A DNA stretch of 64,000 nucleotides. It comes from Sipunculus nudus. Taxonomy: Eukaryota; Annelida; Sipuncula; Golfingiida; Sipunculidae. Made by a program: the position numbers and the translations under genes. The stretch's first letter is position 1. The number at the start of each line of letters is the position of its first letter. Shown in pieces: positions 1 to 64,000 of the stretch. The notes below the pieces were generated by a model, which saw nothing but the letters and a program-made list of their open reading frames with translations, was not told where the DNA came from and searched no databases. The stretch covers positions 70,848,926 to 70,912,925 of the forward strand of contig CM049309.1 of the NCBI GenBank assembly GCA_026874595.1, written 5' to 3'.

Positions 1-867
1 GCCCCAAAGTACCCCCCCAGAATAGTCAAAAATTTCATACAAAAATTTCAATATCTCATTAACTACACCACTTATGGTCATGATTTTTGGCATACATATT
101 GATCATGAGATGTTCCATCAGTTCCTGCAGACTGGTGGCGCCACCTGTATTTTTTGATTTTTTACGAATTTTTTTCTCTATTTTTGAGACCTTTAAAAAT
201 GTGAACATCTGTTAACAGGGCACAAATCGTAACAACTGGACCTAGAATCTTCATTCTTGACACACTGAGAGACCTATGAAAGGTCTCCATGGTAACCAGA
301 AATTAGGTCTCTGTTACCCATATCCTTTAAGTTATGGGGCCCCAAAGTACCCCCTCAGAATAGTCAAAAATTTCATACAAAAACTTCAATATCTCATTAA
401 CTACATCACTGATGGTCATGATTTTTGGCATACATATTGACCATGAGATGTTTCATCAGTTTCTGCAGACTGGTGGCACCACCTGTATTTTTCAATTTTT
501 ACGAATTATTTTCTCTATTTTTGAGACCTTTAAAAATATGAACATCTGTTAAAAGGGCACAAATCGTAAAGACTGGACCAAGAATCTTCATTCTTGACAC
601 AGTGAGAGTCCTATGAAAAGTCTCCATGGAAACGAGAAATAAGGTCTCTGTTATCCATATCCTTTGAGCTGTGGGGCTCCCAATACCCCCCTCCCCCCAG
701 AATAATGGAAAATTTGATAAAAAAAAACTGTAACATCTCAATGACTACAACGCTGATGGTCATGATTTTTGGCATTCATATTGATGAAGAGGTGTTCCAT
801 CAGTTTCTGTAGACTGGTGGCGCCACCTGTTTTTTTCAAATTTTTACATATTTTTTTCTCTATTTTT
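1..867. repeat. Tandem repeat, period about 338 bp, 2.6 copies
   Basis: Three successive copies begin at about 1 (left-truncated by the window edge), 339 and 676, giving periods of 338 and 337 bp. Each copy carries a GCCCCAAAGTACCCCC-like start, a GGTCATGATTTTTGGCAT block, the block GCAGACTGGTGGCGCCACC, and a GGTCTC/GGACC segment. Copies differ by scattered substitutions, so the tandem is not recent. The third copy stops at about 867, where an AGCTCAG hairpin and a (TCCG)n tract begin. Diverged pieces of the same family recur near 3,520, 55,500 and 56,566, so it is a dispersed family that is also locally tandem. The longest frame across it is not supported as coding. Confidence 0.85.
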
Positions 868-896
868 AGCTCAGCTGACTATAAGTCATCTGAGCT
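868..896. repeat. Short inverted repeat at the repeat boundary
   Basis: AGCTCAG (868-874) and CTGAGCT (890-896) are perfect inverted 7-mers around a 15-nt loop. They sit exactly where the 338-bp tandem repeat stops and the TCCG microsatellite starts. CAGCTGAG-type motifs recur at about 3,482 and 3,700, so this may be one end of a mobile repeat. No matching terminus or target duplication could be established. Confidence 0.5.
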
Positions 897-912
897 ATAG
901 TCGTGGTCCATT

Positions 913-965
913 GTCCGTCGTCCGTCCGTCTGTCCGTCCGTCCGTCCGTCCGTCCATCCGTCCGT
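913..965. repeat. (TCCG)n microsatellite
   Basis: About thirteen imperfect TCCG/GTCC tetranucleotide units, interrupted by one TCTG and one TCCA variant. It follows the hairpin at 868-896 and precedes the 681-bp repeat. Confidence 0.9.
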
Positions 966-1011
966 AGATGTGGCACGTTTTGAAACCGTAAGACCTAGGA
1001 ATCCAAAATTC

Positions 1012-2275
1012 GGCATAATGTTAGATGTCCCCAAGATCTCCTACCAAGCCGAAAACTGGGTCTTTGCGACTTCGTTCCTTTGAGAAATTAAGGAAAAACC
1101 TCAATTTTTTATTAAAAACCTATTTTCACACTTCAGGACTGCCTAATATCAAAACCACTCATCTGTTTTTCCTCATTTTTACCATAAATATTCCTCTATA
1201 TAGTTCCTATGTACATGCCTTAAATTATGTCTGTATTATTTAATTTAAAAAAGTTATGGGCCCAAACATAATGCATTTTGTAAAAAATCAGGAAAGATAT
1301 TTGATCACTTAACACAAAAAATGTTAAAGCTATCGACCTTTTTTCCAGTAATATAACTTTAATTAATCAAAATTAAATTGTATAGCCAAAATTAGATGAA
1401 AATCTTTTAAATTTTCTAAAATATTAATAAAAATAAAAAATTGGTACCTTAAATTTTGCCCAACTTTGACCATGGCACGTTTTTTTCCTGTAAGTACTGT
1501 GGATTTAATTTTCACAGCATGTTTTTGTTAGCATTTCAACTGTTAACACCAAAAATTTGAAACCAGTTGATCAAAAACTGTAGATTTTAATCAAGTTTTC
1601 AAGCACCATGTAACATATTGTTTACATCAAGCTAGTGTTATGCAGTTTGCAAGAGCTCAGCTCCCCAGCTTCAGCTCTTAGTTCCTTAAATTTGGCATAC
1701 AATTAGATGTCTCCAAAATCCCCTACCATGCCAAGAATTTGGTCACTAGGACTTAATACCTTCGAGATATTAATGAAAAACTTCATTTTTCCATTAAAAA
1801 CCCATTGTTACACTTCAAGACTGCCTAATATCAAAACAACTGATCTGACTTTAATCATATATAATATACATATTTTTCTATACATTCTCTATGCACATGC
1901 CAGATATGATGTCAGTATTGCGTAACTGTTTTAAGTTATGGGCGCAAACATAATGCACTTTGTAAAAAATCAAGAAATAATTTACTCCCTTAACAAGGAG
2001 ATTGCTGAAGCTAGAGATTTTTTTGTCAGGGATGTAACATTATTTATTCAAGATTCATTTGAATACCCAAAATTAGTTCTGAATTTTTCAGATTTTATAA
2101 GTGATTAGTATAAATATAAAATTAGTACCTTATATTTTGCTCAACTTTGACCATGGCACGTTGTTTCCTGTGAGCACTGTTGATATAATTTTCATGTCAT
2201 TAACACATAAGGATTTCAGCTTTTTAATTCAGAAAGCTGAAAGAAAGTGGCCAAAAATTGTAGCTTTTGTTAATG
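1012..2275. repeat. Diverged tandem duplication, period 681 bp
   Basis: The block from GGCATAATGTTAGATG (1012) recurs as GGCATACAATTAGATG (1693). Further anchors hold the same 681-bp offset: CTGCCTAATATCAAAAC, TTATGGGC..AAACATAATGCA, and GACCATGGCACGTT at 1468 and 2149. The first unit is complete and the second is recognisable to about 2275. Divergence is considerable. Each unit contains a 72-codon ATG-to-stop frame at the equivalent place (1025-1243 and 1707-1925). The two predicted peptides are co-linear without gaps and about 54% identical (39 of 72 by eye). That may be chance preservation or an old coding remnant. No known domain is recognised. Confidence 0.8.
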
Positions 2276-3481
2276 TTTCTATGAGACCATGTCAGACTTT
2301 GGCCCTCTCCAGCCCCTCTTGAGTCACCTGTATGTTGACCTTGTTGAACTTTCAGCAAATTATGCAAGCTTGAGGCAACGCATACACTGGGGCAGCCAGG
2401 CAGCTTATGGCCAGCCACTGTTGATCCAGGTGTCCAACCCAACTCATCTAGTAGTTTTAACCAACAACATAACAATAAACAATAAATTAATAAATTTGTG
2501 TTGGTTTTTAATAACAAATTAAAGAAAAATAGAAAAGGAATCTGTTAGTTTATAATAACAGGAAATTAACTTGCAGTTACTGATGATATAAGAATCTTGT
2601 ATCGATGGATAGAATGTCATGTATTCCAAATAACACCATGCAGTCACCTATGGTATTTTTCAGTTCAATTTTAATGATAAAAAAGTAAATCATATTATTC
2701 ATTACTAATGATTGGGGATCATATGAAGGAAATTAATGATAGACAAAGATGCAGTTGATAATATTAATCTAGATTCCTACTGTGTCTAGTGTGTACATTG
2801 ATGTGAAATTAGTCCAAAATGAATATATTACATTATTTTTTTAAATATAAATAAAAGCCATAAAACCAGGTACTTATGATCATTATTTAAATGTGTTAAT
2901 TTTGTATATTCTGGATTCTCAACATCATTGTTTGGTGAAAACTGAATAAATACCTGACATGGTGCGATTAATTTGCAATTGTATTTAAATACGAATATGA
3001 ATATGTACTCCATAATAAAATTTCTTGCATAAAGAACGGGAATTCAGGTAAAAATGAAAGTATATGAATACCAGTGCAAATACTTTCAAAATGTATTCAT
3101 GAATGCATTCATGAATATATTCTTTAATATTATTTTAATAATCATTTCAGTTATATTTCATTTTAAAAAATCATAAGATTTTCTTATTATTTTTAATAAA
3201 AATGATATTTGGGACAATATTTGTAAAATTATATAATTAATAGTTAAACTCTTATATTATATGTTCTGCTTATAAGTTATATGGCCAAGTCAAAATCTGT
3301 GTGACAATAGTACTCCATTTGTTAATAAAATAAATGAAATCAATCCTCTTCCCTGTCTCCAAAGATAATATCAAAATCATACATAAGCTAAACAAAAACA
3401 ACTTATAATACAGCTTATATTTATTACCACACAAAACCAGCACGTGAATCATATCTAAATCATATTTTTATCATATATAAC
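2276..3481. other. Unassigned AT-rich sequence
   Basis: Nothing recognisable apart from short frames of 60-97 codons with no family resemblance. A somewhat GC-richer patch at 2,280-2,450 is open on both strands but has no splice sites or conserved motif that would support a gene. Confidence 0.5.
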
Positions 3482-3736
3482 AGCTGAGTGCCGTGACCCA
3501 TAGTTCCCTTGTTATTAGTTTCTGCAGACTGGTGGAGCCACCTGTAATTTGTTTAAGTTTACGCATTTTTTCTTTATTTTTGAGATATATAAATACAGAC
3601 ACAATCTTGGCCTGTTGGTTAATCTGTTTGATGCTTCAGTTGAATGGGTATATACTACCATTCAGATGATAAAATTTCCTTTTACGAATCTCTTCCCAGT
3701 CAGCTGAGCCTCATGACCCATGGGTCACTTGTTATT
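3482..3736. repeat. Fragments of the 338-bp family with two similar repeat ends
   Basis: GCAGACTGGTGGAGCCACC at about 3,525 and the following TTTACGCATTTTTT..TTTTTGAGA match the internal part of the 338-bp repeat at the left edge. It is bracketed by two similar segments, CAGCTGAGTGCCGTGACCCA at about 3,482 and CAGCTGAGCCTCATGACCCA at about 3,700, both followed by CTTGTTATT. They are in direct orientation about 219 bp apart, as expected for repeated 3' ends of a dispersed element. Confidence 0.65.
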
Positions 3737-3989
3737 AACCCACAAGAGCTAATAGTACAGTCCATTAAAAATAATATGATAAAGTCAGAACCAATGAAAA
3801 TCAAATCCCCCTGAATATATAATTAGGTTCAAACTCAGTAGGGTTTATGGAAGCATTTTTTACTGGGGCTCCATGATTTAGTCATCATAGGAGGTTATGT
3901 AAGATCATTTAAGCCTGCATGATATTTTTTCAGTGTATGTCAGAAAATGGAAGCTTATATTTTCACCTTTTATTGATTTTTCTTTGCAG

Positions 3990-4116
3990 TTCTGTTAACG
4001 GAGATTATACAGACCAGTGTGTTCATTTGGAAGAAGAGACATTTTTTTATCCGGTGGGAGGCTGGTTCACTGTATGTAGTGGAGATACCTTAGTTACACT
4101 TACAAGGAACTGGAGA
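3990..4116 (+). CDS. Possible internal coding exon of an unknown secreted-type protein
   Basis: A pyrimidine-rich tract ending TTTTCTTTGCAG makes a good 3' splice site at 3,989. The open frame behind it reads SVNGDYTDQCVHLEEET and then a stretch with FYPVGGWFTVCSGDTL before a stop at 4,117-4,119. Switching frame near 4,095 continues as GTGDDPETGIHCSVQKPEPG to about 4,170, as if one frame had been broken by an indel. The composition (Cys, Gly, Trp) is more protein-like than its surroundings. No family is recognised and no clear donor follows, so this could be a pseudogene exon or a chance frame. Confidence 0.2.
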
Positions 4117-4195
4117 TGATCCAGAGACGGGCATACATTGTAGTGTTCAGAAACCTGAACCAGGATGTACATAATATGTAGGACAGAACCCAGTA

Positions 4196-4288
4196 CCTGT
4201 ACAGGCATACAGTGCTGTAATGCTTACCTCTACAGGCATACAGTGCTGTAAAGCACACCAGTACAGGCATACAGTCCTGTAATGCTGG
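4196..4288. repeat. 31-bp tandem repeat, three copies
   Basis: The core TACAGGCATACAG recurs with starts at about 4,200, 4,231 and 4,262, each followed by a TGCTGTAA or TCCTGTAA segment. The exact 31-bp spacing and few differences indicate a local minisatellite. Confidence 0.85.
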
Positions 4289-4355
4289 CTAAAAGGTTTC
4301 CTTTCTGTAATTCTTGTTTGGCAGCTGAAGGTATATTGTTACTCCAATTATAGTA

Positions 4356-4682
4356 CAGTAGAGCATCAGTTATCTGAATGGTTTTTGTTCAGATAAATGA
4401 TCAATCGGATTAAAAATTTTCAGATTGCATTTGATCACCCCAGCATAAGCTGCCTAATTAAAGGTGAGCCGAGGGTAACACAGGCTGGCTGAGCTGTGTA
4501 TCAGTTAGTCAGCATCATGTTTCACTGCTAATATCTGTACATTTTGTTTGGAACCAGATGATCTTATATACCAAGTTTTTGGATAATTCACTATGTGCAG
4601 ATTTTGGAAAAACAATCAAATACTCGTTTCTCAATTTCAGTTATATTGGATAAACAGTGTTTGGATAAATGATGCTCTGCTC
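4356..4682. mobile_element. 327-bp Tc1/mariner-type (pogo-like) MITE
   Basis: The left end CAGTAGAGCATCAGTTATC and the reverse complement of the right end, GAGCAGAGCATCATTTATCC, match at about 18 of 23 positions. The element is flanked by TA on both sides (4,354-4,355 and 4,683-4,684), the target duplication of Tc1/mariner elements. The 'CAG...GTTATCTGAA' style of terminus resembles pogo/Tigger families, which is knowledge-based inference. It has no coding capacity, so it is a non-autonomous miniature element. A second TTATC-type inverted pair lies just inside the ends. Confidence 0.7.
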
Positions 4683-4684
4683 TA

Positions 4685-5913
4685 TTGCCATATCCATTTT
4701 CTGTTTGCCTGCAATAATTTTTCCCCAATGAGTTGGAAAGAATGCCAAGTGGTTTGTCTGTCAAGCTTTCTATGTTTGAAGCAATATGTTTTCTTATACA
4801 TTAGCACCACCAGATGGTGGGCATGGAACTACTCGCCAGGGTTAGATAAATGACAAATTTGCACATTAGCATCTTCATGCATTAGGCACAGAGATTGTAG
4901 CAGGTTAAAAAAGTCATAGCTTAGAATCTTTGATACTGTGGACCAGGGTTCAGATAGCGAAAAACTTGTATATATATCTTGATGGAAAAACGAGAAAATA
5001 AATATATATTTAGTGTAGATAGAATTAATAAAGGGGAGGAGCACAAATTGTCAAAATTTAACTAAAGCATACAGCTGTGTGTAACAAGGAATGGTCTTGT
5101 CAAGAAGATGTTCAAATGACAGGAACCAGTATTGTTAAAGACTGCAACATATTTGTTGGAAAAAATATCATCTTCTACAAACAGTTTTTTGTTGCAAAAT
5201 CATTAAACCAAACTACATATAAAGTGGAACCATTATGGCCACCTCTCTTATGAGACCACCTGGATATAGCGACCTTTTTTACTTTCTCAGTATATATGAA
5301 CTTTAATGAGGATTCAGTTTGTTTAGGCCAACTGCAGTCGGCTCATAGTTAGTCTATGTGTAAGGATTCACTGTTCCAAGTAACCTATTTATGAATCGCT
5401 GGATGGTCTATGCTGCATGAATATAGGTTCATACACATCACTGTCTCCAGAATCTGTCAGAGGAACTAGAGAGCAGCTTTTGTTCTTCTTATGTTGCACT
5501 AAACAAAAATCATTCCCATATTTGAAATTTCATACCCTTTGTATGTTCCTTCAGATTCTCTCATGATGTATATGTTAACAAATGCAGAAAAAGAGATAAA
5601 TGGTAATAATTAGTGCACCAGGGAAGTTTTTCAGTGATAATTGTGTACTCATGTCACCCTTGTATATTGTCAGTGTTATTTTTTCATATTTTTATTGCCA
5701 GTATTCCATTATTACAAATAATTATTTTTATTACTGTAAAACACAAGTTCGGCTGTTATTGTAAAAATTGCTAGTGATTCTCATATTAACCACCAGGGGT
5801 CGCTCAAGGCTGAAGTTGTGTTAAAGAAATCCACTTTCAGTTCCGTCAAAGATGTTATGGACAACTATTATATCTTTGGTTTTGGTAATCATATTTATTT
5901 GTTTCCATTGCAG
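4685..5913. other. Unassigned sequence
   Basis: No gene or clear repeat seen. Short frames at 4,593-4,853 and 4,829-5,044 have no protein-like features, and the first begins inside the MITE. Confidence 0.5.
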
Positions 5914-5999
5914 ATATAAATATCAGACCTTGTGGAGCTGTCTTTGGAAGTCCAAACCAATATTATAAATCCTGTATCATTTATTCATGGTATTCATAA
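5914..5999 (+). CDS. Possible short terminal exon
   Basis: A pyrimidine-rich acceptor (TTTGTTTCCATTGCAG) ends at 5,913. The following frame (phase 2, first full codon at 5,916) encodes 27 residues with PCGAVFGSPNQYYKSC, then a stop at 5,997-5,999 that overlaps an AATAAA polyadenylation signal at 5,998-6,003. The order acceptor, short frame, stop, AATAAA is what a last exon looks like. It is short enough to arise by chance, and no upstream exon is securely linked; the candidate at 3,990 is the only nearby one. Confidence 0.2.
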
Positions 6000-6003
6000 T
6001 AAA

Positions 6004-7440
6004 TTTGTATATGAGCTCTCTTTATTCTCAATTTGCTTACTTTAAGGTTACAGAACATAGAATAAAGTTGAAAAAATGTGACATGCCACATTTATTTTTT
6101 AACCCAAAGGATTTTGTCATATAATGTAGCATCCAAAGGCCAGTACATATTTCCTTGTGACAATTTTCTGGGTAAAAATGTCATCTGGAAAATTTTTGAC
6201 CAAAATGATTATTAATCTATACAGCATGACGAGTATATGTAATAAACTTTCAGAGAGAAAAGGTTTTTGTCAATTGTTTTGTTTTTGAATGCCCAGCACA
6301 TATATTCCATTATTGAAATTTTCAGATCAAAGAATTTATCGGGAAACATTAATTGGTTAAAACGTATTCTGTCATATCATTGATGACTGATGCATTATTC
6401 CTTATATATATCTCAAGTCAAAGATTTTACTTTAAAATATTGGTAATACTATTTAAACCATTACAATCTCCTTTCATGTATCAATACACAAGTTCTCGTG
6501 TCTGGTTAAAATGTTTTCGGTAATACCTGGGAATTTATCAGTAAAACTTCAATATTATTCCATTATGTACAGTTATTCTTAAAGCCAGCTATTCAACTAC
6601 CTTTTTCAGTATAATTAATGTGATTTCTGGCTTACTCCTAGCCGCCGACGTCGACGCAACAGGTTTCAGGTTTCTGTTGCGTCGCCGGCCCACCAAAGGG
6701 CTAATTGGGGTTATAGCACGATACGATCTGTTACTCTTAGAAAGAAAATTCAATAAAAATATTTCCTATGGTTTTAGCAAACCAATGTCTACATAATGTT
6801 GTATGTCAAAAGGCCTGTAATAAAAAATAACCATTCTGGAAAGCATGAGAACCTGTAACATCAACAACTGATAGTATTTGTCCAGAGAGAATTGAAGCAT
6901 TAACAGTCCCGGTAGATATCTTGCATTTGGTGACAGTCCTGTTTAAGGCTTTAGGCCTGTGTACTATTATGTTCATATTTTAACTTCCTTGGTGCAAAAT
7001 AGGGCTGAGAACAGAACAGTAATGTTTTCTAGTGGTCAAATATACAATACACATAGATGTACTGAACATTAATCAATGGATATATGTTAAATCTCACAGT
7101 TGTGTATGGAGTGTTATAATCACAGTTATCTACAGGTGCAATCTATGGACTCCACAATTCGTCAGGCACTGAAAAAAAAAAGCAATTGAGGAGTTCATTC
7201 TTATGGGCTAGCTTACTCCTTACCTATTAATGAACTGTAGGTAATCATAGTTCCCGGACAAAGAGAAAACCATTTCATCTTATTTATCAGATGCCCTAAT
7301 TGAACGTATTGGATTATTTTGGCCCCCATCTGTTATAAATACATTGATATAAACATAATCAACAGCCTGTGTGCTCTGAGAGTGGCGCTTTTTACTTCTT
7401 TAAAAAAAGGGTCAATTGATTACCTTTATTCAGAAGACGT
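6004..7440. other. Unassigned AT-rich sequence with one strong hairpin
   Basis: No supported gene. The one structured feature is a perfect 11-bp inverted repeat (CGACGCAACAG at 6,652-6,662 and CTGTTGCGTCG at 6,674-6,684) with an 11-nt loop. It is CpG-rich and stands out from AT-rich surroundings. Confidence 0.5.
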
Positions 7441-7480
7441 CGGATATCAGAGTAGGCCCCATAAAAAGCACTTTGTGTCC

Positions 7481-7540
7481 TCACGTGACGTAATAATGAG
7501 GTATGTTTGACGTCATTTGTTATATTAAGGGGCGGAGGAG
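7481..7540. promoter_or_regulatory. Possible bZIP/E-box and GC-box cluster
   Basis: Within 60 bp there are TCACGTGACGTAA (E-box overlapping a CRE-like half site), a full palindromic CRE TGACGTCA at 7,508-7,515, and GGGGCGGAG near 7,530. Such clusters occur in metazoan promoters, but no first exon can be assigned next to it. Confidence 0.3.
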
Positions 7541-7561
7541 TGAGGGCATTCAGAATTATTT

Positions 7562-7579
7562 GGGGGGGGGGGGGGGGGG
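7562..7579. repeat. Poly(G) tract of 18
   Basis: An uninterrupted run of 18 G. A 17-A run follows at 7,701-7,717. Both are simple homopolymers whose lengths may be affected by sequencing error. Confidence 0.9.
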
Positions 7580-8019
7580 TAATTTAAATTAAGTACATTA
7601 ATTAATGTCTTGATGATGATTATCATGTTTAGTATCTCAACAAATATTTGTCTTCTCCTTAACTGTTCGTGACCAATGTAAATTCCATCGGACTTTGGGC
7701 AAAAAAAAAAAAAAAAACCACAGGGATCTTTAACCTTGAGCATTATTTTTTTTAATTTCGGTGTTTCGATTGTTTTTCATACATTGAACATAACTACAGT
7801 TTAACGCACATAAATGATATACAGTAAACATCTCGACACTTGTTTGAATAATTAAGAATTACGTGACACCTTTATCGCAGAAGATTTATTTTCAGGGACG
7901 CAAAGATGATGTAGTCCCCGGGAGAAATTCTGGTGTATAAGAGTCTTAATTAAAATCTTTCCTTCGACTTTGTTTTGGAAATCAGTTACGATTGTCTTAT
8001 AAATGGAACTTGTCGACAC

Positions 8020-8042
8020 GCGAGCATGCGCGCCGCGCGTAA
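8020..8042. promoter_or_regulatory. CpG-rich patch with NRF1-like motif
   Basis: GCATGCGCGCC at 8,024-8,034 within CG-rich sequence resembles the NRF1 half-site GCATGCGC of metazoan housekeeping promoters. It stands alone in AT-rich DNA. No transcript start or coding exon is visible close by, so a promoter role is only a possibility. Confidence 0.25.
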
Positions 8043-9194
8043 TAATCGTCTGCTATGCAACCTTCCGCCAAAGGTCGGGTCCACTGAAAACTAACCTCTT
8101 CCATTTGTTATAGTGGGGATGGCCGTGACTACTTGTTACAACTGTCAAACTTCACAATCAAAATTTGTTACATTTCAAGGAAACACTTGTTTACATATCA
8201 CACCCGCATGCTTATAAAATATTACTTATACCGTGAGGACCTTACAACCAAAATCATCCATGTTAATGTAATTTGCCTTGAAACAATTCTTAACCAACAC
8301 ATTTGAATGGATTCCATTACCCTGTTTATTACATTTATGTGTATGTAGAAGCCTCGGTGCATTGTGGGGCAAGGATTTCTATGCCCACAGATCCTAACCA
8401 GCATAGTGGTAGGCCCTACTCTTGTGTGTCTGCTATGTATATATCGTTTCAACGAGTTAGTATTTAGTTTTGCCAAAATATGAACTTTTTTGTCTCCATA
8501 ATGGACCTGAACACTCAATGTCAATCGTCGTCGGCAGCAGGTGGCGCTATTGCGGTGGGGGAAGTCCATTTTATGTTCACGGAAAATATACTTGCAATGT
8601 AAATTTTATTCTCTGAAGTAAACCATATACGTGCATTATATTTCAAAGTCAAGTAAAATGTGATCCAGACTCGCTCAACCCGCTTCTGAAATTGCTGGGT
8701 ATTTATAAAGACCATTAAAGGCCATTATGATAGAAATACTGAAAGATATTGTTTGCATGTCATGTTCTGTCTGAATTCTACAGATGATTAAATCACTTAT
8801 ACAAATGTTTAATCACTTCAGGTATTTTATACCATTTGTTGCAAGTTTTTATTTGAATACAAGCGGAAGTATCGGATAATTGTTGCCAAGTTTTCAAGGC
8901 TATATAATGCTCTGGCGACTCAATGATATAAATATTTTATAAAAATGTCATTAAAGCTGCATTGAACGTTCATTGCAACTAAAATACCGCCGCCGACTTC
9001 TTCCAGTGGATCGTACAGGGACTTCGCTTTCGCTTTAGGACCAGTGCCTGTTTTGCAGTGCGACAAGAGACCATTCTCGCCGCACAAGCAAGCGTTTCAT
9101 CCGTTTCACTTGAAGACAGTATATTTTAACGTGCGTTTCACTCTTTAATTGTGCTGTTGTAAATGGAGAATGCATGTGCAGTTGTTACTAGTGT
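8043..9194. other. Unassigned sequence
   Basis: The longest frame (8,222-8,569, minus) has no recognisable features and overlaps other frames. The 8,980-9,120 patch is GC-richer (CCGCCGCCGAC...) but offers no clear gene start. Confidence 0.4.
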
Positions 9195-9212
9195 CCCGCT
9201 TGAATAAGCGGG
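9195..9212. repeat. Perfect 7-bp hairpin with a 4-nt loop
   Basis: CCCGCTT (9,195-9,201), loop GAAT, AAGCGGG (9,206-9,212). It sits just upstream of the 291-bp repeat and is followed by a short GTCCGTCCGTC motif, similar to the hairpin-plus-TCCG arrangement at 868-965. Confidence 0.7.
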
Positions 9213-9224
9213 TGCTCTGTTATA

Positions 9225-9830
9225 TTAATCACCCTGTCCGTCCGTCTGCCATTCCACAAATTCGTTTCAGATTGATAACTCCAATTTGGATTGACATATG
9301 GATTTCAAACTTAACATATATATGGCCCACAACTAAAGCAAGAACCTTATTGATTTTGGGGTCACAAGGTCAAAAGTCAAGATAACAGAACCGACATATT
9401 TAAAAAGATTGTGGATGCATTTTAACCCAAACTTTTCATCCAAGACCTTCCATCTTGCACATAGAGCCCACCTGCCAGTAGGGGAAGATTCCTATCGATT
9501 TGGGATCACAAGGTCAATGAACAAGGTCATATGAGCCATCCGTCCATAATTTTAACTTCTTAATGATAACTTAAGTTTGAATTTACATACTGATTTCAAA
9601 CTTGATTGATTAATTGTCCATCACAAATGTAAGAACCCTTTTAATTTCGGGTCACGAGGTAACAGGTGAAGGTCACAGGAACCACTTCTTTAAATAGACT
9701 GTGGAGACATTGTTAATGTTTCATCTGAAATCTTTCACTTTGGGATTACGTAACAATACGGGACGAACCATGTTGATTTCAACATCACAAGTTCATAGGT
9801 CAAAGTCACATGCCCATCCTACTGATTTAT
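9225..9830. repeat. Diverged tandem repeat, period about 291 bp
   Basis: GATTTCAAACTT at 9,301 and 9,592 heads two units that share 'GGTCACAAGGTCAAAAGTCAAG' as GGTCACRAGGT..GGTC pieces, a GACTGTGGAGAC/GATTGTGGATGC block and a TTTCATC.. block in the same order. A third partial unit with CAAAGTCACATG follows near 9,800. This GGTCAAGGTCA-type composition is common in molluscan dispersed repeats (general knowledge). Confidence 0.6.
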
Positions 9831-11510
9831 ATGCTGAACAGGTTTACAGTTTAATACATCTGATGTAATTATGCCTCTGTTGCCTGAAATGCTCCATTCT
9901 TACACCTTCATACACTATCATCACTGACGCAAACCTTAATATCTTGGTTCAGATGTTTAAATGCTGTTTTGGTCAGTTTCCTTTGTCTCTGCATGTAATC
10001 AGGTCTTATATTATATTTTTGCAAGCGTCACTCAGCCCACTCTAGAAGTCTATGGGCCTTTTGCGGGGCCCTTCCTGACCTGTTAGTATTCTAGTTCTGG
10101 ATTTTTTGTGCAGCTCTATAATTTGAAGTTTGGTCCTAGCTAAAGATTGAAAACCCTTCATGGCCATGAGTGAATAACTAAACTTTATCACTCATATCAA
10201 AGTTATACACCATAAAATTAGCCATGGTGTGAGTTTGCAAATATTCTGTGATGTTGCTCTAATATTTGCATATAATTTCTCGTTTACATTCACAATGCAT
10301 TTTTATTATTATTTGAAAATATATATTACATGAATAATACAATATAATTTTAAAGAAAATATTGTGGAACGTTGACTTTACTTTAGAATTTAGAAGCATA
10401 ACCTCATTTAGCCATACATTCACAGAAATCTCCAATTTCAACAAAGTGTTTTCTGTTAAGTTGTAATCATGTGACATTGGTTCAGGATTAAATAATGGCG
10501 TCCCCAAAAATTTTTTTATAAACTTGACTAAACTTGATTAAATGACTAAAAGGACTAGGTATCGATACCCTTGTCCCTTGGACTTTATAGTTGGCCCTTT
10601 AGGCTTCATTTTATGCTGACCTGCATGAGGACGCATATGTATGCAAGTTTGTGCAGTTCTGAAATTTTCTTAAAACCCCTTTTCCTAGAGAAGAGCAAAT
10701 TTATTATATCCATGCATATGGTTAAACATAATGTACCTACCTAATTTTTGACGGTGATATTATCAAAGGGGTTTCTAGTTTGTACTTGAGTTAAACCGAC
10801 TAACCTGTGTATCCGGATTTCTGGACCAACAGCAGACGAACGTGGCCTTTGACATCATGGCTTTTTCAGTTGGAGTGCGATACTGTGAAAAATATAAAGA
10901 TTTCTCGAATATTCATTTTATCGCATTTCTAATATTATTTATCTGGTGTGATTTGGGTGTCATTCGAGATGATTTTAGGCCTGACCCTAATTCTACCATT
11001 ACAAACTGATCGGTCAGTTTACATATATAAAATGCTAAATTTGGCACCTAGTTGTGGAGCACCGTTTTTCAGAAATTATATTCCAGCTTGAACTGTAACA
11101 GTTTGAGCAAATTGACCTGGTGGGTCCATGAAATACAACGGACTTTGTCCATGAAAACTCCGTAGATTTGAACCTATGTTTATACACTGTGCGACAATGT
11201 CATATCTATGACGTCTCCGCGATCACAACACCAGGCGAGTCAAAAGAATCGCCTGTCACAATAGGAACATGGCTGATGTTCTTCCTCTTTGTCTCCTTTA
11301 CGACATGTTCTAGTCACCAGTCTTCATATCTGGGTCAGAGTTTTTCCGGCAATTGCGTGACGTCTGGTCATCTCGTTTATTTATTTATTTATTACCTTAT
11401 TGCTGTAAAATTTGTATAATATTCGCTAAAAATAAATGGAGAAAAAGTCCATTAATTTTCGTCAAGTCTTTAATTGATGGCATCAATGTTTCTGAAAGGA
11501 AAATGTCCTT

Positions 11511-11514
<4 letters not shown>
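9831..11514. other. Unassigned sequence
   Basis: No gene supported. Minor features are a 12-bp palindrome GGTATCGATACC at 10,558-10,569 and a GGGCC..GGGCCC hairpin near 10,050. Short frames at 10,259-10,507 and 11,168-11,419 are not protein-like. Confidence 0.5.

Positions 11515-11578
<64 letters not shown>
11515..11578. repeat. (TA)n microsatellite, about 32 units
   Basis: An uninterrupted TA dinucleotide tract. A shorter (TA) stretch recurs at about 11,730-11,743. The tract creates an artefactual Ile-Tyr frame and is not coding. Confidence 0.95.
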
Positions 11579-11582
<4 letters not shown>

Positions 11583-12183
11583 AAGTCTGCATGTACGTTT
11601 GAACTTGATGTAAGAAAAAACGCAATCAGTACAATATATACTAGAATATACATGTAAATGTATAAAAACCTAAACCTAAAAGTTACTATCTATTACATAG
11701 TGTCAAGACATCTTTAGGATTGGTCGTTATATATATATATATATTTTTTTATAGGGTTTCTATTTCAGTCAATGTGAACCTCAAAGAAGATTTAGTTTAC
11801 TTGATCCGAACGTTTTTATTTATGAACAAGGCAGTTATTGAAGAAATGTAACATGCATTTCACATGTTTCGTTCAAATTATAGAGGATTGACGCAAAATA
11901 TATGTCCCATTTGTGTGTTAAACATTGCTCCCATACACTAAGAATCGCTGTGATCATGGATTACAAACAATTCTTTAAAATGTTTAACAATAAAATCGAT
12001 AATTTTACGATTATATTCATCAGGCTTAAAGAAATAATTTAGAATATTAACATGTTTTTGCAAAATTTTGTTTATCCGTTATTGCTGAAGTCTGATTATT
12101 TGTAAACGAATAGGTTAAAATGATTTATTAAAGGATACAACCATCTTTCGATATTTTAAGGTTTGGACCAACGTCTTTATCAT

Positions 12184-12584
12184 TTTTTTTTTTTTTAAGA
12201 TTTTTTTGATGGAGGTAACCGCCTCCATTTTTTAAATGCTTGCTTAACTAAGTCTATATACAACCGCAGAATTTCCATTCCGGTTTCGGACTCCGTGACA
12301 GGGGCTTGCACACAATGCTCTGGCGTCAACCAGGCTCGGTGATTCACTCCTGCGGGTCCTGGGTGTGTCTCATCCCCATTACTGGGTCATAACACCGAGG
12401 AACCCCCGAAAGGCGCACTCGTTTGTGAGTGAAACCCGACTGTTGGGTACAGTCTCCCCATTAGGCCTGCAGTGCACCCACCCTGGGTAGGGGTCGACCG
12501 TGAAAAATCTCACCGGCTCGGCTGAGATTCGAACTCACGATCTCCCGGCTTTGAGCCCTGCGCTCTACCCCTGAGCCACAGAAG
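12184..12584 (-). mobile_element. tRNA-derived SINE, full length
   Basis: Read on the minus strand it opens with a tRNA-like head. The A box TGGCTCAGGGG lies at 12,578-12,568 and the B box GTTCGAATC at 12,534-12,526. A non-tRNA body of about 300 bp follows, then a short TGGAGG/CCTCCA hairpin (12,210-12,227) and a poly(A) tail (T run at 12,184-12,196 on the plus strand). It is flanked by a target-site duplication, AACGTCTTTATCAT with two extra shared C, at 12,168-12,183 and 12,585-12,600. Head, body, A-tail and duplication together make a textbook SINE inserted by LINE-type retrotransposition. A degenerate relative of its body sits at 62.5 kb. Its tRNA head is not a functional tRNA gene. Confidence 0.93.
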
Positions 12585-12600
12585 CCAACGTCTTTATCAT

Positions 12601-13708
12601 ACTGTAGCAATGTTGAAAAAAAATGACCTCGATATAATTAAGCCACGTTTGCCTACTCTTAAATGTTTTTGCGCGCTTTATGAAGCACAGTGAGGTATTC
12701 TCAAAATACAAACCACAGCTATAGTAATGAATCATCCATTAATGACCCTGTCAATAGCGAATCATTCCTACAATAAAATTAGGCATACCCCTCAACAGAC
12801 ACCTTTAATACATTCGTAGTACCAAAATGTTTTCCAAGATGATTATTTCAGGGGATAACATACACTAAGGATAGGTCTAAAAAATTCCCTAGACACGTTA
12901 GACGTGCATGAGTATATAAAATGGGCTTTAATTTTTAAATAAAAAAAAATAAAACTGTTCGAAAAGTTTTCCCCAGGATGCAAAGTGGCGTCAGTTTGAT
13001 CAATAAAATATAGGTTCTCGACAACCATTTACATAAAAAAAAATCGTAATCATACGCCACACTTTAATAAGGTCAGAATCAGGGTTTGGTTCCCTGATTA
13101 ACAGAGCCAAGAATCATCAGACCAGCCGAGTATTCTGATCAGCGAGAGCGGGTATAACATATTTAAAATTTGGAGCTGAATGTACATTGCGATACCACGC
13201 AATCACCGTTCTGATTACAGTTCTGTGCTCTGTGTCAACTCTCTTGCTAGAATCCAGAGAAACTTGCAATACAAAACAGCGGTTACACGAAAGGAGATCT
13301 TGGACGACTGCAGTATATACATCACCGCTTTGTAGGAAGCATAAAAGACTTGTCCTTCACTCTTAAAAAAGTGAGAGCGACTTGATAACCTGTCCCCATG
13401 GAAACAGGGCCCTCGAATGTATTGTTCCTTTTTTTCTTAAAAAAATCTCATTAAAATTCCTCCATAACGTTTTTAAGTAAAGTTGCTAACAAACCAACCA
13501 AGTAACCAATCATCAAAACAACCAAGACAAAATAAATAAAATACCCACGTCAGTGGTTTAAACATGTGCAGACCTCAATAGCTATAATTAGCGACAATCT
13601 GTCAAGTCAATGGTACAAATGCATTATTTTGACCTTGATTGCTGTTCATTTGCTGTACATTGGCTGTGACGCCATGTATTCCCTGAAAAATCATTAAATA
13701 AGCCCTTG
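12601..13708. other. Unassigned flank left of the 40-kb element
   Basis: No gene supported. There is one perfect inverted repeat, AATCAGGG (13,077-13,084) and CCCTGATT (13,092-13,099), with a 7-nt loop. Otherwise AT-rich, unremarkable sequence. Confidence 0.5.
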
Positions 13709-13932
13709 TGTTTCAGCCACGACTGTGAAGTTCGACGGACGTCCGACGTCCATTTTTCGTGAAAATGCTCCGTGAATGCCTGCTCTTCCTCCGCTTTTAG
13801 CCGGAAACATATTTCCCTGACCAGCCTTCTGTTCACCGCTTTGCAGTGTCTTTCGCTGATCATCGCTGCCCTCAAGGCTTCGTCAAGATCATGTATATCA
13901 AACGGTGCCAATACACGCTTTCTAATAGACAA
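13624..13932 (-). CDS. Open frame across the left tip, unknown product
   Basis: A frame opening close to the satellite junction runs outward through the tip. It contains VLAPFDIHDLDEALRAAM, CKAVNRRLVREICFRLKAEE and FHEKWTSDVRRTSQS, then leaves the element and stops in flanking DNA. The first in-frame ATG is well inside (…RAAM); the nominal start codon is TTG, so any translation would need an upstream exon or the internal ATG. The predicted peptide is charged and helix-prone and resembles no family I know. The same frame is present at the other tip with one residue changed. The identical DNA alone could explain that, so coding status is open. Confidence 0.2.
   Translation of the reverse strand: MSIRKRVLAPFDIHDLDEALRAAMISERHCKAVNRRLVREICFRLKAEEEQAFTEHFHEKWTSDVRRTSQSWLKHKGLFNDFSGNTWRHSQCTANEQQSRSK
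13711..13717 (+). other. Left target-site duplication of the 40-kb element
   Basis: TTTCAGC lies immediately outside the left terminus and again outside the right terminus (53,779-53,785). Because terminus and duplication share bases, the direct repeat can be read as 7 bp (element CAC...GTG), 9 bp, or 11 bp TGTTTCAGCCA (13,709-13,719 and 53,777-53,787; element CGACTG...CAGTCG). Confidence 0.8.
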
Positions 13933-13958
13933 ATTTCACTATTAATAATACTAATAAT
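13718..13958 (+). repeat. Left unique tip of the inverted repeat
   Basis: 241 bp without satellite homology, matching 53,538-53,778 in reverse complement. Only two substitutions were seen, CCCTGACC/CCCTAACC and GTGTCTTT/GTGTATTT, plus homopolymer length differences just inside. It includes overlapping palindromes around GGACGTCC and passes into the satellite at GCGACTATTATTC, which is homologous to the monomer's TACGACTATTATTC. Confidence 0.92.
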
Positions 13959-14445
13959 GCGACTATTATTCTTTTTTTTTTTTAAATCTGCTTGATATAA
14001 AAAATGTTATAAAATTTTAAATACGCTAAACAACCATCAAGTTTGGTATCAACGGAAAGTACTTTTCACAGGTAGTCGCATGGTATGAATTTTAGAGTGG
14101 CACAAGTGAGCGTTTTAGAGAAGTCAAATACGACTTTTATTCAATTTTATTTTAATTTAGCGTGAATTTTAAAGTGTTATAAAATTTTAATTACGCTAAA
14201 CAACCCATTAAGTATGGTATCAACGGAAAGTACTTTTTACTGGTAGTCATATGGTATGAAATTTAGAGTTGCACAAGTGAGCGTTTTAGAGCAATCAAAT
14301 ACGACTTTTATTTAATTTTATTTTAATTTAGCGTGAATTTTAAAGTATTATACATCTTTAAATACGCTAAACAACCCATCAAGTTTGGTATCAACGGAAA
14401 GGACTTTTTACTGGTATTCACATGGTATGAATTTTAGAGTGGCAC

Positions 14446-17400
14446 AAGTATGCGTTTTAGAGCAGTCAGATACGACTATTATTCATTTTTTTTTAATTTA
14501 GCGTGAATTTAAAAGTGTTATTAATCTTTAAATACGCTTAACAACCCATCACGTTTGGTATAAACGGAAAGGACTTTTTACTGGTATTCACATGGTATGA
14601 ATTTTAGAGTGGCACAAGTGACCGTTTTAGAGCAGTCAAGTACGACTTTTATTCAATTTTTTTAATTTAGCGTGAATTTTAAAGTATTAAACATCTTTAA
14701 ATACGCTAAACAACCCATCAAGTTTGGTATCAACGAAAAGGACTTTTTACTGGTATTCACATGGTATGAATTTTAGAGTGGCACAAGTGTGCGTTTCAGA
14801 GCAGTCAGATACGACTATTATTCATTTTTTTAAAATTTAGCGTGAATTTTAAAGTGTTATTAATCTTTAAATACGCTAAACAACCCATCACGTTTGGTAT
14901 AAACGGAAAGAACTTTTTACTGGTAGTCACATGGTATGAATTTTAGAGTGGCACAAGAGACCGTTTTAGAGCAGTCAGGTACGACTATTATTCAATTTTA
15001 TTTTAATTTAGCGTGAATTTTAAAGTGTTATAAAATTTTAATTACGCTAAACAACCCATCACGTTTGGTATCAACGGAAAGGACTTTTTAGTGGTATTCA
15101 CATGGTTTGAATTTTAGAGTGGCACAAGTGAGCGTTTTAGAGCAGTTAGATACGACTATTATTCATTTTTTTTAATTTAGCGTGAATTTTAAAGTGTTAT
15201 TAATCTTTAAATACGCTAAACAACCCATCACGTTTGGTATAAACGGAAAGAACTTTTTACTGGTAGTCACATGGTATGAATTTTAGAGTGGCACAAGTGA
15301 GCGTTTTAGAGCAGGCGGATACGACATATATTCAATTTTTTTTCAATTTCGCGTTGATTTTAAAGTGTTATATATATTTAAATACGCTTAACAACTCATC
15401 AAGTTTGGTATCAACGGAAAGTACTTTGCACTGGTAGACCCATGGTATATAAATTAGAGTGGCACAAGTGAGCGTTTTAGAGCAGGCGGATACGACTAAT
15501 ATTCAATTTTTTTTCAATTTCGCGTTGATTTTAAAGTGTTATATATATTTAAATACGCTTAACAACCCATCAAGTTTGGTATCAACGGAAAGTACTTTTC
15601 ACTGGTAGTCCCATGGTATAAAAATCAGAGTGGCACAAGTGAGCGTTTTAGAGCAGCCTGATACGACTATTATTCATTTTTTTTTAATTTCCCGTGGATT
15701 TTAAAGTGTTATATATATTTAAAAACGCTTAACAACCCATCAGGTTTGGTATCAACGGAAAGTACTTTGCACTGGTAGTCCCATGGTATATAAATTAGAG
15801 TGGCACAAGTGAGCGTTTTAGAGCAGGCGGATACGACTAATATTCAATTTTTTTTCAATTTCGCGTTTATTTTAAAGTGTTATATATATTTAAATAGGCT
15901 TAAAAACTCATCAAGTTTGGTACCAACGGAAAGTATTTTTTACTGATAGTCACATGGTATAAAAATTAGAGTGGCACAAGTGAGCGTTTTAGAGCAGTAG
16001 GATACGACTATTATTCATTTTTTAAAATTTCTCTTGGATTTAAAAGTGTTATTAATCTTTAAATACGCTAAACAACCCATCACGTTTGGTATAAACTGAA
16101 AGAACTTTTTACTGGTAGTCACATGGTATGAATTTTAGAGTGGCACAAGTGAGCGTTTTAGAGCAGTCAAATACGACTATTATTCAATTTTATTTTAATT
16201 TAGCGTGAATTTTAAAGTGTTATAAAATTTTAATTACGCTAAACAACCCATCAAGTTTGGTATCAACGGAAAGTACTTTTTACTGGTATTCACATGATAT
16301 GAATTTTAGAGTGGCACAAGTGAGCGTTTTAGAGCAGGCGGATACGACTAATATTCAATTTTTTTTCAATTTCGCGTTGATTTTAAAGTGTTATATATAT
16401 TTAAATACGCTTAACAACCCATCAAGTTTGGTATCAACGGAAAGTACTTTTCACTGGTAGTCCCATGGTATAAAAATCAGAGTGGCACAAGTGAGCGTTT
16501 TAGAGCAGCCTGATACGACTATTATTCATTTTTTTTTTAATTTCCCGTGGATTTTAAAGTGTTATATATCTTTAAATACGCTAAACAACCCATCAAGTTT
16601 GGTATCAACGGAAAGTACTTGGCACTGGTAGTCCCATGGTATATAAATTAGAGTGGCACAAGTGAGCGTTTTAGAGCAGTGGGATACGACTATTATTCAT
16701 TTTTTTAAATTTCTCTTGGATTTAAAAGTGTTATATATCTTTAAATACGCTAAACAACCCATCAAGTTTGGTATCAACGGAAAGTACTTGGCACTGGTAG
16801 TCCCATGGTATATAAATTAGAGTGGCACAAGTGAGCGTTTTAGAGCAGGCGGATACGACTAATATTCAATTTTTTTTTCAATTTCGCGTTGATTTTAAAG
16901 TGTTATATATATTTAAATACGCTTAACAACCCATCAAGTTTGGTATCAACGGAAAGTACTTTTCACTGGTAGTGCCATGGTATAAAAATCAGAGTGGCAC
17001 AAGTGAGCGTTTTAGAGCAGTCAGATACGACTATTATTCATTTTTTTAAATTTCCCGTGGATTTTAAAGTGTTATATATATTTAAAAACCCTTAACAACC
17101 CATCAAGTTTGGTATCAACGGAAAGGACTTTTTACTGGTATTCACATGGTATGAATTTTAGAGTGGCACAAGTATGCGTTTTAGAGCAGTCAGATACGAC
17201 TATTATTCATTTTTTTTTAATTTTGCGTGAATTTAAAAGTGTTATTAATCTTTAAATACGCTTAACAACCCATCACGTTTGGTATAAACGGAAAGGACTT
17301 TTTACTGGTATTCACATGGTATGAATTTTAGAGTGGCACAAGTGACCGTTTTAGAGCAGTCAAGTACGACTTTTATTCATTTTTTTTTAATTTAGCGTGA

Positions 17401-20400
17401 ATTTTAAAGTATTAAACATCTTTAAATACGCTAAACAACCCATCAAGTTTGGTATCAACGAAAAGGACTTTTTACTGGTATTCACATGGTATGAATTTTA
17501 GAGTGGCACAAGTGTGCGTTTCAGAGCAGTCAGATACGACTATTATTCATTTTTTTTAAATTTAGCGTGAATTTTAAAGTGTTATTAATCTTTAAATACG
17601 CTAAACAACCCATCACGTTTGGTATAAACGGAAAGAACTTTTTACTGGTAGTCACATGGTATGAATTTTAGAGTGGCACAAGAGACCGTTTTAGAGCAGT
17701 CAGGTACGACTATTATTCAATTTTATTTTAATTTAGCGTGAATTTTAAAGTGTTATAAAATTTTAATTACGCTAAACAACCCATCACGTTTGGTATCAAC
17801 GGAAAGGACTTTTTAGTGGTATTCACATGGTATGAATTTTAGAGTGGCACAAGTGAGCGTTTTAGAGCAGTTAGATACGACTATTATTCATTTTTTTTAA
17901 TTTAGCGTGAATTTTAAAGTGTTATTAATCTTTAAATACGCTAAACAACCCATCACGTTTGGTATAAACGGAAAGAACTTTTTACTGGTAGTCACATGGT
18001 ATGAATTTTAGAGTGGCACAAGTGAGCGTTTTAGAGCAGGCGGATACGACATATATTCAATTTTTTTTCAATTTCGCGTGAATTTTAAAGTGTTATATAT
18101 ATTTAAATACGCTTAACAACTCATCAAGTTTGGTATCAACGGAAAGTACTTTGCACTGGTAGACCCATGGTATATAAATAAGAGTGGCACAAGTGAGCGT
18201 TTTAGAGCAGGCGGATACGACTAATATTCAATTTTTTTTCAATTTCGCGTTGATTTTAAAGTGTTATATATATTTAAATACGCTTAACAACCCATCAAGT
18301 TTGGTATCAACGGAAAGTACTTTTCACTGGTAGTCCCATGGTATAAAAATCAGAGTGGCACAAGTGAGCGTTTTAGAGCAGCCTGATACGACTATTATTC
18401 ATTTTTTTTTTAATTTCCCGTGGATTTTAAAGTGTTATATATATTTAAAAACGCTTAACAAGCCATCAAGTTTGGTATCAACGGAAAGTACTTTGCACTG
18501 GTAGTCCCATGGTATATAAATTAGAGTGGCACAAGTGAGCGTTTTAGAGCAGGCGGATACGACTAATATTCAATTTTTTTTCAATTTCGCGTTTATTTTA
18601 AAGTGTTATATATATTTAAATACGCTTAAAAACTCATCAAGTTTGGTACCAACGGAAAGTATTTTTTACTGATAGTCACATGGTATAAAAATTAGAGTGG
18701 CACAAGTGAGCGTTTTAGAGCAGGCAGATACGTCTATTATTCATTTTTTTAAATTTCGCGTTGATTTTAAAGTGTTATATATATTTAAATACGCTTAACA
18801 ACCCATCAAGTTTAGTATCAACGGAAAGTACTTTTCACTGGTAGTCCCATGGTATAAAAATCAGAGTGGCACAAGTGAGCGTTTTAGAGCAGCCTGATAC
18901 GACTATTATTCATTTTTTTTTAATTTCCCGTGGATTTTAAAGTGTTATATATATTTAAAAACGCTTAACAACCCATTAAGTTTGGTATCAACGTAAAGTA
19001 CTTTGCACTGGTAGTCCCATGGTATATAAATTAGAGTGGCCTAGTGAGCGTTTTAGAGCAGGCGGATACGACTAATATTCAATTTTTTTTTCAATTTCGC
19101 GTTTATTTTAAAGTGTTATATATATTTAAATACGCTTAACAACTCATCAAGTTTGGTATCAACGGAAAGTACTTTTCACTGGTAGTCACATGGTTTAAAA
19201 ATTAGAGTGGCACAAGTGAGCGTTTCAGAGCAGTCAGATACGTCTATTATTCATTTTTTTAAATTTCGCGTTGATTTTAAAGTGTTATATATATTTTAAT
19301 ACGCTAAACAACCCATCAAGTTTGGTATCAACGGAAAGTACTTTTCACTGGTGGTCACATGGTATAAAAATTAGAGTGGCACAAGTGAGCGTTTTAGAGC
19401 AGTCAGATACGACTATTATTCATTTTTTTTAATTTCTCTTGGATTTAAAAGTGTTATATATATTTAAATACGCTTAACAACCCATCAAGTTTGGTATCAA
19501 CGGAAAGTACTTTTCACTGGTAGTCACATGATATAAAAATTAGAGTGGCACAAGTGAGCGTTTTAGAGCAGGAGGATACGACTAATATTCAATTTTTTTT
19601 TCAATTTCGCGTTGATTTTAAAGTGTTATATATATTTAAATACCCTTAAAAACTCATCAAGTTTGGTACCAACGGAAAGTATTTTTTACTGGTAGTCACA
19701 TGGTATAAAAATTAGAGTGGCACAAGTGAGCGTTTTAGAGCAGTGGGATACGACTATTATTCATTTTTTTAAATTTCTCTTGGATTTAAAAGTGTTATAT
19801 ATCTTTAAATACGCTAAACAACCCATCAAGTTTGGTATCAACGGAAAGTACTTGGCACTGGTAGTCCCATGGTATATAAATTAGAGTGGCACAAGTGAGC
19901 GTTTTAGAGCAGGCGGATACGACTAATATTCAATTTTTTTTTTCAATTTCGCGTTGATTTTAAAGTGTTATATATATTTAAATACGCTTAACAACCCATC
20001 AAGTTTGGTATCAACGGAAAGTACTTTTCACTGGTAGTGCCATGGTATAAAAATCAGAGTGGCACAAGTGAGCGTTTTAGAGCAGTCAGATACGACTATT
20101 ATTCATTTTTTTAAATTTCCCGTGGATTTTAAAGTGTTATATATATTTAAAAACCCTTAACAACCCATCAAGTTTGGTATCAACGGAAAGGACTTTTTAC
20201 TGGTATTCACATGGTATGAATTTTAGAGTGGCACAAGTATGCGTTTTAGAGCAGTCAGATACGACTATTATTCATTTTTTTTTAATTTTGCGTGAATTTA
20301 AAAGTGTTATTAATCTTTAAATACGCTTAACAACCCATCACGTTTGGTATAAACGGAAAGGACTTTTTACTGGTATTCACATGGTATGAATTTTAGAGTG

Positions 20401-23400
20401 GCACAAGTGACCGTTTTAGAGCAGTCAAGTACGACTTTTATTCATTTTTTTTTAATTTAGCGTGAATTTTAAAGTATTAAACATCTTTAAATACGCTAAA
20501 CAACCCATCAAGTTTGGTATCAACGAAAAGGACTTTTTACTGGTATTCACATGGTATGAATTTTAGAGTGGCACAAGTGTGCGTTTCAGAGCAGTCAGAT
20601 ACGACTATTATTCATTTTTTTTAAATTTAGCGTGAATTTAAAGTGTTATTAATCTTTAAATACGCTAAACAACCCATCACGTTTGGTATAAACGGAAAGA
20701 ACTTTTTACTGGTAGTCACATGGTATGAATTTTAGAGTGGCACAAGAGACCGTTTTAGAGCAGTCAGGTACGACTATTATTCAATTTTATTTTAATTTAG
20801 CGTGAATTTTAAAGTGTTATAAAATTTTAATTACGCTAAACAACCCATCACGTTTGGTATCAACGGAAAGGACTTTTTAGTGGTATTCACATGGTATGAA
20901 TTTTAGAGTGGCACAAGTGAGCGTTTTAGAGCAGTTAGATACGACTATTATTCATTTTTTTTAATTTAGCGTGAATTTTAAAGTGTTATTAATCTTTAAA
21001 TACGCTAAACAACCCATCACGTTTGGTATAAACGGAAAGAACTTTTTACTGGTAGTCACATGGTATGAATTTTAGAGTGGCACAAGTGAGCGTTTTAGAG
21101 CAGGCGGATACGACATATATTCAATTTTTTTTCAATTTCGCGTGAATTTTAAAGTGTTATATATATTTAAATACGCTTAACAACTCATCAAGTTTGGTAT
21201 CAACGGAAAGTACTTTGCACTGGTAGACCCATGGTATATAAATAAGAGTGGCACAAGTGAGCGTTTTAGAGCAGGCGGATACGACTAATATTCAATTTTT
21301 TTTCAATTTCGCGTTGATTTTAAAGTGTTATATATATTTAAATACGCTTAACAACCCATCAAGTTTGGTATCAACGGAAAGTACTTTTCACTGGTAGTCC
21401 CATGGTATAAAAATCAGAGTGGCACAAGTGAGCGTTTTAGAGCACCCTGATACGACTATTATTCATTTTTTTTTAATTTCCCGTGGATTTTAAAGTGTTA
21501 TATATATTTAAAAACGCTTAACAACCCATCAAGTTTGGTATCAACGGAAAGTACTTTGCACTGGTAGTCCCATGGTATATAAATTAGAGTGGCACAAGTG
21601 AGCGTTTTAGAGCAGGCGGATACGACTAATATTCAATTTTTTTTCAATTTCGCGTTTATTTTAAAGTGTTATATATATTTAAATACGCTTAAAAACTCAT
21701 CAAGTTTGGTACCAACGGAAAGTATTTTTTACTGATAGTCACATGGTATAAAAATTAGAGTGGCACAAGTGAGCGTTTTAGAGCAGTAGGATACGACTAT
21801 TATTCATTTTTTAAAATTTCTCTTGGATTTAAAAGTGTTATTAATCTTTAAATACGCTAAACAACCCATCACGTTTGGTATAAACTGAAAGAACTTTTTA
21901 CTGGTAGTCACATGGTATGAATTTTAGAGTGGCACAAGTGAGCGTTTTAGAGCAGTCAAATACGACTATTATTCAATTTTATTTGAATTTAGCGTGAATT
22001 TTAAAGTGTTATAAAATTTTAATTACGCTAAACAACCCATCAAGTTTGGTATCAACGGAAAGTACTTTTTACTGGTACTCACATGGTATGAATTTTAGAG
22101 TGGCACAAGTGAGCGTTTTAGAGCAGGCGGATACGACATATATTCAATTTTTTTTCAATTTCGCGTTGATTTTAAAGTGTTATATATATTTAAATACGTT
22201 TAACAACTCATCAAGTTTGGTATCAACGGAAAGTACTTTGCACTGGTAGACCCATGGTATATAAATTAGAGTGGCACAAGTGAGCGTTTTAGAGCAGGCG
22301 GATACGACTAATATTCAATTTTTTTTCAATTTCGCGTTGATTTTAAAGTGTTATATATATTTAAATACGCTTAACAACCCATCAAGTTTGGTATCAACGG
22401 AAAGTACTTTTCACTGGTAGTCCCATGGTATAAAAATCAGAGTGGCACAAGTGAGTGTTTTAGAGCAGCCTGATACGACTATTATTCATTTTTTTTTAAT
22501 TTCCCGTGGATTTTAAAGTGTTATATATATTTAAAAACGCTTAACAACCCATCAAGTTTGGTATCAACGGAAAGTACTTTGCACTGGTAGTCCCATGGTA
22601 TATAAATTAGAGTGGCACAAGTGAGCGTTTTAGAGCAGGCGGATACGACTAATATTCAATTTTTTTTCAATTTCGCGTTTATTTTAAAGTGTTATATATA
22701 TTTAAATACGCTTAACAACTCATCAAGTTTGGTATCAACGGAAAGTACTTTTCACTGGTAGTCACATGGTTTAAAAATTAGAGTGGCACAAGTGAGCGTT
22801 TCAGAGCAGTCAGATACGTCTATTATTCAATTTTTTTTAAATTTCGCGTTGATTTTAAAGTGTTATATATATTTAAATACGCTAAACAACCCATCAAGTT
22901 TGGTATCAACGGAAAGTACTTTTCACTGGTGGTCACATGGTATAAAAATTAGAGTGGCACAAGTGAGCGTTTTAGAGCAGTCAGATACGACTATTATTCA
23001 TTTTTTTTAATTTCTCTTGGATTTAAAAGTGTTATATATATTTAAATACGCTTAACAACCCATCAAGTTTGGTATCAACGGAAAGTACTTTTCACTGGTA
23101 GTCACATGATATAAAAATTAGAGTGGCACAAGTGAGCGTTTTAGAGCAGGAGGATACGACTAATATCCAATTTTTTTTTCAATTTCGCGTTGATTTTAAA
23201 GTGTTATATATATTTAAATACGCTTAAAAACTCATCAAGTTTGGTACCAACGGAAAGTATTTTTTACTGGTAGTCACATGGTATAAAAATTAGAGTGGCA
23301 CAAGTGAGCGTTTTAGAGCAGTGGGATACGACTAATATTCATTTTTTTAAATTTCTCTTGGATTTAAAAGTGTTATATATCTTTCAATACGCTAAACAAC

Positions 23401-23450
23401 CCATCAAGTTTGGTATCAACGGAAAGTACTTGGCACTGGTAGTCCCATGG
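14446..23450 (+). repeat. Higher-order repeat, 16-, 18- and 21-monomer versions
   Basis: The rare variant GCACAAGTATGCG occurs at 14,446, 17,170 and 20,235 (spacing 2,724 and 3,065 bp). GCACAAGAGACCG at 14,951, 17,676 and 20,740 gives 2,725 and 3,064. CTTGGCACTGG at about 16,790, 19,853 and 23,429 gives 3,063 and 3,576. These are multi-monomer units of 16, 18 and about 21 monomers, differing by insertion or loss of whole monomers. Within matching blocks copies are nearly identical, whereas neighbouring monomers in one block differ much more, the hallmark of higher-order amplification. Confidence 0.85.
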
Positions 23451-24949
23451 TATATAAATTAGAGTGGAACAAGTGAGCGTTTTAGAGCAGTCAGATACGA
23501 CTATTATTCATTTTTTTTTTTAATTTCTCTTGGATTTAATAGTGTTATATATATTTTAATACGCTAAACAACTCATCAAGTTTGGTACCAACGGAAAGTA
23601 CTTTTCACTGGTAGTCACGTGGTATAAAAATTAGAGTGGCACAAGTGAGCGTTTTAGAGCAGTCAGATACGACTATTATTTCTTTTTTTTTTTAATTTCC
23701 CGTGGATTTTAAAGTGTTATTTATTTTAAAATACGCTAAACAACCCATCAAGTTTGGTATCAACGGAAAGTACTTTTCACTGGTAGTCCCATGGTATATA
23801 AATTAGAGTGGCACAAGTGAGCGTTTTAGAGCAGGCGGGTACGACTAATATTCATTTTTTTTCAATTTCGCGTTGATTTTAAAGTGTTTTAAATATTTAA
23901 ATACGCTTAACAACTCATCAAGTTTGGTACCAACGGAAAGTACTTTTCACTGGTAGTCACATGGTATAAAAATTAGAGTGGCACAAGTGAGCGTTTTAGA
24001 GCAGTCAGATACGACTATTATTCATTTTTTTAAATTTCTCTTGGATTTAAAAGTGTTATATATATTTAAATACGCTTAACAACCCATCAAGTTTGGTATC
24101 AACGGAAAGTACTTTGAACTGGTAGTCCCATGGTATAAAAATTAGAGTGGCACAAGTGAGCGTTTTAGAGCAGCCTGATACGACTATTATTCTTTTTTTT
24201 TCAATTTCGCGTTGATTTTAAAGTGTTATATATATTTAAATACGCTTAACAACTCATCAAGTTTGGTACCAACGGAAAGTACTTTTCACTGGTAGACACA
24301 TGGTATAAAAATTAGAGTGGCACAAGTGAGCGTTTTAGAGCAGTCAGATACGACTATTATTCATTTTTTTTAATTTCCCGTGGATTTAAAAGTGTTATAT
24401 ATATTTAAATACGCTTAACAACCCATCAAGTTTGGTATCAACGGAAAGTACTTTTCACTGGTAGTCCCATTGTATAAAAATTAGAGTGGCACAAGTGAGC
24501 GTTTTAGAGCAGGCGGATACGACTAATATTCAATTTCTTTTCAATTTCGCGTTGATTTTAAAGTGTTATATATATTTAAATACGCTTAACAACTCATCAA
24601 GTTTGGATTAACGGAAAGTACTTTTCACTGGTAGTCACATGGTATAAAAATTAGAGTGGCACAAGTGAGCGTTTTAGAGCAGTCAGATACGACTATTATT
24701 CATTTTTTTAAATTTCTCTTGGATTTAAAAGTGTTATATATATTTAAATACGCTTAACAACCCATCAAGTTTGGTATCCACGGAAAGTACTTTTCACTGG
24801 TAGTCCCATGGTATAAAAATTAGAGTGGCACAAGTGAGCGTTTTAGAGCAGGCGGATACGACTAATATTCAATTTCTTTTCAATTTCGCGTTGATTTTAA
24901 AGTGTTATATATATTTAAATACGCTTAACAACTCATCAAGTTTGGTATC

Positions 24950-27900
24950 AACGGAAAGTACTTTTCACTGGTAGTCACATGGTATAAAAATTAGAGTGGC
25001 ACAAGTGAGCGTTTTAGAGCAGTCAGATACGACTATTATTCATTTTTTAAAATTTCTCTTGGATTTTAAAGTGTTATATATATTTAAATACGCTAAACAA
25101 CCCATCAAGTTTGGTACCAACGGAAAGTACTTTTCACTGGTAGTCACATGGTATAAAAATTAGAGTGGCTCAAGTGAGCGTTTTAGAGCAGTCAGATACG
25201 ACTTTTATTCATTTTTTTTAATTTCTCTTGGATTTAAGTGTTATATATATTTAAATACGCTTAACAACCCATCAAGTTTGGTACCAACGGAAAGTACTTT
25301 TCACTGGTAGTCACATGGTATAAAAATTAGAGTGGCACAAGTGAGCGTTTTAGAGCAGTCAGATACGACTATTATTCATTTTTTTAAATTTCTCTTGGAT
25401 TTAAAAGTGTTATATATATTTAAATACGCTTAACAACCCATCAAGTTTGGTATCAACGGAAAGTACTTTGAACTGGTAGTCCCATGGTATAAAAATTAGA
25501 GTGGCACAAGTGAGCGTTTTAGAGCAGCCTGATACGACTATTATTCTTTTTTTTTCAATTTCGCGTTGATTTTAAAGTGTTATATATATTTAAATACGCT
25601 TAACAACTCATCAAGTTTGGTACCAACGGAAAGTACTTTTCACTGGTAGACACATGGTATAAAAATTAGAGTGGCACAAGTGAGCGTTTTAGAGCAGTCA
25701 GATACGACTATTATTCATTTTTTTTAATTTCCCGTGGATTTAAAAGTGTTATATATATTTAAATACGCTTAACAACCCATCAAGTTTGGTATCAACGGAA
25801 AGTACTTTTCACTGGTAGTCCCATTGTATATAAATTAGAGTGGCACAAGTGAGCGTTTTAGAGCAGTCAGATACGACTATTATTCATTTTTTTAAATTTC
25901 TCTTGGATTTAAAAGTGTTATATATATTTAAATACGCTTAACAACCCATCAAGTTTGGTATACACGGAAAGTACTTTTCACTGCTAGTCCCATGGTATAA
26001 AAATTAGAGTGGCACAAGTGAGCGTTTTAGAGCAGGCGGATACGACTAATATTCAATTTCTTTTCAATTTCGCGTTGATTTTAAAGTGTTATATATATTT
26101 AAATACGCTTAACAACTCATCAAGTTTGGTATCAACGGAAAGTACTTTGAACTGGTAGTCACATGGTATAAAAATTAGAGTGGCACAAGTGAGCGTTTTA
26201 GAGCAGTCAGATACGACTATTATTCATTTTTTAAAATTTCTCTTGGATTTTAAAGTGTTATATATATTTAAATACGCTTAACAACCCATCAAGTTTGGTA
26301 TCAACGGAAAGTACTTTTCACTGGTAGTCACATGGTATAAAAATTAGAGTGGCACAAGAGAGCGTTTTAGAGCAGCCTGATACGACTATTATTCATTTGT
26401 TTTAATTTCCTGTGGATTTTAAAGTGTTATATATATTTAAATACGCTTAACAACTCATCAAGTTTGGTACCAACGGAAAGTACTTTTCACTGGTAGTCAC
26501 ATGGTATAAAAATTAGAGTGGCACACGTGGGCGTTTTAGAGCAGTCAGATACGACTATTATTCATTTTTTTTTAATTTCTCTTGGATTTAAAAGTGTTAT
26601 ATATATTTAAATACGCTTAACAACCCATCAAGTTTGGTATCAACGGAAAGTACTTTTCACTGGTAGTCCCATGGAATAAAAATTAGAGTGGCACAAGTGA
26701 GCGTTTTAGAGCAGGCGGATACGACTAATATTCAATTTCTTTTAAATTTCTCTTGGATTTAAAAGTGTTATATATATTTAAATACGCTAAACAACCCATC
26801 AAGTTTGGTACCAACGGAAAGTACTTTTCACTGGTAGTCACATGGTATAAAAATTAGAGTGGCACAAGTGAGCGTTTTAGAGCAGTCAGATACGACTATT
26901 ATTCATTTTTTTAAATTTCTCTTGGATTTAAAAGTGTTATATATATTTAAATACGCTTAACAACCCATCAAGTTTGATATCAACGGAAAGTACTTTTCAC
27001 TGGTAGTCACATGGTATAAAAATTAGAGTGGCACAAGAGAGCGTTTTAGAGCAGCCTGATACGACTATTATTCATTTGTTTTAATTTCCTGTGGATTTTA
27101 AAGTGTTATATATATTTAAATACGCTTAACAACTCATCAAGTTTGGTACCAACGGAAAGTACTTTTCACTGGTAGTCACATGGTATAAAAATTAGAGTGG
27201 CACACGTGAGCGTTTTAGAGCAGTCAGATACGACTATTATTCATTTTTTTTAATTTCTCTTGGATTTAAAAGTGTTATATATATTTAAATACGCTTAACA
27301 ACCCATCAAGTTTGGTATCAACGGAAAGAACTTTTCACTGGTAGTCCCATGGAATAAAAATTAGAGTGTCACAAGTGAGCGTTTTAGAGCAGGCGGATAC
27401 GACTAATATTCAATTTCTTTTAAATTTCTCTTGGATTTAAAAGTGTTATATATATTTAAATACGCTAAACAACCCATCAAGTTTGGTACCAACGGAAAGT
27501 ACTTTTCACTGGTAGTCACATGGTATAAAAATTAGAGTGGCACAAGTGAGCGTTTTAGAGCAGTCAGATACGACTATTATTCATTTTTTAAAAATTTCTC
27601 TTGGATTTCAAAGTGTTATATATATTTAAATACGCTTAACAACCCATCAAGTTTGATATCAACGGAAAGTACTTTTCACTGGTAGTCACATGGTATAAAA
27701 ATTAGAGTGGCACAAGAGAGCGTTTTAGAGCAGCCTGATACGACTATTATTCATTTGTTTTAATTTCCTGTGGATTTTAAAGTGTTATATATATTTAAAT
27801 ACGCTTAACAACTCATCAAGTTTGGTACCAACGGAAAGTACTTTTCACTGGTAGTCACATGGTATAAAAATTAGAGTGGCACACGTGAGCGTTTTAGAGC

Positions 27901-30900
27901 AGTCAGATACAACTATTATTCATTTTTTTTAATTTCTCTTGGATTTAAAAGTGTTATATATATTTAAATACGCTTAACAACCCATCAAGTTTGGTATCAA
28001 CGGAAAGAACTTTTCACTGGTAGTCCCATGGAATAAAAATTAGAGTGGCACAAGTGAGCGTTTTAGAGCAGGCGGATACGACTAATATTCAATTTCTTTT
28101 AAATTTCTCTTGGATTTAAAAGTGTTATATATATTTAAATACGCTAAACAACCCATCAAGTTTGGTACCAACGGAAAGTACTTTTCACTGGTAGTCACAT
28201 GGTATAAAAATTAGAGTGGCACAAGTGAGCGTTTTAGAGCAGTCAGATACGACTATTATTCATTTTTTAAAAATTTCTCTTGGATTTCAAAGTGTTATAT
28301 ATTTTAAAATACGCTAAACAACCCATCAAGTTTGGTATCAACGGAAAGTACTTTGCACTGGTAGTCCCATGGTATATAAATTAGAGTGGCACAAGTGAGC
28401 GTTTTAGAGCAGGCGGATACGACTAATATTTAATTTTTTTTCAATTTCGCATTGATTTTAAAGTGTTATATATATTTAAATACGCTTAACAACTCATCAA
28501 GTTTGGTACCAACGGAAAGTACTTTTCACTGGTAGACACATGGTATAAAAATTAGGGTGGCACAAGTGAGCGTTTTAGAGCAGTCAGATACGACTATTAT
28601 TCATTTTTTTTAATTTCCCGTGGATTTAAAAGTGTTATATATATTTAAATACGCTTAACAACCCATTAAGTTTGGTATCAACGGAAAGTACTTTTCACTG
28701 GTAGTCCCATTGTATAAAAATTAGAGTGGCACAAGTGAGTGTTTTAGAGCAGGCGGATACGACTAATATTCAATTTATTTTCAATTTCGCGTTGACTTTA
28801 AAGTGTTATATATATTTAAATACGCTTAACAACTCATCAAGTTTGGATTAACGGAAAGTACTTTTCACTGGTAGTCTCATGGTATAAAAATTAGAGTGGC
28901 ACAAGTGAGCGTTTTAGAGCAGTCAGATACGACTATTATTCATTTCTTTAAATTTCTCTTGGATTTAAAAGTGTTATATATATTTAAATACGCTTAACAA
29001 CCCATCAAGTTTGGTATCCACGGTAAGTACTTTTCACTGGTAGTCCCATGGTATAAAAATTAGAGTGGCACAAGAGAGCGTTTTAGAGCAGCCTGATACG
29101 ACTATTATTCATTTTTTTTAATTTCCTGTGGATTTTAAAGTGTTATATATATTTAAATACGCTTAAAAACTCATCAAGTTTGGTACCAACGGAAAGTACT
29201 TTTCACTGGTAGTCACATGGTATAAAAATTAGAGTGGCACAAGTGAGCGTTTTAGAGCAGTCAGATACGACTATTATTCATTTTTTTTTAATTTCTCTTG
29301 GATTTAAAAGTGTTATATATATTTAAATACGCTTAACAACCCATCAAGTTTGGTATCAACGGAAAGTACTTTTCACTGGTAGTCCCATGGAATAAAAATT
29401 AGAGTGGCACAAGTGAGCGTTTTAGAGCAGGCGGATACGACTAATATTCAATTTCTTTTAAATTTCTCTTGGATTTAAAAGTGTTATATATATTTAAATA
29501 CGCTAAACAACCCATCAAGTTTGGTACCAACGGAAAGTACTTTTCACTGGTAGTCACATGGTATAATTAGAGTGGCACAAGTGAGCGTTTTAGAGCAGGC
29601 GGATACGACTAATATTCAATTTATTTTCAATTTCGCGTTGACTTTAAAGTGTTATATATATTTAAATACGCTTAACAACTCATCAAGTTTGGATTAACGG
29701 AAAGTACTTTTCACTGGTAGTCTCATGGTATAAAAATTAGAGTGGCACAAGTGAGCGTTTTAGAGCAGTCAGATACGACTATTATTCATTTCTTTAAATT
29801 TCTCTTGGATTTAAAAGTGTTATATATATTTAAATACGCTTAACAACCCATCAAGTTTGGTATCCACGGTAAGTACTTTTCACTGGTAGTCCCATGGTAT
29901 AAAAATTAGAGTGGCACAAGAGAGCGTTTTAGAGCAGCCTGATACGACTATTATTCATTTTTTTTAATTTCCTGTGGATTTTAAAGTGTTATATATATTT
30001 AAATACGCTTAACAACTCATCAAGTTTGGTACCAACGGAAAGTACTTTTCACTGGTAGTCACATGGTATAAAAATTAGAGTGGCACAAGTGAGCGTTTTA
30101 GAGCAGTCAGATACGACTATTATTCATTTTTTAAAATTTCTCTTGGATTTTAAAGTGTTATATATATTTAAATACGCTAAACAACCCATCAAGTTTGGTA
30201 CCAACGGAAAGTACTTTTCACTGGTAGTCACATGGTATAAAAATTAGAGTGGCTCAAGTGAGCGTTTTAGAGCAGTCAGATACGACTTTTATTCATTTTT
30301 TTTAATTTCTCTTGGATTTAAGTGTTATATATATTTAAATACGCTTAACAACCCATCAAGTTTGGTACCAACGGAAAGTACTTTTCACTGGTAGTCACAT
30401 GGTATAAAAATTAGAGTGGCACAAGTGAGCGTTTTAGAGCAGTCAGATACGACTATTATTCATTTTTTTAAATTTCTCTTGGATTTAAAAGTGTTATATA
30501 TATTTAAATACGCTTAACAACCCATCAAGTTTGGTATCAACGGAAAGTACTTTGAACTGGTAGTCCCATGGTATAAAAATTAGAGTGGCACAAGTGAGCG
30601 TTTTAGAGCAGCCTGATACGACTATTATTCTTTTTTTTTCAATTTCGCGTTGATTTTAAAGTGTTATATATATTTAAATACGCTTAACAACTCATCAAGT
30701 TTGGTACCAACGGAAAGTACTTTTCACTGGTAGACACATGGTATAAAAATTAGAGTGGCACAAGTGAGCGTTTTAGAGCAGTCAGATACGACTATTATTC
30801 ATTTTTTTTAATTTCCCGTGGATTTAAAAGTGTTATATATATTTAAATACGCTTAACAACCCATCAAGTTTGGTATCAACGGAAAGTACTTTTCACTGGT

Positions 30901-33900
30901 AGTCCCATTGTATATAAATTAGAGTGGCACAAGTGAGCGTTTTAGAGCAGTCAGATACGACTATTATTCATTTTTTTAAATTTCTCTTGGATTTAAAAGT
31001 GTTATATATATTTAAATACGCTTAACAACCCATCAAGTTTGGTATACACGGAAAGTACTTTTCACTGCTAGTCCCATGGTATAAAAATTAGAGTGGCACA
31101 AGTGAGCGTTTTAGAGCAGGCGGATACGACTAATATTCAATTTCTTTTCAATTTCGCGTTGATTTTAAAGTGTTATATATATTTAAATACGCTTAACAAC
31201 TCATCAAGTTTGGTATCAACGGAAAGTACTTTGAACTGGTAGTCACATGGTATAAAAATTAGAGTGGCACAAGTGAGCGTTTTAGAGCAGTCAGATACGA
31301 CTATTATTCATTTTTTAAAATTTCTCTTGGATTTTAAAGTGTTATATATATTTAAATACGCTTAACAACCCATCAAGTTTGGTATCAACGGAAAGTACTT
31401 TTCACTGGTAGTCACATGGTATAAAAATTAGAGTGGCACAAGAGAGCGTTTTAGAGCAGCCTGATACGACTATTATTCATTTGTTTTAATTTCCTGTGGA
31501 TTTTAAAGTGTTATATATATTTAAATACGCTTAACAACTCATCAAGTTTGGTACCAACGGAAAGTACTTTTCACTGGTAGTCACATGGTATAAAAATTAG
31601 AGTGGCACACGTGGGCGTTTTAGAGCAGTCAGATACGACTATTATTCATTTTTTTTTAATTTCTCTTGGATTTAAAAGTGTTATATATATTTAAATACGC
31701 TTAACAACCCATCAAGTTTGGTATCAACGGAAAGTACTTTTCACTGGTAGTCCCATGGAATAAAAATTAGAGTGGCACAAGTGAGCGTTTTAGAGCAGGC
31801 GGATACGACTAATATTCAATTTCTTTTAAATTTCTCTTGGATTTAAAAGTGTTATATATATTTAAATACGCTAAACAACCCATCAAGTTTGGTACCAACG
31901 GAAAGTACTTTTCACTGGTAGTCACATGGTATAAAAATTAGAGTGGCACAAGTGAGCGTTTTAGAGCAGTCAGATACGACTATTATTCATTTTTTTAAAT
32001 TTCTCTTGGATTTAAAAGTGTTATATATATTTAAATACGCTTAACAACCCATCAAGTTTGATATCAACGGAAAGTACTTTTCACTGGTAGTCACATGGTA
32101 TAAAAATTAGAGTGGCACAAGAGAGCGTTTTAGAGCAGCCTGATACGACTATTATTCATTTGTTTTAATTTCCTGTGGATTTTAAAGTGTTATATATATT
32201 TAAATACGCTTAACAACTCATCAAGTTTGGTACCAACGGAAAGTACTTTTCACTGGTAGTCACATGGTATAAAAATTAGAGTGGCACACGTGAGCGTTTT
32301 AGAGCAGTCAGATACGACTATTATTCATTTTTTTTAATTTCTCTTGGATTTAAAAGTGTTATATATATTTAAATACGCTTAACAACCCATCAAGTTTGGT
32401 ATCAACGGAAAGAACTTTTCACTGGTAGTCCCATGGAATAAAAATTAGAGTGTCACAAGTGAGCGTTTTAGAGCAGGCGGATACGACTAATATTCAATTT
32501 CTTTTAAATTTCTCTTGGATTTAAAAGTGTTATATATATTTAAATACGCTAAACAACCCATCAAGTTTGGTACCAACGGAAAGTACTTTTCACTGGTAGT
32601 CACATGGTATAAAAATTAGAGTGGCACAAGTGAGCGTTTTAGAGCAGTCAGATACGACTATTATTCATTTTTTAAAAATTTCTCTTGGATTTCAAAGTGT
32701 TATATATATTTAAATACGCTTAACAACCCATCAAGTTTGATATCAACGGAAAGTACTTTTCACTGGTAGTCACATGGTATAAAAATTAGAGTGGCACAAG
32801 AGAGCGTTTTAGAGCAGCCTGATACGACTATTATTCATTTGTTTTAATTTCCTGTGGATTTTAAAGTGTTATATATATTTAAATACGCTTAACAACTCAT
32901 CAAGTTTGGTACCAACGGAAAGTACTTTTCACTGGTAGTCACATGGTATAAAAATTAGAGTGGCACACGTGAGCGTTTTAGAGCAGTCAGATACAACTAT
33001 TATTCATTTTTTTTAATTTCTCTTGGATTTAAAAGTGTTATATATATTTAAATACGCTTAACAACCCATCAAGTTTGGTATCAACGGAAAGAACTTTTCA
33101 CTGGTAGTCCCATGGAATAAAAATTAGAGTGGCACAAGTGAGCGTTTTAGAGCAGGCGGATACGACTAATATTCAATTTCTTTTAAATTTCTCTTGGATT
33201 TAAAAGTGTTATATATATTTAAATACGCTAAACAACCCATCAAGTTTGGTACCAACGGAAAGTACTTTTCACTGGTAGTCACATGGTATAAAAATTAGAG
33301 TGGCACAAGTGAGCGTTTTAGAGCAGTCAGATACGACTATTATTCATTTTTTAAAAATTTCTCTTGGATTTCAAAGTGTTATATATTTTAAAATACGCTA
33401 AACAACCCATCAAGTTTGGTATCAACGGAAAGTACTTTGCACTGGTAGTCCCATGGTATATAAATTAGAGTGGCACAAGTGAGCGTTTTAGAGCAGGCGG
33501 ATACGACTAATATTTAATTTTTTTTCAATTTCGCATTGATTTTAAAGTGTTATATATATTTAAATACGCTTAACAACTCATCAAGTTTGGTACCAACGGA
33601 AAGTACTTTTCACTGGTAGACACATGGTATAAAAATTAGGGTGGCACAAGTGAGCGTTTTAGAGCAGTCAGATACGACTATTATTCATTTTTTTTAATTT
33701 CCCGTGGATTTAAAAGTGTTATATATATTTAAATACGCTTAACAACCCATTAAGTTTGGTATCAACGGAAAGTACTTTTCACTGGTAGTCCCATTGTATA
33801 AAAATTAGAGTGGCACAAGTGAGTGTTTTAGAGCAGGCGGATACGACTAATATTCAATTTATTTTCAATTTCGCGTTGACTTTAAAGTGTTATATATATT

Positions 33901-35200
33901 TAAATACGCTTAACAACTCATCAAGTTTGGATTAACGGAAAGTACTTTTCACTGGTAGTCTCATGGTATAAAAATTAGAGTGGCACAAGTGAGCGTTTTA
34001 GAGCAGTCAGATACGACTATTATTCATTTCTTTAAATTTCTCTTGGATTTAAAAGTGTTATATATATTTAAATACGCTTAACAACCCATCAAGTTTGGTA
34101 TCCACGGTAAGTACTTTTCACTGGTAGTCCCATGGTATAAAAATTAGAGTGGCACAAGAGAGCGTTTTAGAGCAGCCTGATACGACTATTATTCATTTTT
34201 TTTAATTTCCTGTGGATTTTAAAGTGTTATATATATTTAAATACGCTTAAAAACTCATCAAGTTTGGTACCAACGGAAAGTACTTTTCACTGGTAGTCAC
34301 ATGGTATAAAAATTAGAGTGGCACAAGTGAGCGTTTTAGAGCAGTCAGATACGACTATTATTCATTTTTTTTTAATTTCTCTTGGATTTAAAAGTGTTAT
34401 ATATATTTAAATACGCTTAACAACCCATCAAGTTTGGTATCAACGGAAAGTACTTTTCACTGGTAGTCCCATGGAATAAAAATTAGAGTGGCACAAGTGA
34501 GCGTTTTAGAGCAGGCGGATACGACTAATATTCAATTTCTTTTAAATTTCTCTTGGATTTAAAAGTGTTATATATATTTAAATACGCTAAACAACCCATC
34601 AAGTTTGGTACCAACGGAAAGTACTTTTCACTGGTAGTCACATGGTATAATTAGAGTGGCACAAGTGAGCGTTTTAGAGCAGGCGGATACGACTAATATT
34701 CAATTTATTTTCAATTTCGCGTTGACTTTAAAGTGTTATATATATTTAAATACGCTTAACAACTCATCAAGTTTGGATTAACGGAAAGTACTTTTCACTG
34801 GTAGTCTCATGGTATAAAAATTAGAGTGGCACAAGTGAGCGTTTTAGAGCAGTCAGATACGACTATTATTCATTTCTTTAAATTTCTCTTGGATTTAAAA
34901 GTGTTATATATATTTAAATACGCTTAACAACCCATCAAGTTTGGTATCCACGGTAAGTACTTTTCACTGGTAGTCCCATGGTATAAAAATTAGAGTGGCA
35001 CAAGAGAGCGTTTTAGAGCAGCCTGATACGACTATTATTCATTTTTTTTAATTTCCTGTGGATTTTAAAGTGTTATATATATTTAAATACGCTTAACAAC
35101 TCATCAAGTTTGGTACCAACGGAAAGTACTTTTCACTGGTAGTCACATGGTATAAAAATTAGAGTGGCACAAGTGAGCGTTTTAGAGCAGTCAGATACGA
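24950..35200 (+). repeat. Tandem duplication of a 5,084-bp, 30-monomer block
   Basis: Rare variants recur with an exact 5,084-bp offset: GAGTGGCTCAAGTG (25,167 and 30,251) and GCACACGTGGGCG (26,521 and 31,605). GTATAATTAGAGTGGC near 29,560 recurs near 34,645. Matching begins around 24,950 and continues to about 35,200, so the units are roughly 24,950-30,033 and 30,034-35,117. Within blocks the copies look almost identical, which points to a recent event. Inside each is a nested four-monomer repeat of about 679 bp, marked by CATTTGTTTTAATTTCC at about 26,395, 27,073 and 27,752. Confidence 0.88.
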
Positions 35201-37020
35201 CTATTATTCATTTTTTTTTAATTTCTCTTGGATTTAAAAGTGTTATATATATTTAAATACGCTTAACAACCCATCAAGTTTGGTATCAACGGAAAGTACT
35301 TTTCACTGGTAGTCCCATGGAATAAAAATTAGAGTGGCACAAGTGAGTGTTTTAGAGCAGGCGGATACGACTAATATTCAATTTATTTTCAATTTCGCGT
35401 TGACTTTAAAGTGTTATATATATTTAAATACGCTTAACAACTCATCAAGTTTGGATTAACGGAAAGTACTTTTCACTGGTAGTCTCATGGTATAAAAATT
35501 AGAGTGGCACAAGTGAGCGTTTTAGAGCAGTCAGATACGACTATTATTCATTTCTTTAAATTTCTCTTGGATTTAAAAGTGTTATATATATTTAAATACG
35601 CTTAACAACCCATCAAGTTTGGTATCCACGGTAAGTACTTTTCACTGGTAGTCCCATGGTATAAAAATTAGAGTGGCACAAGAGAGCGTTTTAGAGCAGC
35701 CTGATACGACTATTATTCATTTTTTTTAATTTCCTGTGGATTTTAAAGTGTTATATATATTTAAATACGCTTAACAACTCATCAAGTTTGGTACCAACGG
35801 AAAGTACTTTTCACTGGTAGTCACATGGTATAAAAATTAGAGTGGCACAAGTGAGCGTTTTAGAGCAGTCAGATACGACTATTATTCATTTTTTTTTAAT
35901 TTCTCTTGGATTTAAAAGTGTTATATATATTTAAATACGCTTAACAACCCATCAAGTTTGGTATCAACGGAAAGTACTTTTCACTGGTAGTCCCATGGAA
36001 TAAAAATTAGAGTGGCACAAGTGAGCGTTTTAGAGCAGGCGGATACGACTAATATTCAATTTCTTTTAAATTTCTCTTGGATTTAAAAGTGTTATATATA
36101 TTTAAATACGCTAAACAACCCATCAAGTTTGGTACCAACGGAAAGTACTTTTCACTGGTAGTCACATGGTATAATTAGAGTGGCACAAGTGAGCGTTTTA
36201 GAGCAGGCGGATACGACTAATATTCAATTTATTTTCAATTTCGCGTTGACTTTAAAGTGTTATATATATTTAAATACGCTTAACAACTCATCAAGTTTGG
36301 ATTAACGGAAAGTACTTTTCACTGGTAGTCTCATGGTATAAAAATTAGAGTGGCACAAGTGAGCGTTTTAGAGCAGTCAGATACGACTATTATTCATTTC
36401 TTTAAATTTCTCTTGGATTTAAAAGTGTTATATATATTTAAATACGCTTAACAACCCATCAAGTTTGGTATCCACGGTAAGTACTTTTCACTGGTAGTCC
36501 CATGGTATAAAAATTAGAGTGGCACAAGAGAGCGTTTTAGAGCAGCCTGATACGACTATTATTCATTTTTTTTAATTTCCTGTGGATTTTAAAGTGTTAT
36601 ATATATTTAAATACGCTTAACAACTCATCAAGTTTGGTACCAACGGAAAGTACTTTTCACTGGTAGTCACATGGTATAAAAATTAGAGTGGCACAAGTGA
36701 GCGTTTTAGAGCAGTCAGATACGACTATTATTCATTTTTTTTTAATTTCTCTTGGATTTAAAAGTGTTATATATATTTAAATACGCTTAACAACCCATCA
36801 AGTTTGGTATCAACGGAAAGTACTTTTCACTGGTAGTCCCATGGAATAAAAATTAGAGTGGCACAAGTGAGCGTTTTAGAGCAGGCGGATACGACTAATA
36901 TTCAATTTCTTTTAAATTTCTCTTGGATTTAAAAGTGTTATATATATTTAAATACGCTAAACAACCCATCAAGTTTGGTACCAACGGAAAGTACTTTTCA
37001 CTGGTAGTCACATGGTATAA
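34641..37020 (+). repeat. Nested 1,524-bp and 846-bp repeats
   Basis: A monomer with a 4-base deletion (CATGGTATAATTAGAGTGG) occurs at 34,641, 36,165 and 37,011. This gives one 9-monomer and one 5-monomer spacing on the right flank of the 5,084-bp duplication. The intervening monomers recur in the same order. A related copy also lies inside the first 5,084-bp block. Confidence 0.8.
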
Positions 37021-38784
37021 TTAGAGTGGCACAAGTGAGCGTTTTAGAGCAGTCAGATACGACTATTATTCATTTTTTTTAATTTCTCTTGGATTTAAAA
37101 GTGTTATATATATTTAAATACGCTTAACAACCCATCAAGTTTGGTATCAACGGAAAGTACTTTTCACTGGTAGTCCCATGGTATAAAAATTAGAGTGGCA
37201 CAAGAGAGCGTTTTAGAGCAGCCTGATACGACTATTATTCATTTTTTTTAATTTCCTGTGGATTTTAAAGTGTTATATATTTTAAAATACGCTAAACAAC
37301 CCATCAAGTTTGGTATCAACGGAAAGTACTTTGCACTGGTAGTCCCATGGTATATAAATTAGAGTGGCACAAGTGAGCGTTTTAGAGCAGGCGGATACGA
37401 CTAATATTCAATTTCTTATAAATTTCTCTTGGATTTAAAAGTGTTATATATATTTAAATACGCTAAACAACCCATCAAGTTTGGTACCAACGGAAAGTAC
37501 TTTTCACTGGTAGTCACATGGTATAAAAATTAGAGTGGCACAAGTGAGCGTTTTAGAGCAGTCAGATACGACTATTATTCATTTTTTTAAATTTCCCTTG
37601 GATTTAAAAGTGTTATATATATTTAAATACGCTTAACAACCCATCAAGTTTGATATCAACGGAAAGTACTTTTCACTGGTAGTCACATGATATAAAAATT
37701 AGAGTGGCACAAGTGAGCATTTTAGAGCAGGGGGATACGACTAATATTCAATTTTTTTCAATTTCGCGTTGATTTTAAAGTGTTATATATATTTAAATAC
37801 GCTTAACAACTCATCAAGTTTGGTATCAACGGAAAGTACTTTTCACTGGTAGTCACATGGTATAAAAATTAGAGTGGCACAAGTGAGCTTTTTAGAGCAG
37901 TCAGATACGACTATTATTCATTTTTTTTAAATTTCTCTTGGATTTAAAAGTGTTATATATTTTAAAATACGCTAAACAACCCATCAAGTTTGGTATAAAC
38001 GGAAAGTACTTTGCACTGGTAGTCCCATGGTATATAAATTAGAGTGGCACAAGTGAGCGTTTTAGAGCAGGCGGATACGACTAATATTTAATTTTTTTTC
38101 AATTTCGCGTTTATTTTAAAGTGTTATATATATTTAAATACGCTTAACAACCCATCAAGTTTGGTATCAACGGAAAGTACTTTTTACTGGTAGTCCCATG
38201 GTATAAAAATCAGAGTGGCACAAGTGAGCGTTTTAGAGCAGTCAGATACGACTATTATTCATTTTTTTAAATTTCCCGTGGATTTTAAAGTGTTATATAT
38301 ATTTAAAAACCCTTAACAACCCATCTAGTTTGGTATCAACGGAAAGTACTTTTCACTGGTAGTCCCATGGTATAAAAATAAGAGTGGCACAAGTGAGCGT
38401 TTTAGAGCAGCCTGATACGACTATTATTCATTTTTTTTTATTTCCCGTGGATTTTAAAGTGTTATATATATTTAAATACGCTTAACAACTCATCAAGTTT
38501 GGTAACAACGGAAAGTACTTTTCACTGGTAGTCACGTGGTATAAAAATTAGAGTGGCACAAGAGAGCGTTTTAGAGCAGCCTGATACGACTATTATTCAT
38601 TTTTTTTAAATTTCCTGTGGATTTTAAAGTGTTATATATATTTAAATACGCTTAACAACCCATCAAGTTTGATATCAACGGAAAGTACTTTTCACTGGTA
38701 GTCACATGATATAAAAATTAGAGTGGCACAAGTGAGCGTTTTAGAGCAGGGGATACGACTAATATTCAATTTTTTTCAATTTCG

Positions 38785-38800
38785 CGTTGATTTTAAAATC
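38785..38800. other. Inversion junction of the satellite array
   Basis: Plus-strand monomer text CGCGTTGATTTTAAA runs directly into reverse-complement text TTTTAAAATCCAAGAGAAAT. The two orientations share the AT-rich TTTTAAA, and there is no spacer. Left of it the array reads forward for 24.8 kb, right of it reversed for 14.7 kb. The junction falls at the same point of the monomer in both orientations, which fits strand switching at a short palindrome-like sequence. Confidence 0.95.
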
Positions 38801-39129
38801 CAAGAGAAATTTAAAAAAAATGAATAATAGTCGTATCTGACTGCTCTAAAACGCTCACTTGTGCCACTCTAATTTTTATATCATGTGACGACCAGTGAAA
38901 AGCACTTTCCGTCGTTACCAAACTTATTGAGTTGTTTAGCGTATTTAAATATATATAACACTTTAAAATCCACGGGAAATAAAAAAAATGAATAATAGTC
39001 GTATCAGGCTGCTCTAAAACGCTCACTTGTGCCACTCTAATTTTTATACCATGTGACTTCCAGTGAAAAGTACTTTCCGTTGGTACCAAACATGATGAAT
39101 TGTTAAGCGTATTTAAAGATATATAACAC

Positions 39130-42100
39130 TTTTAAATCCAAGAGAAATTTAAAAAAAATGAATAATAGTCGTATCCCACTGCTCTAAAACGCTCACTTGT
39201 GCCACTCTGATTTTTATACCATGTGACCACCAGTGAAAAGTACTTTCCGTTGATACCAAACTTGATGGGTTGTTTAGCGTATTTAAAGATGTATAATACT
39301 TTAAAATTCACGCTAAATAAAAAAAAATGAATAATAGTCGTACCTGACTGCTCTAAAACGGTCTCTTGTGCCACTCTAAAATTCATACCATGTGACTACC
39401 AGTAAAAAGTTCTTTCCGTTTATACCAAACGTGCTGGGTTGTTTAGCGTATTTAAAGATTAATAACACTCTAAAATTCACGGTAAATTTAAAAAAAAATG
39501 AATAATAGTCGTATCTGACTGCTCTGAAACGCACACTTGTGCCACTCAAAAATTTATACCATGTGAATACCAGTGAAAAGTCCTTTCCGTTGATACCAAA
39601 CTTGATGGGTTGTTTAGCGTATTTAAAGATGTATAATACTTTAAAATTCACGCTATATAAAAAAATTTGAATAAAAGTCGTACTTGACTGCTCTAAAACG
39701 CTCACTTGTGCCACTCTAAAATTCATACCATAAGACTACCAGTGAAAAGTTCTTTCCGTTGATACCAAACGTGATGGGTTGTTTAGCGTAATTAAAATTT
39801 TATATCATTTTAAAATTCACGCTAAATTAAAATAAAAATGAATAATAGTCGTATTTGACTGCTCTAAAACACTCACTTGTGCCACTCTAAAATTCATACC
39901 ATGTGAATACCAGTAAAATGTCCTTTCCGTTGATACCAAACTTGATGGGTTGTTTAGCGTATTTAAAGATGTATAATACTTTAAAATTCACGCTAAATTA
40001 AAAAAAAAATTAATAACAGTCGTACTTGACTGCTCTAAAACGCTCACTTGTGCCACTCTAAAATTCATACCATGTGAATACCAGTAAAAAGTTCTTTCCG
40101 TTTATACCAAACTTGATGGGTTGTTTAGCGTATTTAAAAATTAATAACACTTTAAAATTCACGCTAAATTAAAAAAAAAAATGAATAATAGTCGTATCTG
40201 ACTGCTCTTAAACACATACTTGTGCCACTCTAAAATTCATACCTTGTGAATTCCAGTAAAAAGTCCTTTCCGTTGATACCAAACTTGATGGGTTGTTTAG
40301 CGTATTTAAAGATGTATAATACTTTAAAATTCACGCTAAATTAAAAAATTTGAATAAAGGTCGTACTTGACTGCTCTAAAACGCTCACTTGTGCCACTCT
40401 AATTTTTATACCATGTGACTACCAGTGAAAAGGTCTTTCCGTTGGTACCAAACTTGATGAGTTGTTAAGCGTATTTAAATATATATAACACTTTAAAATC
40501 CACAGGAAATTAAAAAAAAATGAATAATAGTCGTATCAGGCTGCTCTAAAACGCTCACTTGTGCCAATCTAATTTATATACCATGGGACTACCAGTGAAA
40601 AGTACTTTCCGTTGATACCAAACTTGATGGGTTGTTAAGGGTTTTTAAATATATATAACACTTTAAAATCAACGCAAAATTTAAAAAAATGAATAATAGT
40701 CGTATCTGACTGCTCTAAAACGCTCACTTGTGCCACTCTAATTTTTATACCATGTGACTACCAGTGAAAAGTACTTTCCGTTGGTACCAAACTTGATGAG
40801 TTGTTTAGCGTATTTAAATATATATAACACTTTAAAATCCACAGGAAATTAAAAAAAAATGAATAATAGTCGTATCAGGCTGCTCTAAAACGCTCACTTG
40901 TGCCACTCTAATTTATATACCATGGGACTACCAGTGAAAAGTACTTTCCGTTGGTACCAAACTTGATGAGTTGTTAAGCGTATTTAAATATGTATAACAC
41001 TTTAAAATCCACAGGAAATTAAAAAAAATGAATAATAGTCGTATCAGGCTGCTCTAAAACACTCTCTTGTGCCACTCTATTTTTTATACCATGGGACTAC
41101 CAGTGAAAAGTACTTTCCGTGGATACCAAACTTGATGGGTTGTTTAGCGTATTTTAAAATATATAACACTTAAAAATCCAAGAGAAATTAAAAAAATGAA
41201 TAATAGTCGTATCTGACTGCTCTAAAACGCTCACTTGTGCCACTCTAATTTTTATTCCATGTGACTACCAGTGAAAAGTACTTTCCGTTGGTACCAAACT
41301 TGATGAGTTGTTAAGCGTATTTAAATATATATAACACTTTAAAATCAACGCGAAATTGAAAAAAAATTGAATATTAGTCGTATCCGCCTGCTCTAAAACG
41401 CTCACTTGTGCCATTCTAATTTATATACCATGGGACTACCAGTGAAAAGTACTTTCCGTTGATACCAAACTTGATGGGTTGTTTAGCGTATTTTAAAATA
41501 TATAACACTTTTAAATCCAAGAGAAATTTAAAAAAAATGAATAATAGTCGTATCTGACTGCTCTAAAACGCTCACTTGTGCCACTCTAATTTTTATACCA
41601 TGTGACTACCAGTGAAAAGTACTTTCCGTTAATACCAAACTTGATGAGCTGTTAAGCGCATTTAAATATATATAACACTTTAAAATCAACGCGAAATTGA
41701 AAAAAAATTGAATAATTGTCGTATCTTACTGCTCTAAAACGCTCACTTGTGCCACTCTAATTTTTATACCACGTGACTACCAGTGCAAAGTACTTTCCGT
41801 TGATACCAAACTTGATGGGTTGTTTAGCGTATTTAAAGATATATAACACTTTTAAATCCAAGAGAAATTTAAAAAAAATGAATAATAGTCGTATCTGACT
41901 GCTCTAAAACGCTCACTTGTGCCACTCTAATTTTTATACCATGTGACTACCAGTGAAAAGTACTTTCCGTTAATACCAAACTTGATGAGCTGTTAAGCGC
42001 ATTTAAATATATATAACACTTTAAAATCCACGGGAAATAAAAAAAAATGAATAACAGTCGTATCAGGCTGCTCTAAAACGCTCACTTGTGCCACTCTAAT

Positions 42101-45100
42101 TTATATACCATGGGACTACCAGTGCAAAGTACTTTCCGTTGATACCAAACTTGATGGGTTGTTTAGCGTATTTAAAGATATATAACACTTTTAAATCCAA
42201 GAGAAATTTAAAAAAAATGAATAATAGTCGTATCCCACTGCTCTAAAACGCTCACTTGTGCCACTCTGATTTTTATACCATGAGACCACCAGTGAAAAGT
42301 ACTTTCCGTTGATACCAAACTTGATGGGTTGTTTAGCGTATTTAAAGATGTATAATACTTTAAAATTCACGCTAAATAAAAAAAAATGAATAATAGTCGT
42401 ACCTGACTGCTCTAAAACGGTCTCTTGTGCCACTCTAAAATTCATACCATGTGACTACCAGTAAAAAGTTCTTTCCGTTTATACCAAACGTGCTGTGTTT
42501 AGCGTATTTAAAGATTAATAACACTTTAAAATTCACGGTAAATTTAAAAAAAAATGAATAATAGTCGTATCTGACTGCTCTAAAACGCACACTTGTGCCA
42601 CTCTAAAATTTATACCATGTGAATACCAGTGAAAAGTCCTTTCCGTTGATACCAAACTTGATGGGTTGTTTAGCGTATTTAAAGATGTATAATACTTTAA
42701 AATTCACGCTAAATAAAAAAATTTGAATAAAAGTCGTACTTGACTGCTCTAAAATGCTCACTTGTGCCACTCTAAAATTCATACCATAAGACTACCAGTG
42801 AAAAGTTCTTTCCGTTGATACCAAACGTGATGGGTTGTTTAGCGTAATTAAAATTTTATATCACTTTAAAATTCACGCTAAATTAAAATAAAAATGAATA
42901 ATAGTCGTATTTGACTGCTCTAAAACACTCACTTGTGCCACTCTAAAATTCATACCATGTGAATACCAGTAAAATGTCCTTTCCGTTGATACCAAACTTG
43001 ATGGGTTGTTTAGCGTATTTAAAGATGTATAATACTTTAAAATTCACGCTAAATTAAAAAAAAAATTAATAACAGTCGTACTTGACTGCTCTAAAACGCT
43101 CACTTGTGCCACTCTAAAATTCATACCATGTGAATACCAGTAAAAAGTTCTTTCCGTTTATACCAAACTTGATGGGTTGTTTAGCGTATTTAAAAATTAA
43201 TAACACTTTAAAATTCACTCTAAATTAAAAAAAAAAATGAATAATAGTCGTATCTGACTGCTCTTAAACGCATACTTGTGCCACTCTAAAATTCATACCT
43301 TGTGAATTCCAGTAAAAAGTCCTTTCCGTTGATACCAAACTTGATGGGTTGTTTAGCGTATTTAAAGATGTATAATACTTTAAAATTCACGCTAAATTAA
43401 AAAATTTGAATAAAGGTCGTACTTGACTGCTCTAAAACGCTCACTTGTACCACTCTAATTTTTATACCATGTGACTACCAGTGAAAAGTACTTTCCGTTG
43501 GTACCAAACTTGATGAGTTGTTAAGCGTATTTAAATATATATAACACTTTAAAATCCACAGGAAATTAAAAAAAAAATGAATAATAGTCGTATCAGGCTG
43601 CTCTAAAACGCTCACTTGTGCCACTCTAATTTATATACCATGGGACTACCAGTGAAAAGTACTTTCCGTTGATACCAAACTTGATGGGTTGTTAAGGGTT
43701 TTTAAATATATATAACACTTTAAAATCAACGCAAAATTTAAAAAAATGAATAATAGTCGTATCTGACTGCTCTAAAACGCTCACTTGTGCCACTCTAATT
43801 TTTATACCATGTGACTACCAGTGAAAAGTACTTTCCGTTGGTACCAAACTTGATGAGTTGTTTAGCGTATTTAAATATATATAACACTTTAAAATCCACA
43901 GGAAATTAAAAAAAAATGAATAATAGTCGTATCAGGCTGCTCTAAAACGCTCACTTGTGCCTCTCTAATTTATATACCATGGGACTACCAGTGAAAAGTA
44001 CTTTCCGTTGGTACCAAACTTGATGAGTTGTTAAGCGTATTTAAATATGTATAACACTTTAAAATCCACAGGAAATTAAAAAAAATGAATAATAGTCGTA
44101 TCAGGCTGCTCTAAAACACTCTCTTGTGCCACTCTATTTTTTATACCATGGGACTACCAGTGAAAAGTACTTTCCGTGGATACCAAACTTGATGGGTTGT
44201 TTAGCGTATTTTAAAATATATAACACTTAAAAATCCAAGAGAAATTAAAAAAATGAATAATAGTCGTATCTGACTGCTCTAAAACGCTCACTTGTGCCAC
44301 TCTAATTTTTATTCCATGTGACTACCAGTGAAAAGTACTTTCCGTTGGTACCAAACTTGATGAGTTGTTAAGCGTATTTAAATATATATAACACTTTAAA
44401 ATCCACAGGAAATTGAAAAAAAATTGAATATTAGTCGTATCCGCCTGCTCTAAAACGCTCACTTGTGCCATTCTAATTTATATACCATGGGACTACCAGT
44501 GAAAAGTACTTTCCGTTGATACCAAACTTGATGGGTTGTTTAGCGTATTTTAAAATATATAACACTTTTAAATCCAAGAGAAATTTAAAAAAAATGAATA
44601 ATAGTCGTATCTGACTGCTCTAAAACGCTCACTTGTGCCACTCTAATTTTTATACCATGTGACTACCAGTGAAAAGTACTTTCCGTTAATACCAAACTTG
44701 ATGAGCTGTTAAGCGCATTTAAATATATATAACACTTTAAAATCAACGCGAAATTGAAAAAAAATTGAATAATTGTCGTATCTTACTGCTCTAAAACGCT
44801 CACTTGTGCCACTCTAATTTTTATACCACGTGACTACCAGTGAAAAGTACTTTCCGTTGGTACCAAACTTGATGAGTTGTTAAGCGTATTTAAATATATA
44901 TAACACTTTAAAATCCACGGGAAATAAAAAAAAATGAATAACAGTCGTATCAGGCTGCTCTAAAACGCTCACTTGTGCCACTCTAATTTATATACCATGG
45001 GACTACCAGTGCAAAGTACTTTCCGTTGATACCAAACTTGATGGGTTGTTTAGCGTATTTAAAGATATATAACACTTTTAAATCCAAGAGAAATTTTAAA

Positions 45101-48100
45101 AAAATGAATAATAGTCGTATCCCACTGCTCTAAAACGCTCACTTGTGCCACTCTGATTTTTATACCATGTGACCACCAGTGAAAAGTACTTTCCGTTGAT
45201 ACCAAACTTGATGGGTTGTTTAGCGTATTTAAAGATGTATAATACTTTAAAATTCACGCTAAATAAAAAAAAATGAATAATAGTCGTACCTGACTGCTCT
45301 AAAACGGTCTCTTGTGCCACTCTAAAATTCATACCATGTGACTACCAGTAAAAAGTTCTTTCCGTTTATACCAAACGTGCTGTGTTTAGCGTATTTAAAG
45401 ATTAATAACACTTTAAAATTCACGGTAAATTTAAAAAAAAATGAATAATAGTCGTATCTGACTGCTCTGAAACGCACACTTGTGCCACTCTAAAATTCAT
45501 ACCATGTGAATACCAGTGAAAAGTCCTTTCCGTTGATACCAAACTTGATGGGTTGTTTAGCGTATTTAAAGATGTATAATACTTTAAAATTCACGCTAAA
45601 TAAAAAAATTTGAATAAAAGTCGTACTTGACTGCTCTAAAACGCTCACTTGTGCCACTCTAAAATTCATACCATAAGACTACCAGTGAAAAGTTCTTTCC
45701 GTTGATACCAAACGTGATGGGTTGTTTAGCGTAATTAAAATTTTATATCACTTTAAAATTCACGCTAAATTAAAATAAAAATGAATAATAGTCGTATTTG
45801 ACTGCTCTAAAACACTCACTTGTGCCACTCTAAAATTCATACCATGTGAATACCAGTAAAATGTCCTTTCCGTTGATACCAAACTTGATGGGTTGTTTAG
45901 CGTATTTAAAGATGTATAATACTTTAAAATTCACGCTAAATTAAAAAAAAAAATTAATAACAGTCGTACTTGACTGCTCTAAAACGCTCACTTGTGCCAC
46001 TCTAAAATTCATACCATGTGAATACCAGTAAAAAGTTCTTTCCGTTTATACCAAACTTGATGGGTTGTTTAGCGTATTTAAAAATTAATAACACTTTAAA
46101 ATTCACGCTAAATTAAAAAAAAATGAATAATAGTCGTATCTGACTGCTCTTAAACGCATACTTGTGCCACTCTAAAATTCATACCTTGTGAATACCAGTA
46201 AAAAGTCCTTTCCGTTGATACCAAACTTGATGGGTTGTTTAGCGTATTTAAAGATGTATAATACTTTAAAATTCACGCTAAATTAAAAAATTTGAATAAA
46301 GGTCGTACTTGACTGCTCTAAAACGCTCACTTGTGCCACTCTAATTTTTATACCATGTGACTACCAGTGAAAAGTACTTTCCGTTGGTACCAAACTTGAT
46401 GAGTTGTTAAGCGTATTTAAATATATATAACACTTTAAAATCCACAGGAAATTAAAAAAAAATGAATAATAGTCGTATCAGGCTGCTCTAAAACGCTCAC
46501 TTGTGCCACTCTAATTTATATACCATGGGACTACCAGTGAAAAGTACTTTCCGTTGATACCAAACTTGATGGGTTGTTAAGGGTTTTTAAATATATATAA
46601 CACTTTAAAATCAACGCAAAATTTTAAAAAATGAATAATAGTCGTATCTGACTGCTCTAAAACGCTCACTTGTGCCACTCTAATTTTTATACCATGTGAC
46701 TACCAGTGAAAAGTACTTTCCGTTGGTACCAAACTTGATGAGTTGTTTAGCGTATTTAAATATATATAACACTTTAAAATCCACAGGAAATTAAAAAAAA
46801 ATGAATAATAGTCGTATCAGGCTGCTCTAAAACGCTTACTTGTGCCACTCTAATTTATATACCATGGGACTACCAGTGAAAAGTACTTTCCGTTGGTACC
46901 AAACTTGATGAGTTGTTAAGCGTATTTAAATATGTATAACACTTTAAAATCCACAGGAAATTAAAAAAAATGAATAATAGTCGTATCAGGCTGCTCTAAA
47001 ACACTCTCTTGTGCCACTCTATTTTTTATACCATGGGACTACCAGTGAAAAGTACTTTCCGTGGATACCAAACTTGATGGGTTGTTTAGCGTATTTTAAA
47101 ATATATAACACTTAAAAATCCAAGAGAAATTAAAAAAATGAATAATAGTCGTATCTGACTGCTCTAAAACGCTCACTTGTGCCACTCTAATTTTTATTCC
47201 ATGTGACTACCAGTGAAAAGTACTTTCCGTTGGTACCAAACTTGATGAGTTGTTAAGCGTATTTAAATATATATAACACTTTAAAATCAACGCGAAATTG
47301 AAAAAAAATTGAATATTAGTCGTATCCGCCTGCTCTAAAACGCTCACTTGTGCCATTCTAATTTATATACCATGGGACTACCAGTGAAAAGTACTTTCCG
47401 TTGATACCAAACTTGATGGGTTGTTTAGCGTATTTTAAAATATATAACACTTTTAAATCCAAGAGAAGTTTAAAAAAAATGAATAATAGTCGTATCTGAC
47501 TGCTCTAAAACGCTCACTTGTGCCACTCTAATTTTTATACCATGTGACTACCAGTGAAAAGTACTTTCCGTTAATACCAAACTTGATGAGCTGTTAAGCG
47601 CATTTAAATATATATAACACTTTAAAATCAACGCGAAATTGAAAAAAAATTGAATAATTGTCGTATCTTACTGCTCTAAAACGCTCACTTGTGCCACTCT
47701 AATTTTTATACCACGTGACTACCAGTGAAAAGTACTTTCCGTTGGTACCAAACTTGATGAGTTGTTAAGCGTATTTAAATATATATAACACTTTAAAATC
47801 CACGGGAAATTAAAAAAAATGAATAACAGTCGTATCAGGCTGCTCTAAAACGCTCACTTGTGCCACTCTAATTTATATACCATGGGACTACCAGTGCAAA
47901 GTACTTTCCGTTGATACCAAACTTGATGGGTTGTTTAGCGTATTTAAAGATATATAACACTTTTAAATCCAAGAGAAATTTTAAAAAAATGAATAATAGT
48001 CGTATCCCACTGCTCTAAAACGCTCACTTGTGCCACTCTGATTTTTATACCATGTGACCACCAGTGAAAAGTACTTTCCGTTGATACCAAACTTGATAGG

Positions 48101-48300
48101 TTGTTTAGCGTATTTAAAGATGTATAATACTTTAAAATTCATGCTAAATAAAAAAAATGAATAATAGTCGTACCTGACTGCTCTAAAACGGTCTCTTGTG
48201 CCACTCTAAAATTCATACCATGTGACTACCAGTAAAAAGTTCTTTCCGTTTATACCAAACGTGCTGGGTTGTTTAGCGTATTTAAAGATTAATAACACTT
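39130..48300 (-). repeat. Higher-order repeat of the right arm, about 2.9-3.06 kb
   Basis: Equivalent positions recur at offsets of 3,059 bp (39,386 to 42,445), 2,888 bp (CGTGCTGTGTTTAGCG at 42,489 and 45,377) and 2,884 bp (to 48,261). These are 18- and 17-monomer units. Two units share a 5-base deletion (GTGCTGTGTTTAG for GTGCTGGGTTGTTTAG), showing that they derive from each other. The block content corresponds in mirror orientation to the 3-kb unit at 14.4-23.4 kb. Confidence 0.85.
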
Positions 48301-49249
48301 TAAAATTCACGGTAAATTTAAAAAAAAATGAATAATAGTCGTATCTGACTGCTCTGAAACGCACACTTGTGCCACTCTAAAATTCATACCATGTGAATAC
48401 CAGTGAAAAGTCCTTTCCGTTGATACCAAACTTGATGGGTTGTTTAGCGTATTTAAAGATGTATAATACTTTAAAATTCACGCTAAATAAAAAAATTTGA
48501 ATAAAAGTCGTACTTGACTGCTCTAAAACGCTCACTTGTGCCACTGAAAAATTCATACCATAAGACTACCAGTGAAAAGTTCTTTCCGTTGATACCAAAC
48601 GTGATGGGTTGTTTAGCGTAATTAAAATTTTATATCACTTTAAAATTCACGCTAAATTAAAATAAAAATGAATAATAGTCGTATTTGACTGCTCTAAAAC
48701 ACTCACTTGTGCCACTCTAAAATTCATACCATGTGAATACCAGTAAAATGTCCTTTCCGTTGATACCAAACTTGATGGGTTGTTTAGCGTATTTAAAGAT
48801 GTATAATACTTTAAAATTCACGCTAAATTAAAAAAAAAATTAATAACAGTCGTACTTGACTGCTCTAAAACGCTAACTTGTGCCACTCTAAAATTCATAC
48901 CATGTGAATACCAGTAAAAAGTTCTTTCCGTTTATACCAAACTTGATGGGTTGTTTAGCGTATTTAAAAATTAATAACACTTTAAAATTCACGCTAAAAA
49001 AAAAAAAATGAATAATAGTCGTATCTGACTGCTCTTAAACGCATACTTGTGTCACTCTAAAATTCATACCTTGTGAATACCAGTGAAAAGTCCTTTCCGT
49101 TGATACCAAACTTGATGGGTTGTTTAGCGTATTTAAAGATGTATAATACTTTAAAATTCACGCTAAATTAAAAAATTTGAATAAAGGTCGTACTTGACTG
49201 CTCTAAAACGCTCACTTGTGCCACTCTAAAATTCATACCATGTGACTAC

Positions 49250-52200
49250 CTGTTAAAAGTACTTTCCGTTGATACCAAATTTGATGGGTTGTTTAGCGTA
49301 ATTAAAATTTTATATCACTTTGAAATTCACGCTAAATTAAAATAAAATTAAATAAAAGTCGTATTTAATTGCTCTAAAACGCTCACTTGTGCCACTCTAA
49401 ATTTCATACCATGTGACTACCAGTAAAAAGTACTTTCCGTTCATACCATACTTAATGGGTTGTTTAGCGTAATTAAAATTTTATAACACTTTAAAATTCA
49501 CGCTAAATTATAATAAAATTGAATAAAAGTCGTATTTGACTTCTCTAAAACGCTCACTTGTGCCACTCTAAAATTCATACCATGCGACTACCTGTGAAAA
49601 GTTCTTTCCGTTGATACCAAACTTGATGGGTTGTTTAGCGTATTTAAAGATGTATAATACTTTAAAATTCACGCTAAATCAAAAAAATTGAATAAAAGTC
49701 GTACTTGACTGCTCTAAAACGGTCACTTGTGCCACTCTAAAATTCATACCATGTGACTACCAGTAAAAAGTTCTTTCCATTTATACCAAACTTGATGGGT
49801 TGTTTAGCGTATTTAAAGATTAATAACACTTTAAAATTCACGCTAAATTAAAAAAAAATGAATAATAGTAGTATCTGACTGCTCTAAAACGCTCACTTGT
49901 GCCACTCTAAAATTCATACCATGTGAATACCACTAAAAAGTCCTTTCCGTTGATACCAAACGTGATGGGTTGTTTAACGTAATTAAAATTTGATAACACT
50001 TTAAAATTCACGCTAAATTAAAAAAAATGAATAATAGTCGTACCTGACTGCTCTAAAACGGTCTCTTGTGCCACTCTAAAATTCATACCATGTGACTACC
50101 AGTAAAAAGTTCTTTCCGTTTATACCAAACGTGATGGGTTGTTTAGCGTATTTAAAGATTAATAACACTTTAAAATTCACGGTAAATTTTAAAAAAAATG
50201 AATAATAGTCGTATCTGACTGCTCTGAAACGCACACTTGTGCCACTCTAAAATTCATACCATGTGAATACCAGTGAAAAGTCCTTTCCGTTGATACCAAA
50301 CTTGATGGGTTGTTTAGCGTATTTAAAGATGTATAATACTTTAAAATTCACGCTAAATAAAAAAATTTGAATAAAAGTCGTACTTGACTGCTCTAAAACG
50401 CTTACTTGTGCAACTCTAAAATTCATACCATAAGACTACCAATGAAAAGTTCTTTCCGTTGATACCAAACTTGATGGGTTTTTTAACGTAATTAAAATTT
50501 TATATCACTTTAAAATTCACGCTAAATTAAAATAAAAATGAATAATAGTCGTATTTGACTGCTCTAAAACACTCACTTGTGCCACTCTAAAATTTATACC
50601 ATGTTAATACCAGTAAAAAGTCCTTTCCGTTGATACCAAACTTGATGGGTTGTTTAGCGTATTTAAAGATGTATAATACTTTAAAATTCACGCTAAATTA
50701 AAAAAAAAATTAATAACAGTCTTACTTGACTGCTCTAAAACGCTCACTTGTGCCACTCTAAAATTCATACCATGTGAATACCACTAAAAAGTCCTTTCCG
50801 TTGATACCAAACGTGATGGGTTGTTTAACGTAATTAAAATTTGATAACACTTTAAAATTCATACCATGTGAATACCAGTGAAAAGTCCTTTCCGTTGATA
50901 CCAAACTTGATGGGTTGTTTAGCGTATTTAAAAATTAATAACACTTTAAAATTCACGCTAAATTAAAATAAAATTGAATAAAAGTCGTATTTGACTTCTC
51001 TTAAACGCATACTTGTGTCACTCTAAAATTCATACCTTGTGAATACCAGTGAAAAGTCCTTTCCGTTGATACCAAACTTGATGGGTTGTTTAGCGTATTT
51101 AAAGATGTATAATACTTTAAAATTCACGCTAAATTAAAAAATTTGAATAAAGGTCGTACTTGACTGCTCTAAAACGCTCACTTGTGCCACTCTAAAATTC
51201 ATACCATGTGACTACCTGTTAAAAGTACTTTCCGTTGATACCAAATTTGATGGGTTGTTTAGCGTAATTAAAATTTTATATCACTTTGAAATTCACGCTA
51301 AATTAAAATAAAATTAAATAAAAGTCGTATTTAATTGCTCTAAAACGCTCACTTGTGCCACTCTAAATTTCATACCATGTGACTACCAGTAAAAAGTACT
51401 TTCCGTTCATACCATACTTAATGGGTTGTTTAGCGTAATTAAAATTTTATAACACTTTAAAATTCACGCTAAATTATAATAAAATTGAATAAAAGTCGTA
51501 TTTGACTTCTCTAAAACGCTCACTTGTGCCACTCTAAAATTCATACCATGCGACTACCTGTGAAAAGTTCTTTCCGTTGATACCAAACTTGATGGGTTGT
51601 TTAGCGTATTTAAAGATGTATAATACTTTAAAATTCACGCTAAATCAAAAAAATTGAATAAAAGTCGTACTTGACTGCTCTAAAACGGTCACTTGTGCCA
51701 CTCTAAAATTCATACCATGTGACTACCAGTAAAAAGTTCTTTCCATTTATACCAAACTTGATGGGTTGTTTAGCGTATTTAAAGATTAATAACACTTTAA
51801 AATTCACGCTAAATTAAAAAAAAATGAATAATAGTAGTATCTGACTGCTCTAAAACGCTCACTTGTGCCACTCTAAAATTCATACCATGTGAATACCACT
51901 AAAAAGTCCTTTCCGTTGATACCAAACGTGATGGGTTGTTTAACGTAATTAAAATTTGATAACACTTTAAAATTCACGCTAAATTAAAAAAAATGAATAA
52001 TAGTCGTACCTGACTGCTCTAAAACGGTCTCTTGTGCCACTCTAAAATTCATACCATGTGACTACCAGTAAAAAGTTCTTTCCGTTTATACCAAACGTGA
52101 TGGGTTGTTTAGCGTATTTAAAGATTAATAACACTTTAAAATTCACGGTAAATTTTAAAAAAAATGAATAATAGTCGTATCTGACTGCTCTGAAACGCAC

Positions 52201-53180
52201 ACTTGTGCCACTCTAAAATTCATACCATGTGAATACCAGTGAAAAGTCCTTTCCGTTGATACCAAACTTGATGGGTTGTTTAGCGTATTTAAAGATGTAT
52301 AATACTTTAAAATTCACGCTAAATAAAAAAATTTGAATAAAAGTCGTACTTGACTGCTCTAAAACGCTTACTTGTGCAACTCTAAAATTCATACCATAAG
52401 ACTACCAATGAAAAGTTCTTTCCGTTGATACCAAACTTGATGGGTTTTTTAACGTAATTAAAATTTTATATCACTTTAAAATTCACGCTAAATTAAAATA
52501 AAAATGAATAATAGTCGTATTTGACTGCTCTAAAACACTCACTTGTGCCACTCTAAAATTTATACCATGTTAATACCAGTAAAAAGTCCTTTCCGTTGAT
52601 ACCAAACTTGATGGGTTGTTTAGCGTATTTAAAGATGTATAATACTTTAAAATTCACGCTAAATTAAAAAAAAAATTAATAACAGTCTTACTTGACTGCT
52701 CTAAAACGCTCACTTGTGCCACTCTAAAATTCATACCATGTGAATACCACTAAAAAGTCCTTTCCGTTGAAACCAAACGTGATGGGTTGTTTAACGTAAT
52801 TAAAATTTGATAACACTTTAAAATTCACGCTAAATTAAAAAAAAATGAATAATAGTCGTACCTGACTGCTCTAAAACGGTCTCTTGTGCCACTCTAAAAT
52901 TCATACCATGTGACTACCAGTAAAAAGTTCTTTCCGTTTATACCAAACGTGATGGGTTGTTTAGCGTATTTAAAGATTAATAACACTTTAAAATTCACGG
53001 TAAATTTAAAAAAAAATGAATAATAGTCGTATCTGACTGCTCTGAAACGCACACTTGTGCCACTCTAAAATTCATACCATGTGAATACCAGTGAAAAGTC
53101 CTTTCCGTTGATACCAAACTTGATGGGTTGTTTAGCGTATTTAAAAATTAATAACACTTTAAAATTCACGCTAAATTAAA
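49250..53180 (-). repeat. 1,966-bp duplication near the right tip
   Basis: CCTGTTAAAAGTACTTTCC occurs at 49,250 and 51,216, and ATAGTAGTATCTGACTG at about 49,866 and 51,832, both 1,966 bp apart. The offset is not a whole number of monomers (11.6) because the first unit contains the truncated monomer near 50,855. Confidence 0.82.
50820..50900 (-). repeat. Chimeric truncated monomer
   Basis: At about 50,855 TTTAAAATTCA, normally followed by CGCTAAATT, is followed directly by TACCATGTGAATACC, which normally belongs after CTCTAAAATTCA. About 85 bp of a monomer is lost. The join lies in the TAAAATTCA text that occurs twice per monomer, so it looks like deletion between internal short repeats. Confidence 0.8.
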
Positions 53181-53537
53181 ATAAAATTGAATAAAAGTCG
53201 TATTTGACTTCTCTAAAACGCTCACTTGTGCCACTCTAAAATTCATACCATGTGAATACCAGTAAAAAGTCCTTTCCGTTGATACCAAACTTGATGGGTT
53301 GTTTAGCGTAATTAAAATTTTATAGCACTTTAAAATTCACGCTAAATTAAAATAAAATTGAATAAAAGTCGTATTTGACTTCTCTAAAACGCTCACTTGT
53401 GCCACTCTAAAATTCATATCATACCACCTGTGAAAAGTACTTTCCGTTGATACCAAACTTGATGGGTTGTTTAGCGTATTTAAAATTTTATAACATTTTT
53501 ATATCAAGCAGATTTTAAAAAAAAGAATAATAGTCGC

Positions 53538-53778
53538 ATTATTAGTATTATTAATAGTGAAATTTGTCTATTAGAAAGCGTGTATTGGCACCGTTTGATA
53601 TACATGATCTTGACGAAGCCTTGAGGGCAGCGATGATCAGCGAAATACACTGCAAAGCGGTGAACAGAAGGCTGGTTAGGGAAATATGTTTCCGGCTAAA
53701 AGCGGAGGAAGAGCAGGCATTCACGGAGCATTTTCACGAAAAATGGACGTCGGACGTCCGTCGAACTTCACAGTCGTG
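53538..53778 (-). repeat. Right unique tip of the inverted repeat
   Basis: Reverse complement of 13,718-13,958, ending CTTCACAGTCGTG. The satellite-like GAATAATAGTCGC at its inner side matches the left tip's inner border at the same base. The near-identity of two tips 40 kb apart implies recent formation or ongoing conversion. Confidence 0.92.
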
Positions 53779-53818
53779 TTTCAGCCAGGCAGAAGTTTCC
53801 CGAATACCAGAAAAGTGA
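53564..53818 (+). CDS. Open frame across the right tip, unknown product
   Basis: This is the counterpart of the frame at the left tip, running outward from the satellite side. It has the same residues to the element end (one Arg-to-Ile change in ISERHC/ISEIHC) and then a different tail, CFSQAEVSRIPEK, read from flanking DNA. There is no ATG at its opening (TTG); the first ATG is internal. A possible acceptor (TTATTAATAG) precedes the opening. Since the stop codon lies in host DNA at both tips, it is not a self-contained gene of the element. Confidence 0.2.
   Translation: MSIRKRVLAPFDIHDLDEALRAAMISEIHCKAVNRRLVREICFRLKAEEEQAFTEHFHEKWTSDVRRTSQSCFSQAEVSRIPEK
53779..53785 (+). other. Right target-site duplication of the 40-kb element
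   Basis: TTTCAGC directly after the terminal CAGTCGTG, matching 13,711-13,717 in direct orientation. See the left copy for the 7/9/11-bp ambiguity. Confidence 0.8.
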
Positions 53819-54081
53819 TTTGCTCCTCCATGATTAAAGTTGTCAGGGCAACTGACTCTTTTGATCTCCCTGGTGACATCATGTTAGCGTCGAATGGCCT
53901 TTCGGGAAATTGATTTGAGTACGTTGGGCCTGGCCGCCAAAACATTCACTGCCGACAATTTGGTGGCGGTATTGTACGTCTCAAAGGGCAGATTGTAATT
54001 TATCATGACTATGTGGAATTCAGCTATTGACAGTATGAATATATTCACAGAGGTGAATTATATCTGCCATCGTTGTACATG

Positions 54082-54088
54082 CTATATG
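54082..54088 (+). other. Left target-site duplication of the 4.5-kb element
   Basis: CTATATG directly before CACAGGCG and again directly after CGCCTGTG at 58,622-58,628. Shifting the right boundary by one base would give the 8-bp GCTATATG. Confidence 0.85.
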
Positions 54089-54252
54089 CACAGGCGCTTG
54101 AATCCCTATTTGTAATAAAGTCTTCATATCCCCAGTGTTCTTAAAAATACTACGAAAGAATCAGTTAAAAAAAAACAATTAAAAAAACGGTCATACCATA
54201 CTATCTATTATATTATGACTCAAGGTAGGTAACTCGGCAAAAACCCTTTCGA
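54089..54252 (+). repeat. Left terminal inverted repeat
   Basis: Matches the reverse complement of 58,457-58,621 with one substitution (TCAGTT/TTAGTT) and one length difference in an A run. Confidence 0.95.
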
Positions 54253-54565
54253 CGGCGGCCATTCCAGATAAATTGCCTGATCCCGCACCGAATATTTTTC
54301 CTCCCTGTGATTGGTCTAGGGAGACTTGCGTTCAGAGGTGTCACGTTTACCAGTTGTTTACATAACAAACCGGTCCACGTGTGCCTTCGCGATCAGCTGA
54401 TCGTTCGTTCCGCTTCGTTTCCTTGCGGTTGAATCAATTTCTTTGATATTATAAAAGAAGAAGAGAATTGCAAACATCCCTTCAAAGAATACCGGACTTT
54501 TGCAAGAAGAAATGTAGATTCATCACTGCTGTCAGATGTCTGCCATTGAATAAGGTAGATCGCAG
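54253..54565 (+). promoter_or_regulatory. Possible promoter and untranslated leader of the left gene
   Basis: CpG-richer sequence with an ATTGG (inverted CCAAT) motif near 54,311 and a perfect 12-bp palindrome GATCAGCTGATC at 54,391-54,402. A purine-rich leader follows and ends in a consensus 5' splice site, CGCAG|GTAAG, at 54,565/54,566. The arrangement fits an untranslated first exon of an element-encoded gene. Confidence 0.4.
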
Positions 54566-54616
54566 GTAAGTTTTATGAAACTTTATTTTTCATAACACCA
54601 TGTGTTGTGATGCAAG

Positions 54617-54784
54617 ATGGAGCTGAAGCTCAACGATGAGCAGAGGGGGGTGGCTGAAGCCTGTTATTCAGGGCACAGCCTGATTGTCACAGGCCAGTGT
54701 GGCACAGGAAAGACTGTTCTGTTAATGTCTGTAAACTTTCCATTTAAATATGTGAGCAATTCCAAAAATATAGCATTATCTTAG
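54617..54784 (+). pseudogene. P-loop NTPase/helicase N-terminal exon remnant
   Basis: From ATG at 54,617 the frame reads LNDEQRGVAEACYSG, then LIVTGQCGTGKTVLLMS, and stops at 54,782. LNxEQ upstream of a hydrophobic strand and GxxGTGKT is the Q-motif-like plus Walker A start of PIF1/UvrD-type helicases and related NTPases. This is family knowledge, seen here by motif only. The frame turns to low-complexity residues after LLMS, where GTAAAC could be a splice donor (about 54,737). No Walker B or later helicase motif is visible downstream, so the copy cannot make a complete enzyme. A TGATGCAAG acceptor directly before the ATG could pair with the donor at 54,566, giving a 51-bp intron. It may be the left gene of the parental transposon or a captured host exon. 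Confidence 0.5.
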
Positions 54785-55494
54785 GGTGGATTATGTGTGG
54801 GCTTATGTACAGGGCTTATCAGTACCATTTGTATGTTGTAAATGTAAATCAACTTTAAAAGTGATTAAGGCCGAGTCAAGGGGCTGAAGTGCTACCATGG
54901 CATACATAGTGCCCTTAGCTTGGAATGTCCCAGACAGAAAACCTAAGGGCTTGTTATCAAATGACTGCCTGCTCACAAATGGCAGAATGGGCAGTGAAAG
55001 AGGAGGCTCTGTTTGCACAGTTTGATTTACAGTGTGATTACCCATGAGTCTGAGAATAAATGATAAAGCATGTGATAAAATAACATGTTGTGTTCGGCTT
55101 GATTATTACACACCATGTGAAAGGACTATTATGAAGTAAGTTATAAGCATGTCTAGTTTTGGAAGAGCTCCATAGTGTTTTCATTCATTAAATGCTTTCA
55201 TTACATATGTAAAGTACAAGTAGTATGAATAATTATGCATAATTTGAATAAATGATGTGAATATACAGCTGCAGTGTTCAAGTTTCCTTTTCTGCAAAGA
55301 AAACAATCAGTGGAAATCTTTAGAAATTGATAACCTGTGTAAGGTACAAGTATTTACATGGAACATTAAATGTGACAATGTTATACCTAATAAGTTTTAA
55401 TTTAAGAAATATATAAAGGCTTCAGTGTGGAGGCTTCAGTGCTCCAGACTACTCAGATTACTTAACTGCTCTGTAAACAGTTTCTAGAAGCCAT

Positions 55495-55830
55495 TTTGCC
55501 CTGGGACCTCTGTCCTTCTGTCCAGCTGGCTGTTAGCAGGGCATAGATCATAACTGTTGGACCTAAAAACCAGTACTTAACATCCAGGGAGGTCCTAGGA
55601 TTGCTGAAGAGAAACAACAAAATTTCACTGTGACAGGTTTAGGTTTTTGCCAAGTTGCAGGAATTTGAACTTTGTCATTTGGCCAAGTAAACACACTAAC
55701 ATAACAATAACAGAAATGACAGGAGCTACCATCACTAAGTTTGATGTAAATGTTGGTCACATGACCCATATTTGCAATTGTGGTTTTTGTGGCACATTGA
55801 CCTGTTTTTTATGGGCAAAAAAACTCATAA
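55495..55830. repeat. Diverged copy of the 338-bp family inside the transposon
   Basis: CTGTTAGCAGGGCATAGATCATAACTG... followed by TTGGACCTA, then GGTCCTAGG and a GGTCACATGACC block, mirrors the order CTGTTAACAGGGCACAAATC, CTGGACCTAG, GGTCATGAT of the tandem repeat at the window start. GACTGGTATCGCCACCTAC near 56,566 is a further fragment. Identity is moderate. Confidence 0.45.
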
Positions 55831-56602
55831 TTTTAGCCGCTTTCAGCTTAAAAAATGTTTTATGTTAAAACCCTAATGCTGAATGGTTTAATTTTTCATG
55901 AGAATTATCCTAGGGTGGGGTTCTATCAGTTGTATAAGAATGGATTGGGTTAATTGATTTTGGTAGAGTCACAGGAAGCTGAAGTTGGTCTTGTGGCCAT
56001 AAGTAAGCCAATTCACACTGAGTGCTGCAAAAGATGTTGTTTAAACATATGTAACACTGGATGAACATTATTCCTAAGTTGCCTTTGTTTGAGTTTACTA
56101 AAATTATTTTATATCATTATTGTACCTTTAACAATGAAAGGATTGTGAGATACTTTGTTTTACAAAGCTAGTACATTTATTGTGTTAACAAACCAAGCTC
56201 TTTGGGTATATAAGCAAAGCTGTACAGGTGACATAAATAATTGGTGCCCATATCCAGCTTACATGTAAGATATATCTGTATTCTGATTTTATTTTTAATA
56301 GGCATCTGTTATTATTCTAAACATTTGATAAAAAATCTTATGAATATGCAGCTTAAAAAAAGCATTGTAGCCAAATTAAGTCCTCAGTATGTATGATCAA
56401 ATAAGGCAATATGGCAAAGTTTCATTCTGGATCTGTTTATAGCTTTGGCAGACTGCCATCTGTAACATATTATTCAACAGGTCTAGAGTTTACTCTGTAC
56501 AGCAAGGTACAGGTCAAGAGTTCATTCAGTGCTGTAGTGTCATCTTTGATGGCTTTCTCATAAACAAGACTGGTATCGCCACCTACATTGATTTTAGCAT
56601 AG

Positions 56603-56770
56603 TGTATGTACCTACTTATTTCTCAGACTGGATTTTATTTATCAGCCTGAAACTGTGCATATCTATACATAACTAATATACAAGAATAGTGGCACCACTT
56701 AGAAAAATTTTTGCTCAGAGTATGTGCCTGCTTATTTCACAGGAGGGATTTGATATATCACCCTGAATTA
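56603..56770. repeat. Short diverged direct repeat, about 117-bp offset
   Basis: GTATGTACCTACTTATTTC (56,603) and GTATGTGCCTGCTTATTTC (56,720) head two similar segments. Each has a GGATTTxATxTATCA-type stretch and a CCTGAA motif. Confidence 0.55.
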
Positions 56771-57350
56771 ATGTAAATAATTCAGTAAATTTTAATTCAT
56801 TATGGTAGGTTGACATATATATTACATGTTTTGTAAGCAGAACAAATTCTATGTTCCAAGTCAATATAATTAATCTGTTTTATTTAATTATATTTGTAAT
56901 TAATGCTGTGATGAGAATCAGGTTTTGATAGCATGTGTTTCATCCCAATTTAGTCAGCCTGAAATCATTAAAATTATCAGTAAAGATTAATTCATTATGG
57001 TAGGTTGACAAATATATATACCATGTTTTGTATTGCAGAACAGATTCCATGTTCCAAGTCAATATAATTAATCAGTATTATTAAATTATATTTGTCATTA
57101 ATGTTGTGATGAGAATCAGGTTTTGATTGCATGTGTGTTCCATCCCAATTTTTTCAGCCTGAAACTGTTGAATCATGCCAGTAAAGTGTAATTCATTATG
57201 GTAGTTTGACAAGTATATTCCATGTTGTGTATTGTTGAACAGAATCTATGTTCAAAGTCAATATAATTTATCAGTATTGTTTAATTATATTTGTAATTAA
57301 TGTTGTGATGAGGATCAGGTTTTGATAGCATGCGTGTTCCATCCAAGTTT
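56760..57350. repeat. Internal tandem repeat of 195-201 bp, three copies
   Basis: AATTCATTATGGTAG occurs at 56,794, 56,989 and 57,190. It is followed each time by TTGACA, CATGTT..GT, an AAGTCAATATAATT block, GTGATGAGAATCAGGTTTTGAT and CATCCxAxTTT. Copies differ by about a tenth to a fifth of bases. It forms part of the non-coding centre of the 4.5-kb transposon. Confidence 0.88.
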
Positions 57351-58229
57351 AGTAGCTGGGTGCTAAATTTTACATTTTATTGTAAGTAAACTTCACTAGC
57401 ACATTTAAATAAATAACACAAGGTGTCATATTAATTTCTCTTAATTATCTCAACTAGAACTAAGTGTTATGGTTTTTATGCATTTGTCCAGACAAATAAT
57501 TTTATCGGTTCAATAAAACCTTCACTGGAAAAAAAGTACTAGTACAGTACTTATTGCTTTTTTAAACCAGTTTAAATTACACTGATTACTCTAATATATA
57601 TGTTTCAAATAAATATATGTGAACTGTGATTTAAACATTGATTTTTTATGATATTCTGCCTTTTTACCACTGTAAGCAACATTGGTAGTCTTTCATGAGG
57701 TGAACCATTTTTTATGTATTCTAATGTAATGTTATCAGTTAGGAACAATATTATTCAAGCACTTGTACAAGTACAATCCTTCCATACGTTATTGAAGAAT
57801 GTGACAGAAAAAATAGCTGTTGGAATAAGTAATGGACATGACAACTGTATATAAGGATTTTTCTCATTAGATATTTACCATGACAATATTTCTGTACCAG
57901 CACAAGACATTTCTTCTGAGAATATTTCGCCTAAATCGACCTTTTTCTTCAAACTGAGTGTGTTCTATCACAGGCGCTTTAAAATAAAACAACGGTTTTT
58001 TGCACCATGTGCCTTTGTTTACGTTTTTGTTTTTAGTCAGATAAATGTTTATATTTCGACTTTGTTGATTATTTTAGCAATAAATCCCTCAAATGTTCAT
58101 CTTAACCCTATATGTGATTTAATTTTTTTATTTGTGCTGTTTGTGTTAAATGTAAACATTTATTTGTACAACATTTTCAACCAATCGCAACATGGGTCAC
58201 GTAAGGTCATACCACTGCGGATCACTTAC
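57351..58229. other. Non-coding interior of the transposon
   Basis: AT-rich, without domains. A 120-codon plus-strand frame at 57,960-58,322 is largely hydrophobic low-complexity translation of AT-rich DNA and overlaps the minus-strand exon; it is not supported as a gene. Confidence 0.5.
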
Positions 58230-58288
58230 CTGTCAACCAATGCCGCTTCCCCCACCGTTTGGAATGGACGACGTCGAAATTCAGACAT
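58230..58288 (-). pseudogene. Short first coding exon of the right gene
   Basis: On the minus strand an ATG at 58,288 opens MSEFRRRPFQTVGEAALVD, and the exon ends at CAG|GTAAGT, a perfect 5' splice site (58,230/58,229). The upstream 150 bp to the terminal repeat would be promoter and leader. It faces inward, towards the P-loop exon at the other end. No continuation is recognisable in the interior, so the rest of the gene appears lost in this copy. The product is unknown; position suggests the second gene of the parental transposon, possibly its transposase. Confidence 0.4.
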
Positions 58289-58456
58289 CACTGCAAAACG
58301 TTATCCTGGTAGCTTGTATTGATGGTTGAAAACAATGGATATAGGATGGATTTGATTCTGTAACTCCCGGAGTATTGAACGGTCATATGGATTACGCAGA
58401 AAAAGAAGATAAAGCGAGTATAAGCGGGTCGAGACCGTTACTTGCCTTATTATCGC

Positions 58457-58621
58457 TCGAAAGGGTTTTTGCCGAGTTACCTACCTTGAGTCATAATATA
58501 ATAGATAGTATGGTATGACCGTTTTTTTAATTGTTTTTTTTTTAACTAATTCTTTCGTAGTATTTTTAAGAACACTGGGGATATGAAGACTTTATTACAA
58601 ATAGGGATTCAAGCGCCTGTG
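58457..58621 (-). repeat. Right terminal inverted repeat
   Basis: Reverse complement of 54,089-54,252. The inner border is abrupt, TTTCGA being the last shared bases. Confidence 0.95.
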
Positions 58622-58628
58622 CTATATG
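58622..58628 (+). other. Right target-site duplication of the 4.5-kb element
   Basis: CTATATG following CGCCTGTG; direct copy of 54,082-54,088. Confidence 0.85.
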
Positions 58629-61010
58629 TAACCAGAGAACTGTGACTTGTTGAATTTATTATTATGATGTTGCACATTCAAGTAAGGATAGTATAACCAG
58701 TTGATTGTTTCTTTTATTTGTCGTATATCAATATGCAGTATCTTGTACCTATGTTAGTGTGGGAACGTAGGTTTAGAGAACCCAGGTGTTTTATTTGATG
58801 TTGGTTTCAGTACAGTCGTAATTTCGTGAGAATTGGTTCCTGGCGGTCTTAGTCTAGTCAGTTTTCAGTAATAATAATGTTTACTGTAGACTTTAAAGGC
58901 AACGCACCTGCGTATTTGATTTTCCCATACTTGAGCCTCCGGAGGCGTGTCCATTTTAATATTCATGCATTGCACGACAGGCCCCATAATATTGTAAGGC
59001 GTTAGGCCAAGAGAGATCAGGATGTGTGACGTAAGCATCAGTATATATGCTGGAAACGCGAAAGTAAGGGCACAATCTAATATGTCAGCGCACCAGATGG
59101 TGTGGTCTGACAGTTTGTCGGTCCAAAGGGTACGAAGTTGTCTGTGTAATAATCAGCTGAGGGACGATTTTTTGTTGTATTGTATGTCAGAGTCTGCGGG
59201 CGACCAACGTAGTCTCACTACTTGTGAGTTGTGTTAACAGAAGAACTTGTAAGCAGCCGATGTGTATCTGCCGTGGTGAAGCCAAGCAAACAGACCAGGA
59301 CAATTCATACGCTGACCATTGTAAATGGGACCGAATATTTTCGTGTGCACTGACATATTCGGGTACAGATTACTTGAAACTGCCAAGGGGAATATATAGG
59401 GACGGACATTGTCTGAGAGATATGCTACAGATAAGGATGCATTCTTGTCTGTACTTCAAAGGTAGAGACTTTGTCAAGACCGTAATTTGTTTTATGGCAA
59501 AAGGCGCTTGTGCGTCCTGTTTACAGTGGTTTACCGCCTGTACTCGAGGAGAACATACTTAAATCACGTGCACGACGATCATGTGACCAGCGGTTCTGAT
59601 GCCAGACTATCTCTGAGTGTCTGGATTAATCAGGACTTAATGAATTTGTGGAATCATATGGACTCTATGGAATAATGTGCATTGTGCGTGTAACGCCTCT
59701 CAAGAGAATTGTAAGTCTTATTTTTTTTATTGTTAATGTTACACAAGTTTTTATCATCTTTTTGGAGTGTGTGCGAGCTTCAGCAGGTTTAGATCACCGG
59801 TTAGAAGAACCTGGAAAGTCCATTCCTTCGGGGGTTAGGGGGCTGGTGGAGGGTGGGAATTGCTGTGACACTATAGAACCTTCCGATAAAATAAATATAG
59901 CAAATTGCAACTTCCGTTCAAATTACATAATCGTTGGCGTATAAAGGCTTACTCTTAGTAATGGCAATCATCTCTTTAACACTTACGTTACACGAATATT
60001 GACAGAAACAAATTTGCATTTCCTGTTCATTGTTCACCTGATTAAATAAATCTGTCCTAACCCGCGACCGACATTTTGTTTCGTTTTTATTTACAAGGCA
60101 CTCCTTTTATATCAGATATTTATAGCAGTGTATCATATCATATTACAAAATCAAACCATCTCTATATAATACAATCCAAGACAAATACAACATTTCCGGT
60201 ATTGAACTGAAAACCAAGACGTCCAAGTTAAAAAAAATTCTTTGAACTCTTTTTCACATTGGGAAGATCAGTTAGCTCTACATTTGTTAGATTTCGATCA
60301 CATTTTCTCTTTTCACTTCCAATAAAATATATCCGATATGCGTTCGATATAAATACCTGAATTTATGCGATACTCAGGCGCTGATCCAGACAAAAAATAT
60401 GTGCTCAGAATACCCTAAAATACAAAATTCACCATACTCTTTGACCCTGTTTGAAAAGGTATTAGGCATTATAAATAAAGGAACTCATTACATTGCGTGC
60501 CCATGATTCAATCGCATACCTGTCACTATTAAATATGCGGTTTACCTATTCATAATTTATCTCAAAAGATAATGATTGAAAATCAGAAGTAACAGTTTTT
60601 TATATCTTGATCGACGCATGCAGCATAAAAAACAACAAAAAATATATGTTACTATATATCTACTCCTATAGATATTTTGTCGAAATAATATATCGAGTTA
60701 CATTTATTTTTTTTAATGTTGGCATGAAAAATGGCGCTGATAAAACAGTTCAGTTAAAACCTAAATAAATATTTATACATATTTATATATTTTATATTTA
60801 ACATCTTCTGATCCTCTCCCATCCCCTCTGGAAAAATACTGGCTCCTCGCCTGAATGTTTCTGTCTTATGTATTTGCATTTCAGAAATAGACATATCCAA
60901 CCAAAATAAATAAGCTCTTAAGTTTTAACCTTGTTTAGTGCAGAGTGGACTTTTCAATGTCTCACACGTACACATACGATCAGACACACACGATCGCACA
61001 CACACATGAC
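58629..61010. other. Mostly unassigned sequence; possible untranslated exon at 58.8-59.7 kb
   Basis: 58.8-59.7 kb is less AT-rich than its surroundings and has several overlapping frames (up to 112 codons at 59,224-59,562, Cys-rich, no family recognised). It ends with a strong 5' splice site, AATT|GTAAGT, at 59,711, so it may be a transcribed leader or non-coding RNA exon. A 12-bp palindrome GCCTCCGGAGGC lies near 58,935. From 59.95 to 60.9 kb nothing is recognisable. Confidence 0.3.
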
Positions 61011-61025
61011 ACCCCCCCCCCCCCC
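60963..61025. repeat. CA-rich stretch ending in poly(C)14
   Basis: Imperfect (CA)n with CGAT interruptions, then 14 C at 61,012-61,025. Confidence 0.85.
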
Positions 61026-62499
61026 GAGTATACTTGGCTATGGAGTATACGACATAGGCCAAGGTCAAAAATAAATATCAGGTCCGCCCAAAGGTCAGTT
61101 TTTGAAAATCAGCCGAATTTTAAATATATTGCAAACACGAGTAGAAAATGAAAGGATGAAGAAAAAATTGTAAACTATGGTTATAGACGTAGAAAGTCCA
61201 CCAACAAAAAATGTGACCCGAATATTGATATTTAAACTCATCAATATCTAAAAGCCGCCATGGTTAACATGTCAGGTGCGGACCAGACCGTTTGGACACG
61301 TCCGGTACACAGTTTCTGGCTTGACCGGACCGGACCGGCAACGAATACCACCGTTCATTCTGTAGCCATGACAACATGACACTCAGGCCTTCGGAAATAA
61401 ACTGATAGGGCCTGGAGTCATGATGGCAGTCACAACAGGACGCCCATTCTAAGGGTCGGATCAAAATATTTACTGTCTGGTATTATTTGGCATCACAGGC
61501 TTGTAAAGTCGTATTATATGTGCTTAATATCGAAGAAGAAATGTTGTTACACAAAAATAATTACATTTATTACCTCCTTTCATCACTGTGGCACCGATTC
61601 ACGTGAAGCGGTACTTCTCATTCAAAACTAAATGTGTCATGGCGCGGTCATATATGTAAACTTGGAAGTCGGAAGCCGGAAGCCGGAAACCAAGGAATTG
61701 TCTTATAAATAAAGCAGTTTAAAGCATGTACAAAATGCTAACGCTTCAATACCGTTTTGTTTTTCCCCGATAGAATAAGATCTTCATTATCATTCTGTGA
61801 AGAATAATAGTGATCCATTCTTTAATCTGAAAGTTATGGTTGATTTTGTGCTCGAAAGCCATCTCGGAAATCAGTCAGAAGTGCTGGGATGTGATCCAAT
61901 GTGTATAACTCGGAAGTCACAGAGACGCACTGGTTAACTTATGGTCAGTTAAGAGCCACAGCCCAAATGCAGTTACATTATAATTATAGTTGCATGCATA
62001 TATTAAAATTTTTTATGCATGATTCTGTGTATAATATTTTTATTTGTAAATTTAATATATATAATACATATGTGTGGGTGTATTTTCACGTAATATATTT
62101 CGCCCCATCTAGAGCTATGATTTTGTTAAAGATATTTATATTTACATGAGGAATGTATGGGAAGGGATTAATTTTTAAAATATGCAATGTAAAGAGGACA
62201 TTTTGAGGCACCTTAAACAAATGATTATGAGGATTTTCTGTTTTCTGCAACTATTCTCCTACATGTTTTTGAACAATATATTCAAACTTAAGGTTGTTGG
62301 GCTTTAATATTTATATTTCTATAAAATTACGGTATAAACTGTAAAGTCCAAATATTCAAAAGTTCGTAAAATGTTAATGTCAATGATGAAATGCGCGTTT
62401 ATACATTTATAACTTGCAAAATGTCACTATTTAAAGGTAGTACTCATTGTAAAATAATTGATATGTTTAAGTCTTATGACAATCTTTGCATTTTACCGA
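61026..62499. other. Unassigned sequence with scattered short repeats
   Basis: Short GC patches only: a CCGGACCGGACCGG triplet near 61,330 and GGAAGCCGGAAGCCGGAAACC near 61,672 (21 bp in all, three imperfect units), plus a GTGTATAACTCGGAAGTC motif at 61,901. No gene supported. Confidence 0.45.
61899..61918 (+). repeat. Copy of a GTGTAxAACTCGGAAG motif
   Basis: ATGTGTATAACTCGGAAGTC. Inverted relatives occur at 63,486-63,503 (CTTCCGAGTTTTACACAT) and 63,686-63,704 (GACTTCCGAGTTTTACACA). A looser one, TTTCCGAGTCTATAAC, lies near 63,516. Possibly termini of a small mobile element, but no clear pair with target duplication was found. Confidence 0.5.
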
Positions 62500-62660
62500 C
62501 TTTTGTGATCTGTGAGTGCCCAGGCGCACAGTGCGTGAGTCTGAGTATCAGCCGAGGAGGCGTGAGATTTTTCACGGTCGATCCCACCCCGAGCTGAGCT
62601 CTGTGGGGAGACCGTGCATGACTCGCACGGTAATGCGATGGGGGGGGGGGGGGATTCCTC
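62500..62660 (+). mobile_element. Degenerate SINE fragment related to the one at 12.2 kb
   Basis: CAGCCGAGG.GGCGTGAGATTTTTCACGGTCGATCCC is the same ordered text as the 12.2-kb SINE just after its B box (CAGCCGAGCC, then GTGAGATTTTTCACGGTCGA and CCCC). GTGGGGAGACCGTGC..ACTCGCACGG corresponds to its GGGGAGACTGTACCCAACAGTCGG. The B box is degenerate (GAGTCTGAGTATC) and the 3' part is missing, replaced by a 14-15 G run at 62,640-62,653. Overlapping frames here are artefacts of the repeat. Confidence 0.65.
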
Positions 62661-63720
62661 AATATACTAGTATATATTTATATGCTCTCAAAGTGGAGTA
62701 AATCACCAACTTATGAATTTGAAAGTCAAAAATATAATAATGAAATTGCTGGGGAATAAAAAAGTAATCTGAAAAAGAAATGAAAATTGATTACGAATTT
62801 ATTGAAAAAGAACTCGATAAAATGAGAGATATTACGCCTAAATGGGCTTGCGCCCTCTATGGATGCACCACTGAATAATAAATATGGTATAATAAACCCT
62901 AATACGGCATTAAAAATAGTTATAAATTACGATGTCATTCAAAATAAAAACAGTAATATATTTCCCATACATTGAACAAATATGAAAATTCAATATATTT
63001 TGATCTTTATAAAAATCCATGCATCTGAATATTCCGTGTATACTCACTATTTTTATTTGATCCTTATATTTTTATCCTCAGAAAACAAAATTAACCGGAC
63101 TATAGTCGGAATTCTCGATACAGTATAGTACCGTGCGCTTTCGGACATCCTTCTCTCTGAACTTAATAGTTGCTGGTATCAGGTTCTATAATTAAACAGA
63201 ATTTTTTATATCTATAACATTTGCTCTGTAACAATTTATTTTTAAACATTTACTGACCTTTTTCCCCCAACATAAAATACGGTAACAGCGTAAAATATTG
63301 ATGAGTTAATATAATCTTGTTTTACAAAATTAAATAAAATATCAATATAATATATTATAAAAAAAACAGCATCATGAATGTTAAAAAACAGATTGAGTTT
63401 ATGAAAAATATGTCATATTGAAATAATTGAAAATGCTTGACACGTTTGCTGACGATATGATGACCAGTGCATTAGCCATTACTGGCTTCCGAGTTTTACA
63501 CATCTGGACCATAACCGGGCATTTCCGAGTCTATAACTTGGGATGGATAACTTTGATTTTTGCATTATGCTAAAAAAACCTAATTCTATCAATAAAAATA
63601 AAATGGTACTTTCCATTAATGTAGTAGCATTTTAATTATGCTTCGATCATTGCTTTATTTTAAAAAATCCTTGCTTCCGACTTCGGACTTCCGAGTTTTA
63701 CACATAGCCGTTTGGGAATC
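62661..63720. other. Unassigned AT-rich sequence
   Basis: Nothing recognised beyond the CTTCCGAGTTTTACAC motif copies. Confidence 0.5.
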
Positions 63721-63816
63721 CCCTACCGGAAGTTATGGTTCTCCCGCTAACAGACGTGGAGACGAGTTTTTCTAGTAAAACCAGTCTCGTTATTAAAAAC
63801 TGCTGCACGAATACAC
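63721..63816 (+). promoter_or_regulatory. Probable promoter and untranslated first exon of a host gene
   Basis: ACCGGAAGT (63,725-63,733) matches the ETS/GABP core-promoter motif common at metazoan housekeeping genes. About 85 bp further is a donor, ATACAC|GTAAGT (63,816/63,817). A pyrimidine-rich acceptor, TTTTTGTCTTAACTCAG, ends at 63,887, giving a 71-bp intron just before the start codon below. Motif, donor, acceptor and ATG in order support a gene start. Confidence 0.45.
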
Positions 63817-63891
63817 GTAAGTCAACCGTTGATGTAATAATTATTATTTTCCCCAACAGAATAACATCACTTTTTGTCTTAACTCAGGAAA

Positions 63892-64000
63892 ATGACAGCT
63901 CGAGAAGTAGATGAAGATGAAAAAGTAGTGTCAGAAATGGCGTGCACATCTGCACATACTAGAATTGATGCGAACCCAATAGCTTGTACTGTCACCCCAT
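63892..64000 (+). CDS. N-terminus of an unidentified host protein, cut by the window edge
   Basis: Behind the acceptor at 63,887 an ATG at 63,892 opens a frame of at least 36 codons that is still open at 64,000. It starts MTAREVDEDEKVVSEM and continues with ACTSAHTRIDANPIACTVTP. The acidic, hydrophilic start lacks a signal peptide or membrane segment, so an intracellular protein is likely. No domain is visible in this short piece and the product cannot be named. The start codon was chosen because it is the first ATG of the exon and lies four bases after the splice site. Confidence 0.5.
   Translation, partial: MTAREVDEDEKVVSEMACTSAHTRIDANPIACTVTP

What the first reader, a model, noticed from the sequence alone, without database searches (positions are those of the whole stretch)
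13709..53787. A 40-kb satellite array packaged as a single Foldback-like transposon
Seen: a 39.6-kb array of a 170-bp satellite is bounded by the same 241-bp unique sequence in inverted orientation, and just outside both ends is a direct repeat of 7-11 bp (TTTCAGC within TGTTTCAGCCA). Known: Foldback elements (FB, Galileo, Tetris) have inverted repeats made of tandem subrepeats and duplicate 7-9 bp of target. Inference: this is one inserted unit of 40,061 bp, far larger than the known cases, and may show how a mobile element seeds a satellite family, or how a satellite moves as cargo.
Basis: partly seen in the sequence, partly recalled or inferred. Interest (0 to 1): 0.9.

Follow-up and report, generated by a model that had tools for sequence, protein, structure and literature searches.

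The report
Giant satellite-filled foldback transposon family
A 40-kb block of a repeated 170-base sequence is the body of a mobile element, one of at least 28 related inserts spanning 4.6 to 42 kb in this unnamed animal-like genome, and almost all copies of the repeat in the assembly appear to sit inside such inserts.

Summary
Observation confirmed and sharpened. The unit is 13719-53777 (40,059 bp): a 240-bp tip, 25 kb of ~170-bp monomers, a head-to-head turn near 38800, 15 kb of the same monomers inverted, and the inverted tip. It is flanked by a 9-bp target duplication, GTTTCAGCC. The host genome (1.43 Gb, unnamed) holds at least 28 convergent tip pairs spanning 4.6-42.4 kb; 21 of 28 have perfect 9-bp duplications, all different. 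One sits in a histone H1 gene; three uninterrupted neighbouring H1 copies show the empty site with one copy of the duplication. Nine of the 11 interiors read in full are satellite only; two also hold other transposon-like sequence; 17 interiors were not read through. By extrapolation the 28 pairs hold 94-98% of 2,482 genome-wide satellite marker hits. Every centre junction compared (8 of 8) is different, while the tip/array junction is fixed. Three of 15 short terminus sites tested are remnants (17, 17 and 28 bp) between target duplications, like excision footprints. No transposase was found: 9-bp duplications fit Mutator-like elements, 17-bp remnants hint at P-type cleavage. The transposon reading is strongly supported; seeding of an independent satellite family is not.

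The parts
13710..13718 (.). left target-site duplication GTTTCAGCC
13719..13956 (+). left terminal tip (about 240 bp, non-satellite), begins ACGACTGTGAAG
13957..38797 (+). forward arm: tandem ~170-bp monomers, two main subfamilies, one dominating near the tip and the other towards the centre
38792..38815 (.). head-to-head turn of the array (centre junction, differs from the other 7 elements compared)
38798..53539 (-). reverse arm: the same satellite inverted, with a ~17-monomer higher-order period
53540..53777 (-). right terminal tip, inverted copy of the left tip (2 differences)
53778..53786 (.). right target-site duplication GTTTCAGCC

Best explanation
The 40-kb block is one non-autonomous, cut-and-paste DNA transposon of foldback architecture, belonging to a recently amplified family. 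A transposase supplied in trans presumably recognises the ~240-bp tips (terminus ACGACTGTGAAGTTCGACGG), inserts the unit with a 9-bp staggered target cut, and can excise it again. The body is two inverted arrays of one ~170-bp satellite joined head to head. After or during transposition the arms change length by unequal exchange or slippage, and the palindrome centre is repeatedly remade, probably by deletion and short-homology joining; the tips stay nearly constant. Shown: tips, target duplications, an empty site, copy number, variable centres. Estimated: near-confinement of the satellite to elements. Inferred: trans mobilisation, the excision step, how arms and centre change. The transposase is most likely Mutator-like (about 0.6) on duplication length alone.
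For: A 24-base terminus pattern with up to 3 mismatches found 74 matches, control 0. 55 of the 74 belong to 28 convergent pairs spanning 4.6-42.4 kb. Duplications are 9/9 in 21 of 28 pairs, all different. The H1 empty site shows one copy of the duplication in three H1 copies in L043 (96.8-97.2% over 504-505 bp, no gap at the site), and a fourth copy beside the other histone-cluster element is also uninterrupted there. Nine elements read in full (window, L032, L037, L040, L041, L050, L073, L074, and L042 with L023) are only tip, array, inverted array, tip. Of these, 8 were compared for junctions: tip/array phase is constant within 3 bases at both ends; centre phases differ in 8 of 8. The satellite marker occurs 2,482 times genome-wide (control 0); density in 8 elements predicts 2,341-2,434 in the 28 pairs. 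Remnants between target duplications: 17 bp (L088, 9/9), 17 bp (L092, 8/9), 28 bp (L057, 9/9), 3 of 15 sites tested.
Against: No transposase was found in any element read; the PF10551 protein at C6:58346255 belongs to a nested guest element. Of 131 MULE matches (150 of 252 candidates scored) only that one lies inside a pair. Three pairs (C1_59.86, C2_41.75, C11_51.34) have no matching duplication, two have 7/9 or 8/9, one has an 8-bp match offset by one base, and one has a 19-bp duplication. Left and right tips of one element are no more alike than random pairing (p 0.29): this fits star-like growth but gives no support for arm homogenisation. 17 of 28 interiors were not read through. The remnants come from a 16-base search with 84 hits whose reversed control gave 46, so some stubs are chance; 12 of 15 tested sites lack a convincing duplication.
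Confidence: 0.9

Rival explanations
1. The elements are mobilised by a P-superfamily transposase (as for Galileo), not a Mutator-like one: strands are cut about 17 nt apart, leaving 17-bp stubs at empty donor sites.
For: Two of three remnants bounded by recognisable target duplications are 17 bp, and P transposase cuts 17 nt inside its repeats (PMC7776569 passages). The MULE Muta1 in yeast excised precisely in about 90% of cases when duplications flanked the donor, and only occasionally left up to 13 bp of terminal repeat, in the construct without duplications (PMC5225508 passages).
Against: Target duplications are 9 bp (21 of 28), against 8 bp for P and zebrafish P-like elements. The search needed 16 bases with at most 1 mismatch, so shorter stubs could not be seen and 17 lies near the detection limit. 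One of the two 17-bp remnants (L092) matches the tip over only its first 15 bases. The P-family search (PF21787, number recalled) did not complete.
Confidence: 0.2
2. An ordinary satellite array that spread by recombination or extrachromosomal circles, with the tips as mere flanking unique sequence.
For: The arrays are internally rearranged, as in satellites: higher-order repeats and a ~17-monomer period.
Against: Perfect 9-bp duplications in 21 of 28 pairs, the empty site in H1, a fixed tip/array junction in 8 of 8, and estimated near-absence of the satellite outside elements.
Confidence: 0.03
3. The palindrome is an assembly artefact (hairpin read or haplotype joined head to head).
For: Large head-to-head arrays are a known assembly hazard (general knowledge). 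One case elsewhere (C1, inverted copies 855 kb apart, 99.9% identical over 999 bp) might be an artefact.
Against: The arms differ in length (25 v 15 kb), monomer order and sequence; the tips differ at 2 sites; the same anatomy recurs with different flanks and matched duplications.
Confidence: 0.02
4. New copies arise by self-templated fold-back synthesis, one arm being copied to make the other at each event, which would explain the private centre junctions.
For: Centre junction differs in 8 of 8 elements compared.
Against: Left and right tips of one element are no more alike than random pairs (18 elements), and the window arms are not collinear.
Confidence: 0.05

Closest known systems
Tetris (Drosophila virilis foldback; PMC4079207, abstract and passages seen)
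   Same: Terminal repeats with a flanking domain followed by ~220-bp tandem repeats; 8-10-bp target duplications; the transposase-bearing element was not found; tandem repeats form kb-size satellite-like arrays. Fibre-FISH showed long arrays flanked by two flanking domains and no array of the repeat alone, so this is a close precedent.
   Different: Terminal repeats up to 1,735 bp in complete copies, with a middle domain; arrays of up to 66 copies in contigs; 39 contigs held the repeat without the flanking domain. Here whole units are sequence-resolved to 40 kb (233 monomer anchors), with no middle domain, in a family of 28 pairs.
Tm1 Mutator/Foldback family (Meloidogyne; PMC3169594, abstract and passages seen)
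   Same: Composite terminal repeats with tandem motifs, 9-bp duplications, non-autonomous copies, empty site shown at a paralogous locus.
   Different: ~14-bp motif; an element with a Phantom-type MULE transposase is known. None was found here.
Galileo (Drosophila, P superfamily; listings and abstract starts, passages about it)
   Same: Long terminal repeats with internal tandem repeats.
   Different: Its P-type transposase and, by recall, its 7-bp duplications; here 9 bp and transposase unknown.
Helentron elements carrying satellite-like arrays (oyster; PMC7492417, passages seen)
   Same: Satellite-like tandem repeats dispersed as part of a mobile element.
   Different: Helitrons make no target duplication, and the arrays are not in long inverted arms.
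Mutator-like elements in general (PMC6446971, PMC13359780, passages seen)
   Same: 8-11-bp duplications and long terminal repeats.
   Different: Arthropod full-length MULEs are 1.4-10.0 kb with terminal repeats of 13-1193 bp; here units reach 40-42 kb and one arm 25 kb.

Membership tests
Foldback-type transposon (structural group) | long inverted repeats made largely of tandem subrepeats | tested here: met
Foldback-type transposon (structural group) | flanking target-site duplication at insertions | tested here: met
   9/9 in 21 of 28 pairs:
Foldback-type transposon (structural group) | interspersed multicopy family with empty sites | tested here: met
   28 pairs; one empty site, at paralogous H1 copies
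Mutator/MULE superfamily | 8-11-bp target-site duplication | tested here: met
   9 bp; range from PMC6446971
Mutator/MULE superfamily | MULE transposase encoded by an element with the same termini | tested here: not met
   131 PF10551 matches (150 of 252 candidates scored); the only one inside a pair belongs to a nested element with other termini. Divergent, unscored or unassembled copies are not excluded.
P superfamily (Galileo, P) | 7-8-bp target-site duplication | tested here: not met
   9 bp in 21 of 28; one pair (C11_41.05) has 8 bp. 8 bp from PMC7776569; 7 bp is recalled.
P superfamily (Galileo, P) | 17-nt staggered donor cleavage | tested here: inconclusive
   two 17-bp remnants and one 28-bp remnant with duplications among 15 sites tested; detection limit near 16 bp
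P superfamily (Galileo, P) | P-type transposase | not tested
   PF21787 search did not complete
Helitron/Helentron | no target-site duplication | tested here: not met
   duplications present; feature from PMC7492417
Free-standing satellite DNA | arrays exist independently of a mobile element | tested here: not met
   estimated 94-98% of 2,482 marker hits in 28 pairs; the 100 places that the call listed all lie in known pairs or beside single tips. The other 2,382 places were not listed; unassembled heterochromatin not testable.

The most novel reading that the evidence does not exclude
A whole satellite family whose only habitat is a transposon: the repeat is amplified inside, and dispersed only by, giant foldback units up to 42 kb, moved by a transposase that makes 9-bp duplications but cuts donor DNA with a ~17-nt stagger, a combination I do not know for Mutator-like or P-type enzymes.
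Probability: 0.15. Interest if true: 0.85.

Novelty: new variant of a known kind. Interest (0 to 1): 0.68.

Why it matters
Whether satellites spread as transposon bodies or escape from transposons is an open question. Here the repeat family, its vehicle, insertion sites, an empty site and probable excision remnants can be seen in one assembly, with units several times larger than the sequence-resolved foldback and MULE elements in the passages I read. It offers a direct test of how a ~170-bp repeat is amplified inside a palindrome and whether units of tens of kilobases move by cut and paste.

Tried and rejected
Tip as coding gene fragment: a 67-aa frame runs through the tip, but no homologue was found and Pfam gave nothing for the left-tip frame; by rough estimate such a frame is not unlikely by chance.

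Tip/satellite homology: only 5-7-base matches, dozens of them, so the shared ACGACT hexamer is not evidence of a transposase site in each monomer.

Autonomous copy candidates rejected: the C11:51.34 interior holds reading frames that look like BEL/Pao retrotransposons (label from recall, no family scan); C6:58.33 holds a nested 9,446-bp MULE with its own termini and 9-bp duplication GTCGAACTT (transposase domain 27.2 bits, just under Pfam's 27.6, 29.9 bits). About 6 kb read at each of two truncated single tips and two stubs showed no frame of 95 aa or more that I took, by eye, for a DNA-transposon transposase. One of these, C7:49.85, proved to be another element: a tip split by a 1.4-kb insert, then array and inverted array, partner end not found. 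The variant-terminus class (7 of the 74 hits, 3 read) is a ~770-bp dispersed repeat that carries the first ~125-140 bp of the tip at 87-90%.

Within-element tip homogenisation: no signal, p 0.29. Target motif: none evident in 21 duplications. IMG/VR scans for satellite and tip: 0 hits. Of 11 one-mismatch hits, 7 were read; one (L092) shows a convincing duplication. L064, L065, L089 and L090 are short stubs and L054 and L058 truncated tips without a convincing duplication.

One search timed out; one search gave an evidently incomplete self-comparison and is not used.

Changes after checking: interest lowered from 0.72 to 0.68 because the Tetris paper's fibre-FISH passage is a closer precedent than I first allowed; unread interiors corrected to 17.
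Full report
WHAT IS THERE. The block is a single unit from 13719 to 53777. It has a ~240-bp tip, 146 forward monomer anchors at ~170-bp spacing, a head-to-head turn near 38800, 87 inverted anchors and the inverted tip. No anchor pointing the wrong way was found in either arm. It is flanked by GTTTCAGCC on both sides. The arms are unequal (25 and 15 kb) and built from shared monomer subfamilies in different orders, with a ~17-monomer period in the right arm, so this is not a simple mirrored artefact.

THE FAMILY. The window lies in an unnamed 1.43-Gb, 153-contig assembly. A 24-base terminus pattern with up to 3 mismatches hits 74 times, against 0 for the reversed control. Of these, 55 belong to 28 convergent pairs spanning 4.6 to 42.4 kb, median 13.9 kb. 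The other 19 are 10 single tips, 7 of a variant class and 2 short stubs. Of the 10 single tips, 7 run into satellite within 1 kb; one (C7:49.85) does so after a 1.4-kb insert, one is cut after 63 bp with no satellite in 6 kb, and one is the 28-bp remnant. Pairs were defined by position before their flanks were compared. Target duplications are 9/9 in 21 of 28. The rest: C2_27.15 8/9, C2_34.51 7/9, C11_41.05 an 8-bp match offset by one base, C11_77.38 a 19-bp duplication, and no match in C1_59.86, C2_41.75 (the 42.4-kb one) and C11_51.34. C6:58.33 at first looked broken. Its right tip is split by a 9,446-bp MULE element, which itself made a 9-bp duplication, and the true right end restores a 9/9 duplication; with this guest the unit is 21.6 kb, not the 12.1 kb of the size table.

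EMPTY SITE. The C2:27.128 element lies inside a frame that reads as histone H1 (named from recall of the sequence) in a tandem cluster. Its two flanks joined with one duplication match three uninterrupted copies in the next stretch at 96.8-97.2% over 504-505 bp, with no gap at the site; a fourth copy, beside the second element C2:27.15 in the same cluster, is also uninterrupted there. No empty allele of the window's own site could be looked for.

BODY AND CENTRE. Eleven interiors were read in full. Nine are tip, array, inverted array, tip and nothing else. C11_50.59 has a 2.6-kb insert in its array and C11_51.34 holds about 15 kb of retrotransposon-like frames. In the eight compared, the array starts at the same monomer phase (within 3 bases) at both tips, but the centre joins a different pair of phases in each of the eight. 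Six elements were compared for monomer subfamilies: most arms start with one subfamily near the tip and pass to another towards the centre, but the window arms intermix blocks of both and L050 and the right arm of L037 carry further classes. First monomers (38) differ by 4% on average, other monomers by 13%. The 43 tips read are star-like: left/right similarity within 18 elements is not above random pairing (p 0.29). Inference: one recent expansion with fixed tips, while arms and centres turn over quickly.

THE SATELLITE LIVES IN THE TRANSPOSON. A 29-base marker with up to 2 mismatches occurs 2,482 times genome-wide and the control 0. Marker density in eight fully read elements (5.2 per kb) predicts 2,341-2,434 in the 28 pairs, i.e. 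94-98%. The call listed only its first 100 places; by my count all 100 lie in two paired elements and two single-tip loci on C1 and in one paired element on C2. This is an extrapolation from density, and unassembled heterochromatin is not covered.

REMNANTS. A 16-base terminus search with up to 1 mismatch gave 84 hits, 73 exact, against 46 for the reversed control. Of 15 short or unpaired sites tested for duplications, three show a short piece of one tip between two copies of a 9-base target: L088 17 bp (9/9), L092 17 bp (8/9; its first 15 bases match the tip), L057 28 bp made of the left end plus the last bases of the right end (9/9). The other 12 do not convince. These three look like excision footprints; deletion of a whole palindrome would look similar. 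Because the search needed about 16 matching bases, shorter footprints are invisible.

TRANSPOSASE. None found. The genome search reported 131 MULE-domain matches (150 of 252 candidates scored), one lineage with dozens of copies in a 607-aa frame, but only the nested guest lies inside a pair. The P-type search did not complete. The superfamily is therefore open: 9-bp duplications fit MULEs (8-11 bp, PMC6446971), 17-bp remnants resemble P-type cleavage (PMC7776569).

LITERATURE. Tetris, Tm1 and Galileo establish foldback elements with tandem repeats and, for Tetris, a link to satellites and long element-bound arrays seen by fibre-FISH (passages; Galileo also in the listing). Nine searches, several with listings shorter than their hit counts, showed me no sequence-resolved foldback element of tens of kilobases made only of satellite. 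The library lacks most subscription papers, and the giant FB-flanked segments of Drosophila are known to me by recall.

HOST. Not named. Histone genes, retrotransposon frames and repeat style suggest an animal, perhaps a mollusc; that is recall and inference only.

Noticed in passing
54084-58627: A second element starts about 300 bp from the satellite unit: ~171-bp inverted ends 98% alike, CTATATG at both outer edges, and a short helicase-like frame (AAA_30, E 8e-4, below Pfam's cut-off).
   Followed up: partly
1-867: A 337-bp tandem repeat, 2.5 copies, cut by the window start; a related piece lies at 3514-3593.
   Followed up: no
1006-2268: A ~580-bp sequence present twice in direct orientation at 75% identity.
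   Followed up: no
56782-57353: A 199-bp tandem repeat, 2.9 copies, inside the neighbouring inverted-end element.
   Followed up: no
12485-12585 and 62534-62589: A tRNA-Leu-like sequence, part of which recurs inverted at 62534: probably a tRNA-derived SINE (the label is inference).
   Followed up: no
L032, L043, L044 (C2:27.13-27.17 Mb): Two elements of the family sit in a tandem cluster of histone H1-like genes, at least one inside the coding frame.
   Followed up: partly
L062, L063 (C1:65946778 and C1:66801721): The same flank, tip and array start occur twice in inverted orientation 855 kb apart at 99.9% identity over 999 bp: recent inverted duplication or assembly duplication.
   Followed up: partly
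C10:17575435, C11:585521 and others: A MULE lineage with dozens of copies sharing a 607-aa open frame, apparently recently amplified; two copies are 98% and 96% alike over the two flanks read.
   Followed up: partly
L051-L053: A ~770-bp dispersed repeat contains an older copy of the first ~125-140 bp of the tip, at the same junction in the 3 copies read.
   Followed up: partly
C11:77377293-77396550: This element is flanked by a 19-bp duplication, TACAAGTACCTGCTCGCCT, instead of 9 bp.
   Followed up: no
C1:59879005-59882563: No exact satellite hit is listed in the middle 3.6 kb of the C1:59.86 element: possibly other content, perhaps a gene; not read.
   Followed up: no
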